A program made the translations under genes and the position numbers. Shown here piece by piece: positions 1 to 64,000 of a stretch of 64,000 nt of DNA; position 1 is the stretch's first letter; each line of letters begins with the position of its first letter. This stretch comes from Adineta ricciae (lineage: Eukaryota > Rotifera > Eurotatoria > Adinetida > Adinetidae). The stretch is from assembly GCA_905250025.1 (NCBI GenBank), contig CAJNOJ010000290.1:1-64000 (forward strand), written 5' to 3'. Below the pieces are notes generated by a model that saw only the letters and a list, made by a program, of their open reading frames with translations, ran no database searches and was not told where the DNA came from.

Positions 1-100
1 TCTAAGTTTTTGATTATGAATTGATTTTCCGAAATGTGCTCATTTTCGGAACGCGTCTTCGTCCGAATGAAGTTAAGATAGTAAAATGAGTACGCATGGG

Positions 101-149
101 AACAGCTAGCCGTGAGTGGCCAACCGAACGGAGGCCGACGAACGACTAG
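101..149 (+). repeat. GC-rich 49-bp motif, copy 1
   Basis: This 49-bp segment shares its layout with 423-471: both run from AAC(A/G)GCTAGC through GTGAGTGG and GGCCGAC to AACGACTAG, about four fifths identical, same length, same strand. It stands out from the AT-rich surroundings. No function is apparent; a dispersed repeat or a structured RNA are possibilities. Confidence 0.5.
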
Positions 150-422
150 TTGTTTCTTTTGAAAATTAGTTGAAAAGTGAGACTTATAAGACTGTCGCAT
201 AGTGTCCATAATTTTTCTACGGTATATAGTATATATATAACGTCTTTTCGAGCTGCGAGAAAAAATATGTAGATCGCCAACTCATTCAACTAAAAATCAC
301 GATAAAGAATATACTGTAGGTCACGAAGTTGTGAAGAATTTCGGGAACCTTGCTAGAGACGGACTCAACAAGAACGAGGTACTTTTTGATATGAAAATAT
401 CATTAAACAGTTATTAGGTACC

Positions 423-471
423 AACGGCTAGCGGTGAGTGGTTGACCGGGGAGAGGCCGACAAACGACTAG
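423..471 (+). repeat. GC-rich 49-bp motif, copy 2
   Basis: Second copy of the motif at 101-149, 322 bp further on. GCTAGC, GTGAGTGG, GGCCGAC and the terminal CGACTAG are kept; the differences cluster in the middle. A shorter echo (CAACGGCTAG) lies near 1289. Confidence 0.5.
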
Positions 472-1716
472 GCGTTATAATCTCAGAAGACTTCAGGAAG
501 CGAAATTGGTCTAGGTAAAACATTCTGACAAATTATCAAATGATCAGATCGTTCAACTGAAATAATATTTTTCTCTCTTTGGATGGATATAGTGGCGCTC
601 TAATACTATCCTTTCAGTAGAGGGTTTAGCGGCTACTAGGCCGCGTTACTTGTATATATACGCTTTGAGTTTGACACATTTGATTGCGACTGGACAATCG
701 GAATCCTTTTCTATTGCTCCAAATACGATACCATATCCATTTTTTTCGAGAAATTCATGATCTTTGTAATCCTCACAAAATCTATTTTACAAATAAATGA
801 AAATTATGTATTCTTAATTGCTTTATAGTTACAGTGATCGAAATATTTTATCTGTTTACATTTTAATTGTTTATCTAAAATAGAAAAATCTTCTAATAGT
901 ATTACGACAAAGATTAATTTTTTTAGTTATCATTCTATACCGACCATTTTCTACGAAATAAAGTGCTTTTACTGAGAAACGTATCCTATGATGTCGAATA
1001 AACTTCAAGGTAAAACAACACTATCCACGTTTTATTTTAGTATACAAAAGAATTGCGTCCTTTTCTATACTCTCTTTGTTCTGCGTGAGAATAATACTCA
1101 GCGTTTTTTCTCACTAACTTTTTTAATCGTAAAATGTGTTCTTTTTCATAAAAGATGAAAGAATTAATCAAGTTTAACATGACTCAATAAATATTTTTTT
1201 TATATATCCTCATACATATTTAAGGAATCAAGCAAAATTGAAATTAAGCACCATGGAATTCGTTGATAATGACTGTCGACAAGGTGACAACGGCTAGACA
1301 ACGAGATTTCTTTAGATCACCAGAACAAAGAGAAGGTGTAAATATACCTGTGTGTATGTTTTAGTTTTCATTTCGAAAAAAGTTTTCACTGTTCGAGAAA
1401 AATTAAAAATAACCTTTCCTATACTTTTGTTCTCGTTTAAAATAATAATATGAAAATGTTATGTGTCATATGGCACAATTGTGAGTAATGGATTTTGTTT
1501 TCGTTGTAAATGTAATGTAATTAAGGAAACATATTGTTCAGATACGAATTAGAACCACGGTTTACGATCAATTATGTGAGGATTTTTTTGTTAATGAATT
1601 GTAACTCCTTTTTCAACAAACAAGAAGTACACATGTGTTAAATAAAGTAGAAATTCAATGTATATCACAAAAAAGAAAATAGTATTTTTTTCGAATTTCT
1701 GTGTCGCTCTAATTTT

Positions 1717-3015
1717 TTCTCTGTATAATAATGATTGGTATTTAATTTTTATATTTATTTTTTTGATTGTTTCTCTTTTTCGTTTGAAACGATCCCTTGA
1801 TAGATAGGAAAGAAATATCTGGATAGTTTTTATCTAAAATTAGAATTTTTTGTATGGAAAATAAAACATGGGCCATTGAGTCGTATTAAATTTGGCATTT
1901 CTTCTGTATGCAATTCAGCCTAAAAATCTGTTCTATACTATTTTAATAACTAACAGATACGAATCAAGTTTAAAGAAAGAAGTAAAAGTGTGATTAGATC
2001 AATTATCATTTGCTAGAAACATCTTTCTCATTCTCTCTCTGATTTAGTTCTAGAACGATGATGACGAATATAAAACTTGCCAGTGCTGATAAAACTAAAC
2101 AATAGTACAGTTAAATTTATTCATCACCTAAAGTTGCGCTGAATCATGATTCTTTTATTGTTTGAATCAATGTTATACAAACAAGCATATTTTTTTCTTT
2201 CATATAATTCTTTCTTTCATCTACAGAACATCATGTAATGTGACAGAATAATTTGAAGATTGATTTACTAAATATGAACTCACATTCATGATTATATCAC
2301 ATACGACAGTAGCTGACACTTTGATTGTGTCCGTATCAACAAGGACGCACGTTGTTCTTTTGAATACATCTGTACATTTATCTCGGTTAAATAAATCTTT
2401 CTAAACTGATTAGAATCATGATTATCACATCATATCGGTACAATCAATTATGAAGTACTTTGAAATAGAATGCGTTGTTTTTTTCCTAAACAAAAATCTT
2501 GTGTAGAAGTATATGTTTTCTAATAGCAAAACTATTGAAAATAATTTGTTTTGATATTCTCACACTGTAATGAAAATGAAAGAAATTATCAAAACGACTC
2601 TTTGAAGAATTAATTGAACTGTGACAGGATGTATTTTCCTGCGTATAAAAAACATGAAAACATTTTTTTTTGAGGATGCAGATAATGACAGAGTTGATAT
2701 TTTCTGTCTGAGAATTGAGAAAATCATACATTGTCTACAGAATATAAGATCTAAAAACGAGTAAAGATCTTTTAAAATGAATATGTCGATACTCGACACC
2801 ACTCTAATAATAATAAACAATTCATATAGATAGTTTAATAGTTAGCATCTTATCTAAGTACGTAAGAACAGAAAATTTCTAAAGAAAAATTTTTTATTAT
2901 CAAATGTCAAAATACTCATCGAGTCAAAATAGAATAAATACTCTTTTTCGCGAATATTTTATAATTTGATTTTTCTCATTTGATATCCATTATTTTCCTC
3001 ATACAGATAAAAATC
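1717..3015. other. Upstream region of receptor 1, no gene seen
   Basis: AT-rich DNA shared by blocks A and B (17330-18668 in B). Block B carries about 48 bp, flanked by a GTTTCTC repeat, that A lacks near 1770. Reading frames here differ between copies through indels, so I regard them as chance. Confidence 0.5.
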
Positions 3016-4021
3016 ATGGACGTTGGATATATTAACCGAATAACAAGTGACTTAGCACTGTACGGCAGTTTTATTTTACTCATTCTTGGCAATATAGGAT
3101 GCTTATGCAATTTTATAACATTCTCATCTAAACAAATGAGACAAAATTCATGTGGTTGGAATTTCCTCATGTCAACTATAGCAGATTTTTTCCTTTTCAA
3201 TTCTCTTTTGCCGACGAAAATGGCGAGTGATTATTTTGGTAACACTTTGATTCTTACATCGTCTCTTTACTGCAAAATGCGTACTTTTATTGGATTTACA
3301 TTACCATCCATTTCTCTCGGTTATTTGGTATTCGCTGCATTGGATCGATGCTTAGCAACATCACAAAGTACACGTCTTCGCTCGTTTAGTCAAATAAAAG
3401 TAGCACATCGTTTGACATGTGCGCCAATTCTTCTTTACACCTTTACTACTGCACATCAGCTCTATTATTATGATTTACGATCGAAATGTGCACCACTACC
3501 CGGAAACTACTCAATTTTTATGTCAGTCTACAATATTATCTGGACAAGTTTAGTTCCACAAAGTATCATGCTCACATTTGGTCTTGTCACGTTCTACAAT
3601 ATGCGAGCAAGTCGTCGACGTTTGATCGTTCAAGGTGCACAACAACGGAATCAATTACGAAATCGAATCGATACTCATTTCATTACCATTGTACTCGTTC
3701 AAGTGTTAACCAGTTCCATTTTACTCAATACTCTCAAAGAATCTCGTCAAAGACAATCAACGACTTGCTCTCGAGTCATTGCTCTTACAAGTATCGAGCT
3801 TAATTTTCTATTTAAATTTCGCTAAGAGTTTCTTCTTCAATACACTGACAAGCAAACTCTTCCGTCAAATCTTGCGTGATCGTGTTTTAGCCTGTTTCAA
3901 TCTTAACGGATTATGGAATACTCGTATTCGACCTATCCAAACAAAAAATATCGCGTCAAATCAATTGAACAATATACGAAACAAAACAGATAATTTTGTA
4001 ATCAATGCAATTACTCAATAA
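3016..4021 (+). pseudogene. Rhodopsin-like 7TM receptor 1, version A, frameshifted
   Basis: This is the version-A copy of the receptor at 18669-19661. It keeps the start (MDVGYINR), the TM1 GN motif, the TM3 cysteine and a DRC triplet in place of DRY. At about 3730 it has lost 29 bp relative to version B. In B the lost stretch lies between two direct copies of TACTCAATA, and A keeps only one, as expected from slippage or repeat-mediated deletion. The frame shifts in TM6 and the original frame ends at 3825. The TM7 and C-tail sequence survives in another frame up to 4021. Unless spliced around, the product lacks TM6-TM7 and should not signal. Its 3' end faces the caspase gene only 27 bp away. 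Confidence 0.85.
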
Positions 4022-4048
4022 ATATTTGTCACGCTTATTCTGTTCTGT

Positions 4049-4910
4049 TTATTTTACAAGTAATCCTTCTTCGACCTTCGTTTTCTTTTTGCCATCATTT
4101 GAATTTAATGGCCTATCAATTAAATAAATTGGTTCAAAATCGATTAGACCATCATAACGTGTTGGTTTTTGCCTTTGTTTACTTTCAATACAAACACCAT
4201 TGTTTACACTTCGGAATAATTGTCGTAAATCTTTATTTGGTTTTGTCAGATGTTTCAATAAATGTTTCGCATACAATCCATTTCTTTCAATCAATAAACC
4301 ATCCGAAGCAATTTGATATTGACTACAAGCGAATACAACATATGTACCTTTTGGTACTTTTGTATCTTCTGAAGCATTATTTTCGTATTTAACTAAACAC
4401 ATATTATATATTTAGAAGAGACATTACTCATTTATATTTCCTACCGTTATTTCGTCTTTTTCTATGTCGGTGGGAATATGGTAATCGACAACAATCTAAT
4501 ATAAATATGATAATAGACGATGGAAATTGTTGTGACCATTGACAAAGAATCTGTTCAGTATGAATGACAGAATTTTCAATACCTTGTTCCTTTGCAATCA
4601 ATTCATCATCAATCGGTAATAAATAATTCTTTCCATTCATTTCACAACCATGACCAGAAAAATAGAATATAATCAAATCGCCATTGCGTATTGTTTTTGA
4701 AAACTCAGAAAAAACATTCTTCATTTCTGAATTACATAAATCATAATGTTTTCTCACATGAAAATTCATCGTTCGTAAAGTATGACTAATATCATTGACA
4801 TCATTGATCGTATGAAAAAGTTGATCTTCGTGTGCACGATAATTTTGATTTCCAATAAGTAATCCAACTTTACGTTCAAAGATTGCATGATTGAAACTTG
4901 TAGTATCCAT
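4049..4910 (-). CDS. Caspase-like cysteine protease, version A
   Basis: Two exons, 4910-4445 and 4392-4049, joined over a 52-bp GT-AG phase-1 intron, give 269 residues. The start was chosen at MDTTSF because the upstream extension open in this copy is frameshifted in version B. The fold is the p20-type caspase/paracaspase domain: the early LLIGNQNY strand, the catalytic histidine in YFSGHG (H87), and the catalytic cysteine in LDCCR (C141, matching the DxCR pattern). The domain starts near the N-terminus, so there is no long prodomain and no adaptor domain. Clan CD specificity cannot be told from sequence. It ends tail-to-tail with receptor 1; the two genes must share a very short 3' intergenic region. 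Confidence 0.85.
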
Positions 4911-7220
4911 GAAAAAAATAAATTTCAACTGAATTTCAAAACTTCTTTCTTTTGTCATTCCAAGCAAATGTGAGTCATATGAAAGTATTATGCAAGATTT
5001 CATATATATTTCATAACCATCTTGAAATGTGACTATTGCCAGATATGCACGTTAAAGAATGATTGAAATCATATAGAAGAGAAAACTAATTTGAGTAAAA
5101 ATGAAATTTTTTAATTTAATTCATATCAAATTCATTCATTGTTGTTATTGGAGAATAAACAGAATTTATATTTTCTCTATAAAAGCTGCGAATTTTTATT
5201 GATTCTCTTTAGTTCGATATCGCTTCCATCATGCACTACCAAGTCCAAGAAGAATAAAACCATATATAATACTTGATATGAAAAATACTGTCAGATAATT
5301 CCATTATACGGACATTCGTATAAGAAATCTTCACTCAATTTCCATGCTGGAAAATTGCGGTATTATGATCAATGTGGAACGGTGTGAATGGATAGTTATA
5401 TTTCAAGGAGAAACTGTTGCAAATCTGAATTTCCTGGAAGACGCTGTAGTGCAATCAAATCTCATCTTTTTTCGTCAATTAACCGAAAATGAACGTGCCG
5501 AAATCTAATGACATTTTTCCAACACGAACTTGAAGACGAAGAAGATGAACGGAGCTTTTGCCTCGTTCGACAAAGATTTTTCTGAATATTTTTCTCTCCC
5601 ACGTTCTTCTTCTCGTTCTTCACCGACGACGACGAATTTGGACGGTAAACGCGAAGAAAATCTCGACCAACGAAACTCGTCCTTGTCTCACCACCACGTG
5701 TTCCACCCCGCCGGGCAACCGCTCCCCCGTCGGTGGTTGAACCGACTGTAGTTTGACAGGTAAGTTCGTTATGATCACAAAATCATTTCACTTTCATCTG
5801 TGTTTGCGACTTTTAGCGTGTCGTCCGTCGTCCTTCGGTTCGATGACCATAGCTGATGGTGATAAGAATTTTTGAAAATGGTCATCCCTTTTGACTGAAT
5901 CAGTAGATGAGAAAGCTTAGATAGATGATTAGTAAGTTTTGCTAATTCAGTACGCATATTCATAATCTTTTTTTCCGTTCATGCACAAGAGCAATGTGCA
6001 GGAAAAGTGACATACACAAACAAATGACGTACGAAAGAAACGTGCATATAAGTGAGAGAATTGATATCAATAAAAGAATAAATGAGAAGTAGAAATCAGT
6101 AAGAACGTTCCTGGTCCATGGACTCAGTTGTCCTTTCGTATAAACCTTCCTTTCAAAATCGCCAAACAAAACAACGAAGGATAAAAATTGACGAATTGAA
6201 AGGGGTGAGCTTTGATTGTCAATGAATCATCGTATTTCGATTGATATTTATGAAGTTCTACCAGGTATCACAAGTACTTCTACTACTTAGAACATGAGAA
6301 TAATAAATCTGCTTTTACTACGATCAGTTAATTTCCTTGTAGTCCAATAAATAAAATTGCGACATATCAAATTCATGATTGTACTTGTTACAGTGACAAT
6401 GACGGATAAACGTGAACTTAGATTGGGATCTTTTTTTTAAAATAGAACCTAGTTTCACACGATAGGCAATTGTTTCAAACACAATCACGCAAACAATTGC
6501 CATCTAAATTCAATTTGGTGACTTTTTACCATCAATAGAACGACAGCAAATGCAATGAAAGAGAAAGGCATTCGTTTTTTAGTAGAAATATACGGTTCTT
6601 TGATCGAAAGGAATGTTTTTCTGATGAGAAAATGAATAGTTGGAAAGAAAAAGTACATACTCCAGTAACTGGATTGACCCGTCTTTCACCCGTTTCCTTT
6701 GTTCATATTTCAAACGCCGGTCGTATAGGTTCTTCGAACTTGATCGAATCCTATTCAAACCAAACAAAATGTGAATTTTTCATTTCTATTTTTCTTCTCC
6801 TACCCAATCATATTGCAAAACGGATTGTCGACGTTTCCAGGATTCAAATACATAAGTAATCTATATAATTATCCTGAAGCACTTTCATGGTACAGAAAAG
6901 CTTTTATACCTCAACAATAACTATTTCCTCCAAATCATCTTGATATATCTAGATCCTTCAACAACAGTGGGATGATGCATTACGGTACGGATGAAAATGC
7001 ACAAGTGTTTTAAGTGTGTATACATGCCGTGCAACTTAACCAACAGCTAACTCTCATCAAACTATCTTCAGATGCAACTGTATAAGAAAGATGTCGAAAA
7101 ACAAAACGAAAATGGTAGTTTTCAGTCCTTTTATTACATCTCCACATGAAATTTTCTAACTTCTATTGATATCTATGAGAATTTATTCATTATATAACAT
7201 ATAGATAAATATATCAACAT
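4911..7220. other. Intergenic region with small, weakly supported reading frames
   Basis: No gene I can support. It holds a low-complexity Ser/Arg/Thr-type reading frame around 5545-5690 (duplicated at 21229-21575), a 144-bp insertion relative to version B (listed separately), and the counterpart of a possible small membrane-protein exon (6571 downward), which in this copy is interrupted by about 31 extra bases. Hydrophobic frames at 5960-6169 are not kept in version B. Confidence 0.45.
5685..5835. other. 144-bp insertion flanked by a 7-bp direct repeat, with intron-like sequence
   Basis: Version B reads straight from ACTCGTCCTT into CGATTCG. Version A has an extra segment between two copies of CGTCCTT (5678-5684 and 5829-5835). 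The insert is GC-rich at its left (about 5695-5745) and then contains a strong splice donor, GACAG|GTAAGTTCG at 5758/5759, and an acceptor-like TTTTAG at 5810-5815. The direct repeat looks like a target-site duplication, though precise loss from version B by recombination between the repeats is equally possible. Confidence 0.55.
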
Positions 7221-8126
7221 TCAGTTTAGATGTATATCCGTAATAGGAACAATGGATTCTTTTACTGAAAAATTCAATTCTGCAAGAATGTCATGAGCAC
7301 TTTGCAAATGCTCTACTTTCGAGCGATATAATAAACCTGAATGGTATAAATTTAGATATTTGTTGATCATTTGCAAACGAACTTCCACGGAATATTTCTG
7401 TTTTTGATTGAGAAAGATAAGATCATTAGCAACCATATATCGAATCACTAATAAAGGCGTTCTCGTTCGAAATGGATAAAAATTCTCATTTCGGATTGCG
7501 TTAGAATTCGATGATTGATGAAATTCACCGAACATAAGACCATGTTGAATGATGAAAGTCGGTTTAAGTTCTGTTTGAATTTCATCAATTAAATTATGCG
7601 GAATATTCAACGAACGAATCAAAATAAGTAGACATTTATAAACCAATTTACTTTTTGTAGCATTAACTGGTTGTAATTTACAGAGAAAATCGTTTTTACA
7701 CCGTTCGATCATTTGGATAAATCGTGTCTTGTTCGTATATTCATCATTTGAAATGAAAAAATAAATCGTCTTTTGTTTGAATGCTACTGGCACAAACGGG
7801 CAGACTGGTCCTGATCGATTTATATATTCATTATTTTGACAAAGAAAATCTTGGATATATTCATAGATTGACACACAATCAAGATCAGACTTCGTATGAT
7901 ATTGATGAGTATTTTCACACCTATGAAACATATCGATAGGGATGAATGGACATTTCTCCTTATCATCAGCTCGTTGACAGTACAATCGATGAAATTGATG
8001 AAGATTTAAATAAGAAGGATAAGAATAATATCGATAAGATTTGATTATAAATACAATGAAAACGATTGTGGTTAAAATCAAGATAAAGATTTTGACATCC
8101 AACAATTCGATGATTATTTGCTCCAT
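7221..8126 (-). CDS. Membrane-anchored DUF6875-like protein, version A
   Basis: A single exon of 301 residues. Residues 10-30 form one hydrophobic span (signal anchor), followed by basic and tyrosine-rich SYRYYSYPSY. The rest is soluble and carries SGPVCPFVP (C109), GLMFGEFH (196-203) and a run ending in IRYMVANDLIFL (228-239). I recognise this motif order from bacterial DUF6875-type proteins, whose biochemical role is not known to me; the anchor would be a eukaryotic addition. Version B (22887-23792) has the same length and few substitutions, so it appears maintained. It is divergently oriented to the ubiquitin-like gene, sharing a 775-bp upstream region. A bacterial origin is inference. Confidence 0.7.
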   Translation of the reverse strand: MEQIIIELLDVKIFILILTTIVFIVFIIKSYRYYSYPSYLNLHQFHRLYCQRADDKEKCPFIPIDMFHRCENTHQYHTKSDLDCVSIYEYIQDFLCQNNEYINRSGPVCPFVPVAFKQKTIYFFISNDEYTNKTRFIQMIERCKNDFLCKLQPVNATKSKLVYKCLLILIRSLNIPHNLIDEIQTELKPTFIIQHGLMFGEFHQSSNSNAIRNENFYPFRTRTPLLVIRYMVANDLIFLNQKQKYSVEVRLQMINKYLNLYHSGLLYRSKVEHLQSAHDILAELNFSVKESIVPITDIHLN

Positions 8127-8901
8127 TTGTTGTTCGAAATGAAAGATTTCTCGCAGAGAAACATTCGTTTATATAATATAGATTGAAATTGGTATTTTCC
8201 CCAACAACGCAAATCACCGATTTTTCGTTGTTCGTATTTAGTTACTATAGATAGAAATATTATCTTTCCCATCGACGTCATTCATTGTATTTTACTCTTT
8301 GTTCTGTTAATCGTATCGTTGGCATTAATACCAGTCATTTTCTTGTGCGAAGAGAAAAAATAATCGCGTTGCTCGTTTTGCATATTCATTTGGAATTTTT
8401 ATTCAAATTCAATTATAACAGATTATCAATAAGAGATAAACCATCGAGGATTTTTTTCAACTAAACAAGAAGGATCATTCATTTAATTCAATGATTTATA
8501 TTCTAGATGGTAGACAGTTTATCTTGATATCAAAGCATGGTTCTAGAGAACAGATCTGTACGGCACTATAGCTATTCGCACATGATCAGAGTCGGATGTT
8601 ATTCTCGGTGTATACTGTCTATTGAAAACTAAATAAATATCTGGAAATTGTTTCACCCTGTGAGTTCAAAAAGATTTTCGACCTCAAAAGACGGTGTATT
8701 TTTAAGATACAGAAAGTAAAGCAGCAGGTGTTGTGTACATTTTTAAAAATTTTCGACACGGTTGCGGAAAAAAACTACTTAAGAATGATTCATACTATTG
8801 ACTTTTGTTAGCTGGTTTTTTCCAATATAGAAGCCCTATAAAATCATACTTTTTTGCGCTACATTTAATTTAGACGAATAACTCTACACATTTCTCCCAG
8901 A
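8127..8901. other. Shared upstream region of two divergent genes
   Basis: This 775-bp stretch separates the DUF6875-like gene (-) from the ubiquitin-like gene (+). It is conserved in version B (23793-24566). No further coding region is seen. A TATA-like site lies near its right end. Confidence 0.5.
8837..8844 (+). promoter_or_regulatory. TATA-like box of the ubiquitin-like gene
   Basis: TATAAAAT, 65 bp before the ATG at 8902; the same octamer sits at the same distance in version B (24502-24509, ATG 24567). Position and conservation suggest a core promoter; not proven. Confidence 0.45.
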
Positions 8902-10139
8902 ATGGCTGCCGCTAGTATTGCTTCATTCACATTTGAAAACTTAGTTTCTAAAGTACAGGCCATTCAAAATCAAGCAACTCAGTTCGAAAATGTGCTTAAT
9001 CGTCGTTGTCAAGAAAACAGTCATGTCAAGGATCGGTTGAAATCTCGTTCATTTACATTCATAGACCCTTATGGACACCATCTCACTGATGAGTTTTTCG
9101 ATCATGATTTGATCAGTAAAGTCCTCAAGCACTTCAAGAAAAACTATGTACCCAAGTATCTACAAAAATGGACTCAAGTTGGTATAATGAGAGAAAATAC
9201 GCTCTCAGGGTTGACTGATGCTCAATTAAACTCACCTGTTTCTCATTTTGATACTCACTTTCAATTCATTGCATATGGTCCAGTGACTGTGTGGCTCGGG
9301 AAGTATGAATCTGCTCGACTCAGGCAACTTACAATCTCGGTTCGGTTAATGGACACAATCGAAACTATCAAATCAAAAATACTTCAAAGATTAAGCGTGA
9401 AAAATATCGAAATCAGATTATGTAGAGTGCCACAGTTCGCAAAACCATATCGAGAGAGTTGGCTCAATGCCACACACCTACATGTAAACGAAACAGTTAT
9501 GTCGTGTCGATTATACGAAGAAGATGCAGTCATCATGGCTAATATTGTCTCGAACCAGGTAAGGTAGTGTTCATTTGCATAAATTTCCTTCATTTATACT
9601 TTTAGAATCTAGACGTCAATGCTGAGTTTGATATATGTGTGAAAACGCTCACTCACCTTGTGATTTATTTGTCTGTTTGTCAATCAGATACTGTGCAGAA
9701 TTTGAAAGAAAAAATACAGGATAAAGAAGGTATTCCTCCCGATCAACAGCGTTTAATCGTTGCGGGTGTTCAGTTAGGAGCTGATGCAACAATAGGCGAA
9801 TATGACATACGAAATGGGACAACACTTCATCTAGTACTAAGATTACGTGGCGGAATGTTTCATAGTACCAGTGGAAGAGAGAACTTTGATTATCTGTTGT
9901 ATACTAATACAACTGTCGTTAAAAACATTTTCAAATTTCACCGTAACGATACGAAACAAGCATATTGTCTGTCATCGAGGAAGTTGCAAGATTTCATTGA
10001 ACAAGCACATAGTGTTTTAGCTGATTTATACTACGGAATTGAAAATATTGATATACATATGCCATCTTCCGATCTAAAGGACGACATATTTCCACGGATG
10101 AATAATCAAGAAGAAAGCAGTGACGATGATAGCCAGTAA
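8902..10139 (+). CDS. Ubiquitin-like domain protein, version A (intact)
   Basis: Exons 8902-9558 and 9606-10139, joined over a 47-bp GT-AG phase-0 intron, encode 396 residues. Residues 227-302 are a clear ubiquitin domain: ICVKTL at its start, [18 protein letters not shown], and LRLRGG at 301-302, followed by MFHSTSGR rather than ending. The GG is therefore internal, so cleavage by a deubiquitinase or a non-conjugated role are both possible. Residues about 130-219 may be a second, much diverged beta-grasp unit ([16 protein letters not shown]). The far C-terminus is acidic and serine-rich (EESSDDDSQ). TTT/leucine changes inside the domain (HLVIYLSV for the usual GKTITLEV) mark it as ubiquitin-like, not ubiquitin. 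Version B carries a stop at codon 27. Confidence 0.85.
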
Positions 10140-10599
10140 TGGTAGATAAACTCTATACTCTTGTTTTTTATAACTTTTTTAAAGATCCATCTCGAAGGAT
10201 ACAATGACTTGCAGCATTAATAATACAGAAATAAGCTTTTTATGTCCTTGATGAGTTACTAAATTTGCTTTGAGCCATTACCTAAAAGTCCAATTTATCA
10301 AGAGAGTGTACTTTCATAGAAACTCTGTACATCATCAACGATAGACAAAGAGATGAAGTTGAATCTATATCATATATTAACGAATCTCTTACACTTTTGC
10401 AATTTTACACCTGTTCTCTCGAGGAGAGTCACATGTTTTCAACAGAACAACAAAAAAGAAGAATTGCAGACTGCCGTCCGAATGGTGCAAGTAGAAGTAA
10501 AGAAAAAAGGGCAAATATTTGCTTTTACGCACATATACAGGACCACTATTTTTGTTAGTATTTACCAAGTTATTTTTCATGTTAGTTCACATCGATATT
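10140..10599. other. Intergenic, no gene seen
   Basis: The first about 120 bp after the stop (TAGATAAACTCTATACTC onward) are also found after the truncated ubiquitin-like relic at 14470, showing that the relic arose by DNA duplication including the 3' flank. The remainder leads into the F-box gene. Confidence 0.5.
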
Positions 10600-12398
10600 A
10601 TGTTTGGAAAAGCGAAACTCGAAGATCTAGCTAATGAAATATTTTATGAAATCTTCGAATATCTCGATTATTTCCAATCTTATGAAATTTTTTCGCATCT
10701 CAATCAACGTTTTCAAAATCTGTTCACTCATTCGATTTCACCAATCAAAATACATCTTAATGCAATATCAAAACCAACTTTTACAGCATATTACGAACAC
10801 ATTATTCTTCCAAATGCACATCGAATTCAATCCCTTCATCTCTCCAATCAATTTATCATCAACTTATTTCTCTCATCTCTTTCTATTATTCCAAAATTTA
10901 TTCATCTTCAAACATTTGTCATCACTTCCCTTCCATCGACTGCTATAGACCAGCTTTTCAGTAATCTATCGACTTTACCCCATCTCTCTTCACTAATCTT
11001 TGCTTTCGAAACTTATCTTCGCGACAGAAGTTACTTATATCAGCAAATATTTCGTCTGCCTTCGTTGAAATATTGTAAATTCTCCTTACACAAATATCAT
11101 TATTCAGAGCGTATACCTTTTGCAACAAATATGTTTAGTTCTCTTACAAATTTGATTGTTGCCGAAGAGTTTTGCCTTGACGATATTGTTCCTCTTCTTT
11201 CAAATGTTCCCCAACTTCATTATTTATCCATTCGCAAACTATCAAAACTTTATACTTCACGAAGAATTTCTTCAATCATTCCAAACCAACTAACGCATGT
11301 CTATTTGAATCTTGGAGATGTTTATTTCGATAGTTTTGAGCCTGTGATTAAATTCGTTTTCCACCATGTGCAAGTGTTACACCTTAGAACACCGGCAGAT
11401 CTATCCTACTTGAACGCAAATCGATGGGAATCACTTATACCATCCTATATGCCACATCTAAGAATATTCGACCTCCAACAACATATTTTTACAAATACAA
11501 TTCATGGAACGATATATTTGCCACTAATGGAAAAATTTCAATCCGCATTCTGGTTGGAACGACAATGGTTTTTTGCTTATCATAGTAAGGAAGTGGAGAA
11601 TAGCTGTGAAATATACATATATTCAACGAATCCGTATAGGTATGACTTGATCGATTAATTACTGTACTTGAATAGATGAAATTTTGATTTTTAAGGAAAA
11701 GGAAATTTACATTAAATTTGGAACGACGAAAAGTAACTGGCTCCACTACGCGGGAAGAAACAGAAATGCAATCAGTACAACATCTTGTGTTACAAAACGA
11801 GAATACATTTGCCAATGGGTCAACATCTTTTCCAAACGTCACACAACTTAATTTTGAACAAGAAAATCCGTTTGAAGATGAGGCATATATCTCGCCAAGT
11901 TTTCTCAGAAATTTTCTTCATATGGAACGAATCACACAACTCAAGACTTACGTTTCTTATTGTTATTTAAAAGATTTAACCGAATTGATTCTTTCTCTAC
12001 CCAATCTTGAGAAAGTATATCTTTATCACACTGGTTTCAATGAGACAAACGCGAGCTTCTGGAAGCCGAATGAGATGCTCATTCCAATGTTTACTAAAAA
12101 TCAAATCAAAGATGTGACAATTTCAATTCAGGCGTGCTCATTTGAAGATATGAAGTTTTGGGTGCATCTTTTCCCCCGAGTCGAGCGTTTGACCATATCA
12201 TCATTGAACAATTATTCGTTAGAAACTATCGAATATATATTATCAAATGTCGCCGAGAAAACGCCATATTTGCATTTGTTATCATTTTACATCCGTAATA
12301 CTTCTGTGTTTGAAAAGGTCAAAAGTCTAGTTCAGTCACAAGTGATACCTATTGATTGTATGACGCAAGATATTCGCGCTGTTCATTTATGGTGGTGA
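10600..12398 (+). CDS. F-box/leucine-rich-repeat-like protein, version A
   Basis: Exons 10600-11639 and 11696-12398 join over a 56-bp GT-AG phase-2 intron to give 580 residues. The N-terminus (LEDLANEIFYEIFEYLD followed by LNQRF) is an F-box of the form common in bdelloid genomes. The rest consists of irregular leucine-rich segments such as LPHLSSLIF, LPSLKYC, VPQLHYLSI, LPNLEKVYLY, fitting a curved substrate-recognition surface. The expected role is a substrate adaptor of an SCF-type ubiquitin ligase; the substrate is unknown. The start was placed at MFGKAKLED; two upstream in-frame ATG/TTG options exist. Both versions are open and spliced the same way, so it seems under selection. Confidence 0.8.
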
Positions 12399-12720
12399 GG
12401 ATGTGAGGCGAATATGGAAAGAGTGCTGAAATGACAGTTGAAAGTGAAGAAGCAAGCTCGTTTGTGTTGTTTACTAATTTTTATGTATTTTTGTTTCTTT
12501 CGTTGTGCTTTGCACGTTCGTGCGAATTCGTGTGCAATATATCCTACTACTTTCAATCTCAAGATTCACCATAAAACACATGTGCCGTGTTTTGTTTGTT
12601 ATGACTCATGGATGCGAATATCTGTTCTTTCATCATGAGCAATGTTGACGATCGCGTCAGTATGAATCACAAACTTCATATTTAAGTACAACTGTTTCAA
12701 TCGCACAGCACAACAAAACG
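12399..12720. other. Upstream region of the dynein-stalk gene
   Basis: No gene seen. TATTTAAG at 12679-12686 lies 42 bp before the ATG at 12721 and is kept at the same distance in version B (28349-28356, ATG 28391), a likely core promoter element. Confidence 0.4.
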
Positions 12721-13214
12721 ATGGCATCAACCAGTACAGATGAAGAAACAACACTCGCTGCTTTAGAAGGCATGAACGTTCACCTAGAGCATGTTATTCT
12801 CTCTCATTACATTGTATTTTCTTGTCTTTAGCTGCAAAAGCTGGACTAAATGTCCTAACCAAAGCTTCAATTACCGAAATACGATCATTTGCTCGACCAC
12901 CTAAAGTGTGTGAGACAGTATTCGAAGGTATAGGTATACTGTTCCAGCCGTCAAAAACGAAATTTGAATGGAGCGATGCGAAGAGTTTAATGAACGATAA
13001 TTTTTTGAGCCGACTGATAGGATTTGATATCAATAGTATAAGCGAGACGACGCTTGCGCGATTGGAAGTATTGCTCAATCGGGACGAATGCCAATTAGAT
13101 CGTGTAAAAAGCACATCATTGGCATGCTATGGTATCTGTATGTGGCTTCGTGGTATTGTGGCATACGGAAAGATTCGACAACACTTAGAACAACAAAAGC
13201 AAATTCAAACGTGA
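12721..13214 (+). CDS. Solo dynein microtubule-binding stalk protein, version A
   Basis: Exon 1 (12721-12769) and exon 2 (12832-13214) give 143 residues. The sequence corresponds to the distal stalk of dynein heavy chains: the end of coiled coil 1 (LAALEAAKAGLNVL then ITEIRSFARPP), the helical tip domain with VCETVFEGIGILF, W-SDAKSLMND-FLSRL-FD, and the start of coiled coil 2 (KSTSLACYGICMWLRG). No AAA+ module, tail or linker is present and there is no room for them. Whether it binds microtubules alone is unknown. In this version the intron donor is GC (GAAG|GCATGA), where version B has GT; the acceptor is TTTAG. GC-AG introns can be spliced, so I treat the gene as intact. Confidence 0.8.
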
Positions 13215-14099
13215 ACATTGAACTCTTTCTTTGTATCCTTTAAAATATAAATTCATTTACAGAAATCTTTTTAACGTCAATAGATCGCCAAATGATTCAT
13301 CATCAGGAGACATATGAAAGCATTATATTTCTTTCTTGTAAATGTTTTTATTACGAATACAGTTCTTCATGATCAACTGAACGGCTACTTAGTTTATACA
13401 CAGAGTATAAGTTTAATCCAGATCTATATCCTCAACGAATGTTACGAACAAAAAGAATTTGTTAAAGCGATCGCAAGTGAGTCATTTATTGTGAAATCGA
13501 TCACATGATACTTTAGAATATGTTTTAATATTTGCGGACGATATGCCAACGTGTCTTGAAATCGATGAATTATTTCTAATGTTTTTCCTTAAAGTTCCAT
13601 ATTTCGATTGGTTGACACATGATCCTTGTTTCATTTAGAATAAACTTTGAAATATGCCGATTGGTATGATTAAGACAAAATGTCCGTTCATTTTCCCGCT
13701 GTTTGTACATCTTGTCATGTAAGTCATTTATCATGTGTGTAGAGGTGATAGCTTATGGCTAGTTCTATAAAATAGTAATACACAGAGTCATCATTGCTAT
13801 CGTGCTTTATCTATTAACTTCTTTCTCCTGATGCTTCGTTATTGCCATATAAGTAATTGTAAATGATTCACGTCTAGCACAATCTATGTGAAGAGGACAC
13901 GTGCCACTGTCACGTGCTACATTCGTCATTAGAAAATCCCATTCTGAATGACTCACTCTAGTGGTAATCAATATTCCATGAGTATTTATCAACAAGGGCG
14001 GTATGTACGATAACATGTTGCATACGTAATATTTTATTCATCACCATAAGTCTATCTTTTTTCTTCCACTTAAAAGCTACTATTTAAACGATCTCAGTC
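13215..14099. other. Intergenic, no gene seen
   Basis: Small reading frames (for example 13314-13508) lose their start or frame in version B (28887-29816). Nothing else recognisable. Confidence 0.45.
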
Positions 14100-14469
14100 A
14101 TGTCGGGCCCATTTCGATTTCACAATAAAGAGATTATTCGTCCTTATCAACTGAAAAATGACGTAGCACTAGACGAATATACCATACAAAATGGAACTAC
14201 GCTTCATTCAGTATTGAGATTACGTGACGGAATGTTTCACGGTACTAGTGGAAAAGCCGACTTCGATTATCTGTTGTAAACTAGTACAACTGTTATGAAA
14301 AATATCTTCACATTTGATGTTGATGCCAAAAGGAGCACATAGTGTTTTAGCTGATTTATACTACGGAATTGAAAATATTGACATAGATATGCTAGCTTCT
14401 GATCTAAAGAACGACATATTTCCACGGATGAAAAATCAAGAAGAAAGCAGTGACGATAATAGCCAGTAA
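14100..14469 (+). pseudogene. Truncated ubiquitin-like gene relic, version A
   Basis: This matches the last third of the ubiquitin-like gene (8902-10139): the end of the ubiquitin domain from [17 protein letters not shown] through MFH-TSGKADFDYLL and the acidic C-terminal tail, plus the same 3' flank. The first half of the ubiquitin domain is absent. A TAA stands where the parent has TAT (LLY to LL*) at about 14277, and a deletion follows. The second glycine of the GG pair is kept but the first is Asp. It is a partial DNA-level duplicate, non-functional in this version. Confidence 0.8.
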
Positions 14470-14703
14470 TGATAGATAAACTCTATACTCTTGTTTTTTT
14501 TATAGCTTTTTTAAAGATCCATCTCGAAGGATACAATGACTTGCAGCATTAATAATACAGAGACAGGCTTTTTACGTTCTGGATGAACTGTTAAGAATAA
14601 AAAAATGATTAAAAAACGCATATAATATTGCAGTCGATCCTCATATGAATAAAAAGGATCTCTATCATATCTCACATTTTATATACTATTTCAACCGAAA
14701 GAA

Positions 14704-15681
14704 ATGTCCTTAGCGTATGTTAGTCAACAAATTACGATTTTTGTCGGCTGGTTTTTCGTCATCACAGGAGTGATTGGAAACAGTCTGAATATTTTAATAT
14801 TTACAAGCATACCTAATTATCGTACAACTCCTTGCACATTTTCTTTTCTTTTCGTTTCCATCGTTAATATTCTCATTATAATAATCAGTCTTATTTCTCG
14901 CATCTTCATCGCCGGCTATTACATAGATTTAACACGTACAACGCCGTTCTGGTGCAAATTTCGCGCATATCTTACCGCGGTCACCACTCTGATGTCATTC
15001 ACTTATACATGTTTAGCATCGATCGATCAAGTTTTCGTCACTTCACGCAGTGCAACTCTTCGTCGTTTCAGCAATATCAAATTCACACGTCGAATCATGT
15101 TGATATTCGTCATAATCTGGTGTTTGTATTGCATTCCACATGTATTCTTCTATGACATCTCACCAACGACGCAAACATGCACGATTATCAACACTTCATA
15201 TGGCATTTATGCTCCAGTATATGTTCTAAGTTTAACTTGTACGATTCCAATTGGAATCATGATTGTTTGTGGTTATTTAACGTATCGAAATATTCGATTG
15301 ACGAGAATACTGGTCAACCAATTGGCGGATTATCAATTAGTACGAATGACATTGATTCAAATCGTGCTTATCGTCTTTACAATCGGTCCATACGGTGTCA
15401 ATAATGTTTATAATTTGTTAACATCCTCGATTGGTAAAGATTCCAATCGATTGTTGAAAGAATCATTTGCGTCGTCGATGTTTAGTTTGATAGTTTACGC
15501 CAACTACGTCGTAAGTTTATATTGCATAGTTTTATTATTAATGTCCTTTTCTTTTTTCGTCTAGGGAAATTTCTACATGTTTTTATTATCATCTCGTCGA
15601 TTTCGTCGACAGGTCAAAAATCGATTATTGTTTTGGCTTAGGCAAGGCCAAATCCATCCAGTTATGACAACGAGAATTTGA
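14704..15681 (+). CDS. Rhodopsin-like 7TM receptor 2, version A
   Basis: Exons 14704-15510 and 15565-15681 (54-bp GT-AG intron, phase 0) give 307 residues. Seven hydrophobic spans can be seen. TM1 has GVIGNSLNILIF; the TM2-TM3 loop and TM3 have FWCKFRAYL with the conserved cysteine; the DRY position reads DQV; loop 2 has a second cysteine (TQTCTI) for the usual disulfide; TM7 reads YANYV then GNFYMFLLSSRRFR after the intron, a loose NPxxY relative. This belongs to the large divergent FMRFamide-receptor-like group of rotifers; ligand unknown. It is only distantly like receptor 1 (different intron content and DRY variant). Both versions are open. Confidence 0.85.
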
Positions 15682-15955
15682 TCTATCACAAAATGACGAT
15701 CGATTTGTTATTCATGACTATCGCTCGTTCGTCCGTTCCAATAAAGTCATGCATGTGCATTCAATCGTAAGAAAAATTATGATATGAAGATAAAACTGAA
15801 AAAGAACGTTTGATTTTATACGCTTTCATTCATCCGAAACCTACCTGTACTATTACACGACACATCGAGTATCTTCCTTCAAACGAGTGCTTCACCAAGG
15901 TAAGGCAAATATACGTACAAAAAAATCCCGTTCGATTCGTTAGACAAGGTTAAAT

Positions 15956-16097
15956 ATGAATATTCTAATTCCGATGGGCGGTCTTGGTCAACGTTTTACT
16001 CGAGAGAATTATCGTTTTCCGAAACCGTTGATTAAAATCGTTGGTCGACCGATGTTGTTTTGGTTAATCGATTATTTGGATCTGAAAGAAGATGATA
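15956..16097 (+). CDS. Nucleotidyltransferase/HAD/kinase-like fusion gene, version A, 5' fragment
   Basis: The first 47 codons of the gene that is complete at 31683-33779, cut by the contig end at N16098. The visible part carries the nucleotide-binding signature PMGGLGQRF and PKPL. The sequence appears identical to 31683-31824. The missing remainder (bar about 125 bp) is most likely block D from 37751. Confidence 0.85.
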
Positions 16098-16098
16098 N
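16098..16098. other. Single-N contig join
   Basis: A lone N inside an open gene; the sequence to its right is unrelated to the gene's true continuation (compare 31824 onward). Scaffolders such as SSPACE write a single N where two contigs are predicted to overlap but no overlap is found. Confidence 0.85.
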
Positions 16099-18668
16099 CT
16101 ACGTTCTTATTTTGGTTCGGTTCATCAAACAAAAATTATCATCGATGATAATGAATGTGATTATTATCGGCCGTAAACAATCATCAATCATTATCTATCA
16201 ATGAAATGGTCAGTTGTTATTATCATCTTTATCAGCAGCTACACTTTATCCGAAATGATCAAGTCAATGACGGACAATCGATCAAATTTTAAGTTTATCT
16301 GTGTGAAATGGCTTAACACTCTGTCATCTTCCTTAGATAGAAAGATGGATTAAATCAAAATGATACATATCATTAGGGATTGCTCTAAGTATCGTTTACT
16401 ATGCACTAGACTAAATTCCCTTTATGACAAGGAAAAATTATATTTAAAAATATATGAATTAGTTGATTAGGAAATGTGAAATGAATACTTGTTATTTAAT
16501 GATTATTTATGTTATGTTGGTGATAAAGTCAATGATACAAATCGTCGTTTGAATATTTTTAAATACTGTATTGGTGGAAGAATTATCATTGGGCATCAAA
16601 AGAAATTGATGACAATTAAATTTCAAAGTATTGATTCTTATATGAAATAATTTTTGTCGTTGTGGTGTGAAATACCATGAAAAGCTCCATGTCATGTCGA
16701 AAAATGTATACTCGTGTCAATTAATTAATGTTATGCTTCTGTTACTGTCGGCGTATTGCTTTAAAGAAGAATTGTCAGTGTGTTCTAACGCGAGTCAAAG
16801 ACGAATGTTAAGTCATGTTAAATATTGTGCTCGTAACGATTTGCTTAATACTTGTGGCGGATAAGTTTGATAATTTGAAATTCGTCTGTATGTGCAACTT
16901 CCATTCCACACTTTATATTATCGTTACGATTTTCATTATTTTTTCTTCTTTTCTTCTCCTGATATTGTTATTTGTTTTCGATTATGATGTTGTCCGATGT
17001 AAAGACGCCCAGGAGTGCGTCTAATCTGAGTGAGAGGGTGTGACGATAAAGATATTACCCCCTGGGGCGATATCAATATATGATCATCTCTCCTAATCAT
17101 GCGTATCCTCTTGTTCTTCTCTGTTTTCTTCTTTCCCTTTCTCTTTCTATATAAGCGTGTGTCTTATTGTGAAGTGGATACATTCTGGTCATGTAGAGTA
17201 GTCAATAAACATCGATACCGTGAGAAGCGGTCAGCTACTCAACCAGTTTGTCGTTACAACTATATGACGTTTATTTTTAAAAAATCAGTCGAGGGTAAAG
17301 CGAGTCTGCCTCGGCGAGCGTTATTTATTTTTTTCTCTGTATAATATGATTGGTATTTAATTTTTATATTTATTCTTTTGATTGTTTCTCAACTATCTGG
17401 TAGAGATTTTAATAGGAAATAATATATTATGAAAAACGTTTCTCTTTTTCGTTTGAAACGATCCCTTGATAGATAGGAAAGAAGTATCTGGATAGTTTTT
17501 TATCTAAAATTAGAATGTTTTGTATGGAAAATAAAACATGGGTCACTGAGTCGTAGTAAATTTGGCATTTCTTCTGTATGCAATTCAGCCTAAAAATCTG
17601 CTCTATACTATTTTAATAACTAACAGATACGAATCGAGTTTAAAGAAAGAAGTAAAAGTGTGATTAGATCAATTATCATTTGCTAGAAACATCTTTCTCA
17701 TTCTCTCTCTGATTTAGTTCTAGAACGATGGTGACGAATATAAAACTTGCCAGTGCTGATAAAACTAAACAATAGTACAGTTAAATTTATTCATCACCTA
17801 AAGTTTCGCTGAATCATGATTCTTTTATTGTTTGAATCAATGTTATACAAACAAGCATATTTTTTTCTTTCATATAATTCTTTCTTCCATCTACAGAACA
17901 TCATGTAATGTGGCAGAATAATTTGAAGATTGATTTACTAAATATAAACTCACATTCATGATTATATCACATACGACAGTTGCCGACACTTTGTTTGCTT
18001 CTGTATCAACAATGACACACGCCGTTCTTTTGAATAGATGTGTACATTTATCTCGGCTAAATAAATCTTTCTAAACTGATTAGAATCATGATTATCACAT
18101 CATATCGGTACAATCAATTATGAAGCACTTTGAAATAGAATGCATTATTTTTTTTCCTAAAGAAAAATCATGTATAGAAGTATATATTTTCTAATCGCAA
18201 AACTATTGAAAATAATTTATTTTGATATTCTCACGCTGTGATGATAATGAAAGAAATTATCAAAACGATCCTTTGAAGAATTAATGGAACTGTGACAGGG
18301 TGTATTTTCCTGCGTATAAAAAAAAGATGAAAAGATTTCTTTCGAGGATGCAGATAATGGCAGAGTTGATATTTTCTGTTTGAGAGTTGAGAAAGTCATA
18401 CATTGTCTAGAATATATGATTTTAGAATGAATATGTCGATACTCGACACCACTCTAATAATAATAAACAATTCATATAGATAGTTTAATAGTTAACATCT
18501 TATTTAAGTACGTGAGAACGGAAAATTCCCAAAGAAAAATTCTTTATTACCAAATGTCAAAGTACTCATTGACTCAAAGTAGAATATATACTCTTTTTCT
18601 TCGCGAATATTTTATAATTTGATTTTTCTCATTCTATATCCATTATTTTCCTCATACAGATAAAAATC
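16099..18668. other. Unique spacer, then upstream region of receptor 1 version B
   Basis: 16099 to about 17330 has no counterpart in the window and no coding region I can support. From about 17330 the sequence matches 1717 onward. Because the left flanks of A and B differ, this marks the breakpoint of the duplicated or allelic block. Confidence 0.55.
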
Positions 18669-19661
18669 ATGGACGTTGGATATATTAATCGAATAACAAG
18701 CGATTTAGCACTGTACGGCAGTTTTATTTTACTCATTCTTGGCAATATAGGATGCTTATGCAATTTTATAACATTCTCATCTAAACAAATGAGAGAAAAT
18801 TCATGTGGTTGGTATTTCCTCATGTCAACTATAGCAGATTTTTTCTTTTTCAATTCTCTTTTGCCGACGAGAATGGCGAGTGATTATTTTGGTAACACTT
18901 TGATTCTTACGTCGTCTCTTTACTGCAAAATGCGTACTTTTATTGGATTTACATTACCATCTATTTCCCTCGGTTATTTGGTATTCGCTGCACTTGATCG
19001 ATGCTTAGCAACATCACAAAGTACACGTCTTCGTTCGTTTAGTCAAATAAAAGTAGCACATCGTTTGACATGTGCGCGGATTCTTCTTTACATCTTTACT
19101 ACTGCACATCAGCTCTATTATTATGATTTACGACCGAAATGTGCACCACTACCCGGGAACTACTCAATTTTTATGTCAGTCTACAATATTGTCTGGACAA
19201 GTTTAGTTCCACAAAGTATCATGCTCACATTTGGTCTTGTCACGTTCTACAATATGCGAGCAAGTCGTCGACGTTTGATCGTTCAAGGTGCACAACAACG
19301 GAATCAATTACGAAATAGAATCGATACTCATTTCATTACCATTGTGCTCGTTCAAGTGTTGACCAGTTCCATTTTACTCAATATTCGGACAGCATACGCT
19401 TCATACTCAATACTCTCAACGAATCTCGTCAAAGACAATCAACGACTTGCTCTTGAGTCATTGCTCTTACAAGTATCGAGCTTAATTTTCTATTTAAATT
19501 TCGCTAAGAGTTTCTTCTTCAATACACTGACAAGCAAGCTCTTCCGTCAAATCTTGTGTGAACGTGTTTTAGCCTGTTTCAATCTTAAGAGATCATGGAA
19601 TACTCGTATTCAACCAATCCAAATAAAACATATCGCGTCAAATCAATCGAATAATATATGA
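18669..19661 (+). CDS. Rhodopsin-like 7TM receptor 1, version B (intact)
   Basis: A single open exon of 330 residues. Hydrophobic spans: TM1 with LGNIGCLCNFITF, TM3 entered by YCKMRTFIGF, DRC (in LDRCLATSQS) in place of DRY, an extended third intracellular loop rich in arginine (RASRRRLIVQG), TM6 from HFITIVLVQVL, and TM7 ending FFFNTLTSKLFRQ in place of NPxxY. It is a divergent class-A receptor of the rotifer-expanded type; ligand unknown. The ATG follows a CAG and matches in both versions. The stop differs: TGA here, CGA in version A. The gene ends 69 bp from the end of the convergent caspase gene. Confidence 0.85.
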   Translation: MDVGYINRITSDLALYGSFILLILGNIGCLCNFITFSSKQMRENSCGWYFLMSTIADFFFFNSLLPTRMASDYFGNTLILTSSLYCKMRTFIGFTLPSISLGYLVFAALDRCLATSQSTRLRSFSQIKVAHRLTCARILLYIFTTAHQLYYYDLRPKCAPLPGNYSIFMSVYNIVWTSLVPQSIMLTFGLVTFYNMRASRRRLIVQGAQQRNQLRNRIDTHFITIVLVQVLTSSILLNIRTAYASYSILSTNLVKDNQRLALESLLLQVSSLIFYLNFAKSFFFNTLTSKLFRQILCERVLACFNLKRSWNTRIQPIQIKHIASNQSNNI

Positions 19662-19730
19662 AACAAAACAGATAATTTTGTAATCAATGCAATTACTCAA
19701 TAAATATTTGTCACGCTTATTCTGTTCTGT

Positions 19731-20590
19731 TTATTTTACAAGTAATCTTTCTTCGACCTTCGTTTTCTTTTTGCCATCATTTGAATTCGATGGCCTATCA
19801 ATTAAATAAATTGGTTCAAAATCGATTAGACCATCATGACGTGTTGGTTTTTGCCTTTGTTTACTTTCAATACAAACACCATTGTTTACACTTCGAAATA
19901 ATTGTCGTAAATCTTTATTTGGTTTTGTCAGATGTTGTAACAAATGTTTCGCATACAATCCATTTCTTTCAGTCAGTAAACCATCAGAAGCAATTTGATA
20001 TTGACTACAAGCGAATACAACATATGTACCTCTTGGTACTTTTGTATCTTCTGAAGCATTATTTTCGTATTTAACTAAACACATATTGTATGTACAAGAG
20101 ACATTACTCATTTATATTTCCTACCGTTATTTCGTCTTTGTCTATGTCGGTGGGAATATGGTAATCGACAACAATCTAATATAAATATGATAATAGACGA
20201 TGGAAATTGTTGTGACCATTCACAAAGAATCTGCTCAGTATGAATGACAGAATCTTCAATGCCTTGTTCCTTTGCAATCAATTCATCATCAATCGGTAAT
20301 AAATAATTCTTTCCATTCATTTCACAACCATGACCAGAAAAATAGAATATAATCAAATCGCCATTGCGTATTGTTTTTGAAAACTCAGAAAAAACATTCT
20401 TCATTTCTGAATTACATAAATCATAATGTTTTCTCACATGAAAATTCATAGTTCGTAAAGTATGACTAATATCATTGACATCATTGATCGTATGGAAAAG
20501 TTGATCTTCGTGTGCACGATAATTTTGATTTCCAATAAGTAATCCCACTTTACGTTTAAAGATTGCATGATTGAAACTTGTAGTATCCAT
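19731..20590 (-). CDS. Caspase-like cysteine protease, version B
   Basis: Exons 20590-20125 and 20074-19731 with a 50-bp GT-AG phase-1 intron, 269 residues, same model as 4049-4910. The catalytic histidine (YFSGHG) and cysteine (LDCCR) are kept. Upstream of the chosen start the frame is shifted relative to version A by an extra A near 20619, which supports MDTTSF as the true start. Differences from version A are few and mostly conservative, so both versions seem functional. Confidence 0.85.
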
Positions 20591-21228
20591 GAAAAAAATA
20601 AATTTCAACTGAATTTCAAAAACTTCTTTCTTTTATCATTCCAAGCAAATGTGAGTCATGTGAAAGTATTATGCAAGATTTCATATATATTTCATAACCA
20701 TCTTGAAATATGATTATTGCCAGATATGCACGTTAAAGAATGATTGAAATCATATAGAAGAGAAGACTAATTTGAGTGAAAATGAAATCTTTTAATTTAA
20801 TTCATATCAAATTCATTCATTGTTGTTATTGGAGAATAAACAGAATTTATATTTTCTCTATAAAAGCTGCGACTTTTTATTGGTTCTCTTTGTTCGATAT
20901 CGCCTCCATCATGCACTACCAAATCCAAGAAGAATAAAACCACATATAATACTTAATATGAAAAGTACTGCCAAGTAATTCCACTATACGGACATTCGTA
21001 TAAGAAATCCTCACTCAATTTCCGTGCTGGAAAATTGCGGTATTATGATCAATGTGGAACTGCGTGAATGGATAGTTATATTTCAAGGAGAAACTGTTGC
21101 AAATCTGAATTTTCTGGAAGATGCTGTAGTGCAATCAAATTTCATCTTTTTCCGTCAATTAACCAAAAATGAAGGTGCCGAAATCTGATGACTTTTTTCC
21201 AACACGAACTTGAAGACGAAGAAGATGA

Positions 21229-21575
21229 ACGGAGCTTTTGCCTCGTTCGACAAAGATTTTTCTGAATATTTTTCTCTCCCACGTTCTTCTTCTCGTTCTT
21301 CACCGACGACGACGAATTTGGACGGTAAACGCGAAGAAAATCTCGCCCAACGAAACTCGTCCTTCGATTCGATGACCATAGCTAACGGTGGTAAGAATTT
21401 TNACGGAGCTTTTGCCTCGTTCGACAAAGATTTTTCTGAATATTTTTCTCTCCCACGTTCTTCTTCTCGTTCTTCACCGACGACGACGAATTTGGACGGT
21501 AAACGCGAAGAAAATCTCGCCCAACGAAACTCGTCCTTCGATTCGATGACCATAGCTAACGGTGGTAAGAATTTT
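21229..21575. repeat. 173-bp direct repeat across a single N
   Basis: 21229-21401 and 21403-21575 read as the same sequence, split by N21402. Version A has the unit once. This is an unmerged contig overlap, not a real tandem repeat. Confidence 0.85.
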
Positions 21576-22094
21576 TGAAAATGATCATCCCTTTTGACTG
21601 AATCAGTAGAGGAGAAAGCTTAAATAGATGATTAGTAAGTTCTACTAATTCAGTACGCATGTTCATAACCTTTTTTTCCGTTCATGAACAAGAGCAATGG
21701 GCACGAAAAGTGACGTATGAAAGAAAGGTGCACATAAAGGAGAGAATTGATATCAATAAACGAATAAATGAGAAGTAGAAATCAGTAAGAACGTTCCTTG
21801 TTCATGGACGCAGTTGTCCTTTAGTATAAACCTTTCTTTAAAAATCGCCAAATAGAACAATGAACGATAAAAGTTAACGAATTGAAAGGGATGATAGTTT
21901 TGATTGTTGATGAATCATCGTATTTCGATTGATACTTATGAAGTTTTGCAAGGACTTCTACTACTTAGAAAAAGAGAATGATAAATCTACTTTTACTACG
22001 ATCAGTTAATTTCCTTGTAGTCCAATAATAAAATTGTGACATATCAAATTCATGATTGTACTTGTCATAGTGACAATGATGGATGAACGTGAAC

Positions 22095-22217
22095 TTAGAT
22101 TGGAATCTTTTTCAAAATAAAATCTAGTTTCACACGATAGACAATTGTTGCAAACACAATTACGCAAACAATTACCATCAATAGAACAACAGCAAATGCA
22201 ATGAAAAAGAAAGGCAT
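22095..22217 (-). CDS. Possible small single-pass membrane protein or 3' exon
   Basis: Forty codons start MPFFFIAFAVVLLM and continue through VCVIVFATIVY into a basic end, KKIPI: a textbook single membrane span with a basic tail. The frame stays open for 12 more codons upstream to an acceptor-like TTTAG, and a donor-like GTATGT lies about 57 bp before that, so this may be the last exon of a longer gene. In version A the span is interrupted by about 31 extra bases and the acceptor reads TTCG, so that copy would be non-functional. Treat as tentative. Confidence 0.3.
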   Translation of the reverse strand: MPFFFIAFAVVLLMVIVCVIVFATIVYRVKLDFILKKIPI

Positions 22218-22886
22218 TCGTTTTTTAGTAGAAATATACGGTTCTTTGATCTAAACGAATGTTTTTCCGATGAGAAAAAGAATAATTGAATGGAAAAAGT
22301 ACATACTCCAGTAACTGGATTGACTCATCTTTCACCCTTTTCCTTCGCTCTTATTTCAAACCAAACAAAATGTGAATCTTCCACTTCTATTTTTCTTTTC
22401 CTACCCAATCATATTGCAAAACTGATTGTCGGCGTTTCCAGAATTCCACAAACCATCTATCAAGTTTCATGAATTGGATACACTCTTCTTCTCACTCCTT
22501 CTACCTACCTCGCCCATAAAGACATCAGAACAGCAAATATCACAGTTGCAGCATTATCAAATACATAAGAAATCTATATAATTATTCTGAAGTACTTTCA
22601 TGGTACAGAAAAGCTCTTATACCTCAACAACAGTGGGATGGTGTATTATGGTACGCATGAAAATGCACAAGCTTTTTCACTATGTACACATGCCGTACAA
22701 CTTAGCCAACAGCTACTCTCATCAAACGATCCTCAGATGCAACTCTATATAAAAAATGTCGAAAAAATAAAACGAAAATTATAGTTTTCAGTTCTTTTAT
22801 TACATCTTCACCTGAAACTTTCTAACCTCTATGGATATCTATGAGAGTTTATTGAATATATAGTATACAGATAAATGTATCAACAT

Positions 22887-23792
22887 TCAGTTTAGATGTA
22901 TATCAGTAATAGGAACAATGGATTCTTTTACTGAAAAATTCAATTCTGCAAGAATGTCATGAGCACTTTGTAAATGCTCTACTTTCGAGCGATATAATAA
23001 ACCTGAATGGTATAAATTTAGATATTTGTTGATCATTTGCAAACGAACATCCACGGAATATTTGTGTTTTTGATTGAGAAAGATAAGATCATTAGCAACC
23101 ATATATCGAATCACCAATAAAGGCGTTCTCGTTCGAAATGGATAAAAATTCTCATTCCGGATTGCGTTAGAATTAGATGATTGATGAAATTCACCGAACA
23201 TAAGACCATGTTGAATGATGAAAGTCGGTTTAAGTTCTGTTTGAATTTCATCGATTAAGTTATGCGGAATATTCAACGAACGGATCAAAATAAGCAGACA
23301 TTTATAAACCAATTTGCTTTTTGTAGCATTAACTGGTTGTAATTTACAGAGAAAATCGTTTTTACACTGTTCGATCATTTGGATAAATCGTGTCTTGTTC
23401 GTGTATTCATCATTTGAAATGAAAAAATAAATCGTCTTTTGTTTGAATGCTACTGGCACAAACGGGCAGACTGGTCCTGATCGATTTATATATTCATTAT
23501 TTTGACAAAGAAAATCTTGGATATATTCATAGATTAACACACAATCAAGATCAGACTTCGTATGATATTGATGAGTATTTTCACACCTATGAAACATATC
23601 AATAGGGATGAATGGGCATTTCTCCTTATCATCAATTCGTTGACAGTACAATCGATGAAATTGATGAATATTCAAATACGAAGGATAAGAATAATATCGA
23701 TAAGATTTGATTATAAATACAATGAAAACGATTGTGGTTAAAATTAAGATAAGGACTTTGACATCCAACAATTCGATGATTATTTGCTCCAT
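22887..23792 (-). CDS. Membrane-anchored DUF6875-like protein, version B
   Basis: A single exon of 301 residues, same start and stop as version A (7221-8126). The N-terminal span, SGPVCPFVP and GLMFGEFH motifs and the IRYMVANDL segment are unchanged. Substitutions are scattered and conservative (for example NIHQFHRLY for NLHQFHRLY). The function remains unknown. Confidence 0.7.
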   Translation of the reverse strand: MEQIIIELLDVKVLILILTTIVFIVFIIKSYRYYSYPSYLNIHQFHRLYCQRIDDKEKCPFIPIDMFHRCENTHQYHTKSDLDCVLIYEYIQDFLCQNNEYINRSGPVCPFVPVAFKQKTIYFFISNDEYTNKTRFIQMIEQCKNDFLCKLQPVNATKSKLVYKCLLILIRSLNIPHNLIDEIQTELKPTFIIQHGLMFGEFHQSSNSNAIRNENFYPFRTRTPLLVIRYMVANDLIFLNQKHKYSVDVRLQMINKYLNLYHSGLLYRSKVEHLQSAHDILAELNFSVKESIVPITDIHLN

Positions 23793-24501
23793 TTGTTGTT
23801 CGAAATGAAAGATTTCCAGTAGAGAAACATTCGTTTATATAATATAGATTGAAATTGGTATTTTTCCCAACAACGCAAATCACCGATTTTTCGTTGTTCG
23901 TATTTAGTTACTATAGATAGAAATATTATCTTTCCCACCGACGTCATTCATTGTATTTTTACTCTTTGTTCTGTTAATCGTATCGTTGGCATTAATACCA
24001 GCCATTTTCTTGTTCGCAGAGAAAAAATAATCGCGTCGCTCGTTTTGCATATTCATTTGGAATTTTTATTCAAATTCAATTATAACAGATTATCAATAAG
24101 AAATAAACCATCGAGGATATTTTCAACTAAACAACAAGGATCATTCATTTAATTCAATGATTTATATTCTAGATGGTAGACAGATTATGTTGATATCAAA
24201 GCATGGTTCTAGAGAACAGATCTGTACGGCAGTATAGCTATTCGCACATGATCAGAGTCGGATGGTATTCTCGATGTACTGCCTACTGAAAACAAAATAA
24301 ATATCTGGAAATTGTTTCACTCTGTGAGTTGAAAAGGATTTTCAACTTCAAAAGACGGCGTATTTTTAAGATACAGAAAATAAAGCAGCAGGTGTTGTGT
24401 ACATTTTTAAAAATTTTCGACACGGTTGCGCAAAAAAAACTACTTAAGAATGATTCATACTATTGACTTTTGTTAGCTGGTTTTTTCCAATATAGAAGCC
24501 C

Positions 24502-24509
24502 TATAAAAT
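24502..24509 (+). promoter_or_regulatory. TATA-like box, version B
   Basis: TATAAAAT 65 bp before the ATG at 24567, same spacing as in version A. Confidence 0.45.
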
Positions 24510-24566
24510 CATGCTTTTTTGCGCTACATTTAATTTAGACGAATAACTCTACACATCTCTCCCAGA

Positions 24567-25804
24567 ATGGCTGCCGCTAGTATTACTTCATTCACATTTG
24601 AAAACTTAGTTTCTAAAGTACAGGCCATTCAAAATCAAGCAACTTAGTTCGAAAATTTGCTTAATCGTCGTTGTCAAGAAAACAGTCATGTCAAGGATCG
24701 GTTGAAATCTCGTTCATTTACATTCATAGACCCTTATGGACACCATCTCACTGAAAAGTTTTTCGATCATGATTTGATCAGTAAAGTCATCAAGCACTTC
24801 AAGAAAAATTATGTACCCAAGTATCTACAAAAATGGGCTCAAGTTGGTATAATGAGAGGAAATACGCTCTCATCGTTGACTGATGCTCAACTAAACTCAC
24901 CTGTTTCTCATTTTGATGCCCACTTTCAGTTCATTGCATATGGCTCAGTGACTGTGTGGCTCGGGAAGTATGAATCTGCTCGACTCAGGCAGCTTACAAT
25001 CTCGGTTCGGTTAATGGATACAATCGAAACTATCAAATCAAAAATACTTCAAAGATTAAGCGTGAAAAATATCGAAATCAGATTATGTAGAGCGCCACAG
25101 CTCGCACAACCATATCGAGAGAGTTGGCTCAATGCCACACACCTACATGTAAATGAAACAGTTATGTCGTATCGATTATACGATGAAGATGCAGCCATCA
25201 TGGCTAATATTGTCTCCGAACAGGTAAGGTAGTGTTCATTTGCATAAATTTCCTTCATTTATACTTTTAGAATCTGGACGTCAATGCTAATTTTGATATA
25301 TGTGTGAAAACGCTCACTCAACTTGTGATTTATTTGTCTGTTTGTCAATCAGATACTGTGCAGAATTTGAAAGAAAAAATACAGGATAAAGAAGGTATTC
25401 CTCCCGATCAGCAGCGTTTAATCCTTGCGGGTGTTCAGTTGGAAGATGGTGCAACACTAGGCGAATATGACATACAAAATGGGACAACACTTCACCTAGT
25501 ACTAAGACTACGTGGCGGAATGTTTCATAGTACCAGTGGAAGAGCGGACTTTGATTATCTATTGTATACTAATACAACTGTCGTTAAAAACATTTTCAAA
25601 TTTCACCGTAACGATACGAAACAAGCATATTGTCTGTCATCGACGAAGTTGCAAGATTTCATTGAACAGGCACATAGTGTTTTAGCTGATTTATACTATG
25701 GAATTGAAAAGATTGACATACATATGCCATCTTCCGATCTAAAGGACGACATATTTCTACGGATGAATAATCAAGAAGAAAGCAGTGACGATGATAGCCA
25801 GTAA
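24567..25804 (+). pseudogene. Ubiquitin-like domain protein, version B, early stop
   Basis: Same two-exon model as 8902-10139 (exons 24567-25223 and 25271-25804, 47-bp intron). Codon 27 is TAG where version A has CAG (about 24645-24647), which ends the protein after 26 residues. The rest of the reading frame, the intron sites and the [14 protein letters not shown] region are otherwise open, so the lesion is recent. The ubiquitin domain here is closer to canonical ([13 protein letters not shown]) than version A. Re-initiation downstream would have to use a later ATG; the next in-frame one of note is inside the domain of unknown function. Confidence 0.8.
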
Positions 25805-26265
25805 TGATAGATAAACTCTATATTCTTGTTTTTTGTAACTTATTTAAAGATCCATCTCGAAGGATACAATGACTTGCAGCATTAATAATATAGAAATAAG
25901 CTTTTTATGTCCTTGATGAGTTACTAAATTTGCTTTGAGCCATTACCTAAAAGTTCAATTTATCAAGAGAGTGTACTTCCATAGAAACTCTGTACATCAT
26001 CCACGATAGACAAAGAGATGAAGTTGAATCTATGTATCATGTATTAACGAATCTCTTACACCTTTGCAATTTTACACCTGTTCTCTCGAGGGGAGTCATA
26101 TATTTTCAACAGAACAGCAAAAGAGAAGATTGCAGACTGCCGTCCGAATGGCGCAAGTAGAAGTAAGGAAAAAAGGGCAAATATTTGTTTTTACGCGCAC
26201 ATACAGGAGCAGTATTCTTGCTGGTATTTACCAAGTTATTTTTCATGTTAGTTCACATCGATATT

Positions 26266-28064
26266 ATGGTTGGAAAAGCGAAACTCGAAGATCTCGCCAA
26301 TGAAGTATTCTATGAAATCTTCGAATATCTCGATTATTTCCAGTCTTCTGGAATTTTTTCGCGTCTCAATCAACGTTTTCAAAATCTGTTCACTCATTCG
26401 ATTTCACCAATCAAAATGCATCTTAATGCAATATCAAAACCAACTTTTACAGCATATTACGAACACATTATTCTTCCAAATGCACATCGAATTCAATCCC
26501 TTCATCTCTCCAATCAATTTATCATCAACTTATTTCTCTCATCTCTTTCTATTATTCCAAAATTTATTCATCTTCAAATATTTGTTATCACTTCCCTTCC
26601 ATCGACTGCTATAGACCAGCTTTTCAGTAATCTATTGACCTTACCCCATCTCTCTTCACTAATCTTTGCTTTCGAAACTTGTCTTCGTAACCGAAATTAC
26701 TTATACGAGCAAATATTTCGCCTGCCTTCGTTGAAATATTGTAAATTCTCCTTACACAAATATCATTATTTGGAGCGTATACCTTTTGCAACAAACATAT
26801 TTAGTTCTCTCACACATTTAATTGTTGCCGAAGAGTTTTGCCTTGACGACATCGTTCCTCTTCTCTCAAATGTTCCCCAACTCCATCATTTATCCATTCG
26901 CAAACTATCAAAACTTTATACTTCACGAAGAATTTCTTCAATCATTCCAAACCAACTAACGCATGTCTATTTGAATCTTGGAGATGTTTATTTCGACGAT
27001 TTCGAGCCTGTGATTAAATTCATTTTCCACCATGTACAAGTGTTACACCTTAGAACACCAGCAGATCAATCCTATTTGGACGCACATCGATGGGAATCAC
27101 TTATACCATCCTATATGCCACATCTAAGAATATTCGACCTCCAACAACATATTTTTACAAATACAATCTATGGAACGATATATTTGCCACTAATGGAGAA
27201 ATTTCAATCCACATTCTGGTTGGAACGACAATGGTTTTTTGCTTATCATAGTAAGGAAGTGGAGAATAGCTGTGAAATATACATATATTCAACAAATCCG
27301 TATAGGTATGACTTGATCGATTAATTACTGTACTTGAATCGACAAAATTTTGATTTTTAAGGAAAAGGAAATTTACATTAAATTTGGAACTACGAAAAGT
27401 AACTGGTTCAACTGCGCGAGAAGAGACGGAAATGCGATCAGTACAACATCTTGTGCTGCAAAACGAGAACAAATTTGCCAATGGGACAAAATCTTTTCCA
27501 AACGTCACACAACTTAGTTTTGAGCAAGAAAATCCGTTTGAAGATGGGATATATATCTCGCCAAGTTTTCTCACAAATTTTCTTCATATGGAACGAATCA
27601 GACAACTGAAGACTTACATTTCTTATTGTTATTTAAAAGATTTAACCGAATTGATTCTTTCTCTACCCAATCTTGAGAAAGTCTATCTTTATCACACTGG
27701 TTTCAATGAGACAAACGCGAGCTTCTTGAAGCCGAATGAGATGCTCATTCCAGTGTTTACTAAAAATCAAATCAAAGATGTGACAATTTCAATTCAGACG
27801 TGTTCATTTGAAGATATGAAGCTTTGGGTGCATCTTTTCCCCCGAGTCGAGCGTTTGACCGTGTCATCACCGAACAATTATTCGTTAGAAACTATCGAAT
27901 ATATATTATCAAATGTCGCCGAGAAAACACCATATTTGCATTTGTTATCATTTTACATTCGTAACACTTCTGTGTTTGAGAAGGTGAAAAATCTAGTTCA
28001 GTCGCAAGTGATACCTATTGATTATATGACGCAAGACATCGGCGCTGTTCATTTATGGTGGTGA
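26266..28064 (+). CDS. F-box/leucine-rich-repeat-like protein, version B
   Basis: Exons 26266-27305 and 27362-28064, 56-bp GT-AG phase-2 intron, 580 residues, same model as version A. The F-box (LEDLANEVFYEIFEYLD) and the irregular leucine-rich units are kept and no indel breaks the frame over 1.8 kb, which argues for function of both versions. Confidence 0.8.
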
Positions 28065-28390
28065 GGATGCGAGATGAATGTGGAAAGAGTGCTGAAATGA
28101 CAGTTGAAAGTGAAGAACCAAGCTCGTTTTTGTTGTTTACTAATTTTTACTTATGCATTTTTGTCTCTTTCGTTGTGCTTTGCACGTTTGTGCGAATTCG
28201 TGTGCAATATATCCTACTACTTTCAATCTCAAGATTCACCATAAAACACATGTGCCGTGTTTTGTTTGTTATGACTCATGAATGCGAATATTTGTTCTTT
28301 CATCATGAGCAATGCTGACGATCGCGTCAGTATGAATCACAAACTTTATATTTAAGTATAACTCTTTCAATCGCACAGCACAACAAAACG

Positions 28391-28886
28391 ATGACATCAA
28401 CCAGTACAGATGAAGAAACAACACTCGCTGCTTTAGAAGGTATGAACGTTCACCTAGAACATGTTATTCTCTCTCATTACACTGCCTATTTTCTTATCTT
28501 TAGCTGCAAAAGCTGGACTAAATGTCCTAACCAAAGCGTCAATTACTGAAATACGATCATTTGCTCGACCACCTAAAGTGTGTGAGACAGTATTCGAAGG
28601 TATAGGTATACTGTTCCAGCCGTCAAAAACGAAATTTGAATGGAGTGATGCGAAGAGTTTAATGAACGATCATTTTTTGAGCCGACTGTTAGAATTTGAT
28701 ATCAATAATATAAGCGATATGACACTTGCGCGATTGGAAGTATTGCTCAATCGGGACGAATGCCAATTAGATCGTGTAAAAAGCACATCATTGGCATGCT
28801 ACGGTATCTGTATGTGGCTTCGTGGTATTGTGGCATACGGAAAGATTCGACAACACTTAGAACAACAAAAACAAATTCAAACGTGA
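28391..28886 (+). CDS. Solo dynein microtubule-binding stalk protein, version B
   Basis: Exons 28391-28439 and 28504-28886, 64-bp intron with canonical GAAG|GTATGA donor and TTTAG acceptor, phase 1, 143 residues. The stalk-tip signature (SFARPPKVCETVF, W-SDAKSLMND, GICMWLRG) is kept. Differences from version A fall in the tip (for example LLEFDINNISDMT for LIGFDINSISETT). The ATG context and promoter-like TATTTAAG 42 bp upstream are shared by both versions. Confidence 0.8.
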
Positions 28887-29816
28887 ACATTGAACTCTTT
28901 CTTTGTATCCTTTAAAATATAAATTCATTTACAGAAACCTTTTAGCGTCAATAAAAATTTTGTTAGGAATACAGTTCTTCATGATCAACTGAACGGCTAC
29001 TTAGTTTATACACAGAGTATAAGTTTAATTCAGATCTATATCCTCAACGAGTGTTACGAACAAAAAGAATTTGTTAAAGCGCTCGCAAGTGAGTCATTTA
29101 TTGTGAAATCGATCACATGATACTTTAGAATATGTTTTTATAATATTTCAGGACGGTATGCCGATGTGTTTTGAAATCAATGGATTAATTCTAATGTTTT
29201 TCCTTAAAGTTCAATATTTCGATTGGTTGACATATGATCCTTGTTTCATTTACAATAAACTTTGAAATATGTCGATTGGTATGATTGAGACAAAATGTCC
29301 GTTCGTTTTCCCGCTGTTTGTACATCTTGTCATGTAAGTCATTTATCATGTGTGTAGAGGTGATAGCTTATGGCTAGTTCTATAAAATAGTATGTTTTTT
29401 AGTCTTTGAGTTGAAAATGTCATAGGTCGACATTACTATTTTTAGAACTTACTGCAAGATAATTTGATATCGAGTTCATCTGTAAATGTTATATATACAA
29501 AGTCATCACCACTATCGTATTTTATCTATTAACTTCGTTCTTCTTATGCTTCGCTATTGCCATATAAGCAATTGTAAACGATTCACGTCTGGCACAATCT
29601 ATGTGAAGCAGAGACATGCCACTTTCACTTGCCACATTCGTCATTAGAAAATCCCTTTCTGAATGACTCACTCTAGTGGTTATCAATAGTCCATGAGTAT
29701 TTATCAACAGTATGGTGGTATGTACGATAACATGTTGCATACGTAATATTTTATTCATCACCATAAGTCTACCTTTTTTCTTCCACTTAAAAGCTACTAT
29801 TAAAACGATCTCAGCC
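28887..29816. other. Intergenic, version B
   Basis: Counterpart of 13215-14099, with a deletion near 28950 and about 100 extra bp near 29390-29500. No gene seen. Confidence 0.45.
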
Positions 29817-30191
29817 ATGCCGAGCTCATTTCGATTTCAGAATAAAGAAACTATTCGTCCTCATCAACTGAAAGATGACGTAGCACTAGACGAATATGAC
29901 ATACAAAATGGAACTACGCTTCATTCAGTATTGAGGTTACGTGCCGGAATGTTTCATAGTACCAGTGGAAAAGCCGACTTTGATTATCTGTTGTATACTA
30001 ATACAACTGTTATTATGAAAAATATCATCAGATTTAATCTTCATGATGGCACAGGAGCACATAGTGTTTTAACTGATTTATACTATGGAATTGAAAATAT
30101 TGACATAGATATGCTATCTTTCGATCTAAAGAAGGACATATTTCTACGGATGAATAATCAAGAAGAAAGCAGTGACGATAATAGCCAGTAA
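29817..30191 (+). CDS. Truncated ubiquitin-like protein, version B (open frame)
   Basis: An ATG opens 124 codons: a short new N-terminus (MPSSFRFQNKE), the last third of the ubiquitin domain ([18 protein letters not shown]), then AG instead of [20 protein letters not shown] and the acidic EESSDDNSQ end. It is the same partial duplicate as 14100-14469 but without that copy's stop codon. With half a ubiquitin fold and the diglycine lost it is unlikely to be conjugated. It may be a relic that is still open by chance. Confidence 0.5.
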   Translation: MPSSFRFQNKETIRPHQLKDDVALDEYDIQNGTTLHSVLRLRAGMFHSTSGKADFDYLLYTNTTVIMKNIIRFNLHDGTGAHSVLTDLYYGIENIDIDMLSFDLKKDIFLRMNNQEESSDDNSQ

Positions 30192-30425
30192 TGGTAGATA
30201 AACTCTATATTCTTGTTTTTTATAGCTTTTTAAAAGGTCCATCTCGAAGGATACAATGACTTGCAGCATTAATAATACAGAGAGAGGCTTTTACGTTCTG
30301 GATGAACTGTTAAGAATTAAAAAAAAAGATTAATAAACGCATTTAATTTTGCAGTCGACCCTCATATGAATAAAAAGGATCTCTATCATTATATCACATT
30401 TTATATACTATTTCAACCGAAAGAA

Positions 30426-31406
30426 ATGTCCTTAGCGTATGTTAGTCAACAAATTACGATCTTTGTCGGCTGGTTTTTCGTCATTACAGGAGTGATTGGA
30501 AACAGTATGAATATTTTTATATTTACCAGCATTCCTAATTATCGTAGAACTCCTTGCACATTTTCTTTTCTTTTCGTTTCCATCGTTAATATTCTCATTC
30601 TAATAATCAGTCTTATTTCTCGTATATTCATCGCCGGCTATTACATAGATTTAACAAGTACAACGCCGTTCTGGTGCAAATTTCGCGCGTATCTCACCGG
30701 TGTCACCACCCTGATATCATTCACTTATACATGTTTAGCATCGATCGATCAAGTTTTCGTCACCTCACGCAATGCAACTCTTCGTCGTTTCAGCAATATC
30801 AAATTCACACGTCGAATCATGTTGATATTCGTCATGATCTGGTGTTTATATTGCATTCCGCATGTATTCTTCTATGACATCTCACCAACGACACAAACAT
30901 GTACGATTATCAACACCTCATATGGTATTTATGCTCCAGTATATGTTCTAAGTTTAACTTGTACGATTCCAATTGGAATCATGACTATTTGTGGTTATTT
31001 AACATATCGAAATATTCGATTGACGAGAGTACTGGTCAACCAACTGGCTGATTATCAATTAGTACGAATGACGTTGATTCAAATCGTGCTTATCGTCATT
31101 ACAATCGGTCCATACGGTGTCAATAATGTTTATAATTTGCTAACATCCTCGATTGGTAAAGATTCCGATCGATTGTTGAAAGAATCATTTGCGTCGTCGA
31201 TGTTTAGTTTGATAGTTTACGCCAACTACGTCGTAAGTTTATATTACATAGTTTTCTTATTAATGTCCTTTTCTTTTTTTTTCATTTAGGGAAATTTCTA
31301 CATGTTTTTAATATCATCTCGTCGGTTTCGTCGACAGGTCAAAAATCGATTATTGTTTTGGCTTCGACAAAGCCGAATCCATCCAGTTATGATAACGAGA
31401 ATTTGA
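30426..31406 (+). CDS. Rhodopsin-like 7TM receptor 2, version B
   Basis: Exons 30426-31232 and 31290-31406 (57-bp GT-AG intron, phase 0), 307 residues. Same architecture as 14704-15681: GVIGNSMNIFIF in TM1, FWCKFRAYL cysteine, DQV at the DRY site, TQTCTI loop cysteine, TM7 split by the intron before GNFYMFL. The frame is open further upstream (to 30366), but the ATG at 30426 is the one shared by both versions. Confidence 0.85.
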
Positions 31407-31682
31407 TCTATCACAAAATGGCGATTGATTATGGTTATTCATGACTATCGCTCGTTCGTCCGTTCCAACAAAGTCATGCATGTGCATTGAATCGTAAGAA
31501 AAAGTATGATATGAAGATAAAACTGAAAAAGAACGTTTGATTTTATACGCTTTCATTCATCCGAAACTTACCTGTACTATTACACGACACGTCGAATATC
31601 TTTCTTCAAACGAGTGCTTCACCAAGGTAAGGCAAATATACGTACAAAAAAATCCCGTTCGATTCGTTAGACAAGGTTAAAT

Positions 31683-33779
31683 ATGAATATTCTAATTCCG
31701 ATGGGCGGTCTTGGTCAACGTTTTACTCGAGAGAATTATCGTTTTCCGAAACCGTTGATTAAAATCGTTGGTCGACCGATGTTGTTTTGGTTAATCGATT
31801 ATTTGGATCTGAAAGAAGATGATATTATTTACCTCGGAATTACAGAAGCATTGGAAAAACAGTTTGCATTGACACAAACATTACGAGTGGAGTATCCGAA
31901 CCAGACATTCAAATCAGTTGTTCTAGACTTTGACACACGTGGTGCAGCGGAGACTTTGTTCATCATGTTACAATCGATTGATGATGATCGTGTAGAACGA
32001 AAGACGATTTCTCTCGATTGTGATACGATTTATTTCAAACCAATTCTCGAACGTTTCCGTCAACTACCCGCTCATCTCAATGCTTCGTTCTACTTCGAAG
32101 ATCACGGTGGTAAACCGATATTTTCCTACTTGAAATTCGAACACGAGCCATCTGACCCTGAACATCCGCCAGTTGTTACCGACGTTGCCGAAAAGATCAT
32201 GATTTCAACGCATGCAAACACAGGTGCTTACGCGTTTAGCTCGACATCGATTATGAAACAATACTGTATTCAACTATTGGATGAAGCTGTCGGAGAATCC
32301 GGAGAATATTACACTACGCATATTATTAAACTTATGTTAACAGATAAAGAACCATTCGTCGGTCTACCTGTGCAAGCCGATGATTTTGTTTGTGTTGGCA
32401 CGCCCGATCAATTGAAAACGTTTTTAAAACGATTGAAAAGCAAAGATACTCCCGTGCAAGTTCGAAAGATGCGATTTTGTTTCGATTTAGACAATACACT
32501 CGTTTCTTATCCAACCAAGTATGGCGATTACAGCACTGTTCTACCTAAATCACAAAATATTCGACTGGTTCAAGAACTGCATGCTGCCGGGCATTATATT
32601 ATCATTCAAACAGCTCGTCGAATGAAAACCCATAAAGGAAATGTCGGTGCCGTGATAGCAGACATCGGACGAGTGACGATTGAAACGTTGGCAAACTTCA
32701 ACATTCCTTACGATGAATTGTTCTTCGGTAAGCCTTATGCAGATATTTACATTGACGATGCAGCAGTACATGCGCTGATCGACACGGCAAAAGAAATCGG
32801 TTGGATGCCGGACGATGATCAAACGAACGATGTGAACCCTTCCGCCAAGTCAAATACAATTCAGTATTTGGATAATTTAATTATTAAAAGTTCGTTCATG
32901 GACGATCTGAAAGGTGAAATCTTTTTCTATGAAAATGCTCCAACATCGATTAAAGATTTATTTCCACAACTGCATCGAGTCGAACACAATGCGGAAACGA
33001 ATATTGGCTCGATTATTCTGGAAAAGATAGAAGGTATTAGTTTTTCGCAACTGTTCACTAATTTATGCATCACTCATGGACGAATATTGAAGTTTCTCAC
33101 ATCACTAAAACGTATTCATCTGTCTCTGCCAGCCGATAGTGAAAAAGCAAAAGGAAATATCTATGAAAATTATTCTAAAGTACTTTCAACACGGCACGAA
33201 CAATCTCTGGATTTGTATAAAGGCATCGACGATCATTTTCAAGGACAATCAGCAACGACGATGATGCGTTCGCAAGAGCTCATCGATAACGTCGTCAAAT
33301 ATTTAAACGAATATGCAGCAGCAAAACGTGGTCAATACCGTTCGATTATTCATGGAAATCCCATATTCAGTAGCGCTGTATTTACACCAGAAAATCGCAT
33401 TGTATTCTTGGACATGCGTAGTTGTCTGGGTGCTAAATTAAGTTTAGAAGGCGATCTTAATTACGATCTGGGAAAAGTTTATCAATCGTTGATTGGATAT
33501 GATTTTATCCTTGCGGATAAGGGTCATTTGATTTCCGGGGAAATCATCGAAACATATCTTTTAGAATTGATTCCGATATTTGAAGAATTTGTCGATAGAG
33601 AATATTCGAACACAGTGAATTGGACCGATCTGAAGATGATTACCGTTCATTTCTTGCTCAATTCCATTCCATCTCTGAAGAATTTCCAACACCAAACTCA
33701 ACTTTATCAACTGGCCGTCGATCTCTACCAGAAGATTATGCCAACGAAATCCAATGACAATACGGGTGTTTTGATTTGA
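31683..33779 (+). CDS. Nucleotidyltransferase-HAD-kinase-like three-domain protein (complete)
   Basis: An intronless gene of 698 residues. Residues 1-about 250 are a sugar-nucleotide transferase domain: PMGGLGQRF (6-14), PKPL (22-25), later TGAYAF and VGTPDQL. Residues 263-378 are a HAD-type phosphatase: FDLDNTL with D268 and D270, IIIQTARR, and FGKPYADIYIDDAA as motifs III/IV. Residues about 400-690 resemble aminoglycoside/choline-kinase folds, with HGN (557-559) where active kinases have HGD and LDMR (from 576) near the metal-binding aspartate; the Asp-to-Asn change suggests a weak or dead kinase. The same three-part order is known from bacterial capsule-type genes. Lack of introns in an intron-rich neighbourhood suggests acquisition from bacteria (inference). 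It probably works on an activated sugar or phospho-polyol in the cytosol. A polyadenylation-like AATAAA follows the stop. Confidence 0.85.
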   Translation: MNILIPMGGLGQRFTRENYRFPKPLIKIVGRPMLFWLIDYLDLKEDDIIYLGITEALEKQFALTQTLRVEYPNQTFKSVVLDFDTRGAAETLFIMLQSIDDDRVERKTISLDCDTIYFKPILERFRQLPAHLNASFYFEDHGGKPIFSYLKFEHEPSDPEHPPVVTDVAEKIMISTHANTGAYAFSSTSIMKQYCIQLLDEAVGESGEYYTTHIIKLMLTDKEPFVGLPVQADDFVCVGTPDQLKTFLKRLKSKDTPVQVRKMRFCFDLDNTLVSYPTKYGDYSTVLPKSQNIRLVQELHAAGHYIIIQTARRMKTHKGNVGAVIADIGRVTIETLANFNIPYDELFFGKPYADIYIDDAAVHALIDTAKEIGWMPDDDQTNDVNPSAKSNTIQYLDNLIIKSSFMDDLKGEIFFYENAPTSIKDLFPQLHRVEHNAETNIGSIILEKIEGISFSQLFTNLCITHGRILKFLTSLKRIHLSLPADSEKAKGNIYENYSKVLSTRHEQSLDLYKGIDDHFQGQSATTMMRSQELIDNVVKYLNEYAAAKRGQYRSIIHGNPIFSSAVFTPENRIVFLDMRSCLGAKLSLEGDLNYDLGKVYQSLIGYDFILADKGHLISGEIIETYLLELIPIFEEFVDREYSNTVNWTDLKMITVHFLLNSIPSLKNFQHQTQLYQLAVDLYQKIMPTKSNDNTGVLI

Positions 33780-33926
33780 ATAAAATTTTGTTTTCTGAAA
33801 ACTATAAAATCATAAAGGGTGATGGTGTCGAGGATGGCAGGAGATATGTTTATTTTTTCTTATGAAATCGTGACTATATGCACTTCTAGATGATTTTTTT
33901 CGTTCAAAAAAAGAAAATCCCAAGAT

Positions 33927-35020
33927 TTAGTTTATTGGTTTCATATGCAGCAATAAGTCATAAGTGACTAAAGACGCTCGTGCTTTAATGAAATATTCGA
34001 TGTCTGAATATGGAATGTGGGGACATATTCTTCTGGATTGACTGTCCATGGTTTCCGCTTGACTGTTCATTAATTCTGGATCTTGCCGGCAGACCAGAGC
34101 GAACTTCACTTTGTATCGATTAACTTCGTTTGAAGTGAAATCATACGACGGAGCATAAACAGGAAGATCAGCGTAAGCAATGGTAGATGATGTGTAGATG
34201 AAATACTGCCCAGAAATATGACCACAGGACGAATGGGTAAGATGGAACCATCGAGTAATTGACCGCCAGAAATGCTAAAAATACGTTGCGTTAGAGTTGA
34301 TAAAGCAGCTTCTTGTCGGATACCGTGATAAGTCATCAGTCATTTATTCTAAATATCGTTAACTTCTTGCTTGACTTGATGAACACAGACACCTAAACGT
34401 ATCCAACCACGTGGTATCACATAATGTGCGCCACCAGCAAATAAGACATCATTACGTTCAGATCCATAACATGAAGTGCAATAGCAACGATCATGCTTTG
34501 CGTTAAATAGAGCACTTGGTCATTGTAAATATGATATGAATTGGCGTGCTACAAAAATCTTCTTGCATCCATTTACTTTGCTCGACATTCTTTTGCCATA
34601 ATTACTTGCAACAGGATGATGTAGAATGACGCCCTAAGGGTGAAGGTTATCCCTGGATATTTGATTCGAATCGAACGATTTCCGGAAAGTAGGTGTCGGA
34701 ACGGGTGATGAACTCCTCGAACTACTTTTGAGACTATTTGTCGGACTTTCAGTCTTTTCACACACATCTTCTGCACAGAGCTATCTGAATGATCTCATGC
34801 CTCGTACAACGTGTTCTGGATTTGGACGCCTATCAACGTCGTCTTTATCCTTTTTAAGTCGACTTTTCCAATGCTTTTGCTCCCAGGTTTCTATGTTTTC
34901 TAATCCGACACGTTGTCTCTTCAATATAGCTTGTTCACGTTCCGCTTGTCGTTTCCAACGTTCCTGTACTCGCATTTGCCGCTGCAGTGTTCGAGTCAGT
35001 TCTCTTTACTAGGCGATCTT
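33927..35020 (-). pseudogene. Decayed gene with CYC-C and YHGT motifs, version C
   Basis: Read on the minus strand, broken frames encode a basic coiled-coil start (RWKRQAEREQAILKRQR), then KHDRCYCTSCYG, HYVIPRGWIRLG, QEVNDI, TYHG, GSILPIRP, and a C-terminal part with ALVCRQDP and PHIPYSDIEYF ending KPIN. The order (zinc-like CxC cluster, then IPRGW, then W-VTYHGT) is one I know from repeated uncharacterised bdelloid proteins; the YHGT strand loosely recalls PARP-type folds. In this copy the tryptophan codons of the NDIWNKW segment have become stops (TAG, TGA) and further frameshifts occur, while the CYC-C motif is intact. Confidence 0.6.
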
Positions 35021-36407
35021 GATTCCACCGCTCATCAGATATCGTTTCTCGATAGAAATGAGATAAGTAATGGTAACAATTTGTGTCAGGTGTCGAAAGC
35101 AAAACTATCGTTCAGTTGTCTGTGTCTTTTATCTGAAACGCATTGTGCCGTTGAGAAAGGCACAAAACGAATTCTGGATCAGAAACAGAAATGCAGCAAT
35201 GCGTCCGAAGGATCACTGAAGAGAAACAAAAAAACAACATCACTGGGGAACTTCCAACTTTCAATTTCTGTGAAAGCAAAACAATACGAGAACTTCGGAT
35301 TTTATCCGAAAGTTATGTGTACTTCAAAAAAGTGTGTCGGATAGAAGAAACAATGATTTATAGAGAAATAGCAGTTCTTTTCTAATAGCCTACCACCAGT
35401 CACCCATCTAATCAGTCTCATCTTCAAATTCTAGTGAGATTTTTAGGTCAAAATCTCACTTGCGTAGCATCTAGATAACCACCACTTGTCCGTTCGCTCG
35501 TGTGCGAACGCTCTCTTCATGTTCCATGTCCGTCGACGAGTGCCATGAAAAATTGAGGGTGTGAAAGTATTCGTGAGTTTAACACCATAGGCAACCCTAT
35601 CGCTCTCAAACAAAGAACCTACTAACTGTGTTGGAAGAGAAAAGAAATTCGTTTTTCTTTCTTCATTTGCAATACAAATCCGTACATATTGTAAATCTTC
35701 TATATAATAAAGAAAGATATACTATCAAACAAACATGCAATGAATCATCCAAAACTTTTCTTTTACTTTCAATCGTATGAACTAAAAAGATCAAAATACA
35801 AAATACTGAATTTTACGCTAATCGTAATCTGTGCATAATGGTCGCGTACCTTACTTTTGCTAGATAAACAGTAATTCAAAACAATAGCTGCGACTTTTAC
35901 GTTTCATCTTATACAATTTTTGTGGCAAATAGTAACATTGGTGAAAACATCGCTGAGACCGGTGTTTCCAGTGGCGAAGCTATCCGATTCGGTCAATCGC
36001 CTGGTTTCGTATTTGATGAAGGGATGAATACGTGTGTGGCAGAATTTAACAATCGCCGAGTTCAAAAGCTTCAGAAACTTTAATTATTAAAAGATGGATT
36101 AACGTCATCTTCAATCTCGATTCGTTGGTTTTTTTATTGATTTTATTTCAAAGGTAATGCGCAAATATACCAAGTCGTTTATGGTTACCTTACTAACATG
36201 TTGAGTCAATATGTAGAAATATCACTGACTTCTGCGTCTTTATTTATTATCGTTATTACCTTTTTTTTCTATGCGCACATGCAGTGTTTTGATAGTGATA
36301 TTTTAACGTGTGTAGATTCGTTGTCGACATTTGATTCATCTGCAAATGAATTCGACCTTCCACGTACATTCGATAGAAATAAGTCTTATTGCTTTAGATA
36401 ATCACCG
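35021..36407. other. Intergenic with an NHL relic
   Basis: Apart from the NHL-repeat relic at 35922-36083 I see no gene. GAAG|GTAA-like and CTTTAG sites before 36408 leave room for a 5' UTR intron of the next gene, unproven. Confidence 0.4.
35922..36083 (+). pseudogene. NHL-repeat relic, version C
   Basis: A 53-codon frame ends with GFVFDEGMNTCVAEFNNRRV followed by QKLQKL and a stop. The pattern (a VFDE-type strand, VAEFNNRRVQK) is the closing half of an NHL beta-propeller blade. The preceding sequence has stops and no start codon, so it is a fragment of a decayed NHL protein. Version D keeps the same frame (41676-41837). Confidence 0.6.
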
Positions 36408-36812
36408 ATGGGACAAGGTGAGGCAAAACCTATTGACTGTAATCCTGATCGTATAAACTCGATTCTAAAACTCGACGTTTTCAATGATTCGGAAATCGAA
36501 ATGCAACTTGGAAAAACCTGGTCCGTCCTTCGATTTATAGGCGAAGGTAAAGCAAATGACTTACATTTGAGCTTCGCTATTCAAGATGGATACGCCACAA
36601 ATACACACTTAACCTGCCGAGCAATCGAATATCGTAAGGGCAAATACCATATAAGTTTTGTGTCGCAATGGAACGAAATCGAAGAATGGTATCAACAGTG
36701 CTGTAACAAGTTACATGTTGAAAGAGACGGTCGTTTCATGGAGAAAGTTCACCGGTGGCATAATCAAGTGGAAAACAATGTTACAGTTCGAATCGAACAT
36801 GACGAATTATGA
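36408..36812 (+). CDS. Small conserved protein of unknown function, version C
   Basis: An open frame of 134 residues starting MGQGEAKPID. I do not recognise a family. It is rich in charged residues and tryptophan (WSVLRF, SQWNEIEEWYQ, VHRWHNQV), with no membrane span and no signal peptide; the MGQxE start would fit N-myristoylation. Version D (42160-42564) has the same length with only a handful of substitutions and no indel, while flanking DNA carries many indels; that contrast is the main evidence that it is a real gene. An AATAAAG follows about 55 bp after the stop. Confidence 0.65.
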   Translation: MGQGEAKPIDCNPDRINSILKLDVFNDSEIEMQLGKTWSVLRFIGEGKANDLHLSFAIQDGYATNTHLTCRAIEYRKGKYHISFVSQWNEIEEWYQQCCNKLHVERDGRFMEKVHRWHNQVENNVTVRIEHDEL

Positions 36813-37692
36813 TCAGTACATCTCTATTGCGTATACACGTTTTTTTTATTTATTGTAACAAACAGAAATAAAGTTTGTCTTGATTGATTCATGCCTTCGA
36901 GAAACTAGAAAATGATGCAAAAATTATTGATTTATAATGTTCGATGATTTGCTTTTGTTTTCTATGTTTAAGTAATTTTTGTTTATTTAAAAGCTGAATA
37001 GAATGAATTTCTTAGACAAAGATGTATGGTCTATTTTCATTTTCCGCGAGTTCATCGACAGCACAATATTGCTGGCGTTTTACCCAACAGCAGACAACTT
37101 GCAGATGTACGACAATATAAAGATCAGGTTTGCAGTCATCTATCAATGGTATAGAAGGCTCATACAATTCTCGACGGAAGTGACCTGCAAAACTACAAAA
37201 TATGATCAGAAAAGGAACATTACAAACTATGTCATTTATTTCAATTCAGTAAAACTTGATCAACAGAAATATTACAACCCAAAATCGCATTATGATTGTA
37301 TCTTCTATATAACGTTTAAGTTTGTTCGATACTGAAGAAGAAACCTTCTGTTAAGTACCATATTCTATAGTGTGTCTTTTTTCTCTTCTTTTATTAATCA
37401 TTTAACCGATATTCACAAGTGCAGGCGCAATTCATTGCCTTCTAACACATCTCGTTTCACAAGTAACGCTCATCCCTCAGATTCGCACACCCTTTCCTGA
37501 AAGAAGTCTGAAGTATTTGACTTAATCAGTTGCTTTTAACGATGAAAATCTTGACGCAAACATGCCGCTACAGTTTCTACTATACTGAGGACACTTTTCG
37601 AACAGATTCATTTCCTTTAATATCGTATTCCTATTGGAATATAATTTGTTAAACCCAATAAAGAGTTATTCAAAGTCTCGCGACCAATTCAG
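36813..37692. other. Intergenic before the assembly gap
   Basis: A 110-codon frame at 37003 is not kept in version D (2-bp indel after MYDN), so I do not call it. Nothing else seen. Confidence 0.45.
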
Positions 37693-37750
37693 NNNNNNNN
37701 NNNNNNNNNNNNNNNNNNNNNNNNNNNNNNNNNNNNNNNNNNNNNNNNNN
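37693..37750. other. Assembly gap (58 Ns)
   Basis: A run of Ns joins the end of block C to the middle of the fusion gene in block D. Confidence 0.98.
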
Positions 37751-39582
37751 CGGAGACTTTGTTCATCATGTTACAATCGATCGATGATGATCGTGTAGAA
37801 CGAAAGACGATTTCTCTCGATTGTGATACGATTTATTTCAAACCAATTCTCGAACGTTTCCGTCAACTACCCGCTCATCTCAATGCTTCGTTCTACTTCG
37901 AAGATCACGGTGGCAAACCGATATTTTCCTACTTGAAATTCGAACATGAGCCATCTGACCCTGAACATCCACCAGTTGTTACCGATGTCGCCGAAAAGAT
38001 CATGATTTCAACGCATGCAAACACAGGTGCTTATGCGTTTAGCTCAACATCGATTATGAAAGAATACTGTATTCAATTATTGGACGAAGCTGTCGGAGAA
38101 TCCGGAGAATATTATACTACGCATATTATTAAACTCATGTTAACAGATAAAGAACCATTCGTCGGTCTACCTGTGCAAACCGATGATTTTGTTTGCGTTG
38201 GCACGCCCGATCAATTGAAAACGTTTTTAAAACGATTGAAAAGCAAAGATACTCCCGTGCAAGTTCGGAAGATGCGATTTTGTTTCGATTTGGACAATAC
38301 ACTCGTTTCTTATCCAACCAAGTATGGTGATTACAGCACTGTTCTACCTAAATCACAAAATATTCGACTGGTTCAAGAATTGCACGCTGCCGGGCATTAC
38401 ATTATCATTCAAACAGCTCGTCGAATGAAAACCCATAAAGGAAATGTCGGTGCCGTGATAGCAGACATCGGACGAGTAACGATTGAAACGTTGGCAAACT
38501 TCAACATTCCTTACGATGAATTGTTCTTCGGTAAGCCTTACGCAGATATTTACATTGACGATGCAGCAGTACATGCATTGATCGATACGGCAAAAGAAAT
38601 CGGTTGGATGCCGGACGATGATCAAACGAACGATGTGAACCCGTCCACCAAGTCACATACAATTCAGTATTTGGATAATTTAATTATTAAAAGTTCGTTC
38701 ATGGACGATTTGAAAGGTGAAATCTTCTTCTATGAAAATGCTCCAACATCGATTAAAGATTTATTTCCACAACTGCATCGAGTCGAACACAATGCGGAAA
38801 CGAATATTGGCTCGATTATTCTGGAAAAGATAGAGGGTATTAGTTTCTCGCAGCTGTTCACTAATTTATGCATCACTCACGGACGAATATTGAAGTTTCT
38901 CACATCACTCAAACGTATTCATCTATCTCTGCCAGCCGATAGTGAAAAAGCAAAAGGAAACGTCTATGAAAATTATTCTAAAGTACTTTCAACACGACAC
39001 GAACAATATCTGGATTTGTATAAAAGTATTGATGATCATTTTCAAGGACAATCAGCAACGACAATGGTGCGTTCGCAAGAGCTCATCGATAACGTCGTCA
39101 AATATTTAAATGAATATGCAGCAGCAAAACGTGGTCAGTACCGTTCGATTATTCATGGAAATCCCATATTCAGTAGCGCTGTATTTACACCAGAAAATCG
39201 CATTGTATTCTTGGACATGCGTAGTTGTCTGGGAGCTAAATTGAGTTTAGAAGGTGATCTTAATTACGATCTGGGAAAAGTTTATCAATCGTTGATTGGA
39301 TATGATTTTATCCTTGCGGATAAGGGTCATTTGATTTCCGGGGAAATCATCGAAACATATCTTTTAGAATTAATTCCAATATTTGAAGAATTTGTCGATA
39401 GAGAATATTCGAACGCGGTGAATTGGACAGATCTGAAGATGATTACCGTTCATTTCTTGCTCAATTCCATTCCATCTCTGAAGAATTTCCAACATCAAAC
39501 TCAACTTTATCAACTGGCCGTCGATCTCTACCAGAAGATTATGCCAACGAAATCCAATGACAATACGGGTGTTTTGATATGA
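37751..39582 (+). CDS. Nucleotidyltransferase-HAD-kinase-like protein, version D, 5' end missing
   Basis: About 609 codons of the gene described at 31683-33779, lacking roughly the first 90 because of the N gap. No indel breaks the frame. The HAD motifs (FDLDNTL, IIIQTARR, YIDDAA) and the HGN triplet at the kinase catalytic loop are all kept, so the Asn is not a sequencing error in one copy. Differences are scattered and mainly silent or conservative (for example SLDLYKGI to YLDLYKSI). The missing start is probably 15956-16097. Confidence 0.85.
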
Positions 39583-39771
39583 AATTACAGCACTTTTTCT
39601 ATTATTGGACTTTGATTTGAATAAAATTTTGTTTTCTGAAAACTATACAGTCATAAAGGATGCCGGTGTCGATGATGGCAGGAGATATGTTTATTTTTTC
39701 TTATGAAATCGTGACTATATGCACTTCTAGATGATTTTTTTCGTTAAAAAAAAAAAAGAAAACCTCAAGAT

Positions 39772-41000
39772 TTAGTTTATTGGTTTCATATGCAGCAGTA
39801 AGCCATAAGTAACTAAAGACGCTCGTGCTTTAGTGAAATATTCGATTTGTGACTTTAGAATGTGCGGACATAATCTTCTGGATTGACTGGCCATGGTTTC
39901 CGCTTGAACATTCACTAGTTTTGGATCTAGTCGGCAGGCCAGAGCGAATTTTACATTGTATCGACTACTTTCGTTTGAAATGAAATTATACGACGGAGCA
40001 TAAACAGGAAGACCAGCGTAAGCACTGGTAGATGATGTGTAGATGAAATACTACCCAGGACGAATGGGTAAGATGGAGCCACCGAGTAATTGATCGCCAG
40101 GAGTGCTAAAAATACGTTGCGTTAGAATTGGCAAAGCAGCTTCTTGTTGGGTACCGTGATAAGTCACAGGCCATTTATTCCAAATATCGTTAACTTCTTG
40201 CTTGACTTGATCAACATAGACACCTAAACGTATCCAACCACGTGGTATCACATAACGTGCGCCGCCAGCATCTAATACATCATTATGTTCAGGCCCATAA
40301 CATGAAGTGCAATATCAACGATCATGCTTTGCGTTAAATAGAGCACTTGGTCATTGTAAATATGATATGAATTGGCGTGCTAGAAAAATCTTCTTGCATT
40401 CACTTACTTTGCTCGATGTTCTTTGGCCATAATTACTTGCAGCAGGACGATGCCGAATGGCGCCCCAAGGTGAAGGTTATCCCTGGATATTTGATTCGAA
40501 TCGAACGATTTCCTGAAAGTAAGTGTCGAGACGGGTGATGAACTTGTCGGACTTTTAGTCTTCTCACACGCATCTTCTGCACAGAGCTCTCTCACTAATA
40601 TTCTGCCTCGTACAACGCGTTCTGGATTTGAACGTCTATCAACGTCGTCTTCATCCTTTTTAAGTCGACTTTCCCAATGCTTTTGCTCTCGTGCTTGTAT
40701 GTTTCCTAATCTGTCATATTATCTTACCGATATAACTTGTTCACGTTCCGCTTGTCATTTCCGACGTTCCTGTACTCGCATTTGCCATACTGTAGCGTTC
40801 GAGTCAGTTCTCTTGCGAGGCGATCTTAATTCCGCCGCTCATCAGACATCGTTTCTCGGTAGAAATAAGATAAGTAATGGTAACAATTTGTGTCACGTGT
40901 CGAAAGCGAAACTATCGTTCAGTTGCCTGTATCTTTTATCTGAAACGCGTTTGCCGTTGAGAAAGGCGCAAAACAAATTCTGGATCAGAAACAGAAGCGC
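39772..41000 (-). pseudogene. Decayed gene with CYC-C and YHGT motifs, version D
   Basis: The same decayed gene as 33927-35020. Here the stretch from RYVIPRGWIRLG through NDIWNKWPVTYHGT to SILPIRPG reads open (40251-40051), but the cysteine of HDRC is a TGA stop and other frameshifts follow. The lesions therefore differ from those in version C. Confidence 0.6.
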
Positions 41001-42159
41001 AGTAATGCGTCCGAAGGATCACTGAAGAGAAACGAAAAACAACAACATCACCAGGAAACTTCCAACTTTCAATTTCTGTGAAAACAAAAAAAATGCGAGA
41101 ACTTCGGATTTTATCCGAAACTTTATGTGTACTTCAAAAAAGTGTATCGGATAGAAGAAACAATGACTTATAGAGAAATATCAATTCTTTTGTAATAGCC
41201 TACCAATCACCCATATAATCAGTCTCAGCTTCGAATTCTAGTAAGATTTTGTCCTAAAAATTTCGCTCACGTAGTATTTAGATAATCACCACTTGTCCAT
41301 CCGCTCGTGCGCGAACACTCTCTTCATGTTCTATGTACGTCGAGGTTGTGCAAGTATTCGTGAGTTTAGCACCAAAGCAACCCTATCGTTCTCAAACAAA
41401 GAACCTACTAATTGTGTTGGAAGAGAAAAGAAATTCTTTTTTTCTTTCTTCATTTGCAATACAAATCCGTACATATTGTAAATCTTCTACATAATAAAGA
41501 AAGATATATAATCAAACAAACATGCAATCAATCATCAAAAACTTTTCTTTTACTTTCAATCGTATGAACTAATCGTAATCTTTGTTGCATAATGGCCGCG
41601 TGCCTTACTTTTGCTAGATAAACAGTAATTCGAAACAATAGCTGCGAATTTTATGTTTCATCTTATGCAATTTCTTGTGGCAATAGTAGCACTGTTGAAA
41701 ATACCGCTGAGACCGGTGTTTCCGGTGGTAATTCGATCCGATTCGATCAATCACCTGTTTTCGTATTTGATGAAGGGATGAATACGTGTGTGACAGAATT
41801 CAACAATCGCCGAGTTCAAAAGTTTCAAAAACTTTAATTATCAAAATATGAATTAACGCAATCCTCATTCTCGATTAGTTGTTTTTCTATTGATTTTATT
41901 TCAAAGGTAACGCGCAAATATACCAAGTCGTTTATGGTTACCTTACCAACATGCTGAGTCAACACGTATAAATATCACCGACATGCGCCTTTATTTATTA
42001 TCGTTATTACCTTTTTTCTTCTATGCGTACATGTAGTGTTTTGACAGTAATATTTTAACGTGTGTAGATTCGTTGTCGACATTTGATTCATCTGCAAATG
42101 AATTTGACCTTCCACGTACATTCGATAGAAAAAAGTCTTATTGCTTTAGATAATCACCG
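41001..42159. other. Intergenic, version D, with an NHL relic
   Basis: Counterpart of 35021-36407. Only the NHL relic (listed) is recognisable. Confidence 0.45.
41676..41837 (+). pseudogene. NHL-repeat relic, version D
   Basis: 53 codons ending VFVFDEGMNTCVTEFNNRRV then QKFQKL and a stop, parallel to 35922-36083. The frame is preserved without indels, but no start codon or neighbouring blade remains. Confidence 0.6.
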
Positions 42160-42564
42160 ATGGGACAAAGTGAGGCAAAACCTATTGACTGCAACCCTGA
42201 TCGTATAAACTCAATTCTAAAACTCGACACTTTCAATGATTCGGAAATCGAAATGCAACTTGGAAAACAATGGTCCGTCCTGCGATTTATAGGTGAAGGT
42301 AAAGCAAATGACTTACATTTAAGCTTCGCTATTCAAGATGGATACGCCACAAATACACACTTAACTTGCCGAGCAATCGAATATCGTAAGGGCAAATACC
42401 ATATAAGTTTTGTGTCGCAATGGAACGAAATCGAAGAATGGTATCAAAAATGCTGTAACAAGTTACATGTTGAAAGAGACGGTCGTTTCATAGAGAAAGT
42501 TCACCGATGGCATAATCAAGTGGAAACCAATGTTACGGTTCGAATCGAACATGACGAATTATGA
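42160..42564 (+). CDS. Small conserved protein of unknown function, version D
   Basis: 134 residues, the counterpart of 36408-36812; starts MGQSEAKPID. Changes such as VF to TF and KTW to KQW are isolated; length and tryptophan pattern are fixed. Function unknown. Confidence 0.65.
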   Translation: MGQSEAKPIDCNPDRINSILKLDTFNDSEIEMQLGKQWSVLRFIGEGKANDLHLSFAIQDGYATNTHLTCRAIEYRKGKYHISFVSQWNEIEEWYQKCCNKLHVERDGRFIEKVHRWHNQVETNVTVRIEHDEL

Positions 42565-43781
42565 TCAGTACATCCCTATCGCGTATACACGTTTTTTATT
42601 TGTTGTAACAAACAGGAATAAAGTCTGTCTTGATTGATTCATGCATTCGAAAAACTGGAAAATGATGCAAAAACTATTGATTTTAATGTTCGAGAATTTG
42701 CTTTTGTTTTACATGTTTAAGTAATTTTTTTTAATTTAAAAGCTGAATAAAATGAATTTCTTAGACAAAGATGTATGGTCTATTTTCATTTTCCGCGAGT
42801 TGATCGACAGCACAGTATCCCTGGCGTTTTACTCAACAGTAGACAACTTGCAGATGTACGACAATAAAGACCAGGTTTACAGTCATCTATCAATCGTATA
42901 CAAGACTCATACAATTCTCGACGGAAGTGACGTGCAAAACTAATTACAAACTATTTCATTTACTTCAATTCAGTAAAACTGATCAACAGAAATATTACAA
43001 TTCAAAATCGCATTATGCTTGTGTCTTCTATATATTAACGTTTAAGTTTGTTCGACACTGAAAAAGAAATCTTCTGTTAACAAGTACCATATTCTATAGT
43101 GTGTCTTTTTTCTCTTCTTTTATTAATCATTTAACCGATATTCACAAGTGCAGGCGCAATTCATTGCCTTCTGACACGTATCGTTTCATAAGTAACGCTC
43201 ATCTCTCAGATTCGCACACCCTTTTCTGAAAGAAGTCTGAAGTATTCGGCTTAATCAGTTGCTTTTAACGATGAAAACCTTGACGCAAACATGCTGCTAC
43301 AGTTTCTACTATACTGAGGACACTTTTCAAACAGATTCATTTTCTTTAATGTCGTATTCCTATTGGAATATAATTTGTTATACCCAATAAAGAGTTATTC
43401 AAAGTCTCGCGACAAATCTAGGAAGTCTACAGCCAAAACTCTTAACTACTTTCCACTTTAAAACTATGCTTTTGTTGGTTATCTAACTCGCAATCATAAC
43501 AAGAAATATTTTCCGCAGTTGACAGATCAACCCACTTTTACCCTCTTTATCAATCGCTTAATTTAAAGCTTTCTTATCTGTCTTTTATTTTGAAAGCAAA
43601 ATGAAGATGAGACTCATCAGCACATTACATTAAGCAGTGTCAAATGAAAAAATCAACAGAAAAAGTCGAGAAAATTGAGCTTGAATAATACATAATAACA
43701 ACAAAAAATATGTTTGAATGAAAATGCCACAAATACGATACAGAAGCATTTAATACATAAATACAAAGTAGAGAAATTCTC
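42565..43781. other. Intergenic
   Basis: Block similarity ends at about 43413; from there to 43781 the sequence is unique in the window. No gene seen. Confidence 0.45.
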
Positions 43782-46700
43782 TTATTCTTGATTACCATTA
43801 AAAATAACCGATCCTTCACCAGTTGCAGTAAGTGTAAATGATCCCGTAGTATTGATGTAGTATGTTGTTACAACCAAGATATATGTTTCTGCAGATTGAA
43901 AAAGATATCTTAACTTAAACTGATGATTTCCAGCATCGTCGTCGTTCTGAACGATTAAATTTTGAGAAGGAATCAACGGATCAAAAGTACTATTATACAA
44001 ATATCCATAAGTATCCATACTACTGTTCGATACAATAGTATGATATCCACTTATTGAAATGTTGATTTTAACAGCTTGATAATAGTAAAGTGAGCCCAAA
44101 CAAACACCTCTATGACAATATGTTGAACTAAAATATGTCAAAGCTGATGAATAGCTGGATCGTATTTTCGAAGGACCTAAGCAAAGAAAGTAAAAGAACA
44201 AAACACAGAAACAATTCAAAGAGTTTTTTTCTTGTTAATTCTATCGAGTAATATGTTTTCTAAACGTATGATTGTAAAGGATTATCACAAAAATTCTCTA
44301 GAAGGAAAAACTGAATTTGAGCTCTCCTCTAATCTTCTATATTTAAGTCTGTAAATTGCTATTTCCAAAACATTCTTTTCTATTAGCATTAATGATCAAT
44401 TGTAGTATTTTCGCTCGAAACTGATAGGATCATCTACTACTGTTTCACTAAATGATATGACACTAAAATATCATACATGTACATAGTCTCAAACGTTCTC
44501 TCCTTGTATCATTTTACATTTTGCTATAAGAGTTAATGTTATATACTTAGGGTGATCCAAAAGTTCCCGGAACAAGACTGTCATTTTTTTAAAAACAATG
44601 TAGGAAACGTTCTTTTTATGGATTCAGATAGAGAAAAGAATGCTCTATCCTTCTAGGCTATTTGATCAACGAAAGTACAAAATTGGTATTTCAATAAACT
44701 GTTTTCTCGGTAATGTCTCATAATGACAGATACTATGATGAGTATTTGTGAATACTTTTCTATAGGAGCGAAATAGAGAGCTGTGATCTTCCCTCTTAGA
44801 AAGCGCGAGTCAAGATGCCCTGAATCACATAACTTCTATTATTCAAACATTAAGAGCTAAATTGTTTCCATTCGATTCCTTAGTTCGCGTGAAAGATGTT
44901 TCTTTTTCGAAAAACAAGACAGTAAGTATTTCCGCATAGTCTCGTTAAAAAAATTTCATTTTAACTACAATGCGTTGTATTGATTTCAGATTTTGGCAAT
45001 AGCGAGTTCCTGGATTAAAACTTTCAATTTAAACGCAAGTTACCAAAAAACGGCACAAATAGTTCATATTATCTCATGTAATAGACGTGCTTAAAAAAAG
45101 CAAAGCTAGAAGTCATATATGCACTTGACGAAAATGTCCGCAGGATGTGAATCAATGCATCCTCACTCGCGCTTTCTAATGCTGAAAGCCGCAGTTCTCT
45201 ATCTTGCTCCTACCAAAAGTTATTCGCAGAATTCGTTTCCTTTTTTTATCACATCCGTAGCATTATAACCAGGAGACATTCGCGGAGAACCACTTTTTTT
45301 GAAGTGCCAGTTTTGCCTATCACTTAAAGTATGATCAATTAGCCTAGAAAAATAGAGCATTCTTTTCTCTATCTGAATCCATAAAAACAACGTTTCCTGC
45401 ATTGTTTTCTAAAAAATGACAGTCTTGTTCCGGGAACTTTTGGATCACCCTAAGTAGATAAAGTATTTACCTGTCAGATTTAGTTGATTATAATTGATTG
45501 TTGCTGGACCATATCCAAATAGCCAAAAATGTCCTGTCGAATCAGTATAAAGTGTTGTCACAACCACGATATATGTTTCTAAGCGCTGTAAAAAATATTT
45601 CAATCCAAACTCTCCAAGCGCAGGACCACCGCAATTCTCGAGGATTTTGTTGTCAGAAGGAATCAAAGGATCGAAAGTGCCATTGTACAAATATCCATAT
45701 GCGCCGATATCACTACCCGATAAAATACTATAAAATCCACTTAGTGATACATTGATCCGTAAAGCTTGATAGTAATAGAGCGATTCAGAACAAAAGCCTT
45801 CACGACAGTATGTTGAACTACATGTAGTTAAAGCTGAGACATAAGTTGAGATTACCAATGATGAATTATCTACTGGAAAAGAAATAAATAGTGAAAATTT
45901 CGCTCTGTATCAATTTCGCTGAATATCACTTCAACAATTTTGTGAGGACGATGTTAAATAACATTTTGATACAAAAATATGAGCAAATGATATCAACACT
46001 AACTAAAGTAAGAGTTACGGAAAAAGATGGCACTTCAACTCAAGATCCCACTCGATGCCATAATTGAGTTACTTATAATTCAAAACTTTTTGTTCAATTT
46101 CTTATGATTACATAATGTGATACAATAAGGTTTATATTCCTATCGTATGTTACCTGGTGTCACAACAGCATTTGTTACATTGACAGGTTCATCGATCATA
46201 TTAACAGTTATATTAGAAACATCATCTATACAAACATCAATGAGCTAAAATATCTAACAANGAACAAAACATAGAAACAATTCAAAGAGTTTTTTTCTTG
46301 TTAATTCTATCGAGTAATATGTTTTCTAAACGTGATTGTAAAGGATTATCACAAAAATTCTCTAGAAGGAAAAACTGAATTTGAGCTCTCTTCTAATCTT
46401 CTCTATTTATGTCTGTAAATTGCTATTTCCAAAACATTAGCATTAATGATCAGTTGTAGTATTTTTCACTCAAAAGTGATAAGATCATCGACTACTGTTT
46501 CACTAAATGATATGACACTAAAATATCATACATGTACATAGTCTCAAACGTTCTCTCCTTGTATCATTTTACATTTTGCTATAAGAGTTAATGTTATATA
46601 GATAAAGTATTTACCTGTCAGATTTAGTTGATTATAATTGATTGTTGCTGGACCATATCCAAATAGCCAAAAGTGTCCTGTCGAATAAGTATAAAGTGTT

Positions 46701-49028
46701 GTCACAACCACGATATATGTTTCTAAACGCTGTAAAAAATATTTCAATCCAAACTCTCCAAGCGCAGGACCACCGTAATTCTCAAGGATTTTGTTGTCAG
46801 AAGGAATCCAAGGATCGAAAGTGCCATTGTACAAATATCCATATGCGACGATATCACTGCCCGATAAAATACTATAAAATCCACTTAGTGATACATTGAT
46901 CAGTAAAGCTTGATAGTAATAGAGCGATTCAGAACAAAAGCCTTCACGACAGTATGTTGAACTACATGTAGTTAAATCTGAGACATAAGTTGAGATTACC
47001 AATGATGAATTATCTACTGGAAGAGAAACAAATAGTGAAAATTTCACTCTATATCAATTTCGCTGAATATCACTTCAACGATTTTGTGAGGACGATGTTA
47101 AATAATATTTTGATACAAAAATATGAGCAAATGATATCAACATTAACTAAAGTAAGAATTACGGGAAAAGATGACACTTCAACTCAAGATCCCACTCGAT
47201 GCCATAATTGAGTTACTTATAATTGAAAACTTTTTGTTCAATTTCTTATGATTACATAATGTGATACAATAAGGTTTATATTCCTATCATATGTTACCTG
47301 GTGTCACAACAGCATTTGTTACATTGACAGGTTCATCGATCATATTAACAGTTATATTAGAAACATCATCTATACAAACATCAATGAGCTAAAATATCTA
47401 ACAAGTCATTCCGATAGTATACTTATTGTTCGAAATTGTTTGTTATTTTGTTGAATATAATAAACAATTGAAACAACAAGGAGTATTGCAACTAGTAAGA
47501 ACAGTATAACACCCAGCCCACAATAACATAATGATGTCCTAAATGAAATTATCCTGAAAAAAATATAATTTTTTTATGATGACATCAATAAAATACAGAA
47601 GTTATACGGATGCTTTGTCGTGCTGGTTTGCTGAGTATTAGTTGCTATCTCAGTATTAGATATGGGTTCAACTACATGTCTTCGTTTCTTTCGATATTCA
47701 TACATTTTAATCATCAAATAAATGATTTGTGGACATATCCACTTGAGAATAAGTGAAAGACCACTATAAAGACCAAGAAAGTAAGTTATCGTATAAAATG
47801 AATCAAGTTTTTGTGTATAAGTATATGAACAGAATAGAGGTGAACATGAATCAAAATATGATGAATAATTCATGAGTGTTGACCATTTTTCAACAAATAG
47901 TTCATTGACAAGATCAGCAACTGTGATATTTACTGGAAAACGATTGATAGTTGTGTTTAAAGTATAAGAAATATTTCTCGTAGTGTTTTTAAAATTTGTC
48001 ATTTCAAACATCAGATCAATACATGATGAATTGTAGAAACATTCGAGAGTTGATGCTAAGAATGATTCAGTTGGTGTACAACCCATCTTTAATCCATTGA
48101 TTGGTACAGTATTGGATAAGTTTGTTTTAGTAAAAGTGGCTTGTACAGTACACGTTGTATTCAATCCACATGAACAATTATTATCATACAACATTGCTTC
48201 GGTGTAACAAGCGACTTTCTTAAAGTCGAATTCAGTATATGGAGGTATAATATAGTGAAAGTTTGTTCCATACGTCGAAACAAATGCGTTTCCACGATTT
48301 GTTGATCGCAAGAGAAAGAGAAGACGAGCAAGTGTAGAAGGAGCATTTGATTTAGTCTTAACAATCATCGATTCAATACGTGAAACGAACAATGTTTCTG
48401 ATAGAAGTTGGTTGGTGATTAGAAGTGAAGAAAGACTTTGTTGAACAGAATATTCGACTGATTGATTGGAAAGTTCACACAATTGAGTGAGAAATTGTAA
48501 ATGAGCTGAGAGAAAACGACGATAGTCTCTTTGATCATAAATAGATAAATTAGAAACGAGGCCTTTTGTAAGATCTGTTCGCCATTCACTCGAAACAAAA
48601 TGACTTGAACAAACCTATTGTTAGTCAGAAGATACATGTTAGTAGAAATCTCTTCCTTCTCAAGACGTTACCTGATGAAATATTGATTTGATTGTCACAT
48701 GATTTGTGTATTGTGATGAAATTCTTGAACAAGGACATTGAAGCTCATTTCCATGCTCTTGGATAAGACTATTGTAGATATGTAAAGATGGGCTAAGAAA
48801 TGTTTTTTTCAATGGTTGAGGTCGAACAACTGTGTAGAGAGCGAGAATGACAAAAGTGCCGATGAGAAGAACAATGTAAAGACGAGTGGATAATTGACCA
48901 AAATGTTTTGATGTCGCACGATCGACATTACTTCCAAAGGTCCATGGTGGAAATAAATTGAGATTTATCAGTTCATTGTGTATTAATCTGATCAGTTCTT
49001 TCACTTTGGTTTTCAATCGATCAAACAA
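43782..49028 (-). CDS. Modular membrane protein: cysteine-rich two-span unit plus extracellular repeat modules
   Basis: Exons on the minus strand: from about 49028 to 48672 (true start uncertain), 48614-47608, 47553-47423, 47369-47298, 47016-46615, possibly 45872-45471, and 44176-43782. All junctions are GT-AG and phase-compatible (0, 2, 1, 1, 1). N-terminal part: TM1 (LYIVLLIGTFVILALY), a large loop with CPCS, CSSHFV, CSCG and CSPLFCSY, TM2 (YFLGLYSGLSLIL), a basic stretch, TM3 (GVILFLLVAILLVV), a short linker, then modules of about 130 residues with YC-C and SLYYYQA, GYLYN-TFDP. By alternating topology these modules lie outside the cell and contain N-glycosylation sites. 46154-46225 and 45872-45471 duplicate two exons across the N at 46261 and may be the other allele. 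Function unknown. Confidence 0.65.
44196..47404. repeat. Repeated segment across the single N at 46261
   Basis: 44196-46260 and 46262-47404 are the same region (about 1.15 kb), differing by small changes and by one 909-bp element present only in the left copy. The lone N suggests two contigs of alternative alleles placed in line. A real duplication of two exons cannot be excluded. Confidence 0.75.
44546..45454. mobile_element. Tc1/mariner-type foldback MITE with TA target duplication
   Basis: The 909-bp element begins CTTAGGGTGATCCAAAAGT and ends with its exact reverse complement. The outer 120 bp are a near-perfect inverted repeat and weaker inverted similarity continues to about 300 bp per arm (the TTAGAAAGCGCGAGT motif occurs on both arms), so the whole could fold back. 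It is bounded by TA on both sides (44544-44545 and 45455-45456). The other copy of the region reads GTTATATAGATAAAG at about 46593-46607 with one TA, the empty site. No transposase frame is present, so it is non-autonomous. It lies in the intron before the last exon of the membrane-protein gene. Confidence 0.9.
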
Positions 49029-51954
49029 TTTTTGACGTTCTACATATGAAAGATTCAGTCAAAACGAAACTAAACAACGAATCATTCAAACTCTCCTATC
49101 ATATTTACTAATCATATATCTTGTGTCTGTATATTCAGAAAAATGGTAGAATATGAAAATCTCGTTAAATAATGTAAAGATTCTGTTCGCATTTTCTTCT
49201 ACTATTCTGATTAATAACTAAGAGTTCCTGTTCTCAATTACCTTGTTGTTGATTTTGTATTTTTGATCGTATTAGACGAAAGGTTAACTTGACAAGTTGA
49301 GGTGTAACAAGACGTAGTACAGCACTTAAACCACCAATCATAGAAACCAATGTTATAACAATTTCAATGAAACTTTTTCCATCTCTTGTATCAGAATAAG
49401 TACAATAACTTGGTGAACATGATTTGTAATATTTATTAAACGAAAGTGATGGATTCCATTGTTCAATCATCATTTCTTTCAATATCAATGACAGCGAAGT
49501 ATTTGGAGGGAACAGAGTTGATGCTTCACGGTAAAGTAGTGGATGAACATTGACCCATGGTATTTCTACGAATGAATCCATTTGGTTTAAATTGTATAAT
49601 AGGGTTGGTAAACAATCGGAGGTCGAAAAGAAGCATTCGAGTGTTGATGGAAGAAGTGATTCAATAGTAAAGCAACCTTGAAACATACCTGGAGGCATAT
49701 ATCCATTAATATCGTGCACAGAATTGTTAAATGATTGATCTAAGATATTGTATGTCTTGATAACTTTGATGGCTAATGGACTCTTACATTGTGTATCGGT
49801 AGCACAAACACAGGTGACAGATGTCAAATCATTCGTAGTTAATGTATTCAACTGGAATTTGATCTGTATGGAAAATAAAAGATATCCTTAGTTTTGATAT
49901 TGATTAGAATGCATAGCTCTGTTCATAGATCAACGAAATACGATCACATTAAAGTAGATGAGAATGATTTAATTAAGTATTCTGTAGAAAGTATAAAAGC
50001 TAATAGAGAATATTTAACTTTTTAAATAGACATCCCATTTTATTTTGTTGGCCGTTTATCCTATTTTAATGTGAATGAAAGTACTTAGTAGGAAGTCTTT
50101 ATATACTAAGAAAAATAGATATTTTCTCATTGAAAACCAGGTGTTGAACTATTATCATATCTCGTTTTAGAGTGACAAAATACATACTTGTGTTGCGTTT
50201 GCACTAGTATTAGGGTTTACATAAGTCCATAGGGCTAGTTGTTTGAAATCTTCTGTTGTGAATGTTGTCAAAGGTTGATCTATTTGCATAAAAGTACGCA
50301 TCGCATCAGTTAAAAGACTAAAACTCGCGCTTATTGATTGTGTAAACTGTGTAATAGTAGTATTTAATTGAGCATTGAAATCAGATACGAGAAGTACATG
50401 TGAAGTGACAAGAGTTTGTGCCAAAAATCGATGAATATTTTCATCAACTGTTTTNAATTGAGATTTATCAGTTCATTGTGTATTAATCTGATCAGTTCTT
50501 TCACTTTGGTTTTCAATCGATCAAACAATTTTTGACGTTCTACATATGAAAGATTCAGTTAAAACGAAACTAAACAACGAATCATTCAAACTCTCCTATC
50601 ATATTTACTAATCATATATCTTGTGTCTGTATATTCAGAAAAATGGTAGAATATGAAAATCTTGTTAAATAATGTGAAGATTTTGTTCGCATTTTCTTCT
50701 ACTATTCTGATTAATAATTAAGAGATTCTGTTCTCAATTACTTTGTTGTTGATTTTGTATTTTTGATTGTATTAGACGAAAGGTTAACTTGACAAGTTGA
50801 GGTGTAACAAGACGTAGTACAGCACTTAAACCACCAATCATAGAGACCAATGTTATAACAATTTCAATGAAACTTTGTCCATCTCTTGTATCAGAATAAG
50901 TACAATAACTTGGTGAACATGAGTTGTAATATTTATTAAATGAAAATGATGGATTCCATTGTTCAATCATCATTTCTTTCAATATCAATGACAGCGAAAT
51001 ATTTGAAGGGAACTGAGTTGATCCTTCACGGTAAAGTAGTGGATGAACATTGACCCATGGTATTTCTGTGGATGAATCCATTTGGTTTAAATTGTATAAT
51101 ATGATTGGTAAACAATCGGAGGCCGAAAAGAAGCATTCGAGCGTTGATGGAAGAAGTGATTCAATAGTAAAGCAACTTTGAAACATACCTGGGGGCATAT
51201 ATCCATTAATATCGTGCACAGAATTGCTAGATGATTGATCAAAGATATTGTATGTCTTAATAATTTTGATGGCTAATGGACTTTTACATTGCGTATCGGT
51301 AGCACAAACACAGGTGACAGATGTCAAATCATTGGTAGTTAATGTATTCAACTGGAATTTGATCTGTATGGAAAATAAAAGATATCCTTAGTTTCGATAT
51401 TGATTAGAATGCATAGCTCCGTTCATAGATCAACGAAATACGATCACATTAAAGTAGATGAGAATGATTCAATTAAGTATTCTGTAGAAAACATAAAAGC
51501 TAATAGAAAATATCTAACTTTTTTAATGGACATCCCATTTTATGTTGTTGGCCGTTTATCCTCTTTTAATGTGAATGAAAGTATTTAGTAGGAAGTCTTT
51601 ATATACTAAGAAAAATAGAAATTTTCTCATTGGAAACCAGGTGTTGAACTATTATCATATCTCGTTTTAGAGTGACAAAATACATACTTGCATTGCGTTT
51701 GCACTAGTATTAGGGTTTACAAAAGTCCATAGGGCTAGTTGTTTGAAATCTTCTGTTGTGAATGCTGTCAAAGGTTGATCTATTTGCATAAAAGTACGCA
51801 TCGCATCAGTTAAAAGACTAAAACTCGCGCTTATTGATTGTGTAAACTGTGTAATAGTAGTATTTAATTGAGCATTGAAATCAGATACGAGAAGTACATG
51901 TGAAGTGACAAGAGTTTGTGCCAAAAATCGATGAACATTTTCATCAACTGTTTT
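48956..51954. repeat. 1.5-kb direct repeat across the single N at 50455
   Basis: 48956-50454 and 50456-51954 have equal length (1,499 bp) and near-identical sequence. The left copy is cut inside an exon of the next gene; the right copy starts inside the first exon of the previous gene. This is the pattern of two allelic contigs overlapping at their ends. Confidence 0.85.
49234..50454 (-). CDS. Cysteine-rich two-span membrane protein 2, partial second version
   Basis: Exon 49863-49234 (C-terminal half, 210 codons with stop) and part of the exon before it (50454-50188), cut by the contig end. Same gene as 50734-52509: C-rich loop (CVCATDTQCKS, CFTIESLLPSTLECFF), CSPSYCTYS, last membrane span and a glutamine-rich end. 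No frame break is seen. Confidence 0.75.
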
Positions 51955-52509
51955 TTTGATTAATTCACAGAGAGATGATAACATTTGAAAATAGCGACCC
52001 GCTTCAATTATCCATGTGTTCCAAGGATGATTAGTCCCTGCAGTTGTAAGCAATGAGATCCATAACTCATCAACTAAATCACTTGAACAAATCTGATGAA
52101 ATGTAGGTGATAATGAAGTGAATGTTTTATATGGCATTGCCATCTTTGAACAAGGACATCTCAGTGTACTCGAATGTATTGTTTGTAAATTCTTGTATGT
52201 GTTTAATAATGGATTATGCTCAATCATTGTAATAGTTTGAGTCTTGAATGAATAGTACAAAAGAAATATGAGAATAAAATCTATAGAGCAAAGAAATGAA
52301 GATAATGGGTGTTACGAAAGTAATCTGAGAGACTTATTAAACAAAGCCTTACTTATGAACAGAATCAAGAAGAGGCGCGTAGTTATACGTTGTTGTTTTA
52401 TGTCATTTCTTGTTCGATTACTAGCTGATTTGAACAGATTCAATTGTTTTATCCATTGACCTAATTGGCGAATATATAGTAACCATCGTTCTATAAAGAC
52501 AGTATACAT
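50734..52509 (-). CDS. Cysteine-rich two-span membrane protein 2
   Basis: Exons 52509-52353, 52280-51688 and 51363-50734 (introns 72 and 324 bp; phases 1 and 0), 459 residues. TM1 is built across intron 1 (TTRLFLILFI then FILIFLLYY). The extracellular loop holds CPCSKM, FHQICSSDLV, CVCATDTQC, LPSTLECFF and CSPSYCTYS, all shared in order with its neighbours. TM2 lies near the end (IVITLVSMIGGLSAVL). Short cytosolic ends, one large disulfide-rich ectodomain: the topology resembles DEG/ENaC or P2X subunits, but I see no family signature, so I do not assign a channel function. Start ATG at 52509 is the first in frame. Confidence 0.75.
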
Positions 52510-52542
52510 ATAATATGTAGGACAATGTTAATCATATTGTGC

Positions 52543-54111
52543 TCAACACATACTATGATTCATAGTAATCTTTGAAGAACGACCTTTGATTGTCAGTACT
52601 AAATATGTTAGAAAAGGTGCGATGAATCGAAGTATAGCAGTTAAACCACCATAAAGACTAATTAGAAGAGTGATTATATAAGAAAAGTTAACTTGATCTG
52701 TTGTCGTATATGTGCAGAACGAAGGATCACATCGATCAAAATAATTCTTATAATTAACTTCTGACGATTGATTTTCGATGAAAAAACTCTCGATTAAATT
52801 TTTCACAGAAACATTTCGTCGTTGTGTAGGTGGAAGTTTGTTGTTCCACAAGTGATTTGTCTAGAAGAAGACGGTTATCTATTCTACGTACATATAAATT
52901 TGTATGACAGATACCTGATTAAGGCGTGGAAAGTATGCAGGCAAAATGTTGAGACATTCCAAATTGTATAAACAATCAAGTGTACTTGCAAGAAGGGCAT
53001 CAAGTGGTGTACATCCTCCAAAAAATCCATCAATCATTGCGAACACAAATAACTCACGGTATAGAGGAACATTAAACCAGAATGCACGGCTACCTTCCTC
53101 TATGGGATCTGGCATTGCAAAAATACCAGCTGGAACACTTGGATTTTTGTAACTACAAGATAATTCGAACGCAGTATCGTTAAAATCGAATGTGATGTTC
53201 GAATAATATAAAGAACCCATCAATATTCGAGAGGGACTACCCAAAGCTGACATATCATGGAAAATAATTAGTGAATTTGTATTCAGAGCAGAAACCAAAG
53301 TATTTGATCGATATAAAACTTGCAAAAAATTTAAAATTGAAGTGACTTGAGATAGTGCCATCGTCAAAATGAAATCAACATTTGCTCTCACTTCAGATTG
53401 AACGTCTTTCGCTGCAAGAAGTTGAACAGTGACTAATTCTTGATTGTCCATATTCTGTAGTGCTTGAGAAACAGCATCTTTCGAAGCTGTACATAAAGCG
53501 GCTAATAGATCGAACTAGAAATAAGGATGGGTATTTTACAAGGAACTTGATATTTTTAATTGTAAATAAACTCACTTGAGATTTGGCTGTTGTTCGAAAA
53601 TCCATCGCTGCATATCGACTTGCATCTTCTATATACATTGCTTCAATCCATTCTCGACTGACAAAAACGCTTGAACATACAGCATGAGATGAGATATTAC
53701 TTGTAACAAAGGTGTTGTATGACATCGTAATTGTTGAACAAGGACATGAAAGTGTTTCACCATGTTCAAAAGAAAGTTGTTCGAAGAGGGTTGGAGTGAT
53801 GTTTTGAATTGTCACTGTTCGACGTTGTGGATTTAGTAATGCGACAAAGAAGAGTACATAAAGAAAAACTAAAATCTTTCTTGATATGTATCTAATATCA
53901 AGCATATCTCGAATGATAGCAGAACAAGATGAAGATACTTACTTATGAGAAGAAAAACATAAAGCCAAGTTGTATAACGTTGTTGCTTAAGAAGTGTTGT
54001 TGGATCTTTTGATTGATAAGTATCATATTCATATTCATCTTCACTGGATATGAAAAGATTATAATTGTGAATGCGATTTGGAAACCAATAAAACAAATGT
54101 CTCACAATCAT
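52543..54111 (-). CDS. Cysteine-rich two-span membrane protein 3
   Basis: Exons 54111-53939, 53891-53576, 53514-52915 and 52860-52543 give 468 residues; introns of 47, 61 and 54 bp. Intron 1 needs the second of two overlapping donors (AGTAA|GTATCT) to keep frame. TM1 is ILVFLYVLFFVALL. The ectodomain shows CPCSTI, CSSVFVS-EW, FELSCSY, GGCTPLDALLASTLDCLY and CDPSFCTYT; TM2 is IITLLISLYGGLTAIL. It shares this layout with genes 1 and 2 on the same strand; only 33 bp separate its stop from the start of gene 2. The three are tandem paralogues, diverged well beyond the allele pairs. Confidence 0.75.
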
Positions 54112-55126
54112 TTCTTTGATAATAAGCTGTTGATGATAATTGATTTCTAGATGTTAAAAAGATCGCTGATATGATACTTAATAACGGAGATCCTAATGAA
54201 CATTTCATAAATATTTAGGCAAGTAGTTTTAAGAGTCATCTTGAGGGTGAAAACTTTGAAAAATTCAGTATGGCGACTTGAGGAAGGAATTAAGCTTTCG
54301 TGGTCCCTTCGGTGCAGATTTCAACTACTAAACTCACTCAAAATGAAATTCTTTTCTGATACCTCCTTTACTGTATTTTCCTATGATTACGTGACGATTT
54401 ATGTGAATCTGAACGCACACGCTAATGAGCGTCTATGCGATTCTATTTGAAATTAAATAGAATGTTGTCATAGATAATAAGTCTCACAATATGCCTATAG
54501 AAAAAATAATCAAGTTTAGAAAGTCTTACTTACCAGCAAAACTCAAAGAGAATGTCGACAAATTTTACTTTTACTCTTCAAAGCTTTGGCTGATACTGAA
54601 TATTGTAGAAATATGAAATGTAGATGAAGAAACAATAAATGAGGAAAAAGTCCAAGTGAAGAAAAAGAAAATAAAGATAAAGTGAAGTGTATATTTAATG
54701 CTTGAGAAAATTGTTTATCATGCCTAAACATTTATTTCCATAAAAGTAAAAGAGTACGAAGATGTAAATGTATATTATATGACTCTATCAAGCTAAATGA
54801 AGAGTTTTACAAAGAATATTACATTTTTTAATGAATATTATAATAGAAGTCANAACAATAAATGAGAAAAAGTCCAAGCGAAGAAAAAGAAAATAAAGAT
54901 AAAGTGAAGTGTATATTTAATGCTTGAGAAAATTGTTTATCATGCCTAAACATTTATTTCCATAAAAGTAAAAGAGTACGAAGATGTAAATGTATATTAT
55001 ATGACTCTATCAAGCGAAATGAAGAGTTTTACAAAGAATATTACATTTTTTAATGAATATTATAATCGAAGTCAGACTTCAATAGTATCATGATTTGCAA
55101 AATAGTACATTATTTTAATAGTTTAA
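54112..55126. other. Intergenic, with a contig join and a 222-bp repeat
   Basis: 54631-54852 and 54854-55074 are the same sequence across the N at 54853, an unmerged overlap. No gene seen. A reading frame at 54241-54450 has no support. Confidence 0.5.
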
Positions 55127-55679
55127 CCCTTTCAGGACTGACTTTTTTCTGTTAGAAATCTCTTGTTTTTGTAAGTTTATTAAACTTACCTCGAAACCTC
55201 TACATGAAATGTTTATGGTATTCGTAGAAACAGTTTTTCTCATCTGTTACACAAAAGGCTAGCTTGCAATTAGAACATTCGATGGTTGATCCGACTTGTA
55301 TTTTGCTTGTGCTACAGTAAGCACATCTTCTTCAAGTTTCCTTGACTGGTAAATGCATTCCAGTGTTCAAATGGCGAGTGAATTGTGAGGTTGCTGTTGA
55401 AACTACAGACTTATTTGTTGAAGTAGGTCGTTCAATATTTTTGCGCTTTGCACCAGAATATAGAGACTTAGACACAGAAACGAAATGATCCAAATATGGT
55501 AATTCAGTTTGATCTAGTTGATTGTAGCAGATATATGAATTGGCTAAAGATATATTGAAGAAGAAAAAGAAAACACGAAGCCAGTTCCTTTTTAACTTTC
55601 GATCAAAGGCGTACGAGGATATTCTCTGGTTGAATCTATCAACTTCATATATAAACGACTGTATCGAAAAGAAACACAA
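55127..55679 (-). mobile_element. PiggyBac transposon 3' relic with TTAA site
   Basis: On the minus strand a frame from 55679 encodes the end of a piggyBac transposase: EVDRFNQRISSYAFDRK, then LKRNWLRVFFFFFNISLANS, a typical basic spacer, and after an in-frame TGA (55332-55334) the C-terminal cysteine finger RRCAYCSTS ... ECSNCKLAFCV ... CFYEYH, ending at 55200. About 70 bp beyond, the strand reaches CCCTTTCAGGACTGAC next to TTAA (55123-55126), the expected terminal repeat and target site. The 5' two thirds of the element, including the catalytic aspartates, are missing. Dead element. Confidence 0.8.
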
Positions 55680-56665
55680 TAATAAATATCATCAGGTAAC
55701 TCAGCGTTCAGTATTTCCACCAGATCAATAAATTGTACCATAGACGCATCCTGATTAGTTGTAAAAGAGGAAGATACTACATCAATGTTTCCACGTGTAA
55801 CATTCCATCCGACTGTTCCTTGTTGAGCATCACCGTTGACAACATATATTTTGTCTCGAGCATATGTCCCGTTCGGATAACTCGTATTGTACATGATTAA
55901 CGCTTGAACGATCTGATCACCAGTTATTGATGAACCAAAAAGAGTTGTTCCACACAGTTGTATATTACGAACAGATGCTCGAGTGAAATCTGTGTTTTGT
56001 AGCTGTGTATTCAAAAATTTGACTCCGTTGAGCTTAGCACCAGTAAAATCAGCATATTCTAAGTTTGAATTGACAAATGATGCATTGATTAAAGACGTAT
56101 TTCGTAAGAAGATATAGGGGAGTTCGAGTTCGCTGAAATCCATACCATTCAAAATAACATCTTTCAGATGCATCTCATTTGCCTGTAAAACAGAGACACC
56201 GAATGGTCCTGAGCCACGTCGCAAAATTCTTACACCATGCAAGTATTGTATGGAGTGTTTCTTTCTCTGAGAATCAACGCGTCGGAAAACAGTTGCAATC
56301 AATCCACGTATGATTCCATAGTGAAGCTTTGTTATCGATTGAGACGAGGCTTTTAGAAGAACATCGGCGATATTCGTGACAAATTCAGTGAAAGTAGTTT
56401 CGTTACCCACTTCGAATGCTCGTTGTTCGTCACTAAGACGCCGTTATCGAGCAATATCCAAAACGTTTTCTCGATTGGCTTGATGGATACGCGTTGTATT
56501 CTCCATAGAAATAATAGTTAAAGCACTTCTAATTATTGGTATGAAAATCACAAACATCACTTGTAAACTATCTTTGAGAGTGACATTTTGAAATCCACAC
56601 CGCCGTATACATATCGCTAAATTCTCTTCAATAGTTTGAGACGAATGATCAGTAGTACTGGCCAT
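55592..56665 (-). pseudogene. Membrane-anchored pentapeptide-repeat protein, broken
   Basis: The minus-strand frame starts at 56665 (MASTTDHSSQ), has one membrane span (VMFVIFIPIIRSALTII) and is stopped by TAA at 56444-56446. The frame then resumes through a helical part to pentapeptide repeats (LRNTSLINASFVNSNLEYADF, TGAKLNG, LQNTDFTRASVRN) and a C-terminal beta-rich stretch (YVVNGDAQQGTVGW). The copy at 62869-63408 lacks 21 bp that include this stop. The 3' end runs into the piggyBac relic in a different frame, so the natural C-terminus is lost. Such A(D/N)LxX repeats form a right-handed beta helix; role unknown. Confidence 0.7.
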
Positions 56666-57382
56666 CGCGAGTATTGATGCAGATAAGCGGCAATTTAGGT
56701 ATATATTATGATGTAAACATACACAAACGCGCTTACTTCATTGTTTTACTTGGGCTCTCATTCTATAGATGCAAAATCACCTGTCACATTAATTTTGTGT
56801 TTATTTCAATACTTGACGGCCGCTACACGCTACTCTTTGCTTCAATAACCTATATCGAGGAAAAAATCGATTAAATCATCGTATGCAGCTCATATTTTTC
56901 TCCGCTGTACAAAACCTCCACCGCGTAGCATGAAGTTTATCGTACGCTTCCCCAATAGGTTATAATCCAGTTTCGATCTGAGAAAAGTTCTATATAAACT
57001 GAACTTTAGACAACGTAGGATTAATATGTTTGCAATCTGCTTTCTGATCTTGTTAAAATTCTTTGACTGTGGACTATGTATTCCATAATCAATGGCACCC
57101 ATCCATTCGATGACTTCTACTGTATGAGACAATGGCTTAGTTCATATTGCTCGTATGCTTCATCAGTCCAGTTTGTCGCAGTAGTAAAAAATATTCATCT
57201 AGCTTAAGATAATGTTTCACATGAATTCATGATACGTCTTATACTGACAAAAGTCAGTACTGTGAACTTCCTGCTTCTCATTACCATGAACCGGCGAACT
57301 ATTACCTTGTTCACTAAGATCGAAAAACAAAAATGATCGATTCAGTATTCTAAATCAATGTCAAAAGTGTTAATAATGGTTT
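56666..57382. other. Intergenic, no supported gene
   Basis: An 80-codon minus frame (57132-56890) is disrupted by 1-bp indels in the second copy (63580-63800), so I do not call it. Confidence 0.45.
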
Positions 57383-59540
57383 TCACAAACATTCAGCTTC
57401 GTGATACAAATGGTTCAAACGTTCAACAAGATCGATGGACTGTTGCCGCTGTGGGTGATTTTGTGGCAATTTTAACTCTCGAATACGTAGCGATTTGTGC
57501 GCGTATTCGAGAGCCATTGAATAGTTATTTTCTTCAGCGTACAATTCACTCAATTCGTAACATGTTCGAGCGACATATGGATGATCATTAGCTTGCGAAG
57601 ACTCGCGCACTTTTATCGATTCTTGGAAATAATGAATCGCGTCTTTTCGATTGTTCAACGAACGTTGCGCAAGTCCCATAATATGCAATGTCTGTGCATG
57701 AGCTGATGACTTTTCTGGCATTGTATTTTCAACAAATAGTAAAGTACTCTTCAGTAAATTCGATGTAAGTTCATACTGTCCAAGCTGCCAATATACATTT
57801 GCAAGTCTGTTCAAATGAAAGCCAAATTCATAGTGATTTTTGGGTAGAATACCTTGGTAGATAAGCATTGCTTGTTCATATAACCGTTTTCCTCGTAGGG
57901 AATCTCCAGATTCACAGAAGACACTTCCTAAACAAGATAACATGCGACCATAAACCCTACCTGCATCTGGTAATAGACGACGTTGTAATAGAAGAGCAGC
58001 GCGAAGATATGTTATAGCCTGTTCATGTTTCCCCATTGCACGATAAACGCGACCGAGACAGTAATAGATGTCTGGTCGATCTTCATCATTCCATGACGTC
58101 GAACGCAATAGGCGATGGAAATAGTTCAACGCTCCATGATAGTTGCTCGATATTTCAGATGTAAAATGTCCAAACAGGATCGCTGGCTTGGTTTCGACGA
58201 AACGACTTTGAACATGTTGTCTATACTCTTGCATAAGTTTAGCCGCTTCAGAAGAGGACGTCATTCGAATACTCCAAACTCGCTGCATGTCATCGTAACG
58301 AATATCAGCAATAACAAAAGTAGTACCCAAATTGAAAAGCATCTCATTCTCGTCCGGCACAGCACTTTCACTGGACACATCAGCAACCACAACATCTGGC
58401 GAGTTGTGCAAATCAATATCGATTTTAAATAAAACATATTGATATCGGTCATGACGACCACGACTCGGCGATGTGTCCACGTTCGAACTTATACCAATAA
58501 AATTCTGCGCAGTTGATAAATGTTTTGATGACGAGAAAAAACTGTTCGTTGCCACTAATGATCCAACTTCCAGTTTCTCGACTTCATCTCGTCGGAGTTT
58601 TGATCCTCGATAGACAGAAAATGGCTGTGTACAGTCGACTTTTGCCAGAGCCTTTTCTTCCAGACGTGCGCATAAGTCAATAATGAAGAAGCGAAATTTG
58701 TATAACACCATATTATCTTCTGTACGCAGAGCTCGGTTAATTATACGATACAGAAAGCATGATTTTGTATACCAATAAATGGCATTTGTTGCAGTATATG
58801 TACGTCTAAATTCATCAATCGTTTTCAAATCATGTTTACTGAAATAACAGCAAGCTCGGCATTCAATCAACATATCTCGTTTTGCATCCAGTGAATTATA
58901 TGGCATAGCACCCAGAATAACTAGGAGAGTAAATGTATAGTACGAGATCTTTCCGTAGAAACAAAGACTAACCTCTGTATGTTTGACTCCATATGTACGG
59001 ACCGAGTTCGTCTCGAAGATTTCTCAATGCCTTTTCAGATTGATTAACAAACGTAAATAAATCATCATCAGATTCGTTCACTTCGCTAATCAGCTGTTGC
59101 AATCGAATTTCTAACGAGTCACAATCACGAAATACTCCGACAATTAGATTGACTTCATTTCGTGTATAGACTGAAAGATCAGTGTCAGTGCTTGCATTTT
59201 GCTCACTCATTAGGGATATAATGAAAATATGTTGTATTTGTTTATATTGACATAGTTCAGCGATTTGAGTAGGACTTATCAAACCACTGTTGACATTGAA
59301 AACGATAACTATGTATTCATGTCGCTGTGCCCGTTTCAGATATTTAATGCATTTCGAGTTGTTCGTGCAGTGGAAAATATAACAATTATCAAGAGCACGT
59401 ATGCAATTATTTATCTTTTCACCTTCGTTTGATTCTAAATTAGATCCGTTATACAGAATAATTGTGATACCAGTACGTAATGACGATGGACGACGAGAGA
59501 AGCGATCGCTACGATTTGATTTCCGATTAAGTTGAGACAT
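57383..59540 (-). CDS. ADP-ribosyltransferase fused to TPR repeats
   Basis: Exons 59540-58973 and 58920-57383 join over a 52-bp GT-AG phase-1 intron, giving 701 residues. Residues 1-190 form an uncharacterised alpha/beta domain (TGITIILYNG, YIVIVFNVNSG, HIFIISLMS). The middle is an arginine-type mono-ADP-ribosyltransferase with an intact R-S-ExE triad: R294 in FSVYRGS, NSFFSSS (315-321), and E380/E382 in PDENEML. From about 474 follow tetratricopeptide repeats of kinesin-light-chain type (YYCLGRVYRAMGKHEQA, LSCLGSVFCESGD, ANVYWQLGQYE, ARTCYELSELYAEENNY). No signal peptide: likely cytosolic, with TPRs choosing partners. ART-TPR fusions are abundant in bdelloids. The target is unknown. Confidence 0.88.
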
Positions 59541-60599
59541 CGTGTGTTTTCATAGTGATTTTCTATGATCTGCAGAATCACATCACAGTTGTTTGGAAGC
59601 ACATAAATGATTGATGCGACTAAATATCATATAGCGATATGTGGCATTTGATTTGGTTACACACTTCTACAACAAATTCAAGGGGAACAAAGTGATTTCT
59701 TGATTTCTGGTGACTTCTCTCGATTTCCAATGGTGTCTTACGATCCTCAATGATTTAGAATGATTTCTCGTCTAGAAATCACCTTCCTCCCTTGATATTA
59801 ATGCAACTCCGTACTACTGAATTGTAACTTACACTTATATGACATTTAAACATACATTTAAACTGATTTCGACTACTTGTTTTTGCGCACATTGATATAC
59901 TTCCAGACAAATTTTACAAACAGGCTTCACAAATATTTTTCAAGAAGCCGGCATATAACGCTTAAGTACTACAGGAAGTGCACATTATTCATATTTGAAT
60001 ATAATTTTGTTACTGTTCTCCTCTTTTCTCTTTCGTAGAAGATGAAATCGAGGTGAAACATGTAATTGTATGATATCATGCTATTAAATTCACGCACAAC
60101 TAATAGAATGACGATAATTGCGCCATGTGATGTGAAATAAGATTCCAGTCCTAACATATAAACTGCTAACGACAACGAAGCTCAAGTTTTGAAATTCGCT
60201 AAGCTCTAAAGCCCATCAACTGACTGGACTTTTTTTCTCAGTAGCTACTACGTAGCTTAGTGCATGCAAAGATGCAACCTTTCATATACTCATATTCTAA
60301 ACGTGAGACATTATAATTTTCATTTATATTTCTTTTCAATGCAGAAGAATTCTCCAAATGAAAAAATTCCCCTTAATAATGCTTCAAATGTTTCTAATGA
60401 AACAGATTTGTGTAAATATAGACTTAATTCAGAGTGCAATCAGTATCAACATGCTGCTGAAAACTTGAAATATCACCGGGCTTCAAAGAATCCACCATCT
60501 CTTTCCATACTGGCTCAAGCAATTGAGTAATATATGAAATACGCAACAAAAGCACAAAGATCAACTCATGAACATTCAGAAAAGTTCATACGCATTCAT
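59541..60599. other. Intergenic, no gene seen
   Basis: AT-rich with a short TGATTTCT-type repetitive patch around 59690-59770. A frame at 60264-60530 has no recognisable content. Confidence 0.5.
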
Positions 60600-61160
60600 T
60601 AAAAAAGATATCGTAAAACCCGGTAGGTTCGTGTACGTAGATTACATCATCAAGATCATCATTATTAAAATCACCAATACTAATCCAACCATGTCGGTTA
60701 GTAATTCTACTTGAAAATGTCCATGGTCGTCTCTTACTAATACTACTATTTCTCGAGACGTGCGTCCAAAGCCAATGTCTAGGAAACTATCGTTATTGAA
60801 ATCTGCGACAAACACTTTATAATTTGGTTCATCTTCTATGTCAATCTTCTTACTTCTACCTAAAGTTCCATTACCGTAACTAAACATTACGATAACATAG
60901 TTTCTGTCACTATAAGAAATTATAACATCTGTCAGATTGTCTATATTGAAATCACCCACAGAGAAAGCTTGCGGCATATGATGACCACCACTGAAGAGAA
61001 GTCTGTTGTTTTTTAAATGTTCCATTCCGATATCCAAGAAAAATGACATAGGATACCTTCGGACAGGATTCGACATTTTCCTGAGCCGATTCGTTCCAGC
61101 GTAGGTTCCAATCATGAAAATTTTTCACTCCACCCACACCCATTGCATTGTTACACAATC
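60600..61160 (-). pseudogene. FG-GAP/VCBS-repeat relic with frameshifts
   Basis: Minus-strand frames encode FLGYRNGTFKKQQTS, then in another frame VGDFNIDNLTDVIISYSDRN and VADFNNDSFLDIGFGR, then in a third ISIGDFNNDDLDDVIYV. These are successive FG-GAP/VCBS beta-propeller blades (GDFNxDxxxD calcium loops). At least two frameshifts (about 61020 and 60670) break them, and no start or signal peptide is found. It is a fragment of an extracellular propeller protein. Confidence 0.65.
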
Positions 61161-61305
61161 TGATCGATTAAGTAACATACATATGCCTACAAAGTATGGA
61201 AAAACGTCCATGCGGTATTTAAAAAAAAAGATAATGAATAAGTCAAGAGTGATTGTTATTGAGTGAACGACAGTGCATCATAGACAATGTGAATGATTGA
61301 AATGT

Positions 61306-61863
61306 TCAGATTGATTGTCGAACGCCGAGTGTCATATTGTCAAAATAACACCAACTGCCTGGTGAAGGCAATGTTTCAACACCAAAAGTAATAGCAATCT
61401 GACGTGTGTTTTTCATCATGCGTTTTGCGATTATTCGATATGGTTGCATCACGAATTTATCGTCTAGTTTGATTCCGTCTGAGCCTGAGAAAATTAGAAA
61501 CAAAGTGTAGTGAACAAAAACTAGGTATGTTATTCGAGCATTACTTAAATATGATCGGTTTCCTTGTCCCAATCCATCAGAGCGGAGCATAAGTACAGAG
61601 AGGTATGCATGATTGCCAGGAATATCACAACCCATGAGAGCTGACGCAGTAAATACAGCCAGGCCAGTGTCAATGAGAACTGAATACAGACGTAGATCGA
61701 TATTTTGAAGAAAACGAGCTCTTGGCTTGATTGCAAATGAGCATTTTCCTCGTCTGAAATCGCCAAATGTCATGTTGACAATGGAAATATTTCGTACATC
61801 ACGAGTGTACAGTGTAGTGTCGGAATAAATCGTTCTCCAACCTCTCGGTGTCTCTGTTGAACA
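61306..61863 (-). CDS. Carbohydrate-binding-like C-terminal fragment
   Basis: Two exons, 61863-61545 and 61484-61306, join over a 60-bp GT-AG phase-1 intron and end at a stop. The sequence starts after an acceptor (TTTAG|TGT) with CSTETPRGWRTIYSD and has NISIVNMTFGDF, ALMGCDIPG, ITFGVETLPSPGSWCYFDN. The pattern of aromatic-rich strands and a closing WCYFDNM recalls galactose-binding-like modules of bdelloid secreted proteins; I cannot name the family. The N-terminal part should lie right of 61863 but is lost at the contig end (N61945). Confidence 0.55.
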   Translation of the reverse strand, partial: CSTETPRGWRTIYSDTTLYTRDVRNISIVNMTFGDFRRGKCSFAIKPRARFLQNIDLRLYSVLIDTGLAVFTASALMGCDIPGNHAYLSVLMLRSDGLGQGNRSYLSNARITYLVFVHYTLFLIFSGSDGIKLDDKFVMQPYRIIAKRMMKNTRQIAITFGVETLPSPGSWCYFDNMTLGVRQSI

Positions 61864-61944
61864 CTAAACAAAGCAAAAAACGAGAATAAATTCTAATGTC
61901 GGTTAATACTATAAGTTCGTATACATTCCATTCGGCGTCGCCAT

Positions 61945-61945
61945 N
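61945..61945. other. Single-N contig join
   Basis: After this N the sequence restarts as a copy of 54895 onward, unrelated to the upstream part of the lectin-like gene that should continue here. Confidence 0.85.
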
Positions 61946-62176
61946 AAAGATAAAGTGAAGTGTATATTTAATGCTTGAGAAAATTGTTTATCATGCCTAA
62001 ACATTTATTTCCATAAAAGTAAAAGAGTACGAAGATGTAAATGTATATTATATGACTCTATCAAGCTAAATGAAGAGTTTTACAAAGAATATTACATTTT
62101 TTAATGAATATTATAATAGAAGTCAAGCTTCAATATTGTCATGATTTGCAAAACAGTACATTATTTTATAGTTTAG

Positions 62177-62600
62177 CCCTTTCAGGACTGACTTTTTCTG
62201 TTAGAAATCTCTTCTTTTTGTAAGTTTATTAAACTTACCCCAAAATCTCTACATGAAATGTTTATGGTATTCGTAGAAACAGTTTTTCTCATCTGCTACA
62301 CAAAAGGCTAGCTTGCAATTAGAACATTCGATGGTTGATCTGATTTGTATTTTGTTTGTGCTACAGTAAGCACATCTTCAGGTTCCCTTGACTGGTAAAT
62401 GCATTCCAATGTTCAACTGGCGAGTGAATTGCGACGTTGCTGTTGAAACTACAGACTTATTTCAGTCTAATCTAGTTGATTGTAGCAGATATATGAATTG
62501 GCTAAAGATGTATTGAAGAAGAAAAAGAAAACACGAAGCCAGTTCCTTTTTAACTTTCGATCAAAGTTGTAGGAGGATATTCTCTGGTTGAATCTATAAA
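62177..62600 (-). mobile_element. PiggyBac 3' relic, second copy
   Basis: Same relic as 55127-55679, more decayed: the cysteine finger (RCAYCSTN, ECSNCKLAFCV, CFYEYH) and CCCTTTCAGGACTGAC end are present, a piece of the basic spacer is deleted, and the flanking TTAA reads TTAG (62173-62176). Confidence 0.75.
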
Positions 62601-62868
62601 CGACTGTATCGAAAAGAAACACAATAATAAATATCATCAGGCAAATCAGCGTTCAGTATTTCCGCCAGATCAATAAATTGTACCATAGACGCATCCTGAT
62701 TAGTTGTAAAAGAGGAAGATACTACATCAATGTTTCCACGTGTAACATTCCATCCGACTGCTCCTTATTGAGCATCACCGTTGACAACATATATTTTTTC
62801 TCGAGCATATATCCCGTTCGGATAATTCGTATTGTACATGATTAACGCTTGAGCGATCTGATCGCCAG

Positions 62869-63408
62869 TTATTGATGAACGAAAAAGAGTTGTTCCACGC
62901 AGCGTTGTATATTACGAACAGATGCTCGAGTGAAATCTGTGTTTTGTAGCTGTAAAACGGAGACAACGAATGGTCCTGAGCCACGTCGCAAAATTCTTAA
63001 ACCGTGCAAGTATTGTATGGCGCGTTTCTTTCTCTGGAAAACAGCTGCAATCAATCCACGTATGATTCCATAGTGAAGCTTTGATATCGATTGAGACGAG
63101 GCTTTTAGAAGAACATCGGCAATATTCATGACAAACTCAGTGAAAGTAGTTTCGTTACCCACTTCGAATGCTCGTTGTCGAGCGATATCCAAATCGTTTT
63201 CTCGATTGGCTTGATAGATATGCGTTGTATTCTCCATGGAAATAACAGTTAAAGCACTTATAATTATTGGTATGAAAGTCACAAACACCACTTGTAAAAT
63301 ATCTTTGAGAGTGACATTTTGACATCCGCACTGCCGTATTCGCGTTGCTAATTTCTCTTCAATAGTTTCAGACGAATGATCAGTAGCACTTGTCATCGCA
63401 AATATCAA
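62869..63408 (-). pseudogene. Pentapeptide-repeat protein, second copy, shortened
   Basis: An open frame of 179 codons with the same membrane span (VVFVTFIPIIISALTVI). It lacks 21 bp present in the first copy (next to 63180) and, after SVLQ, 180 bp covering most of the pentapeptide repeats; the deleted stretch in the first copy (56003-56182) is flanked by CTGT. Both losses are in frame. A short insertion near 62900 then shifts the frame and ends the protein. Without the repeats a normal fold is unlikely. Confidence 0.7.
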
Positions 63409-64000
63409 AAACTAATCGAGTATTGATGCAGAAGCAACAATTTAGGTATATATGTATTATGATGTAAACATACACAAACGCGCACACTTCCTTTTTCTCT
63501 ATTTGGCCTCTCAATCTATAGATGCGAAATCGCCTGTCGCATTAATTTTGTGCTTATTTCAATATTTGACGGCCGCTGTACAAAATCTCCACCGCGTAGC
63601 ATGAAGTTTATCGTACGCTTCCCCAATAGGCTATAATCCAGTTTCGATCTGGGAAAAGTTCTATATAAACTGAACTTTCGACAACACAGGATTAATTTGT
63701 TCGCGATCTGCTTTCTGATCTCATTAAAATTCTTTGACTGCGTGGACTATGTATTCCATAATCAATGGCACCCATCCGTTCGATGACTATCTACTGTATG
63801 AAACAATGGTTTAGTTCAGATTGCTCGTATGCTTCATCAGTCCAGTTTGTCGAAGTAGTAAAAGATATTCATGTAGCTTAAGATAATGTTTCACATGAAT
63901 TCATGATCCATCTTATACTGACAAAAGTCAGTACTGCGAACTATTACCTTGTTCGCTAAGATCGAAAAACAAAAATGATCGATTCAGTATTCTAAATCAG

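Follow-up and report, generated by a model that had tools for sequence, protein, structure and literature searches.

Introduction

Contigs from two haplotypes whose overlapping ends are set at adjacent locations can mimic a segmental duplication, as described by Kelley and Salzberg (2010; PMC2864568), with 82% of such alignments in the chimpanzee ending at most 10 bp from contig ends. A related error, named heterotype false duplication by Ko et al. (2022; PMC9516828), arises when divergent alleles are assembled as paralogues, producing false gene gain; 7 to 24% of false duplications were located on the same scaffold. For bdelloid rotifers, Nowell et al. (2018; PMC5916493) reported homologues in tandem on one scaffold, with two such blocks in Adineta ricciae and two in Adineta vaga, and the presence of homologues on one bdelloid scaffold was once taken as evidence of ameiotic chromosomes (Flot et al. 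2013, as cited in PMC5916493). In A. vaga, two hits at an identity of at least 90% represent haplotypes, and hits at approximately 65 to 85% are likely paralogues (PMC7749112).

The stretch of A. ricciae DNA analysed here, referred to as the window, is the first 64 kb of scaffold C290 (125 kb), taken from an assembly of 130.46 Mb in 1,033 contigs, compared to 174.5 Mb in 4,125 scaffolds for A. ricciae in PMC5916493. As in the false segmental duplications of Kelley and Salzberg, haplotype contigs with overlapping ends appear to be placed side by side; unlike those cases, C290 is a chain of ten contigs (c1 to c10) over 125 kb, with overlaps of up to approximately 14 kb and a divergence of approximately 5%, and is argued from sequence only. 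Gaps stand between the copies, as in the heterotype false duplications of Ko et al., although their cases are argued from read depth and k-mers and C290 from a split insertion and a handover of copy number. Tandem homologues on one scaffold and scaffold gaps at collinearity breaks are shared with the blocks of Nowell et al.; in contrast to that account, we argue here, from the assembled letters alone, that the linkage is spurious. Very probably, C290 is a mis-scaffolded interleaving in which both homologous haplotypes of a single chromosome segment are represented.

Results

According to a preliminary description of the window, two versions of one locus lie end to end, blocks A and D forming one and blocks B and C the other. 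Our alignments bear this out. Block A (1710-16097, forward strand), part of contig c1 (1-16097) and assigned to haplotype 1, was matched by BLASTN to block B (17326-31824, forward strand; contigs c2 and c3), assigned to haplotype 2, at approximately 95% identity overall, mostly 94 to 96%, with one 890-bp piece at 85%. Block C (31948-37688, forward strand), the haplotype 2 sequence at the end of c3, aligned similarly to block D (37751-43417, forward strand), the haplotype 1 sequence at the start of c4, in three pieces of 97, 87 and 91% identity. Measured offsets were 15.6 to 15.7 kb from A to B and 5.7 to 5.8 kb from C to D, in agreement with the 15.6 and 5.8 kb given previously. The copy boundaries carry N at 16098, a single-N join of c1 to c2 at which block A ends, and at 37693-37750, a 58-N gap whose flanking contigs share a 5.7-kb overlap, although true repeats can break assemblies too. 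Contig c2 starts with an interspersed repeat (16099-17258), the last 125 bp or so of which is many-copy, as judged from the best 40 of 325 candidates; since no counterpart in block A was found among these 40 in the search of the same genome, the haplotypes appear to differ at this position.

The boundary between A and D falls within a fusion gene, which the copy made of B and C spans in full, as claimed before: the haplotype 2 allele is a full-length open reading frame (ORF) of 698 amino acids (31683-33779, forward strand), open throughout. The last base of A (16097) pairs with 31824, one base past codon 47 of this ORF, confirming that A is stopped at codon 47 by the N at 16098. Block D does begin in the same gene, at codon 89 rather than around codon 91; it starts exactly at 37751, after the 58 N, and aligns to 31948, position 2 of that codon. 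A and D are complementary, and join with a piece missing, as described, the size of which is exactly 123 bp (41 codons) and not about 125 bp. This hole of haplotype 1 between c1 and c4 corresponds to 31825-31947 (forward strand), present in haplotype 2 only. On haplotype 1 the fusion gene appears as two pieces, codons 1-47 in A and codon 89 onward in D, and diverged copies of the ORF on scaffolds C370 and C689 cover codons 47-89 within one alignment. The N-terminal region of the predicted protein is nucleotidyltransferase-like, and its middle region resembles HAD phosphatases (EcbF/BcbF). The ORF matched TIGR01689 with an E value of 5.8e-17, yet its 61.8 bits lie below the cutoff of 162; it also matched 1xpj_A (E = 4.4e-15) and 4evw_A (E = 5.6e-5), with sub-threshold matches only in Pfam. 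A search restricted to near relatives of this gene in prokaryotes found none; of 11 pattern matches, 0 were confirmed.

We then compared divergence between the copies. Uncorrected divergence of A and B was 4.15% (161/3,883) for c1 and c2 and 5.23% (516/9,859) for c1 and c3, and that of C and D was 6.65% (363/5,455). In 500-bp windows, the two comparisons did not differ significantly (28 A/B and 11 C/D windows, Mann-Whitney p = 0.17), with means of 4.9% for A/B and 6.6% for C/D; the latter is numerically higher because of a stretch of approximately 2 kb at about 10%. The equal divergence proposed earlier is thus compatible with the data but loosely tested, and with n = 11 C/D windows and p = 0.17 it is weakly informative as evidence. 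Window medians for A/B and C/D (0.038, 0.052 and 0.054) matched those of other C290 pairs (pooled p = 0.46); in that pool, c4/c5, at 14% (1,088 columns; 924 gap columns), is not leaned on, although its two windows were kept, and c6/c7, with 215 columns only, gave no window. The ratio dN/dS ranged from 0.05 to 0.40 in 8/8 ORF pairs. An older, real local duplication of a ubiquitin-like region was also seen inside each block, at 93.6% identity between its copies in A (A1-A2) and 91.6% in B (B1-B2); its alleles in A and B are 96.4% and 94.8% identical, and it adjoins no gap.

Further joins in the window show repeated overlaps. The end of c2 and the start of c3, read as one haplotype left unmerged, share 173 bp at 100% identity, printed twice around N 21402 (21229-21575). 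The c4 end and c5 start overlap around N 46261 (44196-47404) in pieces of 806 bp (97.3%) and 351 bp (93.4%) with an unaligned stretch between them, and the c5 end and c6 start by 1,499 bp at 96.4% without indel, exactly flanking N 50455 (48956-51954). Around N 54853 (54631-55074), the c6 end and c7 start overlap by 222 bp at 98.2%. The c6 end (54673-54852) is identical at 180/180 positions to the c8 start (61946-62125), which we read as one haplotype with c7, from the other haplotype, interposed; c7, printed between them, differs from both (98.2% and 94.8%). This identity is moderate evidence only, because c6 and c7 differ at just 3/215 columns there. Around N 61945, c7 (54895-61944) and c8 (61946-68596, extending past the window end) form a putative haplotype pair occupying 54895-64000 of the window. 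Each of contigs c3 to c9 begins within a stretch already covered by the contig before it; c2 and c10 begin in insertions that only one of the haplotypes carries. Second-copy sequence makes up approximately 25 kb of the window (64 kb in all) and, over the whole scaffold (125 kb), 48 kb.

A gap was counted as adjoining a direct duplicate when it marked either the end of the left copy or the start of the right one. All seven gaps in the window did so, 16098 and 37693-37750 among them, a point absent from the preliminary description, as did 8/9 gaps on C290, each within 12 bp; the ninth sits at the edge of a transposon insertion. By comparison, 312/20,000 random positions (1.6%) lay next to a direct duplicate, and the excess on C290 gave a naive binomial value of 3e-14. 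In the control sample, 180 kb of one scaffold (C1:1-180000), the count was 0/5, four of these gaps being one N and one 38 N. A single N is by itself no sign of mis-scaffolding, because the five C1 gaps lack such duplication. C1 carries a local duplication (105890-106846 v 112423-113401) the second copy of which runs up to the gap at 113402; it is uncounted under this criterion, and a looser one gives 1/5 for C1. The association of gaps and duplicates alone is no proof of an artefact, because assemblers break at true repeats too.

Copy number was determined by searching the genome's own DNA with nine query stretches, scoring the best candidates only. Six of the nine have exactly two long copies at an identity of at least 94%, two are interspersed repeats, and one, a stretch found only in c6, has one copy. 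For 3/3 stretches within A and C, the best candidates scored at an identity of at least 94% comprised just the two copies on C290, and for two A stretches searched in the same genome no third long copy reaching 90% was found. Downstream of the window, the alignment of the second haplotype to c10 ends at C290:101065-101067, and its allele picks up within 3 bp on C758, so that long close copies stay at two. For a stretch of the unrelated scaffold C1, the copy at 95% is located on C254, a different scaffold. In the two allelic pairs examined outside the locus, C1/C254 and C290/C758, identity was 95% and 95 to 96%, respectively, and diverged copies of the window loci, 66 to 77% identical, lie on other scaffolds (C354, C370, C689, C530). 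Two homologues at 90% or more together with these more diverged copies match the pattern expected per locus in a bdelloid rotifer genome and published for A. vaga, in which the further copies are at approximately 65 to 85%. A COX1 sequence was also located.

On the same scaffold, downstream of the window, one transposon insertion is present in two halves, on c8 and c10, flanking the 29-kb contig c9. At the insertion, c8 reads TCCACCAC and, directly across the boundary, CAGGGTTGCCATT; c10 opens with sequence ending in AATGGCAACTCTG, followed by TCCACCAC. The inverted ends of the element agree at 12/13 bases, and the insertion has an 8-bp target duplication. Contig c9, lying between the halves, has the empty site, with TCCACCAC present once (85427-85434). 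A predicted overlap of the c8 and c10 ends was not found (none of at least 40 bp), and the split insertion was seen instead; it also accounts for the ninth gap. This arrangement argues against a real duplication, as does the resumption of the second allele on C758.

Discussion

The apparent tandem duplication is most likely an artefact of a known assembly kind and no real feature. Haplotypes approximately 5% apart would have been assembled into separate contigs, with the contig order alternating between haplotype 1 (c1, c4, c6, c8, c10) and haplotype 2 (c2+c3, c5, c7, c9); adjacency within a haplotype has direct support at c1-c4, c6-c8, c8-c10 and c2-c3, the remainder being assigned by exclusion. 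We infer that the scaffolder placed contigs by linkage and, where the implied gap was negative, kept the second allele unmerged and marked the join by one N (58 N in one case). The outcome would mimic a gene split around a complete copy and duplications in tandem at offsets of 15.7 and 5.8 kb. Scaffolders may print a negative gap as a single N. Support for this rule in SSPACE was not found in the available portion of PMC5368935, and the 58-N gap, for which a positive size was estimated despite 5.7 kb of overlap, is not predicted by a simple negative-gap rule. C290 displays the traits of heterotype false duplication: a gap between copies with alignment to the contig end, divergence at the level of the two allelic pairs examined elsewhere, and no further allelic copies among the best candidates scored.

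A genuine tandem segmental duplication, arising on a single chromosome in one event or several and with gaps at the repeat edges, would account for copies that are direct and adjacent, and assemblers do break at repeats; both copies also seem constrained, with dN/dS below 1 in all eight ORF pairs, and the ubiquitin-like duplication shows that real local duplication exists within each block. That duplication, however, occurs in both blocks and adjoins no gap. The order is nested, A[BC]D, rather than whole unit after whole unit, and unequal crossing over would not yield this arrangement, with its complementary breaks 123 bp apart in one ORF. The transposon split around an empty site on c9, the limit of two long close copies, the second allele passing on to C758, the identical ends of the non-adjacent c6 and c8, and the recurrence of the same pattern at 8/9 gaps likewise make a tandem duplication very improbable. 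The preliminary description also allowed A+D and B+C to be homoeologues (ohnologues) of the ancient bdelloid tetraploidy, and more diverged copies of these loci do exist in the genome. Since those homoeologue-level copies are 66 to 77% identical and lie on other scaffolds, whereas A/B and C/D, at approximately 95%, are at the level of C1/C254 and C290/C758, the haplotype half of that proposal stands and homoeology is hardly credible.

True linkage, with both homologues joined on a single chromosome as in the ameiotic architecture formerly suggested for A. vaga, has precedent in linked homologous blocks reported from bdelloid assemblies, including the two tandem cases in A. ricciae (PMC5916493). 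It would require the haplotype to change at almost all of the gaps and the other allele to interrupt a transposon, and many of the collinearity breaks described in that paper span scaffold gaps, at least some of which may be scaffolding errors; we regard it as highly unlikely. The corresponding reading of the insertion, that the homologues are truly tandem-linked as an ameiotic remnant and the split transposon is a chance pair of half-elements, is similarly far-fetched. If tandem linkage were true, this bdelloid stretch would not be divisible into two haploid sets.

Under the interleaving of haplotypes, the animal would carry the locus of approximately 20 kb once per homologue, on two homologues, and diverged copies of approximately 70% identity elsewhere, like a degenerate tetraploid of the bdelloid rotifer type. 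Where a transposon is split and the contig printed between its halves has the empty site, linkage can be tested without reads, and this approach could be applied to similar linked homologues in published assemblies. Because approximately 25 kb of the window is second copies, the genes there would be counted twice, as anticipated in the preliminary description, and gene counts, family expansions and tandem-duplication scans are inflated here.

Two probable versions of one locus in the window

The window is the first 64,000 bases of the 125,384-bp scaffold C290 of a 130.46-Mb, 1,033-contig eukaryotic assembly and contains one gap of 58 N and six of a single N. That its blocks A and B, and C and D, are two duplicate pairs, as the preliminary description had proposed, was borne out by self-comparison: A (1710-16097) and B (17326-31824) were 94-96% identical over most of their length, falling to 85% in a single piece of 890 bp, and C (31948-37688) and D (37751-43417) aligned in three pieces at 97, 87, and 91%. 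The last base of A aligns to 31824 and the first of D to 31948, both within the open 698-codon frame of the fusion gene (31683-33779, forward strand). A and D are therefore complementary within one gene, as described earlier, with the estimates refined: the missing stretch is 123 bp rather than about 125, A ending with the first base of codon 48 and D starting at position 2 of codon 89 rather than around codon 91. In single tblastn alignments, diverged fusion-gene copies on scaffolds C370 (residues 1-678, 56%) and C689 (residues 1-458, 62%) span this hole. The frame encodes a 698-aa protein with a nucleotidyltransferase-like N terminus and a HAD region resembling bacterial capsule phosphatases (EcbF/BcbF), a candidate for horizontal gain. 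At the scaffold start, window 1-653 is a high-copy interspersed repeat that recurs at 83-96% identity on dozens of scaffolds among the best 40 of 328 candidates scored; this probably explains the contig end there.

Most gaps of C290 adjoin duplicates

The rest of C290 beyond the window was also read, its gaps delimiting ten contigs, c1 to c10 in printed order. A direct duplicate adjoined the gap within 12 bp at 8 of 9 gaps (7/7 in the window), compared with 312 of 20,000 random positions under the same criterion and none of five gaps in a control, bases 1-180,000 of scaffold C1. On C1, a local direct duplication (C1:105444-106846 and C1:111887-113401, 82-90%), possibly another assembly-related one, has a second copy that stops exactly at the gap C1:113402. 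Long alignments join c1/c2+c3, c3/c4, c4/c5, c5/c6, c6/c7, c7/c8, c8/c9, and c9/c10 and, short repeats excepted, are direct and collinear.

The end of c6 equals the start of c8 over 180 identical bases though the two are non-adjacent, the interposed c7 being 98.2% identical to c6 and 94.8% to c8. Likewise, c1 and c4, non-adjacent and read as the same haplotype, lie 123 bp apart, and an overlap of 173 identical bases between c2 and c3 is printed twice. The haplotype of every contig was inferred, by exclusion for c3-c5, c4-c6, c5-c7, and c7-c9.

Because assembler breaks at true repeats would also give the association of gaps with duplicates, tests separating the two readings were sought. Downstream of the window, the last 393 bp of c8 belong to an element starting CAGGGTTGCCATT directly after TCCACCAC (80732-80739), and c10 begins within an element ending AATGGCAACTCTG directly before TCCACCAC (110968-110975); in inverted orientation, the two element ends agree at 12 of 13 bases. 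In c9, printed between them, the site is uninterrupted and TCCACCAC occurs once (85427-85434). The simplest reading would be a single insertion that duplicated an 8-bp target once and whose halves flank a 29-kb contig with the empty allele; the halves would belong to one element whose interior is absent from the sequence. Such a split insertion would place c8 and c10 on one molecule and c9 on the other, and would account for the gap at 110462, the only one of C290 without an adjoining duplicate. The transposon ends (C290:80740-81132 and C290:110463-110967) show inverted termini of the CAG(G/A)GTTGCCATT type together with a target duplication of 8 bp, features that would fit a hAT-like element. 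In the right part, an ORF of 81 aa matched zinc-finger families only below threshold (zf-C2H2_12, E 0.0018; zf-BED, E 0.033), and related sequence is present at C290:109824-110124. A 7.3-kb stretch of c8 (C290:71400-78673), missing from c9 at the corresponding site, may be a haplotype-specific insertion or a local duplication; a 426-bp repeat is associated with it (70213-70638 versus 74726-75151, 95.8%).

Probably homologues rather than homoeologues

Nine DNA stretches were searched against the genome itself for copy number. Six had exactly two long copies at at least 94%, and two were interspersed repeats; the c6-only stretch 51955-54630, picked because haplotype 2 has a hole there, between c5 and c7, had one copy, plus copies at 74-77% on scaffold C530. 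The second copy of C1:50001-54000 (95%) lies on a separate scaffold, C254, and the second allele of c9 follows c10 up to C290:101067 and then scaffold C758 from 101065 (96%), starting there within 3 bp of the c10 alignment end. Copies at 66-77% sit on other scaffolds. This agrees with the pattern in A. vaga, for which the published account gives usually two matches at at least 90% plus matches at about 65-85% (PMC7749112), and A/B and C/D are accordingly read as homologues. The preliminary description had allowed haplotypes or homoeologues; the former stands, and the latter is rejected since copies at the homoeologue level are, in these searches, 66-77% identical and on other scaffolds.

The p-distances were 4.15% and 5.23% for A/B and 6.65% for C/D; the predicted equal divergence is compatible with 500-bp windows, which did not differ significantly (28 versus 11, p = 0.17), nor did A/B and C/D together differ significantly from other C290 pairs (p = 0.46). 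Synonymous divergence was 0.056-0.156 in six A/B ORFs and 0.138-0.144 in two C/D ORFs, with dN/dS of 0.05-0.40 in all eight. The allelic heterozygosity of 5.5% (PMC7953838) and GC content of 35.6% (PMC5916493) given for A. ricciae resemble this genome, whose GC is about 35% in the stretches read. In a receptor-like ORF (3640-3830 versus 19300-19500), labeled GPCR-like from its appearance, a 29-bp gap puts the haplotype-1 copy out of frame (286 aa stop to stop versus 347 aa in haplotype 2); a Pfam scan of the haplotype-2 ORF gave no match. Elsewhere, a COX1 gene near the end of the 478-kb scaffold C55 (C55:466242-467585; 467-aa open frame, 11 TGA), in 4.3 kb of 20.7% GC with no N, may be either mitochondrial DNA fused to a nuclear scaffold or a nuclear copy.

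A ubiquitin-like region has a local repeat in each block (10004-10254/14334-14586 and 25670-25919/30056-30305), the identity being 96.4% and 94.8% between alleles and 91.6-93.6% between paralogues. This older duplication is real and serves as a control within the window: as expected, it is present in both haplotypes and adjoins no gap.

Proposed origin of the duplication

Contig order, overlaps, insertion halves, and the empty site are directly visible on C290. The scaffolder would have put contigs of both haplotypes on one path and, wherever the distance between two of them came out negative, inserted one N, in which case the length of the 58-N gap would be wrong. A single N may mark a negative gap, a rule that PMC5368935 did not support for SSPACE, and single Ns without duplication are present in C1. 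Overlapping contigs of two haplotypes are a well-documented source of false duplication (PMC2864568, PMC9516828), and in bdelloids many collinearity breaks are reported to cross scaffold gaps, some of these breaks at least being possible errors of scaffolding (PMC5916493). The duplication of C290 is almost certainly an ordinary assembly artefact, and one unusually well documented from sequence alone. At 21155-21619, artificial open frames arise on both strands from the unmerged 173-bp c2/c3 overlap; they carry a repeat that stays in frame through the N, and an annotation pipeline might predict a repeat protein from them.
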